Part shown: piece after piece, positions 1 to 64,000 of the stretch | How positions within the stretch are numbered: the stretch's first letter is position 1 | Layout of the letters: each line of letters opens with the position of its first letter | NCBI GenBank assembly: GCA_015134335.1 | Contig: CP043975.1 | Coordinates: 20,350 to 84,349 of the forward strand | Length of the DNA: 64,000 bases | Direction: 5' to 3' | Source of the DNA: Candidatus Stammera capleta | GTDB lineage: Bacteria; Pseudomonadota; Gammaproteobacteria; Enterobacterales; Enterobacteriaceae | Program-made: the position numbers and the translations under genes | Notes under the pieces: generated by a model | Seen by the model: only the letters and a program-made list of their open reading frames with translations | Told to the model about the DNA's origin: nothing | The model's database searches: none

Positions 1-375
1 AAAAAAAATATAAAAAAAAATTACAAATTTTAATATTAAAATCTAAAATAAAAAATATACAATATATAAAAAAATAAATAAAAAAATAAAAATTATAAAT
101 TCCCCACCCTATTTAAATTAATATATTATAAGATTACAAAATTTTAATTAATAACTACATTATATATATTTAAAAAAAAATTAATAATATAAAACAAGAT
201 TTTCATAATATTAACATATCATAACCATTTAAAAATAAATTTATTTATATATATAAATAAATTAAATATATATATATAAAAAAAAAAATATATATATAAA
301 TTTATTAAAAAAATTATAAAAATAATTAAAATATATAATATTAAATATTTAATTTAAATAAATTAATAATAAATA
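1..375. other. A+T-rich non-coding stretch
   Basis: No open frame of useful length and no tRNA-like or conserved RNA motif is visible. The sequence is almost pure A/T, with homopolymer runs and TATATA tracts. The only G/C-bearing patch is a short CCCCACCC-like stretch near 101-110. A perfect 26-nt palindrome lies at 238-263. It may act as a weak hairpin downstream of the minus-strand gene that ends at 376, but A/T palindromes this long are not very surprising at this composition. Confidence 0.5.
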
Positions 376-654
376 TTAAAAACAACTTATTAAAGAAGTA
401 GATAAATTACATAACTTACATATTTGTTTAAAAATACCTTTAGGAAACAATGTAAATAAAAAAATACTACTATAAGTATAGTTTTTATTATTTATATTTA
501 AATAAGTTAATAAATTTTTTATACTAGGTAATATTTTATTTTTTATATAAAATTTCATAAAATAATATATAATTTTTCAATGAATTTTAGTTAATTTAAT
601 TTTAATCTTTTTTGCCCTATAAATAATTAATTTTTTTTTTACAAAACATTTCAT
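376..654 (-). CDS. small hypothetical protein, last gene of the rpoH-hslVU run
   Basis: An open frame of 92 codons plus a TAA stop begins with ATG only 14 bp downstream of the hslU stop. It contains one in-frame TGA (577-579), read as Trp under the code used elsewhere here. The product is basic: a lysine-rich N-terminus (MKCFVKKK), a moderately hydrophobic middle, and four cysteines in total, three of them near the C-terminus. I do not recognise a family. Position and same-strand spacing suggest co-transcription with hslU. In enterobacteria hslU is followed by menA and rraA, neither of which this resembles. It could be a degraded remnant or a chance frame in A/T-rich DNA. A shorter start at 558 is possible. 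Confidence 0.4.
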
Positions 655-668
655 ATTTTATATCAAAA

Positions 669-2018
669 TTATAATATAAATTTACTTAAATCTTCATTTA
701 CTACTAAATGATTTAGTTTTAATTTAACATATTTACTATCTATTTTAATTAATTTATTATAATAATCTGTAGCATTATAAGATATATCTTCCATTAATTT
801 TTCTAATACAGTATGTAATCTTCTTGCACCTATATTTTCAGAATTTTCATTTATTGTTCATGCTATTTTAGCTATTTTTTTTATTCCCCCATTAGTAAAT
901 TGAATATTAACATTTTCTACATTTAATAAATATTTATATTGTGAAGTTATAGATACATTAGGCTCAACTAATATTTTACAAAAATCCTTAACACTTAATG
1001 AACTTAGTTTAACCCTAATAGGAAACCTACCTTGTAATTCAGGTATTAAATCAGAAGGACTACATAACTGAAAAGACCCTGAGGCTATAAATAATATAAA
1101 ATCTGTTTTTACAACACCATATTTAGTAGATACAGTACAACCTTCAACTAAAGGTAATAAATCTCTTTGAACTCCCTCTCTTGAAACTCCTGAATCTAAT
1201 ATTTGTCCTCTTTTACAAATTTTATCAATTTCATCAATAAAAACTATTCCTTGTTGTTCAACTAAATCTATAGCACGCTTTTTAATATCATCTAAATTAA
1301 TTAATTTAGCAGATTCCTCGTCAATTAATAATTTTATTGCTTGTTTAATTTTTAATTTACGTAATTTTTTTTTTTGACCACTTAAATTTTGAAATATTGA
1401 TTGTAATTGACTAGTCATTTCTTCCATACCAGGTGGTGACATTATTTCTATACCTAAAGTTGGAATAGATATATTAATTTCAATATCTTTGTCATCAAAA
1501 ATTTTATTACGTAATTTACACAATAAATTTTTTTTTATATATATATGTGAATTAATATCACTTAATTCTTTATCATTAAATTCAGATTTAATAAATTTTG
1601 AATCATTTATTAATAAATCTAAAATACGGTTTTCTGCTAAAATTTTAGCTTTATTATAATTATCCTTTACCACCTGCATCTTTATCATCTTAACAGCATA
1701 ATCAGTTAAATCTCTTATTATAGAATCTACTTCTTTACCTACATATCCTACTTCAGTAAATTTAGTTGCTTCTACCTTTATAAAAGGAGAATTACTTAAT
1801 TTAGCCAAACGACGAGCTATTTCTGTTTTACCTACTCCTGTTGTTCCAATCATTAAAATATTTTTAGGAGTAATTTCACTTTTTAAATCATCATTAAGCT
1901 GCATTCTTCTCCATCTATTACGTAAAGCAATTGATACAGCTCTTTTAGCATCATTTTGACTAATAATAAATTTATCTAATTCATTAACTATTTCTTGAGG
2001 CGTCATTTCATTATACAT
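669..2018 (-). CDS. hslU: ATP-dependent protease ATPase subunit HslU
   Basis: HslU is the AAA+ unfoldase that feeds substrates to the HslV peptidase in the cytoplasmic HslUV protease. The 449-residue product aligns end to end with the enterobacterial protein (443 aa). It begins [11 protein letters not shown] and has a P-loop at 58-65 and the pore loop GYVG at 91-94. The I-domain follows, then the Walker B region [10 protein letters not shown], the [12 protein letters not shown] segment, and the C-terminal EDLSRFIL-like tail that activates HslV. The P-loop reads GTTGVGKT where the family has GPTGVGKT. An in-frame TGA at 858-860 encodes the Trp of the AEAAWQVNE-like segment; without recoding the gene would look truncated. 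It starts 33 bp after hslV on the same strand. Confidence 0.97.
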
Positions 2019-2051
2019 AATATGTTTTCTCTATAATAAAAATATTATTTT

Positions 2052-2585
2052 TTATTCTTTTATACATAATAATTTTTCTATTGTAAAACTATGATTAGTA
2101 TAAACACATAAATCTGCAGCTATACATAAAGATTTTTTTACTATATTAAATGAATCTAAATTAGTATTTTCTATTAATGCTTTTGCGGCAGAAAAAGCAT
2201 AATTACCTCCACTACCAATTGCAATCAAATCATTTTCAGGTTGTATAACATCTCCATTACCAGTAATTATTAAAGAACTATTAATATCAACAATAGCTAA
2301 TAATGCTTCTAATTTCCTTAAAATTTTATCTGTTCTTCAATCTTTAGCTAATTCTACAGCTGATTTTATTATATGACCCTGATATATTTCTAATTTTTTT
2401 TCAAATAATTCAAATAAAGTAAACGCATCAGCAGTACTACCGGCAAAACCAGCTATAACTTTATCATTATATAATTTCCTAACTTTTTTAACATTTCCTT
2501 TCATAATAGTATTATTAAATGTAGCTTGACCATCACCACCCATCACTACTAAATTTTTAATTCTTACACTTAAAATAGTTGTCAC
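2052..2585 (-). CDS. hslV: ATP-dependent protease peptidase subunit HslV
   Basis: HslV is the N-terminal-nucleophile threonine peptidase of HslUV, a double hexamer of proteasome fold. The 177-residue product starts MTTILSVR, so Thr2 becomes the catalytic N-terminal Thr after Met removal. The GDGQAT and [16 protein letters not shown] segments are intact. The Trp of the AKDWRTD motif is encoded by TGA (2334-2336). Beyond it the frame continues through [13 protein letters not shown] to a normal C-terminus ([10 protein letters not shown]). The family length is about 176. It lies 19 bp downstream of rpoH and 33 bp upstream of hslU. Confidence 0.97.
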
Positions 2586-2604
2586 TTATTTACCTATATA
2601 TAAA

Positions 2605-3477
2605 TTAATAATTTTTAATTAAAAATCTTAACTTTTTAATCGCATTTTTTTCTAATTGACGAATACGCTCAGAAGATATTTTATAATATTCTGCTAACTT
2701 TTTTAAAGTCACTTTTTTCTTTCGCAATCATCTAGATTTAATAATATGTTTACTTCTATTATCTAAATTAATAAAAGCTAATTTTAACTTTTTCAAAATA
2801 TATTTTTTTCAATTTAAATATTCTATATTATCAGTAAAATTAGAATTTTTATCCATCAAATTATCATTTAATAAATCTTTATTATAAAATAAATTACCAT
2901 CAAAATATTTATTAATATTATTAACACCCAAATTAATATCATTATAAAACATTCTTGATTCCATTTTATAAATATCCTTTTTAGATACTGATAATTTTTT
3001 AGAAATTAAATTAATTTCTTTATATTTTAATCAACCTATTTTTTTTTTTAACTTTCTTAAATTAAAAAACAACTTACGTTGTGATTTAGTTGTAGCAATT
3101 TTTACTATACGTAAATTTTTTAATATAAATTCATGTATTTCACATTTAATTCAGTAAATAGCAAAAGATATTATTCTTACTTTATATAAAGGATTAAATT
3201 TTTTAATTGCTTTTATTAATCCTATGTTACCTTCTTGAATTAAATCAGATATTGCTATACCATAACCTAAATAATTTTTTGCAACATTTAATACAAATTT
3301 TAAATTAAATATAATTAATTTTTTAATACTATTTATATTATTATAATAATAAAAATCATTAATTAATTTATATTCTTGTTCATAAGATAATATAGGTAAA
3401 GAATTAATAAAATAAATATAAGTATTTAAATTTCCTACACAAAATATATTAAAATTAATATTAGTATTAACTGACAT
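2605..3477 (-). CDS. rpoH: heat-shock sigma factor sigma-32 (RpoH)
   Basis: This is the alternative sigma factor that directs RNA polymerase to heat-shock promoters. The 290-residue product (E. coli 284) shows region 2 ([17 protein letters not shown], then [18 protein letters not shown]), the sigma-32-specific RpoH box [12 protein letters not shown], and a region 4 helix-turn-helix at the C-terminus ([19 protein letters not shown]). Trp codons after 3151 are TGA. Typical clients (hslVU, dnaKJ, clpPX, lon) are all in this window. Here rpoH sits directly upstream of hslVU, whereas in E. coli it follows ftsYEX, so the arrangement is a rearrangement. Confidence 0.95.
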
Positions 3478-3688
3478 ATAAATCTCTTTATCACATAAAA
3501 TTAATATTAAAATATTAATAAAAAATTATATTAATATATAATATTTATTATTTAATAACAATATATTAATATTATAAATATATATTAATTATATATATTT
3601 AATAAATAAATTATATACTTAATAATATTATAATTAATATTTATATATAAATAAATATATTTAATTACAAAATAAATTTTATACAATA
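3478..3688. promoter_or_regulatory. divergent rpoH / rsmD spacer, presumed promoters
   Basis: A 211-bp spacer separates the divergent genes rpoH and rsmD and must hold both start regions. TATAAT-like and TATATT-like strings are everywhere, so no individual -10 or -35 element can be singled out. No gene or structured RNA is seen. Confidence 0.35.
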
Positions 3689-4228
3689 ATGAAAATTATA
3701 ACAGGAAATTATAAAGGACAAAAACTTAAATATATAAAAAATAAATTACTAAAACCTACTACTTCAATAATAAAAAAAATATTATTTAGTTGATTATTAC
3801 CATTTATTAAAAACACAAAATGTTTAGATTGTTTTGCTGGAACAGGTGCATTAAGTTTAGAAGCAATTTCTAACAAAGCAAAATATGTAACTTTAATAGA
3901 AAAAAATTATAAAATATTTAATATAATAAAAAAAAATTTTTATAAAATTAATATAAATAAATATAATTTATTAAATAAAAATTGTATAACATTTTTAAAA
4001 AAAAAAAAAATAACTAATTTTGATATTATTTTTTTAGATCCACCTTTTTACATTATAAATTTAAATAAAATAATACAAATAATAAATAATTATAATATTA
4101 TTAATATTAATGGATTAATATATATTGAAACCTTTTTATATAATAATATTATTATACCAAAATCATGATATTTATATAAACATAAAATAAAACATAATAT
4201 TAAATTTTTTTTATATATAAAAAATTAA
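3689..4228 (+). CDS. rsmD: 16S rRNA (guanine-966-N2)-methyltransferase RsmD
   Basis: This SAM-dependent enzyme methylates G966 of 16S rRNA in the small subunit. The 179-residue product (E. coli 198) has the SAM-binding segment DCFAGTGALSLEA and the catalytic motif DIIFLDPPF typical of RsmD. Two in-frame TGA codons encode Trp. The gene contains a 14-base A run at 3997-4010 coding for consecutive lysines, an obvious slippage-prone site, but the frame is intact as sequenced. It is divergent from rpoH and followed by a 430-bp spacer. Confidence 0.92.
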
Positions 4229-4658
4229 ATAAAAATTTTAAAAAAATTATTTAAAAAATAAAATCCTATTTTTATAATATAACTATTTTATGTAATATTA
4301 ATATTATTTATACTAATATTTGTATAATTAATAAATATTTTTATTAATAAATAAATAACATTAATATATATATATAATATTTAATTAATATTTTTAAATT
4401 AATTAAATAATCTAAATATTTTAAATTTAATTAAAATTAAATTATTTCTCAAATATATTTTCTATTATTATATTTAATTTTTAAATCATTTTTAAAATTA
4501 TTTATAATATTTAAAATAATTAATAACATAAAATAAAAAAAACAAACATTTATTAGTTTAAAGTTAAACATGTATATACATACATAATATTTAAATTATA
4601 AATATAATATCTATTATAATATTATATTTAATAATTATTTTAAAATAAATAATAAAAC
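4229..4658. other. 430-bp A+T-rich spacer between rsmD and dnaB
   Basis: This is the longest gene-free stretch between recognisable genes. I find no open frame with family resemblance and no tRNA or rRNA motif. It is mostly A/T runs with small inverted repeats, for example ATGTATATACAT near 4569-4582, shortly upstream of dnaB. It may be an eroded gene plus the dnaB promoter; nothing in the sequence identifies the former occupant. Confidence 0.45.
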
Positions 4659-6035
4659 ATGAAAAATAATAATTTACTACATAATACTAATAACTTTAAA
4701 ACTCCTCCTTTTAGCAACGAAGCAGAACAATCAGTATTAGGAGGATTAATGCTAGATAATGATAAATGAGAAAATATCTATGAGATTATAAATGATAATG
4801 ATTTTTTTTATAAATCACATCAAATAATATTTAATGAAATGCAAATATTATTTGAATTATATAAACCTATAGATTTAATTACATTATCAGAATCATTAAA
4901 AAAAAACAAAAAATTAGATATAATAGGTGGATTTGAATATTTAGTTGAAATATCACAAAATGTTCCTAGTTTATCTAATATACACTATTATGCAGAAATT
5001 ATTAAAGAAAAATCAATACTTAGAAATATAATTAATATTTCTAATGAAATTATTATGCATAGTTTTAATCCTTTAGGAAGAAACAGCAGTGAAATATTAA
5101 ATTTAGCTGAATCAAAAATATTTAAAATATCAGAAAAAAAATTTAACAATAATAATCCCCAAAAAATTTTTAATATAATAAAAAAAACAAAAAAAAAATT
5201 TAAAAAATTATATAATAACCCTAAACAAGAAATAACAGGAATAGATACAGGATATATTGACTTAAATAAAAAAACATTTGGTTTACAAAAATCTGACTTA
5301 ATTATAATAGCTGCAAGACCATCAATGGGTAAAACTACTTTTGCTATGAATATATGTGAAAACATAGCAATGTCACATAAAAAACCTATATTAATTTTCA
5401 GTTTAGAAATGCCTTCAGAACAAATAATTATTAGAATAATATCTTCATTATCACGTATTAATCAAAATAAAATTAAAACAGGAAAATTAAATAATAAAGA
5501 TTGAAAAAAAATTTCTAGAACATTAAAATTATTAGAAAAAAAAAATAATATATTTATAGATGATTCTTGTAACTTAACTCCTACAGAAATTAGAACTCGA
5601 ACTAGAAAAATTTATCGTGAAAACAAAGGACTTAGTATAGTTATGATAGATTATCTACAATTAATGAGATCAAATACCTATTTAGAAAATAGAGCACTAG
5701 AAATAGCAGATATTTCAAGATCATTAAAATTATTAGCAAAAGAACTTAAAATACCAATTATAGCGTTATCTCAATTAAATAGATCATCTGAATTAAGATC
5801 AGACAAGCGACCTATAAATTCAGACTTAAGAGAATCCGGATCAATTGAACAAGACGCTGATTTAATAATATTTATATACAGAGATGAACTATATAATGAA
5901 AACACTGATATGAAAGGAATTGCTGAAATAATAATAGGAAAACAAAGAAACGGTCCTACAGGAACTATACACTTATTATTTAATGGAAAAATTTCAAGAT
6001 TTGATAATTATTCAAACACTAAATATAATTATTAA
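4659..6035 (+). CDS. dnaB: replicative DNA helicase DnaB
   Basis: DnaB is the hexameric 5'-3' helicase that unwinds DNA at the replication fork. The 458-residue product (E. coli 471) has the N-terminal domain (PPFSNEAEQSVLGGLML), a RecA-type ATPase domain with Walker A ARPSMGKTT around residues 218-227, the MIDYLQLM Walker B segment, and the C-terminal QQGLSQLNR-like and SGSIEQDADLI motifs. Two early and one central Trp codons are TGA, which would otherwise split the gene. It is followed by ssb 72 bp downstream, a sensible replication pairing. Confidence 0.97.
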
Positions 6036-6107
6036 ATTATTTAAATATAAAATTTATTTAAATAAAATTATGATAAAATATTATTTATTAAAACAATTAA
6101 ATTTAAT

Positions 6108-6581
6108 ATGGCTAGTAAAGGAATAAACAAAGTAATATTAATAGGTAATTTAGGTCAAAATCCAGAAATTAGATATATGTCTAATGGAAACACAATAACA
6201 AATTTAAATATAGCTACATCTGAAATATGAAAAGATAAAAAAACAGGTATTAATAAAGAAAAAACAGAATGACATAGAGTTATTTTATTTGGTAAACTAG
6301 CTGAAATAGCAGCTGAATACTTAAAAAAAGGATCTCAAGTTTATATAGAAGGATCATTACAAACAAGAAAATGACAAGATAAATCTGGACAAGAAAAATA
6401 TATTACAGAAATAATAGTTAATATGAATGGTACTATGCAAATGTTGGGTAATAAAAATAATAACAAATCATTAAACAAAAAAAACACAAATATAAAAAAA
6501 AATAAAAAAACTAATAAAATTAAAATTAATGAAGACAAATCAGACGATTTATCAATAGATTTTGATGATATACCATTTTAA
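6108..6581 (+). CDS. ssb: single-stranded DNA-binding protein
   Basis: SSB coats single-stranded DNA during replication and repair. The 157-residue product has an OB fold from the start ([24 protein letters not shown]). Its conserved DNA-stacking Trp residues (motifs [20 protein letters not shown]) are all encoded by TGA, the first at 6228-6230. A lysine/asparagine-rich linker follows. The acidic C-terminal tip DDIPF, which binds partner proteins, is intact, so the interaction hub function is probably kept. Confidence 0.97.
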
Positions 6582-6649
6582 ATTAAAAAAAAAATATTAA
6601 TATATTTATAAATAAAATTTTATATATATATAAACAATTTTAAAATATT

Positions 6650-8284
6650 ATGACATTAACATTTAATCAATTATTTAAAAAATCAATAAAAAAAATTAAA
6701 ATTTTACATGGAACAATTATAAAAGGAAAAGTAATAGATATTAAAAAAAATAATGTAATTATAGATTCTGGCTTAAAATCAGAATCATATATTTCAATTG
6801 AAGAATTTAAAAATTTTGATGGTAAAATAAAAATAAAAAAAAATGATATAACAAAATTATTTATAGATTCTTTTGAAACTGGTAATGGTATTACTATACT
6901 TTCTCGTGAAAAAGCTCAAAAACATGAATCTTGAAATAAATTAGAACTATCATATACAACTTCTAATACTGTAAAAGGAATAATAACTGGAAGAGTAAAA
7001 GGAGGTTTTACAGTAGATATTAATAATATTAAATGTTTTTTACCAGGATCACTTATTGATATTAAACCAGTTAAAGATTTATCTCCATTAGAAGGTAAAT
7101 TATTAGATTTTAAAGTAATTAAATTAGATAAACAAAATAGTAATATAGTTTTATCTAGAAAAGCTGCTATTATTAATGATAATAATATAGAAAAAGAAAA
7201 ATTACTTAAAAAAATATATGAAGGATCTATAGTAAAAGGAATAGTAAAAAATATTACTGATTATGGAGCATTTATAGATTTAGGAGGACTAGACGGATTA
7301 CTACATATTACAGACATGTCATGAAAACGCATAAGACACCCTAATGAAATATTAAAAATAGGAGAAGAAGTAAATATTAAAATAATAAAATTTGATGAAA
7401 CAAAAACTAGAGTATCTTTAGGATTAAAACAATTAACAAAAGACCCTTGAAAAAATATAGAAAAAAAATATCCTAAAAATAATCCTATTAAAGGAAAAAT
7501 AACTAATTTAACAGATTATGGTTGTTTTATAGAAATAGAAGAAGGAATAGAAGGATTAGCCCATATTTCAGAAATAGATTGAATAAATAAAAACATTAAT
7601 CCATTTAAAATATTTAATATAGGAGAAAAAATAAACGCAATTATACTAAATATTGATAAAAATAAACGTAGAATATCTTTAGGTATTAAACAATGTAAAC
7701 CTAATCCATGAATAATATTCTCAAATAAACATAAAAAAGGTGATATTATAGAAGGTAAAATAAAATCAATAACTGATTTTGGTTTATTTATAGGTTTTAA
7801 AGAAGGTATAGATGGATTAATACATAATTCAGATATTTCATGAAATAATAATCAAGAAAATTTAATAAATAAAATTTATAAAAAAGGAGATTTAATAAAA
7901 GTAAAAATTTTACAAATTGATATAGATAAAGAAAGAATTTCTTTAGGTATTAAACAATTACAAGATGATCCTTTAAATAAATATTTAAATTATAAAAATG
8001 ATAAAATATTAAAAACTAAAATATTAATTATTGATAAAGAAAAAATTAAAGTATCTGTTAATAATTTTATAAATGGAATAATTGATTACAAAAAATATAA
8101 AAATTTATTAAAAAATATAAAAATAAATGATATATTAAATACTAATATTTTAAATATAGATAAAAAAAATAGAATTATTAATTTAAAACCATTAATAATT
8201 AAGAAAAATAAAAAAAATAAATTTAAAAACAATAATTGTTTTAGCACAATGATAGAAGCATTTAAAAAAGCAAAATCTAAATAA
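6650..8284 (+). CDS. rpsA: 30S ribosomal protein S1
   Basis: S1 recruits mRNA to the 30S subunit. The 544-residue product (E. coli 557) shows six S1/OB repeats in order. The canonical third to fifth repeats are clear from their starts, such as [22 protein letters not shown] and the following [12 protein letters not shown]. The sixth is the most diverged and lysine-rich. In-frame TGA codons recur at the Trp of the DMSW/DIDW-like motifs. The full domain set is kept despite genome reduction. The gene ends in an 8-bp overlap with the convergent dusA. Confidence 0.95.
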
Positions 8285-9317
8285 AATCATAAAACATAAA
8301 ATATATAAAATCATTATAATTTTTAAAATTATTTCATAATTTAATTGACATTAACATTCTTTTTTTAAATAAAGAAGAATTTTTAATATTATAAAAAATA
8401 TGTATTATATTATTAATAATATTATTAATTTTATAATATTTTATATTTAAATTTATATAATTAAATATTTGATAAAATATTAATAATATATAATTTGTAA
8501 TTTTATTATTTTTATTATAAAAAATATTATTATTAAAGTTTATATTATTATATTTATTTGATACAAAATTTTTATAATTAATAAAATTTTTAATTTCTAA
8601 TAAAAACAAAGGATTATAATATATTCCTCTACCTATCATAACACCATCAATATCATTAATCATATGATTATAAATATTACTTAAATTATATATATCACCA
8701 TTAATAATAATTTCTAAAAAAGATAAATCCCTTTTTAATTTATATACAAAACTATAATTAATTTTAGGTATTTTTAAATTTAAATATGTTGAAGTATTAT
8801 CATATAATATATTACGAGCATGAACAATAAATTTCTTACAATCAGTAAATAATGATATTGTTCCTACAAAATCTAATAAATAATTATAATTATTATTACC
8901 TAAACGATGTTTTAAAGATATTTTTACATTATTATTAGCTTCTCTTATAGCGTTTAAACAATCAATTATAATATTTTTATTTTTCATTAAATAAAAACCA
9001 AAATTACTTTTTCGTGCTCTTAAAGAAGGACAACCAATATTAAAATTAATTTCTTTATATTTAAATTTTTTTATTAATAAAATACATTTATATAAATCCT
9101 TATATGAATTACCTGCAAATTGCAAAATAATATTTTTATTTTTAAATGAATTCAATCATTTATTATAATAAGATTTATAATTATAAATAAAAGACGATGT
9201 ATGTATCATACCCATATATATAGGTATTTTATTTAATAATAAATTATAAAAAAAACAACTATGAATGTTAATATAATTTAATAAAGGAGCTATACTAAAA
9301 TTATTTAGACTAAACAT
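8277..9317 (-). CDS. dusA: tRNA-dihydrouridine synthase, DusA type
   Basis: This FMN enzyme reduces uridines in the tRNA D-loop. The 346-residue product has INFNIGCPS, the flavin-barrel motif ISLKHRLG, a FIVHAR segment, INGDI and DGVMIGRGIYYNP, all matching the DusA order. The N-terminus (SIAPLLNYINIHSC) corresponds to the APMLDWTD region, with the usual Trp-Thr changed. A TGA at 9156-9158 and another at 8334-8336 are read as Trp; reading through the latter carries the frame to a TAG stop, overlapping the end of rpsA by 8 bp. The last 13 residues could be a recent extension. Confidence 0.85.
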
Positions 9318-9349
9318 TTAAATAATTACTATATTAGTTTATATTTAAA

Positions 9350-10642
9350 TTAAAAATTTTTAATATATTTAATTCCATTCATATATTTAACTAAAATCTT
9401 AGGTATTTTTAATACTCCAGGTTCAACTTGATGATTTTCAATAATAGCAACTACAGTTCGTCCGACTGCTAAACCAGATCCATTAATTATATGTATAAAC
9501 ATATTTTTATTTTTATTTTTACTATAATATTTAATATTTATTCTTCTAGATTGAAAATCTGAAGTATTAGAACAAGAAGAAACTTCAATAAATTTTTTAC
9601 TCGCTGGAGATCAAAATTCAATATCATATGTTTTACATGAACTAAATGTCATATTATTAACAGATAACAATATTTTTCTATATGGTATCTTTAATAATTT
9701 TAAAATTTTTTCTGCGTGTTTGCTTACCTCTTCTAAAACAAAATCAGATTTTTTAGGATGAACTAATTGTATTAATTCAATTTTATCAAACTGATTTAAT
9801 CTAATTAACCCTTGATTTTTATTTCCATAAGAAATATTTTCAGCTCTAAAACAAGGAGTGTTTGATACTAATTTAATAGGTAAATTTTTCTTATTTAAAA
9901 TTTTATTTTGATATAAATTTATTAAAGAAACTTCAGAAGTAGGTATTAAAGCATATTTATTAAATGATTTATTTTTTTTATAAACATAAAAAATATCATT
10001 TTTAAATTTAGGTAACTGAGCAGATTTATATAAAGTATCTAATTTAACAATATATGGAACATAAACTTCATTATAATTATGATATAAAATATGATAATTT
10101 ATCATAAATTGTGATACTGCTCTATATAAATTAGCTATTAATCCTTTAATTACAACATAAGATTTATTACTTAATAAAACTGCTTGTTTAAAATTTAAAA
10201 AATCATAATTTTTACAAAAATTTAAATGATCTAAAATTTTAAAATTTACTTTTTTATTAAATACCCCCCATTTATATAATAATAAATCTTTTTTTTTATT
10301 AATATTTTTATCATTAATAATATTAGGAATATTTAACATTAATTTATTAATTTTAAAATATAAATCATTTAGTTTTTTCTTAATTATTATAATGTTTTTA
10401 TTTAATAATTCAATAAAATATTTTAAATATTTAATATGTATATAAAAATTTTTAATTTTATATAAATATATTTTATTAGATAATTTCTTTTTAATAAAAT
10501 GTAAATATTCTATATATCTATTTAAATTTCTATATTCTTTATAAAAATTAATTAAAATATTTAAATCAATATTTAAATCTCTACTTTTTACTAATTTTAA
10601 AAATTTATTAGAATTATTTAATAATAATTTTATATCTAGCAT
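9350..10642 (-). CDS. serS: seryl-tRNA synthetase
   Basis: SerRS charges tRNA-Ser. The 430-residue product equals the E. coli length. The N-terminal coiled-coil arm is present (MLDIKLLLNN then a Lys/Asn-rich helical pair), followed by class II motif 2 (NTPCFRAENISYGNKNQGLIRLNQFDKIEL) and motif 3 (GSGLAVGRTVVAIIENHQ). One Trp is TGG (KWGVFNKK) and another is TGA (9608-9610), so both codons serve in one gene. It is divergent from trxB with an 83-bp spacer, preserving an enterobacterial neighbourhood. Confidence 0.97.
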
Positions 10643-10707
10643 TATAATAATAATTATACGTTATTTAATAAATCTTATAATATCATAATTTATATATTAA
10701 AATTTAA

Positions 10708-11679
<972 letters not shown>

Positions 11680-11747
11680 CAAATTAACTTTAATTAATAA
11701 AAAAAATATTTTAAAATAAAATATTAAATTATATAAATTATAAATTT

Positions 11748-11969
11748 ATGATTAAAGAAAACAATATAGAATTAAAAGGAATAGTAATAGAAACTTTACC
11801 AAATACTATGTTTAAAGTTAAATTAGAAAATAAATTAATTATTATAGCGCATATTTCTGGAAGAATGAGAAAAAATTATATTAGAATACTAACAGGTGAT
11901 AAAGTTACAGTTCAAATGACTCCATATGATCTTAAAAAAGGAAGAATAATTTTTAGAAATAAAAAATAA
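11748..11969 (+). CDS. infA: translation initiation factor IF-1
   Basis: IF-1 binds the 30S A site during initiation. The 73-residue OB-fold protein matches the E. coli factor (72 aa) nearly throughout, including [36 protein letters not shown] and [10 protein letters not shown]. This is one of the best conserved proteins in the window. Its adjacency to trxB is an enterobacterial trait. Confidence 0.98.
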
Positions 11970-12025
11970 AATATTTATTTTATTTATCTATTTATAAAAA
12001 ATAAAATATATAGGTAATATAAATA

Positions 12026-12460
12026 ATGCAATTAAAATTTATAAAAAATAAAGCTACAAGAGAATTAGCTTTACAAATTATATATTCTTTAAAAATTTGC
12101 AAAAATAAAAATTTTAAATCTAAAATTAAAGAATTTAAATTAATTAAAAAAAATATATTAAAAAATATAAATATAAAATATTTAAATAATATTTTAAAAG
12201 AAGTATTAAAAAATAATAAATATTTTAATAATGTAATAAATAAATATATAAATAATTATAGATATGTAAATATAATAATAAAAATTATTTTAAAAATTGC
12301 TATATATGAAATAAAAAAAAATAAAAAATTACCTACTAAAGTAATAATTAATGAAAGTATAGAATTAACTAAAAAATTTGGATCAAAAAATGAATATAAA
12401 TTCATAAATAAAATTTTACATAATATATGTTTTAAAAAAAAAAATATTAATCTTAAATAA
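12026..12460 (+). CDS. nusB: transcription antitermination factor NusB
   Basis: NusB, with S10, forms the rRNA antitermination complex. The 144-residue product (E. coli 139) has an N-terminal [14 protein letters not shown] segment and the strongly conserved C-terminal half: [47 protein letters not shown]. The middle is low-complexity Lys/Asn/Ile. It lies 4 bp upstream of clpP. Its partner S10 (rpsJ) is also in the window. Confidence 0.92.
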
Positions 12461-12464
12461 AAAA

Positions 12465-13052
12465 ATGAATTATAATCACAATAATATATACAATACAAAA
12501 AAATTATATTCCAATAATATAACAATTAATGAACAACTATTAAATAACAGAATAATATTTTTGAATGGAATAATAAACGATAATATATGCAATTTAATAA
12601 TTACACAATTATTATTTTTAGAATATAAAAATTATAAAAAAGATATATTTTTATATATAAATTCTCCTGGAGGATTAATAACTTCTGGAATGTCTATATA
12701 TGACACAATAAAATTTATTAAACCTAATGTAAATACTATTTGTATAGGTAAAGCATATTCAATGGCTGCTCTATTATTAAGCTCAGGTCATAAAAATAAA
12801 AGATTTAGTTTACCAAATTCTAATATTATGATACATCAACCTTTAGGTTCCTTTCAAGGACAAGTAACTGATATAGAAATACAAACTAAAGAAATTCTAA
12901 AAATAAAACATAAAATAATAAAATTATTATCTAAAAATACAAATCAAAACTATAATACAATTAAAAAAGATACAGAAAGAGATAAATTTTTTAATTCTAA
13001 AGAAGCATTAAAATATGGATTAATAGATAAAATATTAATAAAAAGAAATTAA
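12465..13052 (+). CDS. clpP: ATP-dependent Clp protease proteolytic subunit
   Basis: ClpP is the serine peptidase tetradecamer that works with ClpX. The 195-residue product has the nucleophile Ser99 ([11 protein letters not shown]), the active-site His124 ([12 protein letters not shown]) and the catalytic Asp in ERDKFF. The substrate-binding motif INSPGG is intact. The N-terminal propeptide region is diverged. It sits between nusB (4 bp) and clpX (12 bp), which implies co-transcription. Confidence 0.97.
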
Positions 13053-13064
13053 TAAATAATATAT

Positions 13065-14276
13065 ATGAAAAATATAAAAAGAACTTTATTTTTATGTGAA
13101 TATTGTAAAAATAATAAAATTAATAAATTCTTAATACATAAAAAAATTTATATTTGTAATATGTGTTTACTAGAATTAGACAAAACTCATAAACAATATC
13201 AAACTATTACTAATAATAAAAATTATATAAAAAAAACAAAAAAATATATACCTAAAAAAATTAAAAAAAATATAGATAAATATGTAATAGGTCATAATAA
13301 CACAAAAAAAAAATTATCTGTTGCTATATATAATCATTATCAAATTATAAATGAAATATTACAAAACAAAAAAAAAAAAATTAATAATATTAAATCAAAT
13401 ATATTATTAATAGGACCTACAGGTAGCGGAAAAACTTTATTAGCTAAAACAATTTCAAAAATATTAGATATACCTTTAGCTATAGCAGATGCAACAACAT
13501 TAACACAAGCAGGTTATGTAGGAGATGATGTAGAATCTATTCTTTCAAGATTATTACAAAAATGTAAATACAATATAGAAAAAGCAGAATATGGTATAAT
13601 TTATATTGATGAAATTGATAAAATAAGTAAAAAACATCATAATATTTCAATAACTCGAGATGTTGCTGGAGAAGGAGTACAACAAGCTTTGTTAAAAATT
13701 ATTGAAGGAACTATATCATCAGTTCCTATTGAAGGAGGTAGAAAACATCCTTTACAAAAATGTATATCATTAAATACTGAAAATATATTATTTATATGTG
13801 GAGGAACTTTTAATGGACTTAAAAATATAATATACAATAGATTAAATATAAACAATAATATAGGATTTAATCATAAATTAATTAAAAAAAAAAACATAAA
13901 ATATAATATTGAATATCAAGATTTAATTAATTATGGATTTATACCAGAATTTATAGGTAGATTTCCTATAATTAGTAAACTAAATAAATTAAAAATTAAA
14001 CATTTAAAAAAAATATTAACTAAACCTAAAAATTCAATAATTAAATACTATAAATGACTTTTCAAATTAAATAATATTAACCTTATATTTAAAGATGAAG
14101 GTATAAATGAAATAGCTAAAATAGCAATAAAAAAAAACACTGGCGCAAGATCCATTAAAAATGTTATAGAAAATATATTATTTAATAATATGTATAATTT
14201 TGGAAATAATTTAAATACTAAAGAAATTATTATAGATAAAAATTTTATATACAATAAAAATAAATTAAAAAACTAA
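13065..14276 (+). CDS. clpX: ATP-dependent Clp protease ATPase subunit ClpX
   Basis: ClpX unfolds substrates for ClpP. The 403-residue product (E. coli 424) has an N-terminal zinc-binding domain (CEYC...CNMC), Walker A GPTGSGKT, the pore loop GYVGDD, Walker [10 protein letters not shown], the GGRKHP RKH loop and the IGF tripeptide used to dock on ClpP. The Trp codon at 14055-14057 is TGA; past it the small AAA+ domain continues ([14 protein letters not shown]). A 13-base A run at 13368-13380 is a possible slippage site. Confidence 0.96.
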
Positions 14277-14294
14277 ATTCATATTATATATATA

Positions 14295-16679
14295 ATGAAC
14301 AATCAAAATAATAATATTAAAATTAAAACAAAAAAAGATATAACTACTAAAAAAAATAAAAAAAAAATACCTATTTTACCACTTAGAGACATAGTAATAT
14401 ATCCTAATACAATAATTCCTTTATTTATAGGTCGAAAAAGATCTATTTCATGCTTAAAATTAGCTATGAAAAAAAATAAAAAAATAATGTTAGTGGCTCA
14501 AAAACAAAGTATGGTAGAAAATCCATCTATCAATGATTTGTATAAAATAGGTACTATATCTATAATATTACAAATTATAAAATTACCTGATGGTACAATT
14601 AAAATTTTAGTAGAAGGAATTCAAAGAGCAAAAATATTAAATATTAAAGAAAAAAATAAATGTTTTATAGCAAAAATAAAAAAAATAAAAAATTATATAA
14701 AAAATCACAAAAAACATAATATATTAATTAAAGCAATTCTTAATCAATTCAAAAATTACATTAAATTAAATAAAAAAATACCTTATGAAATAATAAATTC
14801 ATTAAATAATATTAATGATTCAACAAAATTATCTGATACTATAGCATCTCACCTACCACTAAAATTAGTAGAAAAACAACATATTTTAGAACTTAAAAAT
14901 ATAAATAAAAAACTAAAATATTTAATGATAATGATAGAATCAGAAATTAATATTCTCAAACTTGAAAAAAAAATTAGAAACAGAGTTAAAAAACAAATGA
15001 AAAAAAGTCAAAGAGAATATTATTTAAATGAACAAATAAAAGCTATCCAAAAAGAACTAAACTATAATAATGAAATAACAAACGAATATGATTTAATACA
15101 AAAAAAAATAATAATTTCTAAATTACCTAAATATGCTAAAGAAAAAATTGAATCTGAATTACAAAAATTTAAAATGATGCAACCAATGTCTGCAGAAGCA
15201 ACTGTATCTAGAACATATATAGATTGAGTTTTACAAATACCTTGACATAAAAAAAGCAGAATAAAAAAAAATTTAACAAATGCTCAAAAAATTTTAGATA
15301 TAGATCATTATGGATTAACTCATGTTAAAGAAAGAATTTTAGAATATTTAGCAGTACAACATAGATCAAATAAGATTAAAGGTCCAATTTTATGCTTTAT
15401 AGGACCTCCCGGAGTAGGTAAAACATCTTTAGGTAAATCAATTTCAAAAGCAACTGGTCGTAAATATATCAAAATATCACTAGGAGGAATAAGAGATGAA
15501 GCAGAAATCAGAGGTCATAGAAGAACTTATATAGGAGCTATGCCAGGTAAAATTATACAACAAATTGTTAAAACAAAAGTTACAAATCCTTTATTTCTAT
15601 TAGATGAAATAGATAAAATTTCAAATGATTTAAGAGGAGACCCTGCTTCAGCATTATTAGAAGTTTTAGATCCAGAACAAAACACTTGTTTTAATGATAA
15701 TTATATAGAATTAGATTATGATTTATCTAATATAATGTTTGTAGCAACTGCAAATTCTATTAACAATATTCCTTATCCTCTATTAGATAGAATGGAAGTA
15801 ATAAAAATTGTAGGATATACAGAAAATGAAAAAATAAATATTGCTCAAAAATATCTAATACCAAAACAAATAACAAATAATCAACTTAAAAAAAATGAAA
15901 TTAATATTAATAATAAATGTATTATTAAAATTATTAGATATTATACTAAAGAATATGGAGTAAGAAGCTTAGAAAGAGAAATTTCAAAAATATGCAGAAA
16001 ATCAGTTAAAAAAATAATTCTAAATCCTAAAAACAATATCCCAATTTATATTAATAAAAATAATATAAAAAAATATCTAGGTATATATAAATATGATTTT
16101 GGAAAAGCAAAAAAAAAATATAAAATAGGACAAGTAACAGGATTAGCATGAACAGAATTAGGAGGAGAATTATTAATTATAGAATCTAGAGCAGTAAATG
16201 GAAAAGGAAAATTAATTTACACAGGTTCCTTAGGAAAAGTTATGCAAGAATCTATACAAGCTGCTTTAACTGTTGTAAGATCTCTAACAAAACAATTAAA
16301 TATTAATAAAAATTTTTATTTTAAAAAAGATATACACGTACATATTCCAGAAGGTGCTACTCCAAAAGATGGACCAAGCGCTGGTATAGCAATTTTTACT
16401 TCTTTAGTTTCTACACTAACTAAAAATCCTATAAAATCCTATATAGCTATGACAGGAGAAATAACATTAAATGGTGAAATTTTAGCTATTGGGGGACTAA
16501 AAGAAAAATTATTAGCCGCTTCAAGAGGAGGAATTAAAAAGGTTATTATTCCATATGATAACAAAAAAGATATAAAAGAAATCCCAAATAATATAAAAAA
16601 AAACTTACAAATATATACTTTTTATAATATTAAACAAATATTAAAAATATCTTTAACAAAAAAAAATATATTTAAATAA
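14295..16679 (+). CDS. lon: ATP-dependent protease La (Lon)
   Basis: Lon degrades misfolded and regulatory proteins. The 794-residue product (E. coli 784) has the N-terminal LON domain ([21 protein letters not shown]), Walker A GPPGVGKT at 370-377, Walker B LLDEIDKI and the Ser-Lys dyad: Ser695 in PKDGPSAG and Lys738 in IGGLKEK. In-frame TGA codons at 15225-15227 (YIDW), 15243-15245 (IPWHKK) and 16149-16151 (GLAWTELGG) fall on conserved Trp positions. It ends 17 bp from the convergent tRNA-Arg gene. Confidence 0.97.
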
Positions 16680-16695
16680 AATTTTTAATATACAA

Positions 16696-16769
16696 CACGC
16701 TCTACAGGATTTGAACCTGTGACCTACAGCTTAGAAGGCTGTTGCTCTATCCTACTGAGCTAAGAGCGT
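16696..16769 (-). tRNA. argU: tRNA-Arg (anticodon UCU)
   Basis: A full cloverleaf is visible: a 7-bp acceptor stem (ACGCTCT with AGAGCGT), D arm GCTC..GAGC, anticodon stem ACAGC/GCTGT with loop CTTCTAA, and T arm ACAGG TTCAAAT CCTGT. The anticodon TCT reads AGA/AGG, the arginine codons this A/T-rich genome favours. It resembles enterobacterial argU. The 3' CCA is not encoded. Its position next to folD and cysS mirrors the E. coli argU-folD-cysS neighbourhood. Confidence 0.96.
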
Positions 16770-16827
16770 ATTATAAATTAATAAATAATAAGTTACTAAA
16801 ATAATATAATAAATTATTAATAATTAA

Positions 16828-17709
16828 ATGTCAAATTTATATAATATGAATAATAAAATTTTATACGGTATAAATTATTTAAAAAAAACTAAAAAAAAAA
16901 TTAAAAATAAAATTTTAATATTAAAAAAAAATAAAAAACCTATTCCTTATATTATAATAATTAACTTAAATAATAACTTTTCATCAAATATATATATAAA
17001 AAATAAATGTTTACATTTAAAATATGTAGGAATTAAATATAAAATATTTAATTATAAAATTAAAATTAGTAATGAAAAACTTTTAAAATTAATAAATAAT
17101 TTAAATAATAACAAAAAAATAAATGGAATTATTATACAATTACCTTTACCTAATTATTTAAATTATTCTAAAATTATTAATAAAATACATCCATATAAAG
17201 ATATAGACTCACTTAATAATATTAATATAGGAAAACTTTCACAAAACATATCTTATATTAAGCCATGTACAGCTTGTGGTATAATAAAATTATTTAATTT
17301 ATACAAAATAAATTTTATATACAAAAATTGTTTAATAATTAATTCTTCTAATTTAATAGGTAAACCAATTAATATGGAATTAATTAATTATAAATGTACA
17401 GCAACAATAGCAAATAGTAAAACTAAAAATATTAATACATATATAAAAAATTCTAATATATTAATTATAGCAACAGGCAAACCATATAAAATTTCTAATA
17501 AATATATTAAAAAAAATTCAATCATAATTGATATTGGAATTAATTATATTAATAATAAAATTTGTGGAGATATAATTAATTATTCAGAACTTTTATTAAA
17601 TCCTAATGTAAAATATATAACACCAGTTCCAGGAGGTATTGGTCCTATTACAATTTCAATTTTTTTAAAAAATATATTAAAATTATATAGTTATCATAAT
17701 AAAAATTAA
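16828..17709 (+). CDS. folD: bifunctional methylene-THF dehydrogenase / cyclohydrolase FolD
   Basis: FolD interconverts methylene-, methenyl- and 10-formyl-THF, supplying the formyl donor for Fmt. The 293-residue product (E. coli 288) keeps the catalytic Lys of the YIKNK segment, GIIIQLPLP, KDIDSLN (D of the substrate site), and TPVPGGIGPIT near the end. The PCTPxG motif reads PCTACG and the NAD(P) motif reads INSSNLIGKP for GRSxxVGxP, so it is diverged but recognisable. Its TAA overlaps the stop of convergent cysS in a TTAA. Confidence 0.9.
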   Translation: MSNLYNMNNKILYGINYLKKTKKKIKNKILILKKNKKPIPYIIIINLNNNFSSNIYIKNKCLHLKYVGIKYKIFNYKIKISNEKLLKLINNLNNNKKINGIIIQLPLPNYLNYSKIINKIHPYKDIDSLNNINIGKLSQNISYIKPCTACGIIKLFNLYKINFIYKNCLIINSSNLIGKPINMELINYKCTATIANSKTKNINTYIKNSNILIIATGKPYKISNKYIKKNSIIIDIGINYINNKICGDIINYSELLLNPNVKYITPVPGGIGPITISIFLKNILKLYSYHNKN

Positions 17710-19091
17710 TTAAAAAATCATTTAGTAATAAAATTATTTTTATCAATTAAAGTAATATTTAATTTTAATAATTTTTTACGTATATAATCAGCTTTTATTC
17801 AATTACTTTGTCTTCTAGCTAAATTTCTCTTAATAATTAAATTATTTATTTTTAATATTAAATTATTATAAAAATTATTTTTTAAATATTTTTTATTTAA
17901 AAAATCATTTACATTATATTGCAAAATATTTAAAAATCCTGCATAATATTTCATTCTTATACCTAATTTACTATAAAAAATATATTTTTTTGATTTATAT
18001 TTATTAATTTCAGAAACAATAAAAAATAAAAATCTTTGTATAGAAGGAATATTTAAATCATCATTCATATATTTAATAAATATATCATCAAATTCTTTAA
18101 AAATTAAAATATCTTTTTTATTTAATAATAAATCTAAATTTAGATCATATAAACAAAGATATAACTTATAAACAGATTTTTTAGAAATATATAATATTTC
18201 AGGATCATAATCTATATTTTTTCTATAGTGAGTAGACATTAAATAATATTTAATAACATCTGGACAATACCTATCTAATAAATCTTTTAAAAAAAACATA
18301 TTATTTTTAGATTTAGAAATCTTTTTACCATTATAAATAACTAACCCTACATATATTCAATATTTAATACTATAATCAACATTAAATAAACATTTTGATA
18401 AAATAAATTCATTTTTATGATGAGGACAAATTAAATCTTTTCCACCTCCATGAATATCTATTTTATTTCCTAAAAATTTATTACTTAAAACTGAGCATTC
18501 TATATGTCAACCAGGTCGACCTAATCCTCAAGGAGAATGTCAACTATAATTTATATAATTAATATTTTTCTTTCATAAAACAAAATCATAATTTTCACTA
18601 TTATTTAATTTTAATTTAGAAATTAAATTATAATTTTTCATATTAAAATATTTACTATTAAATAAAATATCACCATCTTTATTAATATAAGCATACTTTT
18701 TTAATAATAAAAATCTAATTGAATTAATAATTAAATTTAAATTATTACTTATTCTTGGTTCATAATCAGGAATTAATAAATTTAATTTATTAAAATCATT
18801 ATTCATACTTAATATCATCTTTTTAGATAATTTTTTTAATGATATATTTTTATATAAAGATTTTTTAATAATTTTATCATCTATATCAGTAATATTACGA
18901 ACATAAGTAACTTTATATCCTAAATATTTTAAATATTTTATTAAAATATCAAAAAAACAAAATGTTCTAGCATGTCCTAAGTGACAATAATTAGAAATAG
19001 TTATACCACAAACATATAATTTAACTTCTTTTTTTAAAAAAGTAGTAAAATTTTTCTTATTTTTATCTATATAACTAAATATCTTTAACAT
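17706..19091 (-). CDS. cysS: cysteinyl-tRNA synthetase
   Basis: CysRS charges tRNA-Cys, whose gene is also in this window. The product is 461 residues, as in E. coli. It has [19 protein letters not shown] (zinc Cys and HIGH-like motif), TDIDDKI, GRPGWHIECS with [14 protein letters not shown] (zinc ligands), and KISKS in the KMSKS position. Seven or so Trp codons are TGA, splitting the gene into fragments under the standard code. I chose the ATG at 19089-19091 (MLKIFSY) because it matches the family start; an upstream ATG at 19133 would add 14 residues. Confidence 0.96.
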
Positions 19092-19176
19092 AATATTTAT
19101 TACAATTTTTTTAATTGTTAAAACTAAAAACAAATGTTATTATAATTAAATTTTAATTAATAATTTATAAAAAACC

Positions 19177-19653
19177 TTGAAATATATTTTAATATTTTTA
19201 AATAAATATATATTTAAATATTATATAAATAATCAAATTCAAAATTTATTTAAACAATTTAATAAAATTAAAAACTATACTATTATAAGTATATTATTAA
19301 TTCAATTAACATTAATAACTATTAGTATAATTATTAATAATTTATTAATATTAATAATATTTAATAAAATTAATAACATTTTTAATATAAAAATAATTAT
19401 TAAAAAAATAATTTTTATTTTTATAACTATATTATTAATTATAATTAATATTATATTATATTCAATAAATAATTTATATAATACCTTTTTAGTATATAAA
19501 AATTATATACATATATTATTAAATCATAATTATATAAAGTTAATAACATATCAACACAATAATGTATATAATAAAAATATACTTAAATTCTTCTATATAT
19601 TTAATTCAATTATATTCTTAATACTTTTATTTTATATTATAAAAATATATTAA
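19177..19653 (+). CDS. putative membrane protein of unknown function
   Basis: An open frame of 158 codons begins at TTG (an in-frame TAA lies 6 bp upstream) and ends in TAA. The product is rich in Ile, Leu, Asn and Tyr. It has two long hydrophobic stretches at about residues 34-62 and 72-97 and a third at the C-terminus (about 138-158), which suggests an inner-membrane protein with a polar loop at 98-137. I do not recognise a family. It lies alone between cysS (divergent) and rnpB (convergent). In A/T-rich DNA hydrophobic frames arise easily, so it may not be real, but its length and its fit between neighbours argue for a gene. Confidence 0.5.
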   Translation: MKYILIFLNKYIFKYYINNQIQNLFKQFNKIKNYTIISILLIQLTLITISIIINNLLILIIFNKINNIFNIKIIIKKIIFIFITILLIIINIILYSINNLYNTFLVYKNYIHILLNHNYIKLITYQHNNVYNKNILKFFYIFNSIIFLILLFYIIKIY

Positions 19654-19686
19654 TATAAACAAAATTATATTAATATATTTATTATA

Positions 19687-20131
19687 AAAAATAATAATAT
19701 ATAAGCCGGATTCTGTTTACTTAATTTAATTAATTAAATTAAATAAGACAATCATTAATCTAGACTAATAATCACTTATTAGCTCAAGCAGCTTACCATG
19801 ATATTATATATATATATACGGGTAATATACTAAATTATATATTTTATAAATTAAAATATATAAATATATTAATATCAAATTTAGCCTTGCTCCTAATGGA
19901 GTTTACACATATATTATATTACTATAATATATAGTATATTCTTAAAATACTTTTTCACCCTTACCTAATAATTTATAAATTTAAATTAATATAGGCGGTT
20001 ATTTTCTGTTGCACTTTCATAAAATATATAAATATTTTTCCAGTTATTATCTGGCATTATACCCTATGGAGTCCGGACTTTCCTCTATTAATTAAATTTA
20101 AATTAAATAGCGATTGTCATATTATTATTTT
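19687..20131 (-). ncRNA. rnpB: RNase P RNA
   Basis: This is the catalytic RNA that matures tRNA 5' ends. Read on the minus strand, the conserved core is in order: GAGGAAAGTCCGGACTCCAT (CR I, about 20068-20087), GCCAGATAATAACTGG, GTGCAACAGAAAATAACCGCC, AAGGGTGAAAAAG, GTAAACTCCATTAGGAGCAAGGC (within 19884-19910), AAGCTGCTTGAGC, TCTAGATTAATGATTGTC and GAATCCGGCTTAT at the 3' side (19701-19716). P1 can form from AATAATAATAT at the 5' end and ATATTATTATT at the 3' end, which set the boundaries, good to a few bases. Peripheral helices are replaced by A/T stretches. Its 5' end overlaps the 3' end of der by about 7 bp. Confidence 0.93.
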
Positions 20132-21576
20132 AATATATATGGATTAATAATTTCTTTAAATTTAATTTTAATACTATAACCTGAAAATTTTAAAAATTTA
20201 ATATAAAAATTCATTAAATATTTTTTATGACAATTACTTATATATTTAATTCTTTTTCCATGAATTACAATAGTTAAAGGGGTATAACTACCAATATGGG
20301 CATATTTTAACTTTATTAAATTTGTAAAATTATTATTATAATATAAATTATTTATTGCTAATTTTAATATTTTATTAATTTTAGAAGTTGTAAGACTTAC
20401 TTTAAAAATATTATTAAATCTTCTATAAATTGTTCTAAAAAGCGACAATATAAATTTATTATTTAAATTTAAAGCACATATAAAAAAAATAAATATATTT
20501 TTTAAAAATCCATATTTTTTTTTTAAAAATAACTTTAAATTAAATTTTTCACGATTACTTATTTCTTCGCATTTATTAAAAAACAAAATTACCATTTTAC
20601 CTTTATTTAATAATAATTTAATTAAAGATAAATCATATTTAGATATACTTTTATATATATCAATAACATAAAATACAATATTAAAAAAATTAATCTTTTT
20701 ATAAAATTCTAATAATAATTTTTGTTTTATAAAATATTTCTTATTAATACCTGGTGAATCAGAAATCATAAAATTAATATTATCAAAAATAAAATTATAA
20801 AATAAAAAATTTTTAGTTGTATTTTCATTTTTAGAAACAATAGATCTATATGAACCAATAATATAATTTAAAAAAGTAGATTTACCAACATTACTTTTAC
20901 CTAAAATTATAATTTTAATAATATTAAAAAATTTTATATTAAACCTAGAAAATAATTCATTTTTTTTAATTAATAATTTATTTAATTTAAAAAATTGTAA
21001 ATTTAAACAATTTTTTAATAAAATTTTAAAATATTTAATATTATTTAATTTTATAATATTTTTATTATTAATAATACTACAAATTTTAATCAAAAATTTA
21101 TTTAAATTAAAATTTTTAAATATAGACAAAACTAAAATATTTTTAATATTTAATTTATTAAATTGACATAAAATTATATTTATATTAACTTTTAATAAAT
21201 CTTGTTTATTTAAAATTAATAAAATTTTATTATTATAATTTTTTAATAAACTTTTATATATAAACAAATCATCCTGTAATAAACCTATAGAACAATCAAC
21301 CATAAAACAAATTAAATCAGAATATTTTATATTTAATAAAAATTTATTATATAAATTTTTATAAAATTTCTCATTATTAAATTTTTTTATAAAATTTAAA
21401 TCATAACTAATATTATCTATAAAAATAAAATATTTTTTATTAAAAAAATTAACACAATAATTAAAATCTACTATATTTGTTATATTTTTTAAATAATAAT
21501 TTTTACAATTTAATAATTTATAAAATAAATTAGTTTTTCCAACTCCTTGTCTACCAACTAAAGATATTATATACAT
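20125..21576 (-). CDS. der: ribosome-assembly GTPase Der (EngA)
   Basis: Der is a double-GTPase needed for 50S assembly. The 483-residue product (E. coli 490) has two G domains and a C-terminal KH-like domain (KLKYAHIGSYTPLTIVIHG, then a basic tail). Domain 2 is well kept: GKSNVGKST, DSPGI. Domain 1 is degenerate: its P-loop reads GRQGVGKT rather than GRPNVGKS, and the G3 DTGG reads DNIS, although NKQD is present. Domain 2's G4 reads NKCE. It lies 12 bp downstream of hisS, preserving the enterobacterial hisS-der neighbourhood with the genes between them lost. Confidence 0.93.
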   Translation of the reverse strand: MYIISLVGRQGVGKTNLFYKLLNCKNYYLKNITNIVDFNYCVNFFNKKYFIFIDNISYDLNFIKKFNNEKFYKNLYNKFLLNIKYSDLICFMVDCSIGLLQDDLFIYKSLLKNYNNKILLILNKQDLLKVNINIILCQFNKLNIKNILVLSIFKNFNLNKFLIKICSIINNKNIIKLNNIKYFKILLKNCLNLQFFKLNKLLIKKNELFSRFNIKFFNIIKIIILGKSNVGKSTFLNYIIGSYRSIVSKNENTTKNFLFYNFIFDNINFMISDSPGINKKYFIKQKLLLEFYKKINFFNIVFYVIDIYKSISKYDLSLIKLLLNKGKMVILFFNKCEEISNREKFNLKLFLKKKYGFLKNIFIFFICALNLNNKFILSLFRTIYRRFNNIFKVSLTTSKINKILKLAINNLYYNNNFTNLIKLKYAHIGSYTPLTIVIHGKRIKYISNCHKKYLMNFYIKFLKFSGYSIKIKFKEIINPYILK

Positions 21577-21588
21577 AATAAAAATAAA

Positions 21589-22884
21589 TTAAATATTTAA
21601 TAAATTATTAATAAAATTAACAATATTTTTACGTTTAGAAATGCTATACTGATTATTCAAATATAAATCTTTAATAGTTATAATATTTTTTTTAAATTCT
21701 TTTTTATCTATAATAATCAAAATTCTACAATTTAAAGAAATAATTTTTAATATAAGATTACTCAAATTATTAAATTTATAATAATCAGTATAAATATTTA
21801 AAAAAATTAAATCTGAATCTAAAATTTTTTTAGTAATTTGTAAACCTAAAATTTTTGTATATTCATTAAATGAACAAATTATATATATATCTATTTTATT
21901 AATATAATTATTACAAAATTTTTCTTTTTGTTTTATTAATAAAACCAATCTATCTAATCCTATAGCACATCCAACTGCAGGAATATCTTTATTACAAAAA
22001 TTTTTTATTAAATAATCATATCTCCCTCCTGCACAAATAGTTGATTGTGATAATAAATTTTTATATTTTCATTCAAAAATAAAATCATTGTAATAATCTA
22101 ATCCTCTAAATAAATTATAATTTATTTTAAATTTTATATTAAATTTTTTAAATAATTTACATAAATTTTTAAAACTTTTTAAAGATTTTTCATTAATAAA
22201 ATTTAAAATATTAGGAAAATTATTAATAAAATTAATATAATCAATATTATTATTATCTAAAAATTTAAATAAATTAAAATCAACCTTTTTTAATCTTATA
22301 TTATTTATATAATATTTATTAATTTTTAAAATATTATTAATATAGTTTAAATAATTAATACGATCTTCTAAAATTCCTATAGAATTTACTTCTAAAACTA
22401 AATTTTCATTAATATCTAAAATATTTCATAATCTATTAATAATTAAAATAAGCTCTAAATTTGATATAATATCTTTATTATTAAACAGTTCAATTCCTAC
22501 TTGTATAAATTGCCTATACCTTCCTCTTTGTGGTTTTTCATACCTAAACATAGGACCTATATATCATAATTTATTAAATAATTTTAAATTATATAACTTA
22601 TTTTGAATATACATTCTTAGACATCCCATTGTACCTTCTGGCCTTAAACTAATATTTATATTTTTTTTATCATAAAAATTATACATTTGATTAAATAAAA
22701 AATTATTATTATAATATAAATTTTTATTAAACAATAAACTATTTTCTACAATAGGAAACCTAACTTCATTAAAATTATAATTACTCATTAATTTTAAAAT
22801 TTTTTTTTCAATATATTGATATATTATAACTTCTTTAGGTATAAAATCTTTCATACCCTTTAATGATCTAATTAATAAATTCAT
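21589..22884 (-). CDS. hisS: histidyl-tRNA synthetase
   Basis: HisRS charges tRNA-His. The 431-residue product (E. coli 424) begins with [14 protein letters not shown] (motif 1 region). It then shows [14 protein letters not shown], motif 2 in [22 protein letters not shown], and the histidine-specific RGLDYYND and CAGGRYDYL motifs, followed by a diverged anticodon-binding domain. Motif FRYERPQKGR is essentially intact. Five Trp codons are TGA. Divergent from tsaB with a 105-bp spacer. Confidence 0.96.
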
Positions 22885-22989
22885 TATTTTAATTATTTCT
22901 AATTATGAATATAAATATAATTATATATAATATAATAATTAATATAGATATAAAAGAAAAAATTTATAAAAATTATTTAATATAAATAT

Positions 22990-23649
22990 ATGAATAATAA
23001 AAAATATAAAAATATTATAGCAATTGATAATAGTACAGAATTATGTTCAATATCTATCTTATATAAAAAAAAAATATATAATTTATATAAATATACAAAA
23101 TTATTAAACAGCAAATATACAATTATATTAATAAAAAAAATATTAAATAAAAATAAAATTAAAATAAATAAAAATACATTTCAAATAATAGCTTACAATA
23201 AAGGTCCAGGTAGTATTACTGGAATAAGAATAGTATATATCATTACTAAAATTTTTAAAATTAAATTTAAATATATTAAAATTATTAAATTAAACACATT
23301 CAAAATTATTTTAAAAAATTTAAATTATAAATTTAATTTATATAAAAATATAACTATAATTATATATCAAAATATTAAAAAAATTTTTATATATACTATA
23401 AATAAAAATTATAAAAATAAAATATTAATAATATCATTAAAAAAATTAAACAAATATTTAAAAAATATAAAAAAAAGTACATATTTAATTGTTAATAAAT
23501 ATCAAACAAAATATAAAATATTAAATATAATTTATAAATTTAAAATAATATTTAAAATAAAAAATATAAAAATAATATATCCTAAATCTAAATATATAAT
23601 TTTATATTTAAAAAAAAAATTAAATTATTTTAATAAAAATATTATATAA
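22990..23649 (+). CDS. tsaB: t6A biosynthesis protein TsaB
   Basis: TsaB is the scaffold partner of TsaD in making threonylcarbamoyl-adenosine at position 37 of ANN-decoding tRNAs. The 219-residue product (E. coli 231) has the ASKHA start AIDNSTELCSISI and the signature GPGSITGIRI, with the rest highly diverged and Lys/Asn/Ile rich. The C-terminal half could not be identified on its own. It ends in a TTATATAA octamer that also carries the stop codon of convergent metK. Confidence 0.85.
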   Translation: MNNKKYKNIIAIDNSTELCSISILYKKKIYNLYKYTKLLNSKYTIILIKKILNKNKIKINKNTFQIIAYNKGPGSITGIRIVYIITKIFKIKFKYIKIIKLNTFKIILKNLNYKFNLYKNITIIIYQNIKKIFIYTINKNYKNKILIISLKKLNKYLKNIKKSTYLIVNKYQTKYKILNIIYKFKIIFKIKNIKIIYPKSKYIILYLKKKLNYFNKNII

Positions 23650-24802
23650 AATTTGAATTTATAAAACATTTTATATCATTTATTCTTTTTAATTTTTCTC
23701 AAGTAAAATTATTTCTTCCAAAATGACCATAAACAGAAGTAGCAGAATAAATAGGATTTAATAAATCTAATTCTTTAATTATACTACCAGGCCTTAAATC
23801 AAATATATTTTTTATTATATTATATATTTTATATATATCTAAAGTTTCAGTATTAAATGTATTTATCATAAAAGATATAGGTTTTGAAATACCAATAGCA
23901 TATGAAATTTGTATTTCACATTTATCAGCTAATTTAGCTGCTACTATATGTTTAGCTATATATCTAGCCATATAAGCAGCCGATCTATCTACCTTAGAAG
24001 GATCTTTGCCTGAAAAAGCCCCTCCTCCATGCCGTGCCATACCTCCATAAGTATCAACAATAATTTTTCTACCTGTTAAACCACAATCAACCAACGGACC
24101 ACCTAAAACAAATCTTCCTGTAGGATTAATATAATACTTTGTTCTTTTATTCAATAAATATTTAGGAAAAACATTAAAAATAATTTCTTCTAAAACAGCA
24201 TCTTTAATTTCATTATTACTAATATTATCTAAATGTTGAGTTGATAATACAATACTATCTACTCCTATTACTTTATTATCACAATATATTAAACTAACTT
24301 GACTTTTAGCATCAGGTCCTAATCACGATAAAATATTATTTTTTCTTAAATAAGAATGCCTTAACATTAATTTATTAGCATAATAAATAGGAGCAGGCAT
24401 AAATACCTTTGTTTCATTAGAAGCATAACCAAATATTATTCCTTGATCACCAGCTCCTTGATTTATATAATTATCTTTATATAAACCTAATTTAATATCT
24501 TTAGATTGTTCACTTATAACATTTAATATAGAACACAAATTATAGTCTAAACCTAAATTAATATCAATATAACCAATTTTTTTAATAGTATTTTTAACTA
24601 TAGATTCAACATTAAAATCAGCTGTAGTACTAATTTCACCTCCTACAACTACTATTCCTGATTTAATATATACCTCACAAGCTACTTTAGCATATTTATC
24701 TTGATTAATAATATAATCTAAAATAGCATCTGAAATTTGATCTGCTATTTTGTCAGGATGTCCTTCTGATACAGATTCAGAAGTAAAAATATAATTATTC
24801 AT
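23642..24802 (-). CDS. metK: S-adenosylmethionine synthetase
   Basis: MetK makes SAM from methionine and ATP. The 386-residue product (E. coli 384) shows [48 protein letters not shown], and [23 protein letters not shown], all canonical. Trp codons at 24320-24322 and 23696-23698 are TGA. SAM produced here is used by the methyltransferases RsmA, RsmD and RlmB in this window. It overlaps tsaB by 8 bp at the 3' end. Confidence 0.98.
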
Positions 24803-25014
24803 TATATTAAACCATATTAAATAATAATTAAATTAAAAATAATAAATATTTTATAATTATTTATATATTAAATTATTTATTTAAAAAAATAAACAAAATT
24901 ATACAATTTATTTTAAAAAAAAATTATATATAAAATAATATTTTTATTATTATTTATAAAAATTATATATAATATATTACATATTTATATAAAAATTAAT
25001 ATAATAACATATAA
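24803..25014. promoter_or_regulatory. divergent metK / glyA spacer
   Basis: A 212-bp A/T-only spacer lies between two divergent genes and is presumed to hold both promoters. TATAAT-like strings are too common to choose among. No sign of a SAM or glycine riboswitch: the G/C-bearing core motifs of those classes are absent. Confidence 0.35.
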
Positions 25015-26241
25015 ATGAATAAAGATAAAAAAATATTTAAATTAATTACATTAGAACAAAACAGACAACATAATACTATTAATCTAATTGCATCAGAAAA
25101 TTATGTAAGTAAATATATATTAAAAGCTCAAGGTTCATGTTTGACTAATAAATATGCAGAAGGATATTGCAACAAAAGATATTATGGTGGCTGTAAATAT
25201 ATAAATAAAATAGAAAAAATAGCTATAATAAGAGCAAAAAAACTTTTTAAAGCTAAATATGTAAATGTTCAACCACACTCAGGATCACAAGCTAATTTTG
25301 CTGTATATAATGCTTTATTAAAACCAGGAGATATAATTTTAGGAATGAATATTAAACATGGAGGTCATATTACACATGGATCTAAAATAAATATATCTGG
25401 AAAAATATATAAATCTATAACATATGGTTTAAATAAAAACCAAAATATAGATTACAAACAAATTAAATCATTAGCTTTACAACATAAGCCTAAATTAATT
25501 ATAGCAGGATTTTCCTCATTTTCAAAAATTTGTAACTGAAAAAAATTTTATAAAATATCACGATTAACTAAAAGTTTTTTATTAATTGATATTTCTCATA
25601 TAGCTGGATTAATAGCTGCTAAATTATATCCTAATCCATTAAAATATGCTGATATTGTTACTAGCACAACACATAAAACTTTATGTGGTCCCAGAGGGGG
25701 GATTATATTATCAAATAATAAAAATTTATATAAAAAATTAGATAAATCTATATTTCCTCAAACACAAGGAGGTCCTTTAATGCATGTAATAGCAGCTAAA
25801 GCTATTTGTTTTAAAGAAGCATTAAATAAAAATTTTATAAAATATCAAAAACAAGTATTAAAAAATTGTAAATACATGTGTAACTTTTTTTTAAAAAAAA
25901 AATTTCAAATAATTTCTAACAAAACAGAAACACATTTATTTATAATTAACTTAACTAATCTTAAAATAACTGGATTACAAGCTCAAAAAATATTAAACAA
26001 AGCAAATATTATAGTAAACAAAAATTATATTCCAGATGATAAACAAAATTCTTTTATAACATCTGGAATAAGAATAGGAACACCTGCTATTACAAAAAGA
26101 GGCATTAAACATAAAACAGCAATATATATTGCTAAATTAATAAGTAATATCTTAAAAAATATATCAAATGTAAATATAATAAAAAAAACAAAATATAAAA
26201 TTAAAAAAATATGTAATAAACATCCTATAAATAAATTATAA
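25015..26241 (+). CDS. glyA: serine hydroxymethyltransferase
   Basis: GlyA converts serine and THF to glycine and methylene-THF, feeding FolD. The 408-residue product (E. coli 417) keeps [38 protein letters not shown], the PLP aspartate in [13 protein letters not shown] and the PLP lysine in [12 protein letters not shown]. One Trp is TGA (25537-25539). Together with FolD and Fmt it forms a path from serine to formyl-Met-tRNA. It ends 3 bp before the stop of convergent dnaJ. Confidence 0.97.
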
Positions 26242-26244
26242 TAA

Positions 26245-27384
26245 TTAATTAAAATTTTGAAAAAATTTTTTAATTTTTTCAAAAAAACTTTTTGAATTAG
26301 TATTATTTTTTATATAATTATAATTCTTTAAACTTTTTCCTAAATCATATAATAACTTTTTTTGGAATTCGTTTAAATTAATAGGTGTTACAACATATAC
26401 TCTACATATTAAATCTCCTCAAATATTTCTCTTTAAATCTTTCAAACCTCTATATTTAATTCTTAATAATTTTCCGGTTTGAGTTTCATAAGGTATTTTA
26501 ATTTTTATATTTCCTGATAAAGTATTAATTTTAATTGTTCCACCTAATGCAGCCATAGAACAATTAACAGGTATATTACAATATAAATCATTACCTTTTC
26601 TAGTAAAAATATTATGTTTTTTAATTTTAATATTTATATATAAATCTCCTGGATTTAAACCAAACTTACCACAATTTCCTTTACCAACTAAACGAATAGT
26701 ATCATTAGTATCAATTCCAATAGGAATTTTAATACTTATATTTTTAACTGATTTTTCTATACCTTCTCCATGACATATATAACAAGGATTAGAAATTATA
26801 TAACAATTACCTTTACAATTAGGACAAGTCTGTTGAACTGTAAAAAATCCTTGTTTATTTATTATATCACCTGTACCTTTACATAAATTACATATATTTT
26901 TATTATAACCTGATCTACAACCAGTTCCTCTACATAAACTACATTTCTGTAAAATATTAACTTCAATATTTTTTGTAGATCCTTTAATTATATCTTCTAA
27001 TTCAATATATAAATCATATTTAATATCAGAACCTTTTTTATTTAAATTACTTCTACTTTTATTAGTTCCAAAAAAATCTCCAAAAACATCTCCAAATATA
27101 TCTCCAAAATCTCCACTTGTACTAAATTCAGCTGTAAATCCACTTTCATCATTACTATTATTAAATGCTGAATGACCATATTTGTCATACATAGATCTTT
27201 TTTCACTATTACTTAAAATTTCATAAGCTTGTTTAACTTCTTTAAATTTTTCTTCATATTCTTTATTACCTTGATTTCTGTCTGGATGATATTTAATAGC
27301 AAGTTTTCTATAAGCTCTTTTAATATCATATATATTAGAATTTCTTTCAATACCTAAAATTTTATAATAATCTTTTCTTTCCAT
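26245..27384 (-). CDS. dnaJ: co-chaperone DnaJ
   Basis: DnaJ stimulates DnaK ATPase and delivers unfolded clients. The 379-residue product (E. coli 376) has the J domain with YHPDRN, a G/F-rich linker (about residues 77-105), four zinc-finger repeats CSLCRG, CNLCKG, CPNCKG, CYICHG, and the C-terminal substrate domain. A Trp codon at 26416-26418 is TGA, after which 57 more residues follow. It starts 33 bp after the dnaK stop, the usual dnaKJ order. Confidence 0.97.
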
Positions 27385-27417
27385 AATTACCTATATAATT
27401 TTTTATTTATTATAAAA

Positions 27418-29352
<1,935 letters not shown>

Positions 29353-29371
29353 TTATTAATCAACAATTTAT

Positions 29372-29397
29372 ATATGATATATAGACATATTTTCAAA
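29372..29397 (-). promoter_or_regulatory. possible sigma-32 promoter of dnaK
   Basis: On the minus strand TTTGAAA (29391-29397) resembles the sigma-32 -35 element CTTGAAA. Eleven bases on, TATCATAT (29372-29379) shares the CAT-T part of CCCCATNT. Spacing is at the short edge of the consensus and the G/C part of the -10 is lost, so this is weak evidence. It is included because rpoH is retained in the same window. Confidence 0.25.
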
Positions 29398-29509
29398 TAT
29401 CAATATTATATTAAAAATAATTATATTTAAATAATATTAAACATATAAATATAAATATATAATAATATTTAATAAACATTATATTAAAAATAATTTATAA
29501 ATCTAAAAT

Positions 29510-32299
29510 ATGAAAAAACATAAATTAAATTATTCAAATAACATTAATTTACCTAATACAAATTTTCCTATGAAAGCAAATTTAACAATAAACGAGCCAA
29601 AAATATTAAAAATGTGGTTAAAAAAAAAAATTTATGATAAATTAAAAACATTAACCAAAAATAATAAAAAATTTATTATTCATGATGGCCCTCCATATGC
29701 CAACGGAAATATACATTTAGGTCACGCACTAAATAAAATATTAAAAGACATAACATTAAAATATAAAATATTCAAACAATATAATATATACTATAAAATA
29801 GGTTGAGATTGTCATGGTTTACCAATAGAATTAAATATTAAAAAAAAATTTACTAGTAAATTAAATTCACTATATAAAATAATAAAATTTAAAAATGCTT
29901 GTTTAAAATATGTAATTAAACAAATAAATTTACAAAAACAACAATTTATAAATTTAGGAATAATTACAAATTGAAAAAATTATTATAATACAATGGATTT
30001 TAAAAATATTGCTTCAACAATTAATATTTTTTCTAAATTTTATAAAAAAAAATTAATTAAAAGAATAAAAAAACCTATTTATTGATGTATAAAATGTAAA
30101 TCATCATTAGCAGAAGCAGAAATTAATTATAATTATACTTTAATAAAAAGTATATATGTAATATTTAATATATCAAATAAAAATAAATTTTTAAAAAAAA
30201 TTAATATTAATAAACTTAAAAATATTAAAAATATTCAACTCATTATATGAACAACCACTCCTTGGAGTATACCAGCAAATAATGCAATTTCAATACATAA
30301 ATATTATAAATATGTACTAATTAAAAATAATAAAAATATTATTATAATAATTAAAAATACCGCTAAACAATTTTGTAAAGAAATAAATATACCATATTAT
30401 AAAATTTTTACTATAAAAGGCCATCACTTAACTAATTATAATACATATCATCCCATTTCAAAAATTAAAATTCCTATTATATTTAATAAATATATTAAAA
30501 AAAATATTGGTACTGGAATTGTTCATTTAGCTTCTCACCATGGATTAGAAGATAACATAATATGTTCTAAATATAATATTAAAGGCCATAATATTATTAA
30601 TAAAAAAGGAAAATTTAATAATTATAAATATATAAAAAATTTATATAAAAAGAAATTACTAAAAGGACAAAAATTAATTATTAAAAAACTTAATAAAAAT
30701 AAAAAAATAATTAATAAAAAAATTATTAATTATAAAATACCATATTGTTGAAGACATAAAAAACCAATTATAATTAGAACAACTTATCAATGATTTATTA
30801 TATTTAATAAAAACAATTTAAAAAAAAAATTATTAAATAATATTAAAAAAATAAAATGAATACCTAAATGAGGGTATAATAAAATAAAAAAATTAATTAA
30901 AAATCGCCCTGATTGATGCATATCACGTCAAAGACATTGAGGAACTCCATTACCATTATTTATACATAAAAAAACTTTTACAACACATCCTAAAACATAT
31001 AAATTATTAAAATATATTTCTAAAAAAATAGAAAAATATGGACCTAACTATTGATTAAAATTAAAAAAAAAAGATATTATTAAAGAATATAAAGATTATA
31101 AAAAAATTTATGATGTATTAGATATTTGATTTGATTCAGGTGCTACCTTATATACTATTTTTAAAAAAAATATTAATAATATTATTACTATTGATACAAT
31201 TTTAGAAGGCCAAGATCAATATAGAGGATGATTTATGTCATTATTAATTATTAATATAATAATTAATAAAAAATTTAAATTCAAAAAAATAATAAGTCAT
31301 GGATTTGTAGTAGATAAAAATAATATAAAAATGTCTAAATCATTAAATAATAATATTAATCCTTTAATTTTAATAAATAAATATGGAGCAGATATTATTA
31401 GATTATGAGTTTCTTCAGTAAAATTTTATAATAATATTAAAATATCTAATGAAATAATTCAACGTAATATAGAAACATATAGAAAAATTAGAAATACTTT
31501 TAAATTTATAATTAATAATTTAAATAAATATAATCCTAAAAAAAATTTTATTAAAATACAAAATTTAATTCAATTAGACCAATGAATAATATATAAACTA
31601 TATAAATATCAAAAAAAAATAATTAAATTATATAATAAATTTAAATATTATAAAATAATTAAAATTATAACATACTTTTGTAACTACTATTTAAGCTCTA
31701 TATATTTTGATATAATTAAAGATAGAAAATATATTATAAAAAGATATACTTATCCAGTATATAGCGCTCAAACAACATTATATATATTGTTAGAAACTAT
31801 GGTTAAATGAATAGCCCCTATATTATCATTTACATCTGAAGAAATATGAAAATATATTCCTAGAAAAAAACCTATATCTATATATTTAGATAATAAATTT
31901 TATTATATTAATTATTTATATATTAATAAAAAATATATTAATATCTGAAAAATATTACTTAAAATAAAATTTAAACTTAATAAAATTATTGATAAATATA
32001 AAAAATTAAATATTATAAAATCTTCATTAGAAATATATGTTAAATTATATTTAAATATTAAATACTATAAAAAAATTATTATAATGAAAAATGAATTAAA
32101 ATATTTTTTCATAATTTCAAAAATAAAAATAAAAAAATTTAAATTAATAAATTTTAAAATAAAATGTAAAAAAATTAATGGTATAAAATGTTTAAGATGT
32201 TGGCATTTTTATAAAAATAATATTAAAAATTTTAATAATTTTTGTTATAGATGTTATATAAATATAAAAAAAAATGGAGAAATAAGAAAATTTATATAA
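29510..32299 (+). CDS. ileS: isoleucyl-tRNA synthetase
   Basis: IleRS charges tRNA-Ile. The 929-residue product (E. coli 938) has the HIGH motif PPYANGNIHLGHALNK, the editing domain with TTPWSIPANNA, LEGQDQYRGWF, the KMSKS motif NIKMSKSLN and a C-terminal zinc finger (CLRCWHFY...CYRCY). Trp is encoded by TGG at three sites (MWLKKK, TPWSIP, RCWHF) and by TGA at many others, for example 29804-29806 in GWDCHG. Under the standard code it would look like a string of pseudogene fragments. It starts the ileS-rsmA-apaH run. Confidence 0.97.
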
Positions 32300-32327
32300 A
32301 AATTATATATATTCATTACATTAATCT

Positions 32328-33101
32328 ATGATAATATTTAAAAAATATTTAGGACAAAATTTTTTAATAAATAAAAAAATTGTAAAACAAATTATTAATT
32401 TAATTAAACCATATAAAAATAAATTAATTTTAGAAATTGGTTGTGGAACAGGATTAATTACAAAATATTTAATTAAATATAATATATTAATATTAGCAGT
32501 TGAAATAGATATAGATTTAATAAATAAAATAAAAAAAAATATAATTAATAAAATTATTATTATAAATGATAATTTTTTAAATATAAATTTATATAAAATT
32601 TATAAATTATATAATAAAAAAATTACAATAATTGGAAATATACCATATTATATAACTCGTAAAATAATTATTAAATTAATTAATAACTTTAAATATATTA
32701 AAAAAATTTTCATATTAGTCCAAAAAGAATTTGGAGAAATGTTGTTATCTAATCCAGGAAACAAAAAATATTGTAAAACAACTGTTTTAACAAATATGTA
32801 TTATAAAATAAAAATATTAATATATATTAATAAAATAAACTTTTTTCCTAAACCTAAAATTAATTCTGTTTTTTTAAAATTAACTCCTAAAAAAACTAAT
32901 ATTAATTTAAAAATATTAATACATATATTAAATAATTGTTTCATAAAAAAAAATAAAAAATTATATAATAATATAAAAAATATTATTGATATAAATAAAT
33001 TAAATAAAATAAATATTTTAGATATTAATACTCGTATAAATAAAATATCTATTATAAATTTTTATAATTTAACTAAAATATTTAATAAAATAAAAAAATA
33101 A
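32328..33101 (+). CDS. rsmA: 16S rRNA dimethyladenosine transferase RsmA (KsgA)
   Basis: RsmA dimethylates A1518 and A1519 in helix 45 and acts as a 30S maturation checkpoint. The 257-residue product (E. coli 273) has GQNFLINKKIVKQII, the SAM motif LEIGCGTGLITKYL, and the catalytic NLPY motif as NIPYYITRKII. The C-terminal domain is shortened and A/T-driven in composition. apaH follows after 2 bp; the same pair is adjacent in enterobacteria (ksgA-apaGH), with apaG lost here. Confidence 0.95.
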   Translation: MIIFKKYLGQNFLINKKIVKQIINLIKPYKNKLILEIGCGTGLITKYLIKYNILILAVEIDIDLINKIKKNIINKIIIINDNFLNINLYKIYKLYNKKITIIGNIPYYITRKIIIKLINNFKYIKKIFILVQKEFGEMLLSNPGNKKYCKTTVLTNMYYKIKILIYINKINFFPKPKINSVFLKLTPKKTNINLKILIHILNNCFIKKNKKLYNNIKNIIDINKLNKINILDINTRINKISIINFYNLTKIFNKIKK

Positions 33102-33103
33102 TT

Positions 33104-33910
33104 ATGACTAACTATTATATAAGTGATATACACGGATGTTTATATGAATTAAAATCATTACTTAAAAAAATTAAATTTAATATATATAAAGACAAATTAT
33201 GAATTATAGGAGATTTAATTTTTAAAGGACCAGAATCTATAAAAATACTTTTATTTTTATATAACATTAAAGAAAATATAAAAATAATTTTAGGAAATCA
33301 TGATTTATTTTTTATAAAAAACTATTTTACTAATATTAAAAAAAAAATACTTATAAATAAAAAATTTTATACAATAATTAAATGATTAATTAAACAAAAA
33401 ATAATTATAATTAATAATAAATATAAAACTATATTAGTACACGCAGGAATTCCTCCATTATTAAATTATAATAATATAATTAAATATTCAAATATATTAA
33501 TAAATATATTAAAAAAAAGAAAATATAAAAAATTTATTAAAATTTATAATAATAAAAATATTTTAAAATGAAACAATAAATTAAAATTAATAAATAAATT
33601 ATCTTTTATATTGCATACATTTACTAATATAAGATATTGTTATACAAATAATTATATTTATAATAATTATAATAGTAAAATAGAAACAAATACTAAATTA
33701 TTAAATAAAAAAAAATTAATACCATGATTTTTTATTAAAAATAAAATATTTAATAAATATAATATTTTATTTGGACACTGATCTCTTTTAAATAAAAAAT
33801 TATTACCTAAAAATTTTTTTTGCTTAGATACAGGCTGTTGTTATAATAAAGGCTACTTGACAATTTTAGATTTTAAAAATAAAATTTTTTATAAACAAAA
33901 AAAGAAATAA
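33104..33910 (+). CDS. apaH: symmetrical bis(5'-nucleosyl)-tetraphosphatase ApaH
   Basis: ApaH hydrolyses Ap4A, a by-product of tRNA synthetases, to two ADP. The 268-residue product (E. coli 280) keeps the metallophosphatase motifs SDIHGC, IGDLIFKGPES (K for the family's R), LGNHD, LVHAGIPP and, near the C-terminus, FGHWSLL and LDTGCC. Several Trp codons are TGA, including the conserved ones in LWIIGD and PWFFI. Keeping Ap4A clearance in so small a genome fits the synthetase-rich gene set. It ends 2 bp before convergent rpsT. Confidence 0.94.
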
Positions 33911-33912
33911 AT

Positions 33913-34173
33913 TTATATATTATTAATCATTTTATATAAAAAACTTTTATATCTTGAAGCTTTATTATAATGTATATAACCTTTACTAGATAATTTATCT
34001 AAAATTTTTTGTAAAAAACGTAAATAAATAATACTATTTATTTTATCTTTTTTTAAAACTAAAGACTTAAATTTTTTAATATATGTTTTTATCATATTTC
34101 TTTTACTTCTATTTAACTTACTTTTTAATTTTTCTTTTAATACTTTTTTATATTTTAAAGTTTTTTTTATCAT
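33913..34173 (-). CDS. rpsT: 30S ribosomal protein S20
   Basis: S20 binds 16S rRNA in the body of the small subunit. The 86-residue product is basic and helical and matches the family (87 aa): SKRNMIKTYIKKFKS and the SSKGYIHYNKASRYKSFL segment (E. coli AAKGLIHKNKAARHKANL). It lies 22 bp downstream of pgi on the same strand and may share its transcript. Confidence 0.93.
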   Translation of the reverse strand: MIKKTLKYKKVLKEKLKSKLNRSKRNMIKTYIKKFKSLVLKKDKINSIIYLRFLQKILDKLSSKGYIHYNKASRYKSFLYKMINNI

Positions 34174-34195
34174 AAATATATATTTTTTTATATTA

Positions 34196-35866
34196 TTAAT
34201 TTTTTCTAAATTTATTAAAAATTTTAATTAAATTTAATGTAGAATCATCTAAAAAAATTTTTTTATTTTTAACAAGATTAATATTATTATCTTTAATATT
34301 TAATAACATTTCTAATATTACATTAGATATATTTTTTCCTAATTCTACTCCTCACTGATCATAACTACATATATTTAAAATTATACCTTCTGTTAAAACT
34401 TTATATTCATAAAAAGTTAACAAAGATCCTAAAATATAGGGATTAATTTCTTTTAATAAAATAAAATTATTAGGTTTATTACCTATAAAACTTTTATAAT
34501 TATCTAAATTATTTTTCTTATAATAAATATAATCTCCAAATGCTAATGATTGGGATTGTGCTAAAATATTAGACATTAATTTATCATAATAATTTTCTAC
34601 ATTACAAGAACTAATAGAATTAGCTGAAACAATAAAATCTATAGGTATTATATAAGTTCCTTGATGTAATAATTGAAAAAAAGAATGTTGACAAACAGTA
34701 CCTAAACCATTTCAAATAATACTAGAAGTAAAATAATTATTTATTTTATTATTATTTCTATCAACTGATTTACCATTAGATTCCATTATTAATTGCTGTA
34801 AATATAAAGGAAATAATGATAATAATTCATTATAAACTAAAACTAATTTAGTATTAAATTTAAAAAAATTACTATATCAAATATTTAATATAGCCAATAT
34901 AATTGGTATATTATATTTATAATCAGTAAAAAAAAAATGTTTATCTACATCATGAGCACCTTTCAAAATTTTAATAAAATTTTTATACCCTAACGCTAAA
35001 GAAATAATTAAACCAAAAGCAGAGCAAAAAGAAAATCGTCCACTAACTCAATCTGAAACAACAAAAATATTATTAATATTTATATTATATGTAAGAGCCT
35101 TTTCTAAATTACTAGTAACTAAAATAAAATGATAATTTAATGATTCCATATCATTATTAAAATAATTTAAAATTCATTTACAAGCAATTTTAAAATTTAA
35201 AATAGTTTCTTGAGTAGTAAAAGTTTTAGAACATATTATAAAAAGTGTATTTTCAGGTATTAAAAAATTTAAAACATTATTAATATCTTCTATATCAATA
35301 TTAGATACAAAAAATGTTTTTATATTTTTTATTTTATATCTATTTAAAGCTTTAACAATCATTCTAGGTCCTAAATCAGAACCACCTATTCCTATATTAA
35401 CTATATTAATAATTTTTTTATTATTAAAACCTAATTTAATTCCTTTTATAATTGAATAAGTTAATTTTTTTATAAATATTAAATTTTTATCTATCTTTTT
35501 CTTTTCTTCTAATAAAATATAATTATATTTACTATATTTAATAAAAAAATTATTAAAATCTCTAAATAAAAAATTTAATACATATTTTTTTTCTGTAACA
35601 TTTATAATTCCTCCATTTATTATATAAAATAAATATTTATTAAATTTTATTTCTTTTAATAAACTAATAAATAAATTTAGAGTTTTATTTACAAAAATAT
35701 TTTTAGAATAGTCAAATAATATTTTCTTTTTAAAATATATTGAAAATTCTTTAAATCTATTTGGATTGGATAAAAATAAATCTTTAATTTTAAAATTTTT
35801 TATATTATTAAAATGATTATATAACTTTAATCAAGATTTTGTTTTAGTAGGATTAATATTTAACAT
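34196..35866 (-). CDS. pgi: glucose-6-phosphate isomerase
   Basis: Pgi interconverts glucose-6-P and fructose-6-P. The 556-residue product (E. coli 549) has [14 protein letters not shown], the [18 protein letters not shown] signature, ESNGKSVDR, a [17 protein letters not shown] segment with the active-site His, and SYDQWGVELGK with the second PGI signature. Six or more TGA codons fall on conserved Trp, so under the standard code it appears as short fragments. It is the only glycolytic enzyme in this window and indicates sugar metabolism in the symbiont. Confidence 0.95.
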
Positions 35867-35969
35867 TTTATAAAATTATTAAATTTATAAACAAATTAAG
35901 TAAAATATATTTAATTAATAATTATTATTATTATAATATAATAATAAATAATAAATTTCAAATAATAAA

Positions 35970-37040
35970 ATGATTAAAAAACCACCATTAAAAATAATTA
36001 AAATTATTATAGCTTTATCAGGAGGTATAGATTCTACAATTACTATATGAATATTAAAACAATTAGGTTTTAAAATTAAATGTGTTTTTATAAAATGCTG
36101 AGAACAAAAAAATTGTAATTTTAAACAAAATTTACAAGATTGCAAAAAAATATGTAAATTTTTTAAAATTAAATTAATAAAAATAAATTTTTCATATGAA
36201 TATTGACATAAAGTTTTTAAAAAATATATTAAAGAATTAAAAAAAAATAAAACACCTAACCCTGATATTTTATGTAATAAAGAAATTAAATTTAATTTAT
36301 TAATTAAATTTTCAATTAATATACTAAATTATAATTATATAGCAACTGGACACTACGTAAGAAAAATATATAAAAAAAATAAATTTATTTTATTAAAAGG
36401 TATAGATAAAACCAAAGATCAAAGTTATTTTTTATGTCAAATAAAACAAAAACAATTAAAAAAATGTATATTTCCAATAGGAAGTTTTAAAAAAACACAA
36501 ATAAGAAAAATAGCAAAAAACTTAAATGTACCTAATGCACTTAAAAAAGATTCCACAGGTATATGTTTTATAGAATCTAAAAAACATAAAAACTTTATTA
36601 TTAAATATATAAAAAAAAAAAAAGGTTATATTAAAAATATAGAAAATAATAAAATTGTTGGAAAACACTATGGATTATTTTTATATACTATAGGACAAAG
36701 AAAAAATTTATTATATTCAATTTTTAATAAAAAACCTTTATATGTTATAAAAAAAGATAAAAAAAATAATTTATTATATGTAGGTACTAAAAAAAACCTA
36801 TATAAATCATTTTTTTATTTAAAAAAAATACATTTTATACATATAAAATGAAACAAAAAAAATATTATTTGTCAAGTTAAAATTAGATATCAACAAAAAC
36901 CTATTTCATGTATAATAAATTTTATAAAAAAAAATTTAATTAAAATTATATTATTAAAACCTATTAGAGCTATAACATCAGGACAATCAGCTGTTTTTTA
37001 TATTAAAAATATATGTTTAGGAGGAGGCTTTATTATATAA
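35970..37040 (+). CDS. mnmA: tRNA-specific 2-thiouridylase MnmA
   Basis: MnmA thiolates U34 of Lys, Glu and Gln tRNAs. The 356-residue product (E. coli 368) has the PP-loop SGGIDS, the first catalytic Cys at residue 102 (NPDILCNKEIKF), ATGHYVR, KDQSYFLC, the second catalytic Cys in KDSTGICFIE, and the C-terminal SGQSAVFY and CLGGG motifs. Trp codons are TGA. A 13-base A run at 36611-36623 lies inside the gene. It needs a sulfur relay encoded elsewhere. It shares a TTATATAA stop cassette with glyS. Confidence 0.96.
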
Positions 37041-39165
37041 AATTTTTAAAAAAATAAGAAAAATCCATAAATTTTGTAAAATATAAATATATTTTATATA
37101 ATAAAGATATTCTATAATTACGTATATTTATATCTAAAATATATATTTTAGTATTATTTAAATAAAAATCTATTTTATAACTAAAATTTAAATAATTATT
37201 AAATAAACTTAAATAATCTTTTTTAAATATAAATTTTTTATGATAAATTTTAAAATATTTAAATTCATATATAAAATTTATATCAATATTTAACATTTTA
37301 ATAATAATTAAATTATTAAAATTTATATTTTTTAATATATTTTTTAATCTTTTATATACAAATAAAATATATTTAAAATCATATAAATAATTTTTTATAT
37401 AAAAAATAATAAAATCAATCTTATTTTTTATTTCATTAACATTAAAATTATTATTTTTATTATAAACAGATAAAACTAATTCTTTTTTATAACCTAATAA
37501 TATAAAATAATTTATTACACGTTTAAAAATATAGTTAATAACTAATATAGAACACTTATTAATATTTATATTTAATTTAAATAAAGATAATAAATATTTA
37601 ATTAATATTAATAAATTAATATCAAATTTATAAAATAAAATAATTTTAATAATATAAAATGATAATTTACGTAAACCATAAATATCATTACTTTTTTTTA
37701 AATAAAACCCATAATCAATTAATGATATACTAATTAAAGTATCTAATTTATCACTTAAAGAAATTATACTACTATATAAATTTTTAGAAACATTGTTATT
37801 TATATCATTAGGAAAATAATGATATTTAATAATATCAACTATATATAAACTATAATTATCTAATTTAGCATAATACATTGATATAAAACCCTTTAAATTT
37901 TTAAATTCTTTAAATAAATTAGTAACTAAATCACATTTACATAAAATAATTGAAGTACTCAAATATATAAGATTTAATTTTAAATTTAAATAACACACAA
38001 TATATTTAGTAAAAAATAACAATCTAGTAATCTTATTAACTAAATTATCTTTTTTATCAATTAATACAATATTTTTTAGTTTACTAAAATAACTAATTAA
38101 AGAATATTTTCTATCTTTATAAAATAAAAAAAAACTATCATTTAATTTAGATTCTATTATATGGTTATAATATAATAATATATTTTTTTTATTTTTTTTA
38201 GAAACATCTAAATCTAAAACTAAAATATAATAATTAGTTAATAATTTTTTATCAACAGAATAAGTATGTATACAATTAAAATTATTTAATATATTTATAA
38301 TAACCTTATAAGGTAAATATATAAATTTAATATTAAATTTATATATTAAAATATTAGGATATTCTACTAATGATATTATCTTATTTAAAAAGATATTAGA
38401 AATTTTAATTATCAACTTATATTTAAGTAATATTTTATTTATTTTAAATAAAATAATATTTTTACGTTGTTTATAATTTACAATTATCAAACATATATTT
38501 TTTAAAATATTTATATAATTATTAGCATTTTTAATAATAATTTTTTTATAATTTAAACATCTATGTGATATTAATTTATTACTAGATTTTATACCAAAAA
38601 TTTTTACACAAATAACTCTTTTATTAAATAAAATTACAATATTATTAATAGGTCTAATAAACGAAAAATTATTTATTCCTCATCTCATAAAACTAACATT
38701 TCTTTTCAATTTATTCAAAACATTAAACAAATTATCTTGTAAAAATTTTTCAATATTTGAAAATACTAATTTTTGTTTATAATAAAAAAATCTTATATTT
38801 TTTTTATCTTTAAATATTAATTCATCAACAGTTTTTTTATTATTATATAATCAATCTAATACCTTTATATAAGAATTTTTGTAATATAAAATATTTTTTT
38901 TTAAATTTATAAAAGGTCCATAAATTTTCTTATATTTTAAATTTTTTATAAAAATAATTTGATAAAAACTTATATTATATATTAAACATGATATTCTAGT
39001 TAAACTAATAAAATAATCAATTTTTTTATAATAAAAATTATTTTTAACTAATAAATATGATAAATATTTTACAAAACTTTTACCTAAATTTTTCAAATTA
39101 TTTAAAGGTAATTCTTCAGTTCCAATTTCAATTAATAAAGTACCATATAATTTTTTTTTATTCAT
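37033..39165 (-). CDS. glyS: glycyl-tRNA synthetase beta subunit
   Basis: GlyS provides tRNA binding in the alpha2beta2 GlyRS. The 710-residue product (E. coli 689) begins MNKKKLYGTLLIEIGTEELP and shows the family order with heavy drift. TGA codons between 38490 and 38851 encode Trp, for example in the FRWGINNFSF segment near 38670-38690. The HD-like region around LSDKLDTLISI is recognisable. It lies 14 bp downstream of glyQ. Most of the protein is Ile/Lys/Asn/Leu rich, but the frame is unbroken. Confidence 0.92.
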
Positions 39166-39179
39166 AAAATTAATAAAAC

Positions 39180-40043
39180 TTAAACTTTTAAACTAATTTT
39201 AGCTATTAAACAAAACAAATTTCTAATATTTAAAATCATATTTTTTCTTTCTATATCTGAAAAATAATTTTTACAATCTAACAAATTAAAATAATTAACC
39301 ATTTTTAATGCATTTTCATAAGAAATAATTCACAAAGGATTTTTAAATTTTAACAATCTTAAAGATTCCTCTTCATATTGATTAATACATTTAATTAAAA
39401 ATTTTATATTAGATTTATTAAAAATATATATTGATTTATAATATTCATATTTACTTATAATATCATAATATCTAATTATTTTATTATTACTATCTATATT
39501 TCAAATTAAATCATTTATATATAAAATTTTCTGTAAGTGCATTAACAATCTTTCTACACCATAAGTAATTTCTACTAATATAGGATTACAAATTATATTA
39601 CCCATTTCCTGAAAATATGTAAATTGACTAATTTCTACACCATTCAATCATACTTCTCAACCATAACCATAAGCACCTAAGGTTGAATTTTCTCAATTAT
39701 CTTCTATAAATTTTAATTCATTTTTATTAATATCTATTCCTAAATAAATTAATGAATCTACATATATTTGTTTTATATTTTTTAATGAAGGTTTGTTTAT
39801 TACTTGAAATTGATAATATTGAGACAATTTTATTGATAATAAATTGCCATATTTAGCATCTTTTGCTCTTCTACATAACTGTATATAACTATAAAATATA
39901 TCTTTTTTTTGTATAGCTCCAAAAAAAGTATTAGGATGAAAAGTAGCAGCTCCTACTTCTAAATCTAAAGATTGTATATTAGTACAACCATATTTATTTC
40001 AATACTTAATTAATTTTAATATAATATTTTGAAATGTAATCAT
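39180..40043 (-). CDS. glyQ: glycyl-tRNA synthetase alpha subunit
   Basis: GlyQ carries the class II catalytic core of the heterotetrameric GlyRS. The 287-residue product (E. coli 303) starts [20 protein letters not shown] and keeps [57 protein letters not shown] and EITYGVERL. Every Trp in the invariant DNWE and GWEVW motifs is TGA, so this gene is invisible to standard-code gene finding. It precedes glyS as in enterobacteria. Confidence 0.96.
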
Positions 40044-40088
40044 AATTTATTAGTATAAAATACTAATTATATAAAATATTTATTCAAT

Positions 40089-40442
40089 TTAATTTGATAA
40101 TTCTACATATGCCATAAGTGCATTATCACCCTTCCTAAACCCATATTTTAATATTCTTATATAACCACCTTTACAATTTATTAATTTAGGTATTATATTA
40201 AATATTAATTTATTAACAATTTTTTTATCATATATTTTTGAAATTAATAATCTTCTAGAATGTAAAGTATTCTTTTTAGCAATAGCAATTAAAGGTTCAA
40301 AATATCTTCTTAATTCTTTAGCTTTTACTAAAGTAGTTTTAATACTTTCATGCTTTATTAAAGATATAATCATATTTCTAAACATAGATTTTCTATGACT
40401 ACTATTACGATTTAACTTACGACCTTTTTTTTTATGACGCAT
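40089..40442 (-). CDS. rplQ: 50S ribosomal protein L17
   Basis: L17 sits near the peptide exit tunnel. The 117-residue product starts [20 protein letters not shown], with [17 protein letters not shown] and [24 protein letters not shown] matching the family (127 aa in E. coli, C-terminus shortened). It is the last gene of the fused ribosomal run, 42 bp after rpoA. Confidence 0.98.
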
Positions 40443-40484
40443 TATATAAATTACCTATAAATTTTTTATATTATAATTATAAAA

Positions 40485-41474
40485 TTACTTTATATTTTTC
40501 TTAGGTGGTCAATTTTTTAATTTCATACCTAATTTTAATCCCTTAGATAATAAAATATTTTTTATTTCATTTAAAGATTTTTTACCTAAATTTGGAGTTT
40601 TAAGTAAATCAGATTCAGATTTTTGAACTAAATCTCCTATATAATTAATTTGTTCAGTCTTTAAACAATTAGCTGATCGTACAGTTAATTCTAAATCATC
40701 TACTGATGATAATAATATAGGATTAAAATCTTTCTTTTTTTTATCTTTTTTATCTGAAACATTCTTTTTTAATTCTATAAATGTTTCTAATTGATTATAT
40801 AATATAGTAGCAGCTTTACGAATTGCTAATTCAGGATCTAAAGTACCATTAGTTTTAATATTAATTATTAATCTATCTAAATCTGTTCTATTATTTACTC
40901 TAGAAGATTCTACTATATAAGAAACATACCTAACAGGAGAAAAAAAAGTATCTAAAAATAATTTACCAATTACTATTTCATCACTAATCTTTAGTTTTCT
41001 ATCATTTGATGATATATATCCTACTCCTAGTTCAACTTTAAGTTTCATATTAATTACAATATCTTCATGTGTAATATTACAAATTATATGATCTTTATTA
41101 TATACAAATATATTCTCATCATATTTAATATCATAAGCATATACTGGACCTATACCCTTTTTTTTTAAATATATAATTTCATAATTATTATCATTATTTA
41201 TTCTAATAGAAATATTTTTAATATTTAATAAAATTTCATTTAAATCTTCTAATAATCCTTTTTTAACAGTATATTCATGAAATATATTATCAATTTCAAC
41301 TTCAGTAATAGCATAACCTGGCATAGATGATAATAAAATTCTTCTTAAAGAATTACCTATTGTATGACCAAATCCTCTTTCTAAAGGTTCTAAAATAATA
41401 TTAGACTCCATTAATGAAATTTTTTTAATATCTATAATTTTAGGTTTTAAAAATTTATAAGGAAAATTAAACAT
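40485..41474 (-). CDS. rpoA: RNA polymerase alpha subunit
   Basis: Alpha dimerises to nucleate RNA polymerase and its C-terminal domain contacts promoters and activators. The 329-residue product is the E. coli length. The N-terminal domain has [23 protein letters not shown] and the C-terminal domain has [18 protein letters not shown] and [12 protein letters not shown]. The final segment LKNWPPKK uses TGA (40509-40511) for a Trp that is invariant in enterobacteria, one of the cleanest proofs of recoding here. A Lys-rich linker joins the domains. Confidence 0.99.
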
Positions 41475-41518
41475 ATATTCTATATCCGTATTATTTAAAA
41501 TTCATTATATTAATATTA

Positions 41519-42136
41519 TTATTTAGAATAATATTCTAATATTAAATATTCTTTAATATCAAATAATATCATAGACCTTTCAGGTATAAATTTAAATATA
41601 CCTTCCATTTTATTTATATTAACTTCTACTCACGATGGTATTTCTTTGTTTTTTAACTCTAATGAATATTTTATTCTATTTTGATTTTTAGAATTATTAT
41701 GAATTTTAATAATATCATTAATATTAACTAAATATGAAGGTATATTAACTATTTTATTATTTACTATTATAGATTTATGACTAACTAATTGTCTAGCTTC
41801 AGCTCTAGTTACAGCAAATCCCATTCTATATACTACATTATCTAATCTACGTTCTAATAATTTTAACAATATTTCTCCTGTATTACCTTTAGATTTTAAG
41901 GCTTTATAATAATAATTAGAAAATTGTTTTTCTAATATTCCATAAATCCTTTTTACTTTCTGTTTTTCTCTTAATTGTAAACCATAATCAGTTATACGAA
42001 CTTTTTTATATATATGCTGACCTGGTAATCTATCTATCTTACATTTAGTATCTAAAGTACGAATACTAGATTTTAAAAATAAATCTGTTCCTTCTCTTCT
42101 ACTAAACTTTAATTTAGGACCAATATATTTAGACAT
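41519..42136 (-). CDS. rpsD: 30S ribosomal protein S4
   Basis: S4 nucleates 30S assembly at the 5' domain of 16S rRNA. The 205-residue product (E. coli 206) starts [23 protein letters not shown] and has [44 protein letters not shown] (S4 domain) and a C-terminus ending VELYSK-like (LILEYYSK). Trp in PSWVEV is TGA (41627-41629). In enterobacteria S4 represses the alpha operon through an upstream pseudoknot; the rpmJ-rpsM gap here (25 bp) is too short to hold one. Confidence 0.98.
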
Positions 42137-42162
42137 TTTTTTATATTTATTTATAAATTAAA

Positions 42163-42552
42163 TTATACTCTTCTTTTTTTAGGTGGCCTACAACCATTAT
42201 GGGGAATAGGAGTTATATCATAAATATTAATTATTCTAAAACCCGCATTATGTAAAGCCCTAATACTAGATTCTCTACCTGGTCCAGGACCACTTACTTT
42301 AATTTCTAAATTTTTTATACCATAACTTTTTATAACTTCTGTACATTTTTCTACAGCCATTTGAGCTCCAAATGGAGTAGATTTTCTAGATCCTTTAAAA
42401 CCAGCACTACCTGATGTTTTTCATCCTAATACATTACCTTGTAAATCTGTAAATGTTATAATTGTATTATTAAAAGAAGCATTTATATAAACTATACCAT
42501 TTAAAATTTGCTTTTTGTTCTTAATTTTTTTTTTAAAACTTTTTTTTTTCAT
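42163..42552 (-). CDS. rpsK: 30S ribosomal protein S11
   Basis: S11 lies on the platform near the E site. The 129-residue product equals the E. coli length. It has [20 protein letters not shown] and the Trp-Lys of [24 protein letters not shown], with Trp as TGA (42420-42422). The C-terminal half through [12 protein letters not shown] is nearly invariant. The start at 42552 gives a Lys-rich N-terminal tail. Confidence 0.98.
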
Positions 42553-42590
42553 ATTATAAAAATATAATTATTAAAAATAATTACTTAATT

Positions 42591-42944
42591 TTACTTTAAA
42601 TATTTACGATTTTTTTTACATGTTTTAGCGTTAGTTTTTGTTCTTTGACCTCTAACAGGTAATTTTTTTTTATGCCTTAAACCTCTATAACAATTAATAT
42701 CAGATAATCTTTTTATATTTAATAATATATTACGCCTTAAATCTCCTTCAACAATATATTTAAGTATTTCTTTCCTAATTAATTCTAATTCTTTATTATC
42801 TAAATCTTTAACCAAAATACCGTAATCTACATTTATAAAATTACAAATTTTTTTAGATAAAGATATTCCTATACCATAAATATATGTTAAAGATATCATA
42901 ATAGATTTATTCTTAGGTATATTAACACCAGCCATTCTTATCAT
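42591..42944 (-). CDS. rpsM: 30S ribosomal protein S13
   Basis: S13 forms bridges to the 50S subunit and contacts P-site tRNA. The 117-residue product (E. coli 118) shows MAGVNIPKNKSIMISLTYIYGIG, the DLRRNI helix, and the C-terminal RGLRHKKKLPVRGQRTKTNAKTCK tail that reaches the P site. It heads the former alpha operon. Confidence 0.98.
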   Translation of the reverse strand: MIRMAGVNIPKNKSIMISLTYIYGIGISLSKKICNFINVDYGILVKDLDNKELELIRKEILKYIVEGDLRRNILLNIKRLSDINCYRGLRHKKKLPVRGQRTKTNAKTCKKNRKYLK

Positions 42945-42969
42945 ATTATTTACTTTTTAAAAAATTTTA

Positions 42970-43086
42970 TTAACCTTGACGTTGTTTATGTTTAGGGTAA
43001 TTTTTACAAATTACTCTTAAAATACCATTTCTTTTTACAATTTTACAATTATTACAAATTTTTTTAACAGACGCTCTTACTTTCAT
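42970..43086 (-). CDS. rpmJ: 50S ribosomal protein L36
   Basis: A 38-codon gene, easily missed. [21 protein letters not shown] is followed by [16 protein letters not shown]. The CxxC...C...H zinc-ligand set is intact, so this is the zinc-binding form. It lies between secY (12 bp) and rpsM (25 bp), its usual place at the end of the spc operon. Confidence 0.97.
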
Positions 43087-43098
43087 ATAATTATAATA

Positions 43099-44409
43099 TT
43101 AAAAATAATTCTTTCTTAAAATTGATAAATATTTGTTTGATATTAACAATGATTGTATTTGACTTATTAATTCAATGACTACAACTACTATTATTAATAA
43201 AGAAAAACCACTTATACTAAAATTAAATTTAGTAATTTCACTAATTATATTTGGTATTAAATTAATTAAACACATATAAATTGAATTAAACAAAGTTAAA
43301 TATAAAACAATTTTTTTAATATAATTCGCTGTGAATACACCAGGACGAACATTTGGTATATATGTACCACTTTTTTTTAAATTATCTGCAATCTCTGAAG
43401 GATTAAAAATCAATAAAATATAAAAAAAACAAAAAAAAACAATTAACAATAAATATAAAAATAAATATAAAAATTGTTTAGGATAAAATAATTTAACTAA
43501 AAAATATAAATTACTAAATTTTAATTTATTATTTAATCATATAAAAAAAATAGAAGGAAAAATCATAATACTAGAAGCAAAAATAGAAGGCAAAACTCCA
43601 GCTAAATTTATTTTTAAAGGTAAATAAGTATCTCTATTATTTAAAAACGAATATTTATTATTTCTAAAATTTTTTATAGAATATTGTATTAATATTCTTC
43701 TTTGAGCCATTTCAACTAAAATTATAAAAAATATAAAAATAAACAAAAAAAACAACATTAATAAAAAATTAATATAATAAAAATCATTTAAATAAAAATT
43801 ATTATAAATATTTAATAAATAATTTGGTAAACCTGAAATTATATTTATAAATATTATAAAAGAAACTCCATTTCCTAATCCATATTCAGTTATATTTTCA
43901 CCTAATCACACTAAAAACATAGTACTAGTTACTAAACTAGTTATAGAAATAGATATAAAAATATATTTATTATTTTGTATAAAAAAATTACCAATAATAT
44001 TTCTTTTTAAAAATAAAAAAGATAAAAAAGTAGATTGTAATATAGATATTAATAATGTTAAGTATCTTGTAAATATATTAATTTTATATTTACCTTCTAA
44101 CCCTTCTTTTTTTAAACTAAAAAAACATGGAAATATTATAGTCAATAATTGAATAATAATAGAAGCAGATATATACGGCATTATCCCTAAAGTAAACAAT
44201 GAACTATATAATATATTTCCTTTTGAAAATATTTTAATAAAATTTATAAAATTATTTGACATATTTTCATAAAAAAAAGGAATACCAGGAATAGTTAATA
44301 AATATCCAGTTCTTATAACTATTAAGCTTAAAAAAGTATAATATAATCTATTTTGTAATTCTTGAAAACCAGTTGTAATATTCTTAAATAACAGTTTATT
44401 TATATTCAT
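43099..44409 (-). CDS. secY: preprotein translocase subunit SecY
   Basis: SecY forms the membrane channel for protein export. The 436-residue product (E. coli 443) starts MNINKLLFKNITTGFQELQNRLYYTFL and spans about ten hydrophobic helices. It shows IPGIP, the ISASIIIQLLT motif, KKEGLEGKYKINIFTRYLTL, MAQRRI, PLKINLAGVLPSIFASS and NPSEIADNLKKSGTYIPNVRPG. Several Trp codons are TGA, splitting it into three apparent pieces. Secretion or at least membrane insertion is therefore retained. Confidence 0.96.
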
Positions 44410-44455
44410 AAATGTAAAATTTGAATTATCTCTTTCATTATTTATAAAATATTTA

Positions 44456-44896
44456 CTAATAATTTAATAATTTATTAACTCCATTTGACATTTTAATATT
44501 ATTATCAATAATTTTAATATTTTTTATTTTCAAAAATCCTTTTAATATAACTTTCACTTTTTTAACATATTTAGGAACTATTCTTTTTTTTTTTAATAAT
44601 TTAATATCAATTAATAAATTATCTTGTAATTTATTAAAATCAGATAAACGTATTTCATAATATTTTTGTTTTATATATTTATTATTTTTAAATCCAAATT
44701 TAGGTATACGACGATAAAAAGGAGTTTGACCACCTTCAAATCCTCTTCTAATTTTAAAACCTGATCTTGACTTTTGTCCCTTATGACCTTTACCACAAGT
44801 TTTACCTAAACCACTACCAGGTCCTCTACCTTTTCTTTTAGATATAAATTTAGATTTTTTATAAGGTTTTAATTGATTAATTAATAATTGATTCAT
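44456..44896 (-). CDS. rplO: 50S ribosomal protein L15
   Basis: L15 is a late-assembly 50S protein. The 146-residue product (E. coli 144) has the Gly-rich N-terminal extension [31 protein letters not shown] and the [15 protein letters not shown] motif; the C-terminal globular part is diverged. It lies upstream of secY. rpmD, which normally lies between rpsE and rplO, is missing: only 122 bp separates them. Confidence 0.97.
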
Positions 44897-45018
44897 ATTA
44901 TTTATTACACTATACCAATAATTTTTTTCTTAATTAATATTTATTAACTATAAAATATTTTTAATAATTATAAAAAATATTTATTATATTGACTATTAAT
45001 TAAAATATATATATAAAA

Positions 45019-45510
45019 TTAATTAATTATATCTTTTAAAAATTTACCTCTTTTTAAAGACACATAAATAGGAGACTGCATTTTATATAATGCTAAAATA
45101 GTAGCTCTAACAACATTTACAGGATTTGTAGAACCATAACATTTAGCTAAAATATTTTTTATTCCTGAAACTTCAAAAATAGCTTTCATAGATTTTCCTG
45201 CTATTATACCAGTTCCTACACAAGCAGGTTTCAAAAATATAATTGTACTTGTAAATTTATATTTAATTGAATACCTAATAGTGCCTTTTCTATTTAATAA
45301 AATATTAAATAAATTTTTTTTAGATTTATTAATAGATTTTTGTATAGCCAATGGAACTTCTTTAGCTTTACTATATCCATAACCTACTTTACCATTTTTA
45401 TCTCCTACTACAGTTAAAGCAGAAAAAGAAAAAACTCTACCACCTTTAACAGTTTTTGAAATTCTATTAACTAAAACCAATTTCTCGTATAATTCATAAT
45501 TATTGTTCAT
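45019..45510 (-). CDS. rpsE: 30S ribosomal protein S5
   Basis: S5 affects decoding accuracy and lines the mRNA entry. The 163-residue product (E. coli 167) has [37 protein letters not shown] and the C-terminal [34 protein letters not shown] strong ribosome-binding site AAAGGAT (45517-45523) supports the ATG at 45510. Confidence 0.98.
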
Positions 45511-45516
45511 ATATAT

Positions 45517-45523
45517 ATCCTTT
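45517..45523 (-). promoter_or_regulatory. Shine-Dalgarno site of rpsE
   Basis: AAAGGAT on the minus strand lies 6 bases before the rpsE ATG. It stands out against the A/T background and fixes the start codon. Confidence 0.6.
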
Positions 45524-45890
45524 AAAATATTAATCCTGTTTTACGAGCTGAATCAGCTAATGCTTTAATTCTACCATGATATTTAAAACCTGATCTATCA
45601 AAAATTACATATAAAATATTTTTTTTTAAACATCTTATAGCTATTATTTTACCTATTATTTTAGCGGCTTTTATATTACCAGTATATATATTTTTTATAT
45701 TAAATACTTTTTCTAAAGTATTAGCATATACAACAACAAAAGATTTGTTGTTTTTAAAATAAATTATTTGTGCATAAATATGATTTAAAGTTTTATTTAT
45801 AACTAAACAAAATTTATTTAAATGTTTATATTTACTACGAAATTTTCTACATCTACGTAAACGTATATTTTTTTTATTATATATAATCAT
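45522..45890 (-). CDS. rplR: 50S ribosomal protein L18
   Basis: L18 binds 5S rRNA. The 122-residue product (E. coli 117) has [34 protein letters not shown] and the C-terminal [26 protein letters not shown]-like end that is diagnostic. The middle contains an A/T-driven Lys/Asn segment. Its stop lies within the rpsE ribosome-binding site. Confidence 0.97.
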
Positions 45891-45897
45891 AATATAT

Positions 45898-46449
45898 TTA
45901 TTTTTTCTTTTTATATTCTTTAATTAACACTAATTCATTAAAATAACGTATTCCTTTACCCTTACGATATTTTTCTGGAGGTCTATAAGATCTTATATGA
46001 GAAGCTACTTGACCAACCAATTGTTTATTACAACCTAAAATATCAATTTCATTTATATTAGAGCACTTTATAAAAATATTATTAGGTATTTTATATTTTA
46101 TAATATGTGTATAACCTATATTTAATAATAAATAATTATTAATAACTTCAGCTTTATAACCTATACCAACTAAAATAAGTTTTTTTTTAAAACCTTTACT
46201 TACTCCTATAATATTATTATTTAATAAAGATCTAAATGTTCCAATTAAAGATCATTTTTTAAAATTTTTACTATTATTTTTAGGAATTAAAGTTATTACA
46301 TAATTATATAAATTTAAATTTATATTAATAAAATTAGGAATTTTTAATTTTAATGATAACTTATCTTTAATACAATAAATATATTTTTTTTTAATAACTA
46401 TATATACTTTTTTATCAAAATAAATAGGCTTTCTTGCAATTCTAGACAT
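45898..46449 (-). CDS. rplF: 50S ribosomal protein L6
   Basis: L6 sits near the factor-binding site of the 50S subunit. The 183-residue product (E. coli 177) starts MSRIARKPI and keeps IGTFRSLLNNNIIGVSKGFKKKLILVGIGYKAEV and the C-terminal RPPEKYRKGKGIRY motif. I chose the ATG at 46447-46449 over a TTG four codons upstream because MSR is the family start. The Trp at 46252-46254 is TGA. Confidence 0.96.
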
Positions 46450-46470
46450 AAATAACCCCAAATTTTTATA

Positions 46471-46866
46471 TTAAAATATATAACAAATTAATTCTCCCCC
46501 AACTTTATTAATACGAGCCATTTTATCAGATAACAACCCCAAAGAAGTAGAAATAATTAAAACACCTAAACCTGATTTAATTATAGGAAATTCTTTATAA
46601 CTTTTATAAATTCTTAATCCCGGTTTACTAATACGAACTATTTCAGTAATAACTGGATTATTTAAAAAATATTTTAAATGAACAACAATTTTATTAATCT
46701 TTTTTTCTTTAAACATATAAAAATTTTTTATATAACCCTCTTTTAAAATAATATTCAAAATAGCATATTTAATCTTTGAATAAAAAATAATAATACTATT
46801 TTTTTTTGCTAATTGTCCGTTTCTAATTATAGTCAACATATTACTTATAGGATCTTGAGTACTCAT
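46471..46866 (-). CDS. rpsH: 30S ribosomal protein S8
   Basis: S8 binds the central domain of 16S rRNA. The 131-residue product (E. coli 130) starts MSTQDPISNMLTIIRNGQ and has RISKPGLRIYKSYKEFPIIKSGLGVLIISTSLGLLSDKMAR with the C-terminal GGELICYIF, all diagnostic. In enterobacteria S8 is the spc operon repressor. Confidence 0.98.
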   Translation of the reverse strand: MSTQDPISNMLTIIRNGQLAKKNSIIIFYSKIKYAILNIILKEGYIKNFYMFKEKKINKIVVHLKYFLNNPVITEIVRISKPGLRIYKSYKEFPIIKSGLGVLIISTSLGLLSDKMARINKVGGELICYIF

Positions 46867-46920
46867 ATTTTTTCCTAATATTTCATTATTAATTTTTATA
46901 TAAATAAATTAATTTAATTA

Positions 46921-47223
46921 TCAACTAGATTTTTTTATTCCAGGTATATAACCCTTAGCAGCAAATTCTCTAAATTTAATTCGACTTAAACCAAATTTCC
47001 TTATATAAGAATGAGGTCTTCCTGTTAAATTACATCTATTTCTACTACGAATATAACTAGAATCTCGAGGTAATAATTGTAATTTTACAATTGCATTCCA
47101 TCTTTCTATATTAGAAGTATTAATATTAGAAATAATTTTTTTTAATAATATTCTTTTTTTATAAAATTTATTTATTAAAAATTTTCTTTTTTTTTGTCGT
47201 ATTATAATTGATTTTTTAGTCAT
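46921..47223 (-). CDS. rpsN: 30S ribosomal protein S14
   Basis: S14 lies in the 30S head. The 100-residue product (E. coli 101) is the long, zinc-free form, with [53 protein letters not shown] at its end. Its one Trp (IERWNAI) is the rare TGG codon. Confidence 0.98.
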
Positions 47224-47261
47224 TTTAAATATTGTATTTATTAAAAATATTTATAATTTAA

Positions 47262-47801
47262 TTAATTTAAAAAAGGAAAATTTAATTTTTTAAACAAATA
47301 ATAAGACTCCTTTTTAAAACCATTATTTAATACAATAGATATATTCATTCCATGTATATATTTAATGTTTTCATAAATAATTTCAGGAAATATAGTATGC
47401 TCACGAATTCCAATATTTAAATTACCATTTATATCTATTATATTACTATTATAACCTCTAAAATCCCTAATTCTAGGTATAGCTATAAATATTAATTTAT
47501 CTAAAAAATTTCACATATTTTTCCTTCTTAAGGTTACTTTATAACCAATAGCCATACCAGTTCTAATTTTAAAATTAGATATAGATTTTTTAGATTTAGT
47601 TAATATTGGTTTTTGGCAAGTTATAATTTTTAAATTTTCTAATATATTTAAATAATTTTTTTTATTTAAATTTTTATAATTAATACCTACATTAATTACT
47701 ATTTTATTTAATTTAGGTACTTGCATAATAGATGTATATTTAAATTTAACTAAAATTTTTTTTACTATTTTGGTTTTATATAAATTATATAATGTACTCA
47801 T
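47262..47801 (-). CDS. rplE: 50S ribosomal protein L5
   Basis: L5 binds 5S rRNA and touches the P-site tRNA. The product is 179 residues, exactly the E. coli length. It shows KFKYTSIMQVPKLNKIVINVG, the TKSKKSISNFKIRTGMAIGYKVTLRR motif, RIRDFRGYN and IREHTIFPEI. The Trp after RRKNM is TGA (47508-47510), after which the conserved second half continues. Confidence 0.97.
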
Positions 47802-47809
47802 AATTAATA

Positions 47810-48118
47810 TTAAATAATTAAATTATTAATCTTTAAATAACGAACCTTTTTTTTATTAATATATTTAAATCCAACTTTAGATTTTTTATTAATAATATAA
47901 CTAAAATAACTAATATTAGAAATATCTATATAACACTCCTTTTTTAAAATACCTCCTATAATATTATTAGAAGGAACAGACTTTTGATGTTTATGTTTTA
48001 TATTAACCCCACTTACCAACACTTTATTCTTACATATTTTCTTTAATATACCTACACAACCCTTATCTTTACCAGCAATTATAATAACATTATCATTAAT
48101 TCTAAATTTACTAGCCAT
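47810..48118 (-). CDS. rplX: 50S ribosomal protein L24
   Basis: L24 initiates 50S assembly. The 102-residue product (E. coli 104) has the KOW motif KFRINDNVIIIAGKDKGCVG and VSGVNIKHKHQKSVPSNNIIGGILKKECYI. The ATG at 48116-48118 (MASKFR) is preferred over a TTG two codons upstream because it matches the family start. Confidence 0.97.
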   Translation of the reverse strand: MASKFRINDNVIIIAGKDKGCVGILKKICKNKVLVSGVNIKHKHQKSVPSNNIIGGILKKECYIDISNISYFSYIINKKSKVGFKYINKKKVRYLKINNLII

Positions 48119-48130
48119 AATCAAAATAAA

Positions 48131-48502
48131 TTATATAACCTCAGGTGCTAAAGATATAATTTTCATAAATTTATCTATACGTAACTCCCTAGTAACAGGA
48201 CCAAAAATACGTGTACCTAAAGGTTGATTGTTAGTATTATTTAATATTACACAAGAATTACTATCAAATCTAATTAAAGAGCCATCGTCTCTTCTTAAAC
48301 CATATTTAGTTCTTACAACTACTGCATTTAACACATCTCCTTTTTTTACTTTACTTTTAGAAACAACTTCTTTAACAGTTATCTTAATAAGATCACCTAT
48401 TCTTGCATATCTTTTTTTAGAACCTCCTAAAACTTTTATACACATTACTAATTTAGCTCCAGTATTATCAGCTACAAATAAAAGAGATCTTTCTTGTATC
48501 AT
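48131..48502 (-). CDS. rplN: 50S ribosomal protein L14
   Basis: L14 forms inter-subunit bridges. The 123-residue product equals the E. coli length and is almost unchanged: [48 protein letters not shown] and [13 protein letters not shown]. It starts the former spc operon. Confidence 0.99.
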
Positions 48503-48518
48503 AAATTATATTATATAA

Positions 48519-48755
48519 TTAATTTTTAATAATTTTTTTAAAAATTCAAAATTTAGTTTTTGAAATAGGTTTGCTTTGTTCTATTTCTATAAAATCATTA
48601 ACTTTACATATATTATGTTCATCATGTACATGTATTTTAGTTTTTTTTTTAACAAATTTTCCATATATTTTATGTTTTACAATTCTTTCTATTAAAACAA
48701 CAATAGTTTTATTCATTCTATTTTTAATTACTAACCCCTTTAAAATTTTTTTCAT
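48519..48755 (-). CDS. rpsQ: 30S ribosomal protein S17
   Basis: S17 is a primary 16S-binding OB protein. The 78-residue product (E. coli 84) has [43 protein letters not shown] and PISKTKFW, where the conserved Trp is TGA (48546-48548). The coding start lies inside rpmC, a 32-bp overlap; the family alignment supports this ATG (KGLV corresponds to QGRV). Confidence 0.95.
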
Positions 48756-48942
48756 TTTTCTTAATTTTTATAATAGTATTTATAATAGCTATTTTTCTTT
48801 TATATTTTTTTATTAAATGAGTTTTATTAAATTCACGTGACATTAATTTTAATTTATACTGAAAAAGTTTTTTATACAAAATAGTTAATTTAGAATTTAA
48901 ATCTAAAACACTTAAATTAATATATTTATTTAATATTTTCAT
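48724..48942 (-). CDS. rpmC: 50S ribosomal protein L29
   Basis: L29 lies beside the exit tunnel and is a docking site for SRP. The 72-residue helical hairpin (E. coli 63) aligns by [24 protein letters not shown] and the [18 protein letters not shown] segment. It is extended by about nine residues at the C-terminus, running 32 bp into rpsQ. Its start overlaps the end of rplP by 13 bp. Confidence 0.92.
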
Positions 48943-49355
48943 AAAAACTCTTCTTTTTCTATAAAAACAGTTTTAACACATAATTTAGCACCAGCTAACT
49001 TAAAAGCTTTTTTAGCCTTATATTTACTTATACCACTTACTTCATATAAAACTTTACCTGGCTTTACAACAGCAACTCAATATTCTACATTACCTTTACC
49101 TTTTCCCATACGAACTTCTAAAGGCTTTTTAGTAATAGGTTTGTCGGGAAAAATTCTTATTCACATATGACCATTGTTTTTAACAAATCTAGTTATAACT
49201 TTACGAGCTGATTCAATTTGTCTAGCTGTTATACTTCCTCTAGATATAGCTTTTAATCCAAAATCCCCAAAATTTACTTTACAATCTCGTGAATAACCTC
49301 TATTACGTCCTTTTTGTAATTTTCTAAATTTAGTTCTTTTAGGTTGTAATAACAT
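48930..49355 (-). CDS. rplP: 50S ribosomal protein L16
   Basis: L16 organises the A site of the 50S subunit. The 141-residue product (E. coli 136) has [65 protein letters not shown] and FKLAGAKL. The TGAs in GHMW and YWVA are Trp. At the 3' end the frame reads through an ATGA junction (TGA 48939-48941) and stops at TAA 13 bp inside rpmC, adding Trp-Lys-Tyr. Confidence 0.97.
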
Positions 49356-49390
49356 ATATAATAATTTATAAAATATTAATTAATTAAAAC

Positions 49391-50080
49391 TTATTTTTTT
49401 CTTTTAAAACGATTTATATTAGATTTTAAATAATTATTTACTAAATAATATTTATCTAATATTTCTCCTTTAAATATTCATACTTTAATTCCTATTACTC
49501 CATAATTAGTATAAGCTTCTTTAAACCCATAATCTATATCTGCTCTTATTGTATGCAAAGGTATTCGACCCTCTTTATATCATTCTTTTCTTGCTATTTC
49601 AGTGCCTCCTAATCTCCCACTTATTTTTATTTTTATACCTTTAACTCCTAATCTAACAGCATTAGAAATTACTCTCTTCATAACTCTACGAAACATAATT
49701 CGTCTTTCCAATTGTGTTGCTATATTACAAGATATTAAAAAAGCATCTAACTCAGGATTTCTAACTTCAAAAATATTTATTTGTGTTGGTACTCCTGTTA
49801 TTAATTTAATTTCTTGTCTTAACTTGTCCACATCTTCCCCTTTCTTTCCTATTACAATTCCAGGACGAGCTGTATATATAGTTATTTTAATACTTTTTGC
49901 AGGTCTTTCTATAATAATTTTTGATACCAATGCTCTATATAATTTTTTCATTAAATATTTTCTTACTAAATAATCATTATATAAAATAAGAGGAAAATCT
50001 CTTTTAGCTGATATTCAGTTAGAATTTCATATTTTAATTATTCCTAATCTCATAACATTAGGATTTACTTTTTGACCCAT
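49391..50080 (-). CDS. rpsC: 30S ribosomal protein S3
   Basis: S3 is at the mRNA entry and has helicase activity with S4 and S5. The 229-residue product (E. coli 233) starts [16 protein letters not shown] and has the KH motif [34 protein letters not shown]-like [15 protein letters not shown], and [32 protein letters not shown]. Several TGA codons, including the W of IWNSNW, encode Trp. Its ATG overlaps the rplV stop by one base (TAATG). Confidence 0.97.
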
Positions 50081-50445
50081 TATATATAACCTTTAATATT
50101 TTTAATAATATTTTCTTTATTAGATACAAACACAGTAATATGACTAGTACGCTTTAATATATAATTTATTCTACCTTTAGCTCTAGGAAAAATTCTCTTT
50201 ATTAAAGAACCATTATTAACATATATTTTAGATACTCATAAATTTTCTATATTCAAATTATAATTATTTTTAGCATTAGCTATCGCTGACATTAAAACTT
50301 TTTTAATTAAAAAAGCTGACTTTTTCTTTGTAAATAATAAAATATTCATTGCTATATTTACTTTTTTTCCTCTTATTAAATTAGCAACTAATCTAATTTT
50401 ATAAGAAGATGATCTAACATACTTTAATTTTGCTATTACTTCCAT
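50080..50445 (-). CDS. rplV: 50S ribosomal protein L22
   Basis: L22 lines the exit tunnel. The 121-residue product (E. coli 110) has [25 protein letters not shown] and, near the end, [22 protein letters not shown]. The tunnel-facing hairpin is present ([11 protein letters not shown]). Trp in ENLWVSKI is TGA. The C-terminus is extended by about ten residues rich in Asn, Ile and Lys. Confidence 0.96.
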
Positions 50446-50478
50446 TTTATATATAATAAAAATTTATAATTTAAAATA

Positions 50479-50757
50479 TTATTTTTTAATTTTTTTATCA
50501 GCTACAGTATGACCTTTATATATTCTAGTGGGAGAAAATTCACCCAATTTATGTCCTACCATTTCTTCAGTAATATATACTGGAATATGATATTTACCAT
50601 TATAAACTAAAATAGTTAATCCAATCATATTAGGTAATATGGTAGAACGACGAGATCATGTACGTATAGGTTTTTTATCATTACTAAATAATACCTTTTT
50701 AACTTTATTATATAAATGTATATCTATATATGGACCTTTTTTAAAAGATCTAATCAT
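50479..50757 (-). CDS. rpsS: 30S ribosomal protein S19
   Basis: S19 lies in the 30S head with S13. The 92-residue product equals the E. coli length: [42 protein letters not shown] and [17 protein letters not shown]. The Trp of RTWSRRS is TGA, which hides this short gene under the standard code. Confidence 0.97.
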
Positions 50758-50789
50758 TAATATAACCTATTTATTATTTATTTATAATT

Positions 50790-51617
50790 CTATCTCTTTT
50801 TAAATCTATGTTTAACTATAAATTTACTAGTACGTTTATTATGTCTAGTTTTCTTACCTTTAGTTTTTAAACCATAAGGACTTACAGGATGTTTTCCAAA
50901 ATTTCTTCCTTCACCTCCCCCATGAGGATGATCTACAGGATTCATAGCTGTTCCTCTAACTGTTGGACGAACACCTAACCAACGCTTACAACCTGCTTTT
51001 CCTAATACCTTTAACATATGTTCTGAATTACTAACTTCACCCAAAGTAGCCTTACAGAAAGAACTAACTTTTCTTAATTCACCAGATTTTAATCTTAAAG
51101 TAGTATATTTACTGTCTTTAACTATAATTTGAGCATAAGAACCTGCAGATCTTATTAATTTACCACCTTTACCTTTTAATAATTCTATATTATGAACCAA
51201 AGACCCATTAGGAATACTAACCAACGGTAAACAATTACCTATTTTAATATCAACATTATTACCAGAAATTATATTTTCTCCTATATATAAATCTTTAGGA
51301 CATAAAATATATCTTTTATCCCCGTCTTTATAATAAATTAAAGCTATATAAGCTGAGCGATTTGGATCATATTCAATACGTTTAACATATCCTAAAATAT
51401 TTTCCTTATCTCTTTTAAAATCTATTAATCTATATCTTTGTTTATGACCTCCTCCAATATGATTCATAGTAATTCTACCATAATTATTACGACCTCCAGT
51501 TTTACGTTTATCTTTTAATAATGATTTAAAAGGTTTTCCTTTATATATTAATTTATTTGAAATTTTTACTTTATGTCTTCTACCAGGAGAAGTAGGTTTA
51601 TATTTTATAATTACCAT
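50790..51617 (-). CDS. rplB: 50S ribosomal protein L2
   Basis: L2 is central to the peptidyl-transferase region and subunit joining. The 275-residue product (E. coli 273) has [42 protein letters not shown], the [39 protein letters not shown] segment with the essential histidine (DHPHGGG) and a basic tail. Its Trp is the rare TGG. Confidence 0.99.
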
Positions 51618-51633
51618 AATAAATACTATTTTA

Positions 51634-51921
51634 TTAAATTGTGTTTATATTAGTCTTTTTATCTAAATAAATATATACCTTTTTTCAAATTTTTATATAA
51701 AAAACTTTATTTTTTTTATTATTAATACTTTTTTTAACTATCAAAGTTCTAATTTTATTAACTTTAACATTAAATGCTTGTTTAAAAGCTGTAATAATTT
51801 GAAACTTATTACATTTTTTATTAACCTTAAAAATCATTAAATTATTATTTTTAATTTTATTAGATAATTTAGAACTTAAATATAATTTTAATAAAATTTT
51901 GTTATAATTTATTATCTTCAT
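51634..51921 (-). CDS. rplW: 50S ribosomal protein L23
   Basis: L23 at the tunnel exit docks trigger factor and SRP. The 95-residue product (E. coli 100) has a recognisable C-terminal strand [21 protein letters not shown], with the Trp as TGA (51685-51687), corresponding to SDWKKAYVTLKEGQNLD. The internal [24 protein letters not shown] fits the family. The start overlaps rplD by 20 bp. Confidence 0.92.
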
Positions 51922-52525
51922 TGATTAACCTACTTTCTATGCTTTTAATAGACTCAATAGTAAACACCACACTACGAAATGTTACTAAATCAATAATATT
52001 TATATGATTAATATTACAAACTTTAAAATTATATAAATTACGTGATGATAAAAATAAATTTTTATCTATATTATTAACTATAATTAAACATTTAAATTTA
52101 TTAATAAATTTAAAATTATTAATAAAAATTTTAGTCTTAGGTTTTTGTATACATATATCATTTACAACAAACAAATTAGAATTATTTAATAATTTAGATA
52201 AAACCATTTTTAAAGCTAATTTATATACTTTTTTGTTAATTTTAGAATAATATTTTTTAGGTTTAGAAGCAAAAGCAACACCTCCTGATCTTCAAATAGG
52301 ACTTTTAACAGAACCTGAGCGCGCTTTACCAGTACCCTTTTGTCGTCATGGTTTTTTTTTAGATCCAGTAACTTCAGAACGTGATTTTTGACATGAATTA
52401 CCCTTTCTTTTATTATTTTGAATAGATGTTACCACTTGATGAACTAAAGAATTTTTAAATATTTGTTTAAAAACATCATTAGACAATATTACATTCTTAT
52501 TAGTATTTAAAACTTTTATATACAT
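51902..52525 (-). CDS. rplD: 50S ribosomal protein L4
   Basis: L4 lines the exit tunnel and in enterobacteria also attenuates the S10 operon. The 207-residue product (E. coli 201) has [46 protein letters not shown] (both Trp are TGA), and the C-terminal DKNLFLSSRNLYNFKV. No room exists for an S10 leader, so the L4 regulatory role is probably lost. Confidence 0.96.
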
Positions 52526-52538
52526 ATTTAATTATAAA

Positions 52539-53168
52539 TTATTTACATTTTATAGAAGATTTAACATATAAAAAACTATTAATAAAACCAGGAACTGATC
52601 CTTTAATTAATAATAATTTTTTTTTACTATATATATTTATAATATTTAAATTTTGAACAGTTCTTTTTTTATTACCCATATGACCAGACATTTTTTTTCC
52701 CTTAAAAACTCTACCAGGACTTTGATTTTGACCTATTGATCCCGGAGCTCTATGAGACAATGAATTACCATGTGATTTATCTTGAGATTTAAAATTTCAT
52801 CTTTTTATAGTCCCTGCATATCCTTTACCTTTACTATAACCAGTTATATCAACTTTTTTTAAATTATTTAATAAACTAATATTTAATTTTTGACCTATAT
52901 GTTTATGAATATTTTTAACATAAGGTAAACTCCACATTCCTCCTATACCTAATTTAATATTACGTTTATTTAAAAAACATTTAACAGATTTATTAATATG
53001 TTTTTTATAATGTTTTTCTAAAGTAATTAATATCTTTTTTTTATTATGTATATTTTGCTTTAAAACTATTATATTATTATATATTTTAATTATTGTAATA
53101 GGTAAAGATACATTTTTTTTATTAAATATTCTAGTCATACCTATTTTTATACCTATCAAAGTAATCAT
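52539..53168 (-). CDS. rplC: 50S ribosomal protein L3
   Basis: L3 starts 50S assembly with L24. The product is 209 residues, as in E. coli. It has [12 protein letters not shown] at the N-terminus, [59 protein letters not shown] (the tip near the catalytic centre) and a basic end. One Trp is TGG (GGMWSLPY) and one is TGA (KRWNFK, near 52794-52796). Confidence 0.98.
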
Positions 53169-53175
53169 AACTTAC

Positions 53176-53487
53176 TTACCCTAATCTAATTTGTACATCT
53201 ACTCCAGAAGCTAAATCTAACTTCATTAATGCATCTACTGTCCTTTCTGTAGGTTTAACTATATCTATTAGTCTTTTATGAGTACGTATTTCATATTGAT
53301 CTCTAGCATCTTTGTCAACATGAGGAGAAGTTAAAACAGTAAATTTTTCAATTTTTGTAGGTAAAGGTATTGGACCACATACTTGTGCTCCAGTTTTTTT
53401 TGCAGTTTCAATAATTTCGCATGTTGAAATATCTATTAATCTATGATCAAAAGATTTTAATTTTATACGAATTCTTTGATTTTTCAT
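53176..53487 (-). CDS. rpsJ: 30S ribosomal protein S10
   Basis: S10 serves the ribosome and pairs with NusB in antitermination. The 103-residue product is the E. coli length and nearly identical in pattern: [50 protein letters not shown] and [16 protein letters not shown]. Only 16 bp separate it from tuf, so the S10 leader of enterobacteria is absent. Confidence 0.99.
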
Positions 53488-53503
53488 TTTTTTATATAAA
53501 TAA

Positions 53504-54688
53504 CTATTTTAATATTTTACTTACAATTCCTGCTCCTACTGTTCTTCCACCTTCTCTAATAGCAAATCTTAATCCTTCATCCATAGCTATAGGACTAAAC
53601 AACTTAACCAACATTTTAGTATTATCACCTGGCATAACCATCTCTATACCTTCAGGCAATTTTATTGTACCAGTAACATCAGTAGTTCTAAAATAGAATT
53701 GAGGTCTATAACCATTTAAAAATGGAGTATGGCGGCCTCCTTCTTCTTTAGATAAAACATATACTTTTGCTTCAAATTTAGTATGAGGGTTAATATATCC
53801 TGGTTTAGATAATACTTGACCTCTTTCAATATCCTCTCTCTTAATACCTCTTAATAAAATACCTACATTCTCTCCTGCTCTACCTTCATCTAAAATTTTT
53901 CTAAACATTTCTACACCAGTACATATAGATTTTTGAGTACGCCTAATACCCACTATTTCAACTTCTTCTCCTACTTTTATAATACCTTTTTCTACCCTTC
54001 CAGTTACTACTGTACCTCTTCCAGAAATAGAAAAAATATCTTCTATAGGTAATAAAAATGGTTTATCAATATCACGAATTGGATCTGGTATATAATTATC
54101 TAAAACATCAGCTAATTCAAAAATTTTATTTTTTCATATATCTATACCTTCTAATGCTTTTAAAGCAGAACCACGAATTATAGGAGTATCATCACCAGGA
54201 AATTCATATTGAGTTAAAATATCTCTAATTTCCATTTCTACTAATTCTAATAATTCCAAATCATCAACCATATCACATTTATTTAAAAAAACAACAATAT
54301 AAGGCACCCCTACTTGTCTTGCTAATAAAATATGTTCTCTTGTTTGAGGCATAGGACCATCAGTAGCTGCAACAACTAAAACTGCTCCATCCATTTGAGC
54401 AGCACCAGTAATCATGTTTTTAATATAATCAGCATGTCCTGGGCAATCTACATGAGCATAATGTCTTTTTAAAGTATCATATTCAACATGAGAAGTATTA
54501 ATAGTTATACCTCTCTCTTTTTCTTCAGGAGCATTATCAATTTGATAAAATGCTCTAGCTTCTCCACCATATTTAGTAGCCAACACTGTAGTAATAGCAG
54601 ATGTTAATGTAGTTTTGCCATGGTCTACATGACCTATAGTACCTACATTTAAATGTATTTTAGATCGTTCAAATTTTTTCTTAGACAT
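53504..54688 (-). CDS. tuf: elongation factor Tu
   Basis: EF-Tu delivers aminoacyl-tRNA to the ribosome. The product is 394 residues, as in E. coli. G motifs are intact: [39 protein letters not shown] and SAL. The Trp of LEGIDIWKNK is TGA (54131-54133), where E. coli has the EWE Trp. Domains 2 and 3 are conserved up to the final [15 protein letters not shown] modest AAAGGT site precedes the ATG. Only one tuf is seen here. Confidence 0.99.
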
Positions 54689-54714
54689 ATTTATTTTACC
54701 TTTTATTGCTTAAA

Positions 54715-56832
54715 TTATTTATTAATATTTATTATATTTTTACAAATATTATCAGGAGCCTTTTTATATTTATAAAACTCCATAGTATATAAAGCTCTAC
54801 CTTGAGTTTGAGATCTTAAATCAGTTGCGTAACCAAACATCTCAGACAAAGGTATATAAGATTTTATAATTTTACCTAACATTACATCACTAATACTATC
54901 TATTATACCTCTTCTTTTATTTAAATCACCTATTACATCCCCCATATATTTTTCTGGAGTTTCCACTTCCACTTTCATAATAGGTTCTAACAATATAGGA
55001 TTTGATTTCAAAAAAGCATCTTTAAAAGCAATAGAGGCAGCCATTTTAAATGCTATTTCTGAAGAATCTACATCATGATATGAACCAAAAAATAATCTTA
55101 CTTTAATATTAACCACAGGATATCCAGCCAATGGACCAACCTTTAATTGTTCTTGTATCCCTTTATCAATTGCAGAAATATATTCATATGGGATTACACC
55201 ACCTTTAATATCATTAATAAATAAATAACCATTAGATGCTAAATTTAATTCTTTTTTATTTAATGGTAATAAATCTATAACAACATGACCATATTGACCT
55301 CTACCACCTGTTTGCCTAATATATTTTCCTTCTATATTTTTTACTCCATTAACTATAGTTTCTCTATAAGCTACTTGCGGGGTTCCTATATTACAATGAA
55401 CATTAAATTCTCTTTTCATTCTATCAACTATAATCTCTAAATGTAACTCTCCCATACCAGAAATTATTGTTTGATTCGATTCTTCATCAAAAAAACTAAT
55501 AAAAGAAGGATCTTCTTTTAATAATCTAGATATAGCAACTCCCATCTTTTCTTGATCAATTTTAGTTTTAGGTTCTAAAGATATAGAAATAACAGGATTA
55601 GGAAATTCTATTTTTTCTAAAATTATAGGTTTATCTACTGCACATAAAGTATCACCAGTAAAAACATTTTTTAAACCTAATGCAGCAGCAATATCTCCTG
55701 CATAAATTGCTTTAAGTTCTTCTTTTTTATTAGCATGCATTTGTACAATTCTTCCTATTCTTTCTTTCTGATTTTTACTAGCATTTAAAACCATATCACC
55801 AGTTTTTATATAACCTGAATAAATTCTTAAAAATGTTAAATTACCTACATATGGATCATTGGCAACTTTAAAAGCTAATGCACAAAAATGATCTTTATCA
55901 TTAGTTTTACGACTTAAAACAATATTATTATCTTTAATATTTAATCCATATATATATTTAGTATCTTTAGGAGAAGGCAAATAATCTATTATACTATCTA
56001 ATAAAAGTTGAATACCTTTGTTTTTAAATGCTGAACCACATGTAACTAATAAAACTTCATTGTTTAATACTTTATTTCTTAAAGCACATTTAATTTCTCT
56101 ATTAGTAAAATTAATTTCATTTAAATATTTAAACATTAATTCATCAGAAGAATCTGCTGTAAATTCTAATATTTTATTTCTTCAGTTTAAAGATATATTT
56201 AATAAATCTTTATCTAATTCATTAACATTAAAATCTAAACCATTATTATCATTTCATATAACAGACTTCATATTTACTAAATCTATAACCCCAATATATT
56301 CATTTTCTTTTCCTATAGGTAATTGAATAGGTAATACTCTTATTTTAAATTTTTTTTCAATATCATTTACAACTTTATAATAATCAGCTCCTATTCTATC
56401 CATTTTATTAATAAAAGCAATACGAGGTACTTTATATTTATTAACTTGTCTTCATACCGTTTCAGATTGAGGTTGAACTCCACCAACAGCACAATATATC
56501 ATTATTGCACCATCTAAAACTCTCATAGATCTTTCTACCTCAATAGTAAAATCTACATGCCCAGGAGTATCAATAATATTAATTCTATGAGTATTATATT
56601 GATTAAAAGTCCCTGATCAAAAAGCTGTAGTAGATGCTGAAGTTATAGTAATTCCTCTTTCTTGTTCTTGTTCCATTCAATCCATTGTTGCTGTTCCATC
56701 ATGGACTTCACCAATTTTATAATTTACTCCTGTATAAAACAAAATACGTTCTGTTGTTGTAGTTTTACCAGCATCTATATGAGCACTAATTCCTATATTT
56801 CTATATTTAGATATAGAAGTTTTACGCGTCAT
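54715..56832 (-). CDS. fusA: elongation factor G
   Basis: EF-G catalyses translocation and, with RRF, recycling. The 705-residue product (E. coli 704) starts [31 protein letters not shown] and has [47 protein letters not shown], and domains II-V to the end. Trp codons upstream of 56136 are all TGA (for example in VWRQVNKYK), hiding the first third from standard-code reading. A strong ribosome-binding site (GAGGA, 56842-56846) precedes the ATG. Confidence 0.99.
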
Positions 56833-56841
56833 AAAATTACA

Positions 56842-56846
56842 TCCTC
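56842..56846 (-). promoter_or_regulatory. Shine-Dalgarno site of fusA
   Basis: GAGGA on the minus strand lies 9 bases before the fusA ATG and confirms that start, which cannot be reached without reading TGA as sense. Confidence 0.65.
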
Positions 56847-56871
56847 TTTATCTTTAAACTTATTTTATTAA

Positions 56872-57345
56872 TTATCATCTATAATGCGCAAAGGCTTTAT
56901 TAGCTTCTGCGATTCTATGTACTTCATCGCGTTTTTTTACTGATAAACCTTTATTGTTTACAGCCTCAAATAATTCATCAGCTAATTTTAAAAACATTTT
57001 TTTACAAGATCTTTGTCTTGCAGATAATATAATTCATCTAATTGCTAATGTATTACCCCTTGTTGGTCTTACTTCAACAGGAATTTGATAAGTAGTCCCT
57101 CCAACTCTTCTCGTTTTAATTTCTACAATAGGTTTAACATTATTTATAGCAGTTTCTAATAATTCAATTTTATTTTTATTTAATTTATTTTCTATAATAT
57201 TTAACGCTTTATATAATATTTTTTCTGCAATTGATTTTTTACCACTTAACATTAATAAATTTACAAATTTAGTTACTAATTCAGAATTATATATTATATC
57301 AGGTATAATATTTCTTATATTAGTAGACAAATTACGACGTGACAT
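56872..57345 (-). CDS. rpsG: 30S ribosomal protein S7
   Basis: S7 nucleates the 30S head and contacts E-site tRNA. The 157-residue product (E. coli 156-179 by strain) has the [24 protein letters not shown] segment and ends [11 protein letters not shown]. Both Trp are TGA; the last one (56875-56877) is followed directly by TAA, as in the enterobacterial AFAHYRW. It lies 39 bp upstream of fusA. Confidence 0.98.
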
Positions 57346-57370
57346 AACTATCCTTAAATATAATTAATTA

Positions 57371-57742
57371 TTATTTTTTCTTTTTTGATCCATATTTAGA
57401 TCTAGAATTACTTCTATTTTTTACTCCCATACAATCTAATGCCCCTCTAATAACATGATATCTTACACCAGGCAAATCTTTAACTCTCCCCCCTCTTATT
57501 AAAACAACTGAATGTTCTTGCAAATTATGACCTTCACCAGGAATATATGCAGTTACTTCCATATTATTTGTTAAACGCACTCTACAAACTTTACGTAAAG
57601 CTGAATTAGGTTTTTTAGGAGTAGTCGTATATACTTTTACACACACTCCTCTACGTTGAGGGCATTTAGATAGCGCAGGAACATTATTTTTAATATTTTT
57701 TTTCCTTCTTGGGTTTCTTACTAATTGATTAATAGTTACCAT
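57371..57742 (-). CDS. rpsL: 30S ribosomal protein S12
   Basis: S12 monitors decoding at the A site. The 123-residue product (E. coli 124) is almost unchanged: [77 protein letters not shown]. The Lys positions where streptomycin-resistance changes arise are wild type (TPKKPNS and GRVKDLP). It is the first gene of the whole ribosomal run. Confidence 0.99.
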
Positions 57743-57909
57743 ATCATAAAAAAATCCATTTAAATTTATTTAAAAAATTAAAAAAAATATATAATATTAA
57801 ATTAATTTCATTTATAATCATATATATTATATAAAATTATATAATATATTTAAAAAAAAAAAAATATTTTATTTTTTAAAAAAAATATTATAAAATAAAT
57901 AATTATTAA
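57743..57909. promoter_or_regulatory. divergent rpsL / tRNA-Cys spacer
   Basis: This 167-bp A/T-only spacer must contain the promoter for the roughly 17.6-kb ribosomal-protein run (minus strand) and for the tRNA-Cys/tRNA-Leu pair (plus strand). No individual element can be separated from background TATA strings. Confidence 0.35.
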
Positions 57910-57980
57910 GGCGTGTTAGCAAATTGGTAATGCAATGGATTGCAAACCCATAGAACTCGGTTCAATTCCGAGACACGCCT
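57910..57980 (+). tRNA. cysT: tRNA-Cys (anticodon GCA)
   Basis: The acceptor stem GGCGTGT pairs with ACACGCC. The anticodon loop contains TTGCAAA with anticodon GCA, and the T arm is CTCGG TTCAATT CCGAG. Discriminator U, as in tRNA-Cys. CCA is not encoded. In E. coli cysT lies between glyW and leuZ; here glyW is gone and leuZ follows. Confidence 0.96.
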
Positions 57981-58010
57981 TTAGTAATTTTATTATTACT
58001 TTTTAAATTA

Positions 58011-58094
58011 GCCCAAGTGGTGGAAAGGTAGACACAAGGGACTTAAAATCCCTTAGTTAATTTAACTGTGTGGGTTCGAATCCCTCCTTGGGTA
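58011..58094 (+). tRNA. leuZ: tRNA-Leu (anticodon UAA)
   Basis: A class II tRNA with a long variable arm. Acceptor GCCCAAG pairs with CTTGGGT (a closing G-U pair). The anticodon stem-loop reads AGGGA CTTAAAA TCCCT with anticodon TAA, decoding UUA, the dominant leucine codon here. T arm GTGGG TTCGAAT CCCTC has one mismatch. No encoded CCA. It follows cysT by 30 bp as in the enterobacterial cysT-leuZ cluster. Confidence 0.95.
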
Positions 58095-58146
58095 TATTTA
58101 ATATAATATTTTTAATTTTTATATTAATACATATTTTTTAATAAAA

Positions 58147-58581
58147 ATGTCTATATTAAAATTAATTACATATCCAAATAAAAAACTTCGTAAAATTACA
58201 AAAACAGTAACAAATTTTAATACTTATAAATTAAATTATTATATTAATAATATGTTTAAAACAATGGATTATTACAATGGGGTTGGATTAGCTGCTAATC
58301 AAGTTAATATAAAAAAATCTATAATTGTTATAAATATTAATAATAATAAAATATATCTAATAAACCCTATAATTATTAAACAAAATAATTTAATAAAAAC
58401 TAAAGAATCTTGTTTATCAATTAAAAATAAAACTTATGATAAATTAAGATATAATGAAATATATATTAAAACATTTAATATATATGGAAAATTTTTAAAA
58501 TTAAAATTTAAAAATTTATATGCTGTATGTATACAACATGAAATTGATCACTTAAATGGTAAATTAATATTAGATACATAA
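58147..58581 (+). CDS. def: peptide deformylase
   Basis: Def removes the N-formyl group from nascent proteins. The 144-residue product (E. coli 169) has motif 1 GVGLAANQV, motif 2 as KESCLSI (the usual EGCLS with Gly changed to Ser but the metal-binding Cys kept) and motif 3 QHEIDHLNG with both His ligands and the catalytic Glu. The C-terminal tail is trimmed. It is 8 bp upstream of fmt, the common def-fmt pair. Confidence 0.95.
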   Translation: MSILKLITYPNKKLRKITKTVTNFNTYKLNYYINNMFKTMDYYNGVGLAANQVNIKKSIIVININNNKIYLINPIIIKQNNLIKTKESCLSIKNKTYDKLRYNEIYIKTFNIYGKFLKLKFKNLYAVCIQHEIDHLNGKLILDT

Positions 58582-58589
58582 TTTAAAAT

Positions 58590-59516
58590 ATGATTTTAAA
58601 TAAAAAAATAAATATTGTATTAATTGGAACTCCAAAATTTGCATATTATCAATTTAATAATATTATAAAAAATAAAAACTTTAATATAATATGCATTATT
58701 ACTAAAAATAATAATATTAAAAAAATAATTAAAAATCATAAAATAAAAATATTTAATGTAAAAAATTCTCAGGATATAAATAAAATATTTCATAAAATAT
58801 TAAAATTTAGTAAAATAGATATTATATTAATAATAGCTTTTGGAATAATTTTATCAAAAAAATTTTTTAAAATTGCTAAATTAGGTTGCTATAATATACA
58901 CCCATCATTATTACCTAAATGAAGAGGCCCATCACCAATACAATATACACTATTAAATAATGATTTAATATCTGGTATAACAATTATTAAAATAAACAAA
59001 TATATAGATAAAGGAAAAATTGTTTTCCAAAAAATATGTAAAATTAATAAAAAAGAAACTTATAATAGTTTATATAAAAAATTAACTTTATTAAGTAATA
59101 AAATAATTATTAATATTTTATATAAAATATATAATAAAAAAATAATTTTATATAAACAAAATGAAAAATTAGCTACTTATAGTAAAAAAATTAATAAAAA
59201 AGACGGAAAAATAAATTGAAGATTATCAGCTAAAAAAATAGAAAGTCAAATAAGAGCATATTATAATTGACCCAAAACATTTTTTTATTATAAAAATAAT
59301 AATATATTTATTTGAAAAGCAAAAATATATAAAAAAAAATATAAATATAATATAGGTCAAATTATTACTTATAATAGAAAATATTTAAAAATACAAACTG
59401 GTAATTATATTTTAAAAATTATAATTATACAAATTAATAATAGACGAAAAATGAAAATACATGAATTCTTTAATTCAAAACCTTTATTCTTTAAAGAAGG
59501 TGATATTTTATTATAA
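58590..59516 (+). CDS. fmt: methionyl-tRNA formyltransferase
   Basis: Fmt formylates initiator Met-tRNA using 10-formyl-THF from FolD. The 308-residue product (E. coli 315) has VLIGTPKFA, the [20 protein letters not shown] motif with catalytic Asn and His, DKGKI(V), and a diverged C-terminal OB domain. The Trp of LPKWRGP is TGA (58920-58922), which cuts the gene in two under the standard code. Its TAA and the rlmB stop form a TTATAA hexamer. Confidence 0.95.
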
Positions 59517-60272
59517 TGTATCATTAAACAATGTATACAATATTATACCATTTGCAACAGAAACATTAAAAGAATTAATTGTTTTAATTGGAATCTTTAA
59601 TAATAAATCACATTGATTTTTAATATTATTTTTTATACCTTTGTTTTCAGACCCTAATAATATTACAATATTTGTATATTTTTTAATAAATTTATTATTA
59701 TATAAGTAATTATGTGACTTTAAACAAGTTCCTATTATATAAAAATCATATAACTTAAGAACAGATAAAATATTTAATATATTATTACATTCTAAAATTA
59801 AAATTTTATATATTGCACCTGAAGAAGTTTTATGTACCAAATTATTATAAATAGAAACTGAATATTTTTTACTTATTATAATAATATTAATTCCTATACC
59901 TACCGCTGTCCTAATACATGAACCTAAATTATATGGATTATTAATACGATCTAAAATTAAAATTTTTATAGATTTTTTATTTTTTTTTTGACTTTTTAAA
60001 TAATCTATAAAATTTTTATATTTAAAATTAAACATATATGATCTAGTATATGCAATAATTCCCTGATGGTTATATTTATAAGAAATAAAATTAAAATAAT
60101 TTTTATTAACAAAATTTATTTTAATAAAAAATTTTTTAGCTATATTTTTTATAATATTAAATCTTATATCTTTCCTATCTTTTAACATACATATAAATTT
60201 AATATAATTAAATTTATATATAATTAAATTTTTAATTACATTAATACCATAAAATATATTATTTTGTTTCAT
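59511..60272 (-). CDS. rlmB: 23S rRNA (guanosine-2'-O)-methyltransferase RlmB
   Basis: RlmB, a SpoU-family knotted methyltransferase, methylates Gm2251 in the P loop of 23S rRNA. The 253-residue product (E. coli 243) starts with FYGINVIKNLI and has HQGIIA, ILDRINNPYNLGSCIRTA, KTSSGAIY, LLGSENKGI and a C-terminal NSFNVSVANGIILY, the three SpoU motifs. It is the last gene of the mutL-miaA-hflX-rlmB run, 3 bp after hflX. Confidence 0.94.
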   Translation of the reverse strand: MKQNNIFYGINVIKNLIIYKFNYIKFICMLKDRKDIRFNIIKNIAKKFFIKINFVNKNYFNFISYKYNHQGIIAYTRSYMFNFKYKNFIDYLKSQKKNKKSIKILILDRINNPYNLGSCIRTAVGIGINIIIISKKYSVSIYNNLVHKTSSGAIYKILILECNNILNILSVLKLYDFYIIGTCLKSHNYLYNNKFIKKYTNIVILLGSENKGIKNNIKNQCDLLLKIPIKTINSFNVSVANGIILYTLFNDTL

Positions 60273-60275
60273 ATT

Positions 60276-61565
60276 TTATTTTTTTAAACTTTCATACATA
60301 AAAGGATATTTTTTTAAAAATCTAGTTACATCTATTTTATTAAATTTAATTTTTAAATAAAATAATTTTCCGTCTTTACTTTTTTCACTTATTATAAAAT
60401 TATTTCTATATAAAAAATTTTTAATTATTAAATACTTATCTATACTTATATTAATATTATATATAGAAAAATTATGTAAAAAAAATTTATTTATATACTT
60501 AAAAATATATTTAATTCCCAAATTATATTTAGCTGAAATAAAAATTTTATAATTTTTATTAAATATTACTTTAGGTTTTAAAGTTTTAATTTTATCAATT
60601 TTATTCATAATTTGTATTACAGGTATATATTTATTTAAAATTTTTTCTAAAATTTTATTAACTATTATAATATATTTATTAAAATATATATCAGATATAT
60701 CTACAACATGTAAAATTAAATTTGAATTATTTATTTCACTTAATGTGGATTCAAAAGCTTTTAAAATAATAGAAGGAATGTCCTTAATAAAACCAATAGT
60801 ATCTAATATTAATAAATTTCTATTTACTAAATTAGAAATTTTAACTTTTCTTATATAAGTTTCTAATGTACTAAATATAAATTGTTTAGGTTCAAAATTA
60901 GAATTTGTTAATATATTAAATAATGTTGATTTTCCAGAATTTGTATATCCTACTAATGATACTGTATAAATATTAGATAATTTTCTTAATTTTTGACTTT
61001 TATCTTTTTGTGATTTTATTTTATATAATTTTTTGTTTATTAATTCAATATTCTTTTTTATTATTCTTTTATCTAATTCTATCTGTTTTTCACCAGGACC
61101 TGATATACTTTTTAACCCCCCCCTTTGTCTTTCTAAATGACTTCATCTTTTTACTAATCTAGTACTTAAATATTTTAAATAAGCTAATTTTACTTGTAAT
61201 TTTCCAAAATAAGTATTAGCTCGTTCTTTAAAAATATTTAAAATAATTTTAGTTCGATCTAAAATATTACATTTTAAATATTTAATTAAATTACGTTCTT
61301 GATTAATTTTAATAGTTTTATTTAAAACTAAAGTAAATAATTTATATTTATTTATTAATAATTTAAACTTACATAAATTACCAATTTTAAAATAATACTT
61401 ACTACTCGGATTTTTAATAATACATTTAATAAATTTCTTAATTACTAAATTATAAGAACTAATTAATTTTTGAAATTCATTAATATCTATATCATTATTA
61501 CTATTATAGTCTTTAATATATATTACTAAACATTTAGTATTAATATTAAAATTATTATTTATCAT
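60276..61565 (-). CDS. hflX: ribosome-associated GTPase HflX
   Basis: HflX is a 50S-binding GTPase that splits stalled ribosomes, notably under heat stress. The 429-residue product (E. coli 426) has an N-terminal domain (GKLQVKLAYLKYLSTRLVKRWSHLERQRGGLKSISGPGEKQIE), P-loop VGYTNSGKSTL, G3 LDTIGFI, G4 NKID and a C-terminal tail. Several Trp are TGA. I chose the ATG at 61565 (MINNNF) over 61619 because it matches the E. coli N-terminus length. Confidence 0.95.
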
Positions 61566-61631
61566 AATATAATAATTTTTTAATTTATAAATTAAATAAA
61601 AAAAAAGTTCATAATACAACTAAATATTAAT

Positions 61632-62582
61632 TTAAATAAAATATTTAATATAATTCTTTATTTTATCAAAATAATCTTTTTTATCTCTATAAACAATAAA
61701 ACTTTTTTTATATCATCTTTTTAATCATTTTAATTGTTTTTTAACTAAATATTTTGTAGATTTTATACTATTTTTAATCATATTACAATATGAAATTTTA
61801 AAATCTAAATATAATCACATTTGATAATATCCTATACATTTAATAGATGGACTATTAATATTTAAATCACTTCTATTATATAAACGTAGTACTTCTTTTT
61901 TAAAACCCAATTTTAACATATTATAAAATCTATTTTTTATGCAAATAACATAATTTTGTATATCTTTAAATAAAATAATTATTTTAATAAAATTTAAATT
62001 TAACTTAAATTTTAATTTCTTTTTTAAAAACGAACTTTTATAACCTCCAGAACAAATAAAAATTTCTAAATTACGTATTATTCTATATGTATCATTAAAA
62101 TGTATTTTTAAAGCCACTTTATTATCTAAAGTTTTTAACATATTATATACAAAAAAATTACCATATTGTTTAATTAAAAACTTTATATATTGTCGTACAT
62201 AATTATTAGAACTAGGTAATAACGATAAACCTTCAAATAATATATTATAATACATCATAGTTCCACCTACTAACAAAGGAATTTTTTTTTTTACATAAAT
62301 TATTTTATATAATATTTTATTAATATCACTAAAAAATTTATTTAATGTATAAATATTTTTAGGATCTAAAATATTTACTAATTTATGTTTAAATAATTTT
62401 AAATTATTAATAGATGGTTTATCAGTACCTATATCCATAAATTTATATATTAAAGCAGAATCAATACTAACAATTTCAAAAGAAAAAAGTTTTATTAATC
62501 TTAATGAAATATCACTTTTACCTACTGTAGTTGGACCTAATAAACAAAAAACATTATTATTATTAAATTTATATAAAAACAT
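61632..62582 (-). CDS. miaA: tRNA dimethylallyltransferase MiaA
   Basis: MiaA prenylates A37 of UNN-decoding tRNAs. The product is 316 residues, as in E. coli. It has P-loop GPTTVGKSD, SIDSALIYKFMDIGTDKP and LVGGTMMYYNILFEGLS, then PSIKCIGYYQMW, the family's GY(R)Q-W motif. The C-terminal Trp codons are TGA. This modification acts on tRNA-Trp, Cys, Leu(UAA), Phe, Tyr and Ser, which suits a genome that reads UGA as Trp. Confidence 0.95.
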
Positions 62583-62591
62583 AATATATAT

Positions 62592-64000
62592 TTATTTATT
62601 TTTACTAAATTTCTTTATATAAGAAATTAAATTATATAAATCAATAATTTTAAAAAAATTTTTATCAAATTTTATAAATTTAATAATTTTACAAAAATTA
62701 GTAATTAAAATTATAGAAGTATTTGTATTTAAAACTTTATTTAAAAATATAAAATTCATAAATCAATAAATTATTTTATTATATAAATTCTTTTGATTAA
62801 TATTTTTATTAATAAATAATATTAAATTAAATAAAAATTTTTTTAAATTAATATTTATTAAATACATAGGTATTTTATAAATTTTTAATATATTTGAATT
62901 AATATATATAATGTAAATACCTAATTTATACAAAAATTTTATAAAATCAAAATTATTATTAATAATTAAATTAATATTAATTTCCAATGATATATTATTT
63001 AATCAAATAAAATTAAGTAATTTATTTTTAAAAACAAAATAATTAATATAATAAAAAATATAATTTATATTTGTTAATATTACTTTTTTTTTTTTAATAG
63101 TAATTAAATATTTATGTGATATAAATGTAATAATTTTACCAAAATGTATTAAAAAATACTGTAAATAATTTTTTTTATTAACTTCTTTTAAATATAAATT
63201 AATATTATTATTTTTACATTTTTTTCTGTTTTTATAAATAAATAATTTTTCAATATTACTAAAAATATTCTTCCTTTTAAAATAAAGTAATAGATTTGAA
63301 TAAATACTTTTATATAATATATTAATATTTTTAAAATCTATTAAAGTTTTAATATTATTAATATTTATATTAATATATTTATAATCTATAAAAAAATATA
63401 ATATATAAGAAATATTAAAAAATTTTTCTAATAAAAAACCTTTTAAAAATTTATTAAAAATATAAAATAAAATATTTTTACTATCTATTAACCTTTTATT
63501 TAAAAAAATAATTTTAATTTTTGAATTTTTATTAAAATTAATAAAAAAAAATCCATAACATAATCAAAAATCAGTATATAAATTTATATATATATTATTT
63601 TCTATAAACTTATTTCCATATATACTAGAAATAACATTTAATATATTAACTTTTTTACAATTATTTATATATATATATTTTTTATATAGTTTTTTATTAC
63701 TATAAATATAAAAAGAAGTTTTATAATTACAAATAATAAATTTATTTAAAAAATTATTTAATAAATATCATTCTTTATTAATATTATTTAATAATTCTTG
63801 TCTTTTAAATTTAATATTAAAAAATATTTTTTTTAAAAAAACAATAGTACCTAAATTAGAGGGAATAGGTTTAATATTAAATAATACAATATTTTTATAC
63901 AAATAATTATATAAACATCAACCTATTTCAGAACTTATATTTTTAGATATAATTTTAAAATATGACATTATACTAATATAATACAAAGATAAACCTCTAA
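62592..64000 (-). CDS. mutL: DNA mismatch repair protein MutL (5' part beyond window)
   Basis: MutL couples mismatch recognition to repair. About 469 residues are visible; the N-terminus lies beyond the right edge. The frame shows the end of the GHKL ATPase domain: RGLSLYYIS in the place of RGEALASIS, SNLGTIVFLKKIFFNIKFKRQELL for the GTxVxVxxLFxNxPARxKFL motif, and FLNKRLIDSKNILFYIF for the YVNGR segment. A linker and the dimerisation domain ending DLYNLISYIKKF follow. The conserved Glu of GFRGEAL and the NTPAR residues are changed, so ATPase activity is doubtful. Four TGA codons are Trp. It starts the mutL-miaA-hflX run, 9 bp before miaA. Identification rests on pattern and synteny. Confidence 0.8.

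Follow-up and report, generated by a model that had tools for sequence, protein, structure and literature searches.

UGA as a tryptophan codon in Candidatus Stammera capleta and an RF2 gene in a close relative

The 64,000-nucleotide stretch of Candidatus Stammera capleta DNA analysed here (the window) is best read, with a probability of about 0.78 and judging from sequence, as using UGA as a plain tryptophan codon, which would be decoded by a tRNA-Trp with a CCA anticodon and A24 and would have been captured before at least two losses of release factor 2 (RF2). The basic finding, UGA as tryptophan, is already known, because it is in print for Stammera capleta (Salem et al. 2017, as cited in the accessible part of the Codetta paper, PMC8629427). 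The novel part lies outside the window: a close relative, G081, still encodes RF2, which looks new.

Identity of the genome and its relatives

Candidatus Stammera is a tiny-genome symbiont of leaf-eating tortoise beetles, in whose gut organs it lives. The source genome (G000; 267,621 bp) is, by its sequence, a member of the Candidatus Stammera capleta genus. It shares this genus with G081 and G083, whose small contigs were 100% identical to named Stammera plasmids, and trees grouped it with Stammera genomes. The plasmids nearest to G081 were CP144838.1, CP144841.1, CP144835.1, and CP145603.1. A GH28 gene was located on its 4,595-bp contig C2, a putative plasmid. We take a plasmid with a GH28 pectinase to be a mark of Stammera, and all nine plasmid records matching C2 came from Stammera capleta, at ~75–82% identity. 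On the evidence of GH28 and these plasmids, an initial guess that the DNA was from a reed-beetle (Donacia) symbiont was dropped.

UGA codons in the window

Window frames, with TGA left as X and with TAA and TAG as stops, were aligned to 87 chosen E. coli K-12 proteins, and an E. coli homologue was found for 66 window genes. Tabulating the residue opposite TGA in alignments to enterobacterial homologues had been proposed in an earlier sequence-only reading of this DNA. Against E. coli, the residue was tryptophan for 107 of the 114 aligned in-frame TGA codons, compared to about one of 114 expected, since tryptophan made up 0.94% of the 17,901 aligned codons. The other seven were opposite Pro (2), Ala, Lys, Gly, Gln, and Asp. 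TGG was opposite tryptophan in eight of eight cases, and the 168 aligned E. coli tryptophan positions were occupied by 107 TGA, 8 TGG, and 53 further codons. TGA was found within the aligned part of 43 of the 66 genes and opposite tryptophan in 40 of these 43. The 66 genes terminated with TAA (62) or TAG (4) and never with TGA, in a window with a GC content of 17.6%. The claims that UGA encodes tryptophan throughout and that dozens of genes contain sense TGA were thus borne out, and the code change is indeed known in insect symbionts, the Stammera genus itself included. That TGA is instead a genuine stop, in a window crowded with pseudogenes, is next to impossible and was rejected given these tryptophan matches, the lack of genes ending in TGA, and the absence of RF2.

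Individual codons named in the sequence-only reading were mostly where it had placed them, including TGA at 6228–6230 in SSB, 40509–40511 in RpoA, 15225–15227 and 15243–15245 in Lon, and 56875–56877 in RpsG, where it is the last codon before TAA. EF-Tu does contain the TGA, one codon away from the position given, as 54131–54133 is AAA. The claim that all invariant tryptophans of GlyQ are encoded by TGA held for five of the six E. coli tryptophan positions and failed for the sixth, which is TAT. No gene was said to need TGA as a stop, and this was true of the 66 genes with homologues, with one qualification: the in-frame TGA of rplP that overlaps the start of rpmC looks like a former (fossil) UGA stop.

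Table 1 Features of the window discussed in the text.
Feature	Positions	Strand	Observation
UGA = Trp stretch	669–64000		TGA inside aligned part of 43/66 genes with E. coli homologues
ssb	6108–6581	+	TGA 6228, 6270, 6372 opposite E. coli Trp41, 55, 89
lon	14295–16679	+	TGA 15225, 15243, 16149 opposite E. coli Trp297, 303, 603
ileS	29510–32299	+	18 TGA codons, every one opposite E. coli Trp
glyQ	39180–40043	-	TGA at 5/6 E. coli Trp positions, TAT at one; extra TGA opposite Pro241
rpoA	40485–41474	-	TGA 40509–40511 opposite Trp321
rpsN	46918–47223	-	Final sense codon TGA 46921–46923 (terminal Trp101 of E. coli S14), then TAA
rpmC	48724–48942	-	ATG 48940–48942 overlaps rplP TGA 48939–48941
rplP	48930–49355	-	In-frame TGA 48939–48941; frame continues to TAA 48930–48932
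EF-Tu (tuf)	53504–54688	-	TGA 54134–54136 opposite Trp185
rpsG	56872–57345	-	Final sense codon TGA 56875–56877 (E. coli Trp156), then TAA
miaA	61632–62582	-	E. coli homology

The genetic code with UGA as tryptophan was common to all 12 genus genomes in the stretches examined. In 20 reduced relatives from the same family, no TGA was opposite tryptophan, and TGA was the first stop in 1–7 genes per 20-kb ribosomal stretch. Two genomes, G007 and G033, were considered as further cases of code change and rejected. The one aligned in-frame TGA in each lies close to the C-terminus of its E. coli counterpart (position 134 of 136 in rplP and 436 of 443 in secY) and does not face tryptophan, so both codons read as ordinary stops. 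Another candidate, G077, with two TAA in its rpsC frame, proved normal, with 28 genes having no stop inside their aligned parts.

Release factors

RF1 is present in G000 and accounts for the sole match to the TIGR00020 profile, whose 231.6 bits fall short of the 370-bit cut-off. The RF2 gene, prfB, was not found by this profile search of the genome, which is 93.2% complete by its assembly label. The loss of prfB from the full genome, which the sequence-only reading had suggested looking for, was therefore confirmed by this search, with RF1 retained. When 59 family relatives were put through this search, 58 gave a match over the cut-off. The gene order lysS-[prfB]-pth-prfA-prmC was found in all 12 genus genomes, and prfB was absent from 11 of them, including G083, the sister of G081.

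tRNA-Trp and the reading of UGA

Among the 28 tRNAs of G000, one was for tryptophan, with the anticodon CCA. The tRNA-Trp with a UCA anticodon that had been suggested was not found in this genome using Rfam, ARAGORN, or a purpose-built model. G081 similarly had a single tRNA-Trp(CCA), with no UCA tRNA found among its 29 tRNAs. Searching G000 at E values up to 10 gave two further weak tRNA matches, the first within the tmRNA found by ARAGORN and the second inside a protein-coding frame, where ARAGORN found no tRNA. A tRNA-Trp covariance model gave one match in each of the 12 genus genomes (93–99 bits, all CCA). The next-best match scored 63 bits, and no UCA was found among the 14 lower matches whose loci were read.

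The tRNA-Trp(CCA) of all 12 genomes contains U11-A24, and its anticodon stem has five standard pairs, with 27-43 being G-U in two genomes and A-U in ten. The Hirsh UGA suppressor of E. coli is a tRNA-Trp with the change G24A, according to the accessible part of PMC13092985. We read 49 tRNA-Trp from the 74 family relatives with a match (the best-matching 29 and 20 picked, mostly from small genomes) and found A24 in four of the 49, G006, G007, G033, and G063. All four use UGA stops, and RF2 was confirmed in G006, G007, and G033. A24 thus fails as a strict marker of the code change, and since these relatives retain UGA stops, its role in UGA reading is at most permissive. The tRNA-Trp of G066, at a contig edge, has U-G, as read by eye.

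With this tRNA, UGG and UGA would both be read, the latter through C-A mispairing at the wobble base, and Hirsh-type A24 would aid the CCA tRNA at UGA. In most strains, the absence of RF2 would remove the competitor at UGA, while RF1 would terminate genes at UAA or UAG. The enzyme encoded by miaA, which presumably modifies A37 beside the anticodon of tRNAs reading UNN, is a possible helper in UGA reading.

Alternatively, C34 of the CCA tRNA could be partly edited or modified (e.g. to UCA) and the edited form could read UGA, so that A24 would be irrelevant. Anticodon editing of the C34 type is found in trypanosome mitochondria. It would fit the search results: neither G000 nor G081 yielded a UCA tRNA gene, and none of the 12 genomes yielded a second Trp-like tRNA. 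However, a simpler path is available, with a distal tRNA change proposed for Hodgkinia (accessible part of PMC2704378) and CCA-only decoding for Zinderia (accessible part of PMC13092985), and we regard C34 editing as very improbable.

An RF2 gene in the symbiont of Charidotella sexpunctata

G081, the Stammera of Charidotella sexpunctata, has an open RF2 gene between pth and lysS on a 304,737-bp contig, beside lysS as in E. coli. The frame is open for 358 codons, which has a chance probability of ~5e-17 at its own base composition, and its codon-position GC resembles that of the adjoining lysS and pth. The protein scored 341.9 bits as prfB, below the NCBI curated cut-off of 370, and 191.3 bits as prfA. 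Its identity to E. coli RF2 (49.6% over 254 aa) was close to that of G081 RF1 to E. coli RF1 (49.3% over 341 aa). SPF, the HTSFSS following it, and GGQ are all unchanged. At positions invariant in 21 other RF2s, the protein keeps 66 of 79 and departs at 13, compared to at most four departures for each of the 21 in the same kind of test; with its score below the cut-off as well, the protein may be altered or in decay. The RF2 tree put it on a long branch within the RF2s from enterobacterial symbionts, a placement with weak support (50). The gene has TGA at codons 137, 148, and 307, all tryptophan sites, and no TGG.

Over the 200 of 305 kb of G081 in which the code was examined, E. coli tryptophans were matched by TGA or TGG at 129 positions, and 110 of these (~85%) were TGA. 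Tryptophan was opposite 110 of 149 aligned TGA codons overall, a share that rose with the identity threshold to 92 of 106 (≥35%) and 51 of 56 (≥45%). Essential genes are rich in UGA, with 18 in ileS and 6 in rpoC. In 24 core genes, G081 had 22 TGA and 6 TGG and the remaining 11 genomes had 235 TGA and 26 TGG (Fisher p = 0.10), and the idea that RF2 drives TGA avoidance in G081 was unsupported (Fisher p = 0.10 and 0.14).

Tentatively, at slightly under even odds, G081 could be a living intermediate, with UGA as its main tryptophan codon and a working RF2 kept. Synthesis of RF2, whose gene is interrupted by three UGA codons, would then hinge on how RF2 and the CCA tRNA with the Hirsh base compete, and this competition would damp it. 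The code change would have preceded at least two RF2 losses in the genus.

A somewhat doubtful reading is that the RF2 of G081 is specialised, retained for UAA and no longer reading UGA, which would leave UGA as an unambiguous tryptophan codon. UGA usage similar to that of the RF2-less relatives and the 13 changes at positions invariant elsewhere are consistent with such a protein, but the intact SPF, HTSFSS stretch, and GGQ count against it. The intact recognition motif, together with three UGA and zero UGG in the RF2 gene, agrees with ambiguous decoding, in which RF2 competes at UGA and the codon is mostly tryptophan and sometimes a stop; UGA in the RF2 message would then damp RF2 synthesis. 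The rplP gene of G081 also points this way, as it has TGA at the site of the TAA stop in five relatives, a second TGA six codons earlier at the ancestral stop site, and the longest tail among the 12 genus genomes. Nevertheless, rplP was the sole case of TGA at a partner's stop position among 33 genes in a pairwise test, which was used instead of counting the TGAs in G081 tails, partly in frames that are possibly not genes. The TAA-to-TGA change is also silent in the overlapping rpmC, and ambiguity would be costly with UGA abundant in essential genes. We consider ambiguous decoding rather unlikely.

A dead relic awaiting deletion, an assembly error, or a late transfer would explain why RF2 is missing from 11 of 12 genomes, even the sister G083, and why the G081 protein has a long branch and many departures at invariant positions. 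Such origins are unlikely given the 358 open codons, the neighbour-like codon-position GC, the E. coli-like place beside lysS, the grouping with enterobacterial symbionts (support 50), and the gene's own TGA codons, which fit the host code.

Probable order of UGA capture and RF2 loss

The main reading places UGA capture before RF2 loss, because G081 keeps an open RF2 gene though ~85% of its TGA or TGG codons at tryptophan sites are TGA. A topology with a single RF2 loss was rejected (delta lnL 208, AU p ~1e-63) under the site-homogeneous model LG+F+G4, on branches that are long and AT-rich. Since the sister G083 has no RF2 and the single-loss tree was rejected, RF2 was probably lost at least twice in the genus. 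G081 and G083 were placed outside the other Stammera (UFBoot 96; aLRT 58.8 with more outgroups); for the named outgroups, 80 loci were returned, with 8 used in the UFBoot tree and 6 in the aLRT tree. An alternative rooting was not rejected (p = 0.051) and would require three RF2 losses, not fewer. From the 12 genomes, we infer that the Stammera ancestor would have captured UGA as tryptophan while RF2 was still encoded, and that the RF2 losses, at least two, would have come later.

Comparison with known systems

In code-4 bacteria, a tRNA-Trp(UCA) is usual, not universal. Of the code-4 hallmarks, G000 has TGA at tryptophan sites, no TGA stops, and the loss of prfB, and has no tRNA-Trp(UCA) that we could find, while G081 has not lost prfB.

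The comparisons below draw on the accessible parts of the papers cited. Like Stammera, Hodgkinia cicadicola has a tiny genome, UGA as tryptophan, prfA kept, and prfB lost (PMC2704378). Hodgkinia differs from Stammera, with CCA alone and an AT-rich window, in its high GC and its UCA anticodon, and UGA is the main tryptophan codon of a Stammera strain still encoding RF2. Zinderia insecticola resembles Stammera in having UGA as tryptophan, tRNA-Trp(CCA), and no UCA tRNA, but its anticodon stem has 4 bp, whereas Stammera has five standard pairs and A24 (PMC13092985). The Mycoplasmatota are also AT-rich, read UGA as tryptophan, and have lost RF2, but they have a UGA suppressor tRNA in every prfB-less genome, and none was found in Stammera (PMC12421855). 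The Hirsh suppressor of E. coli shares A24 and the CCA anticodon with the Stammera tRNA-Trp, although A24 is a mutant base in E. coli and the natural fixed state in Stammera (PMC13092985). A route like that of Blastocrithidia, with a 4-bp stem, 27-43 unpaired, and CCA, is not that of Stammera, as 27-43 is paired in all 12 genomes.

For Stammera itself, a tRNA-Trp(CCA) with a 5-bp stem has been described (PMC13092985), and we found nothing on RF2 across strains, A24, or the missing UCA tRNA in the accessible parts of PMC8629427 and PMC13092985. RF2 loss was regarded as the driving force of the UGA change in the Hodgkinia paper (PMC2704378), and a 2015 review, in the part available, tied bacterial UGA changes to RF2 disappearance. 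Stammera bears on the old question of whether RF2 loss or codon capture comes first in UGA-to-Trp changes. As no UCA tRNA was found, it would provide an unconfounded natural example of tRNA-Trp(CCA) decoding UGA, and with 12 genomes using UGA as tryptophan, one with RF2 and its sister without, both the order of events and the activity of RF2 at UGA are testable.

UGA codons in window genes

The sequence-only reading held that UGA is read as tryptophan across positions 669-64000. We translated all frames of the window, treating TAA and TAG as stops and writing TGA as X, and compared them by alignment with 87 E. coli K-12 proteins chosen from annotated stretches; 66 of these had a homologue in the window. 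Tryptophan lay opposite 107 of the 114 aligned TGA codons, where ~1 would be expected given how often Trp occurs among the aligned positions overall; the other seven TGAs faced clpX Ala339, cysS Asp174, dnaJ Gln318, mnmA Pro299, glyS Gly93, glyQ Pro241, and rplV Lys70. Opposite Trp, TGA made up 107 of the 115 TGA-or-TGG codons, and the 66 genes terminated in TAA (62) or TAG (4), with none ending in TGA. The observation was confirmed and its interpretation supported. The individual TGAs named in SSB, RpoA, Lon (two), and RpsG were located correctly, but the one in EF-Tu was one codon off, and TGA occupied five of six GlyQ Trp sites, not all invariant ones as had been claimed.

The source genome (G000) comprised 267,621 bp in three contigs, the window being C1:20350-84349. 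Its 4,595-bp contig C2 encoded a GH28 pectinase, and a 3,639-bp part of C2 matched solely Candidatus Stammera capleta plasmids (9/9 records, ~75–82% identity). The third contig, C3, was also small (2,541 bp). For window RpsC, the top-ranked relative in the named genome collection was Pantoea sp. Brub, symbiont of Brachystethus rubromaculatus. The code change had been described as known in Mycoplasma and some insect symbionts, and UGA as Trp in Stammera capleta is listed in a table of PMC8629427 and stated in PMC13092985; the finding in the window is therefore correct but already known.

Coordinates of features in the window and of the tRNA-Trp gene on contig C1.
Feature	Position	Strand	Observation
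DsrC/TusE-like protein	376-654	-	Pfam DsrC 51.3 bits; one in-frame TGA
158-aa ORF	19177-19653	+	Hydrophobic by eye; without Pfam hit (E up to 0.01)
rplP/rpmC overlap	48939-48942		rplP reads through a TGA overlapping the rpmC ATG; TAA stop three codons on
ORF adjoining miaA	62592-63986	-	Position of mutL in E. coli; Pfam gives only MutL domain PF01119 (28.1 bits), no ATPase domain (E up to 0.01); a long open but eroded MutL
tRNA-Trp (CCA)	C1:133119-133192	-	Sole tRNA-Trp of the genome; outside the window

Release factors and tRNA-Trp

RF1 (prfA) was the only class-I release factor found in the source genome (PRK00591 387.1 bits, prfA 379.4, prfB 235.3). Among 60 family genomes searched, 58 had RF2 (prfB) above the curated cut-off, the two exceptions being the source genome and the 49%-complete G028, which bore out the expected loss of prfB. 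In three family genomes the codon-reading motif of RF2, SPF, was altered, to NPI (G005), SKF (G007), and NPF (G030), and TGA stops were still used in the ribosomal stretch there.

A tRNA-Trp with a UCA anticodon had also been anticipated, but the single Trp tRNA among the 28 tRNA genes carried CCA. Two weak extra tRNA matches (E up to 10) were rejected, one lying inside tmRNA and the other inside a coding frame. G081, another genome of the genus, had 29 tRNAs, again with only one for Trp, anticodon CCA. The tRNA-Trp covariance model gave a single strong match, with CCA each time, in each of the 12 Stammera genomes compared. All 12 carried a U11-A24 pair, while the 49 other family genomes examined had U-G or C-G (45, one row read by eye) or U-A (4). 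A24 is the Hirsh substitution, which enables the E. coli CCA tRNA to read UGA (PMC13092985). However, the four non-Stammera genomes with A24 retained TGA stops, so A24 can be permissive for UGA reading but is not decisive. The anticodon stem had five standard pairs in 12/12 genomes (27-43 being G-U in G000 and G082), unlike the 4-bp-stem tRNA-Trp route described for Zinderia in PMC13092985. One of the four, G063, with a 0.5-Mb genome, had a tRNA-Trp(CCA) with A24 plus an unpaired C27-A43, and a TGA stop in just 1 of 28 genes looked at, making it a possible candidate for leaky UGA.

A Stammera relative encoding RF2

Class-I release factor matches numbered one (RF1) in 11 of the 12 genus genomes and two in G081, whose small contig was identical to plasmid CP043992.1 (host Charidotella sexpunctata). 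The second factor was RF2 (prfB 341.9 bits against prfA 191.3, the former under the NCBI cut-off), with both SPF and GGQ motifs. Its identity to E. coli RF2 was ~50% over 254 residues, similar to that between the RF1s of the two organisms. Of 79 positions that do not vary among 21 other RF2s, it deviated at 13; tested likewise, each of the 21 deviated at no more than four. The gene needed no frameshift, a single frame being open for 358 codons, and had TGA at codons 137, 148, and 307, all opposite E. coli Trp, and no TGG. It was flanked by pth and lysS; the order lysS-[prfB]-pth-prfA-prmC was common to all 12 genomes, with prfB in G081 alone.

Alignments covering 200,000 of the 304,737 bp of G081 indicated that UGA is Trp there as well. 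Trp was opposite 110 of 149 aligned TGAs (92/106 at ≥35% identity, 51/56 at ≥45%), including 18 in ileS and 6 in rpoC; the runner-up was Ala (6). TGG showed no significant excess relative to other genus genomes.

The rplP overlap TGA also occurred in G089, G079, G086, G082, G081, G088, and G084, the site being TGT in G085, G087, and G080, and TAA in G083. Two relatives in the family, G005 and G033, end rplP at the same kind of ATGA, and the Stammera TGA looks like a fossil UGA stop. When 33 genes were compared over 4,356 ordered genome pairs, TGA at the partner's stop position was seen in rplP only (13 pairs). The G081 rplP had the longest tail from the old stop onward (14 codons). A further TGA lies in it at a position that is TAA in five relatives; because the substitution is silent in rpmC, which overlaps rplP here, it is no proof that UGA still acts as a stop at this site.

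Order of recoding and RF2 loss

In a 25-protein tree, G081 paired with G083 (support 100), which lacks RF2 and has a small contig identical to plasmid CP043994.1 (host Agroiconota sp.), and the pair fell outside the other ten genomes (support 96). With more outgroups the pair still had support 100, and its outside placement just 58.8 aLRT. G081 alone outside, which would permit a single RF2 loss, was rejected (delta lnL 208, AU p ~1e-63). Placing the pair beside one clade was not rejected (p 0.051), but G081 and G083 stay together in that tree, which would need three losses. Given vertical descent, RF2 was probably lost at least twice, after UGA became Trp.

The Hodgkinia model, as given in PMC2704378, likewise places the tRNA change ahead of RF2 loss. 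It puts the shift in stop-codon usage after that loss, whereas in G081 UGA is the main Trp codon with RF2 still encoded, and no clear UGA stop was seen. A 2015 review ties UGA changes in bacteria to RF2 disappearance (PMC4695839). The literature searched held no report of RF2 in Stammera, nor of any UGA=Trp bacterium that keeps RF2 intact; earlier notice is possible. The new side of the Stammera recoding would thus be the RF2-retaining relative and the inferred CCA-only decoding of UGA, which are worth testing.
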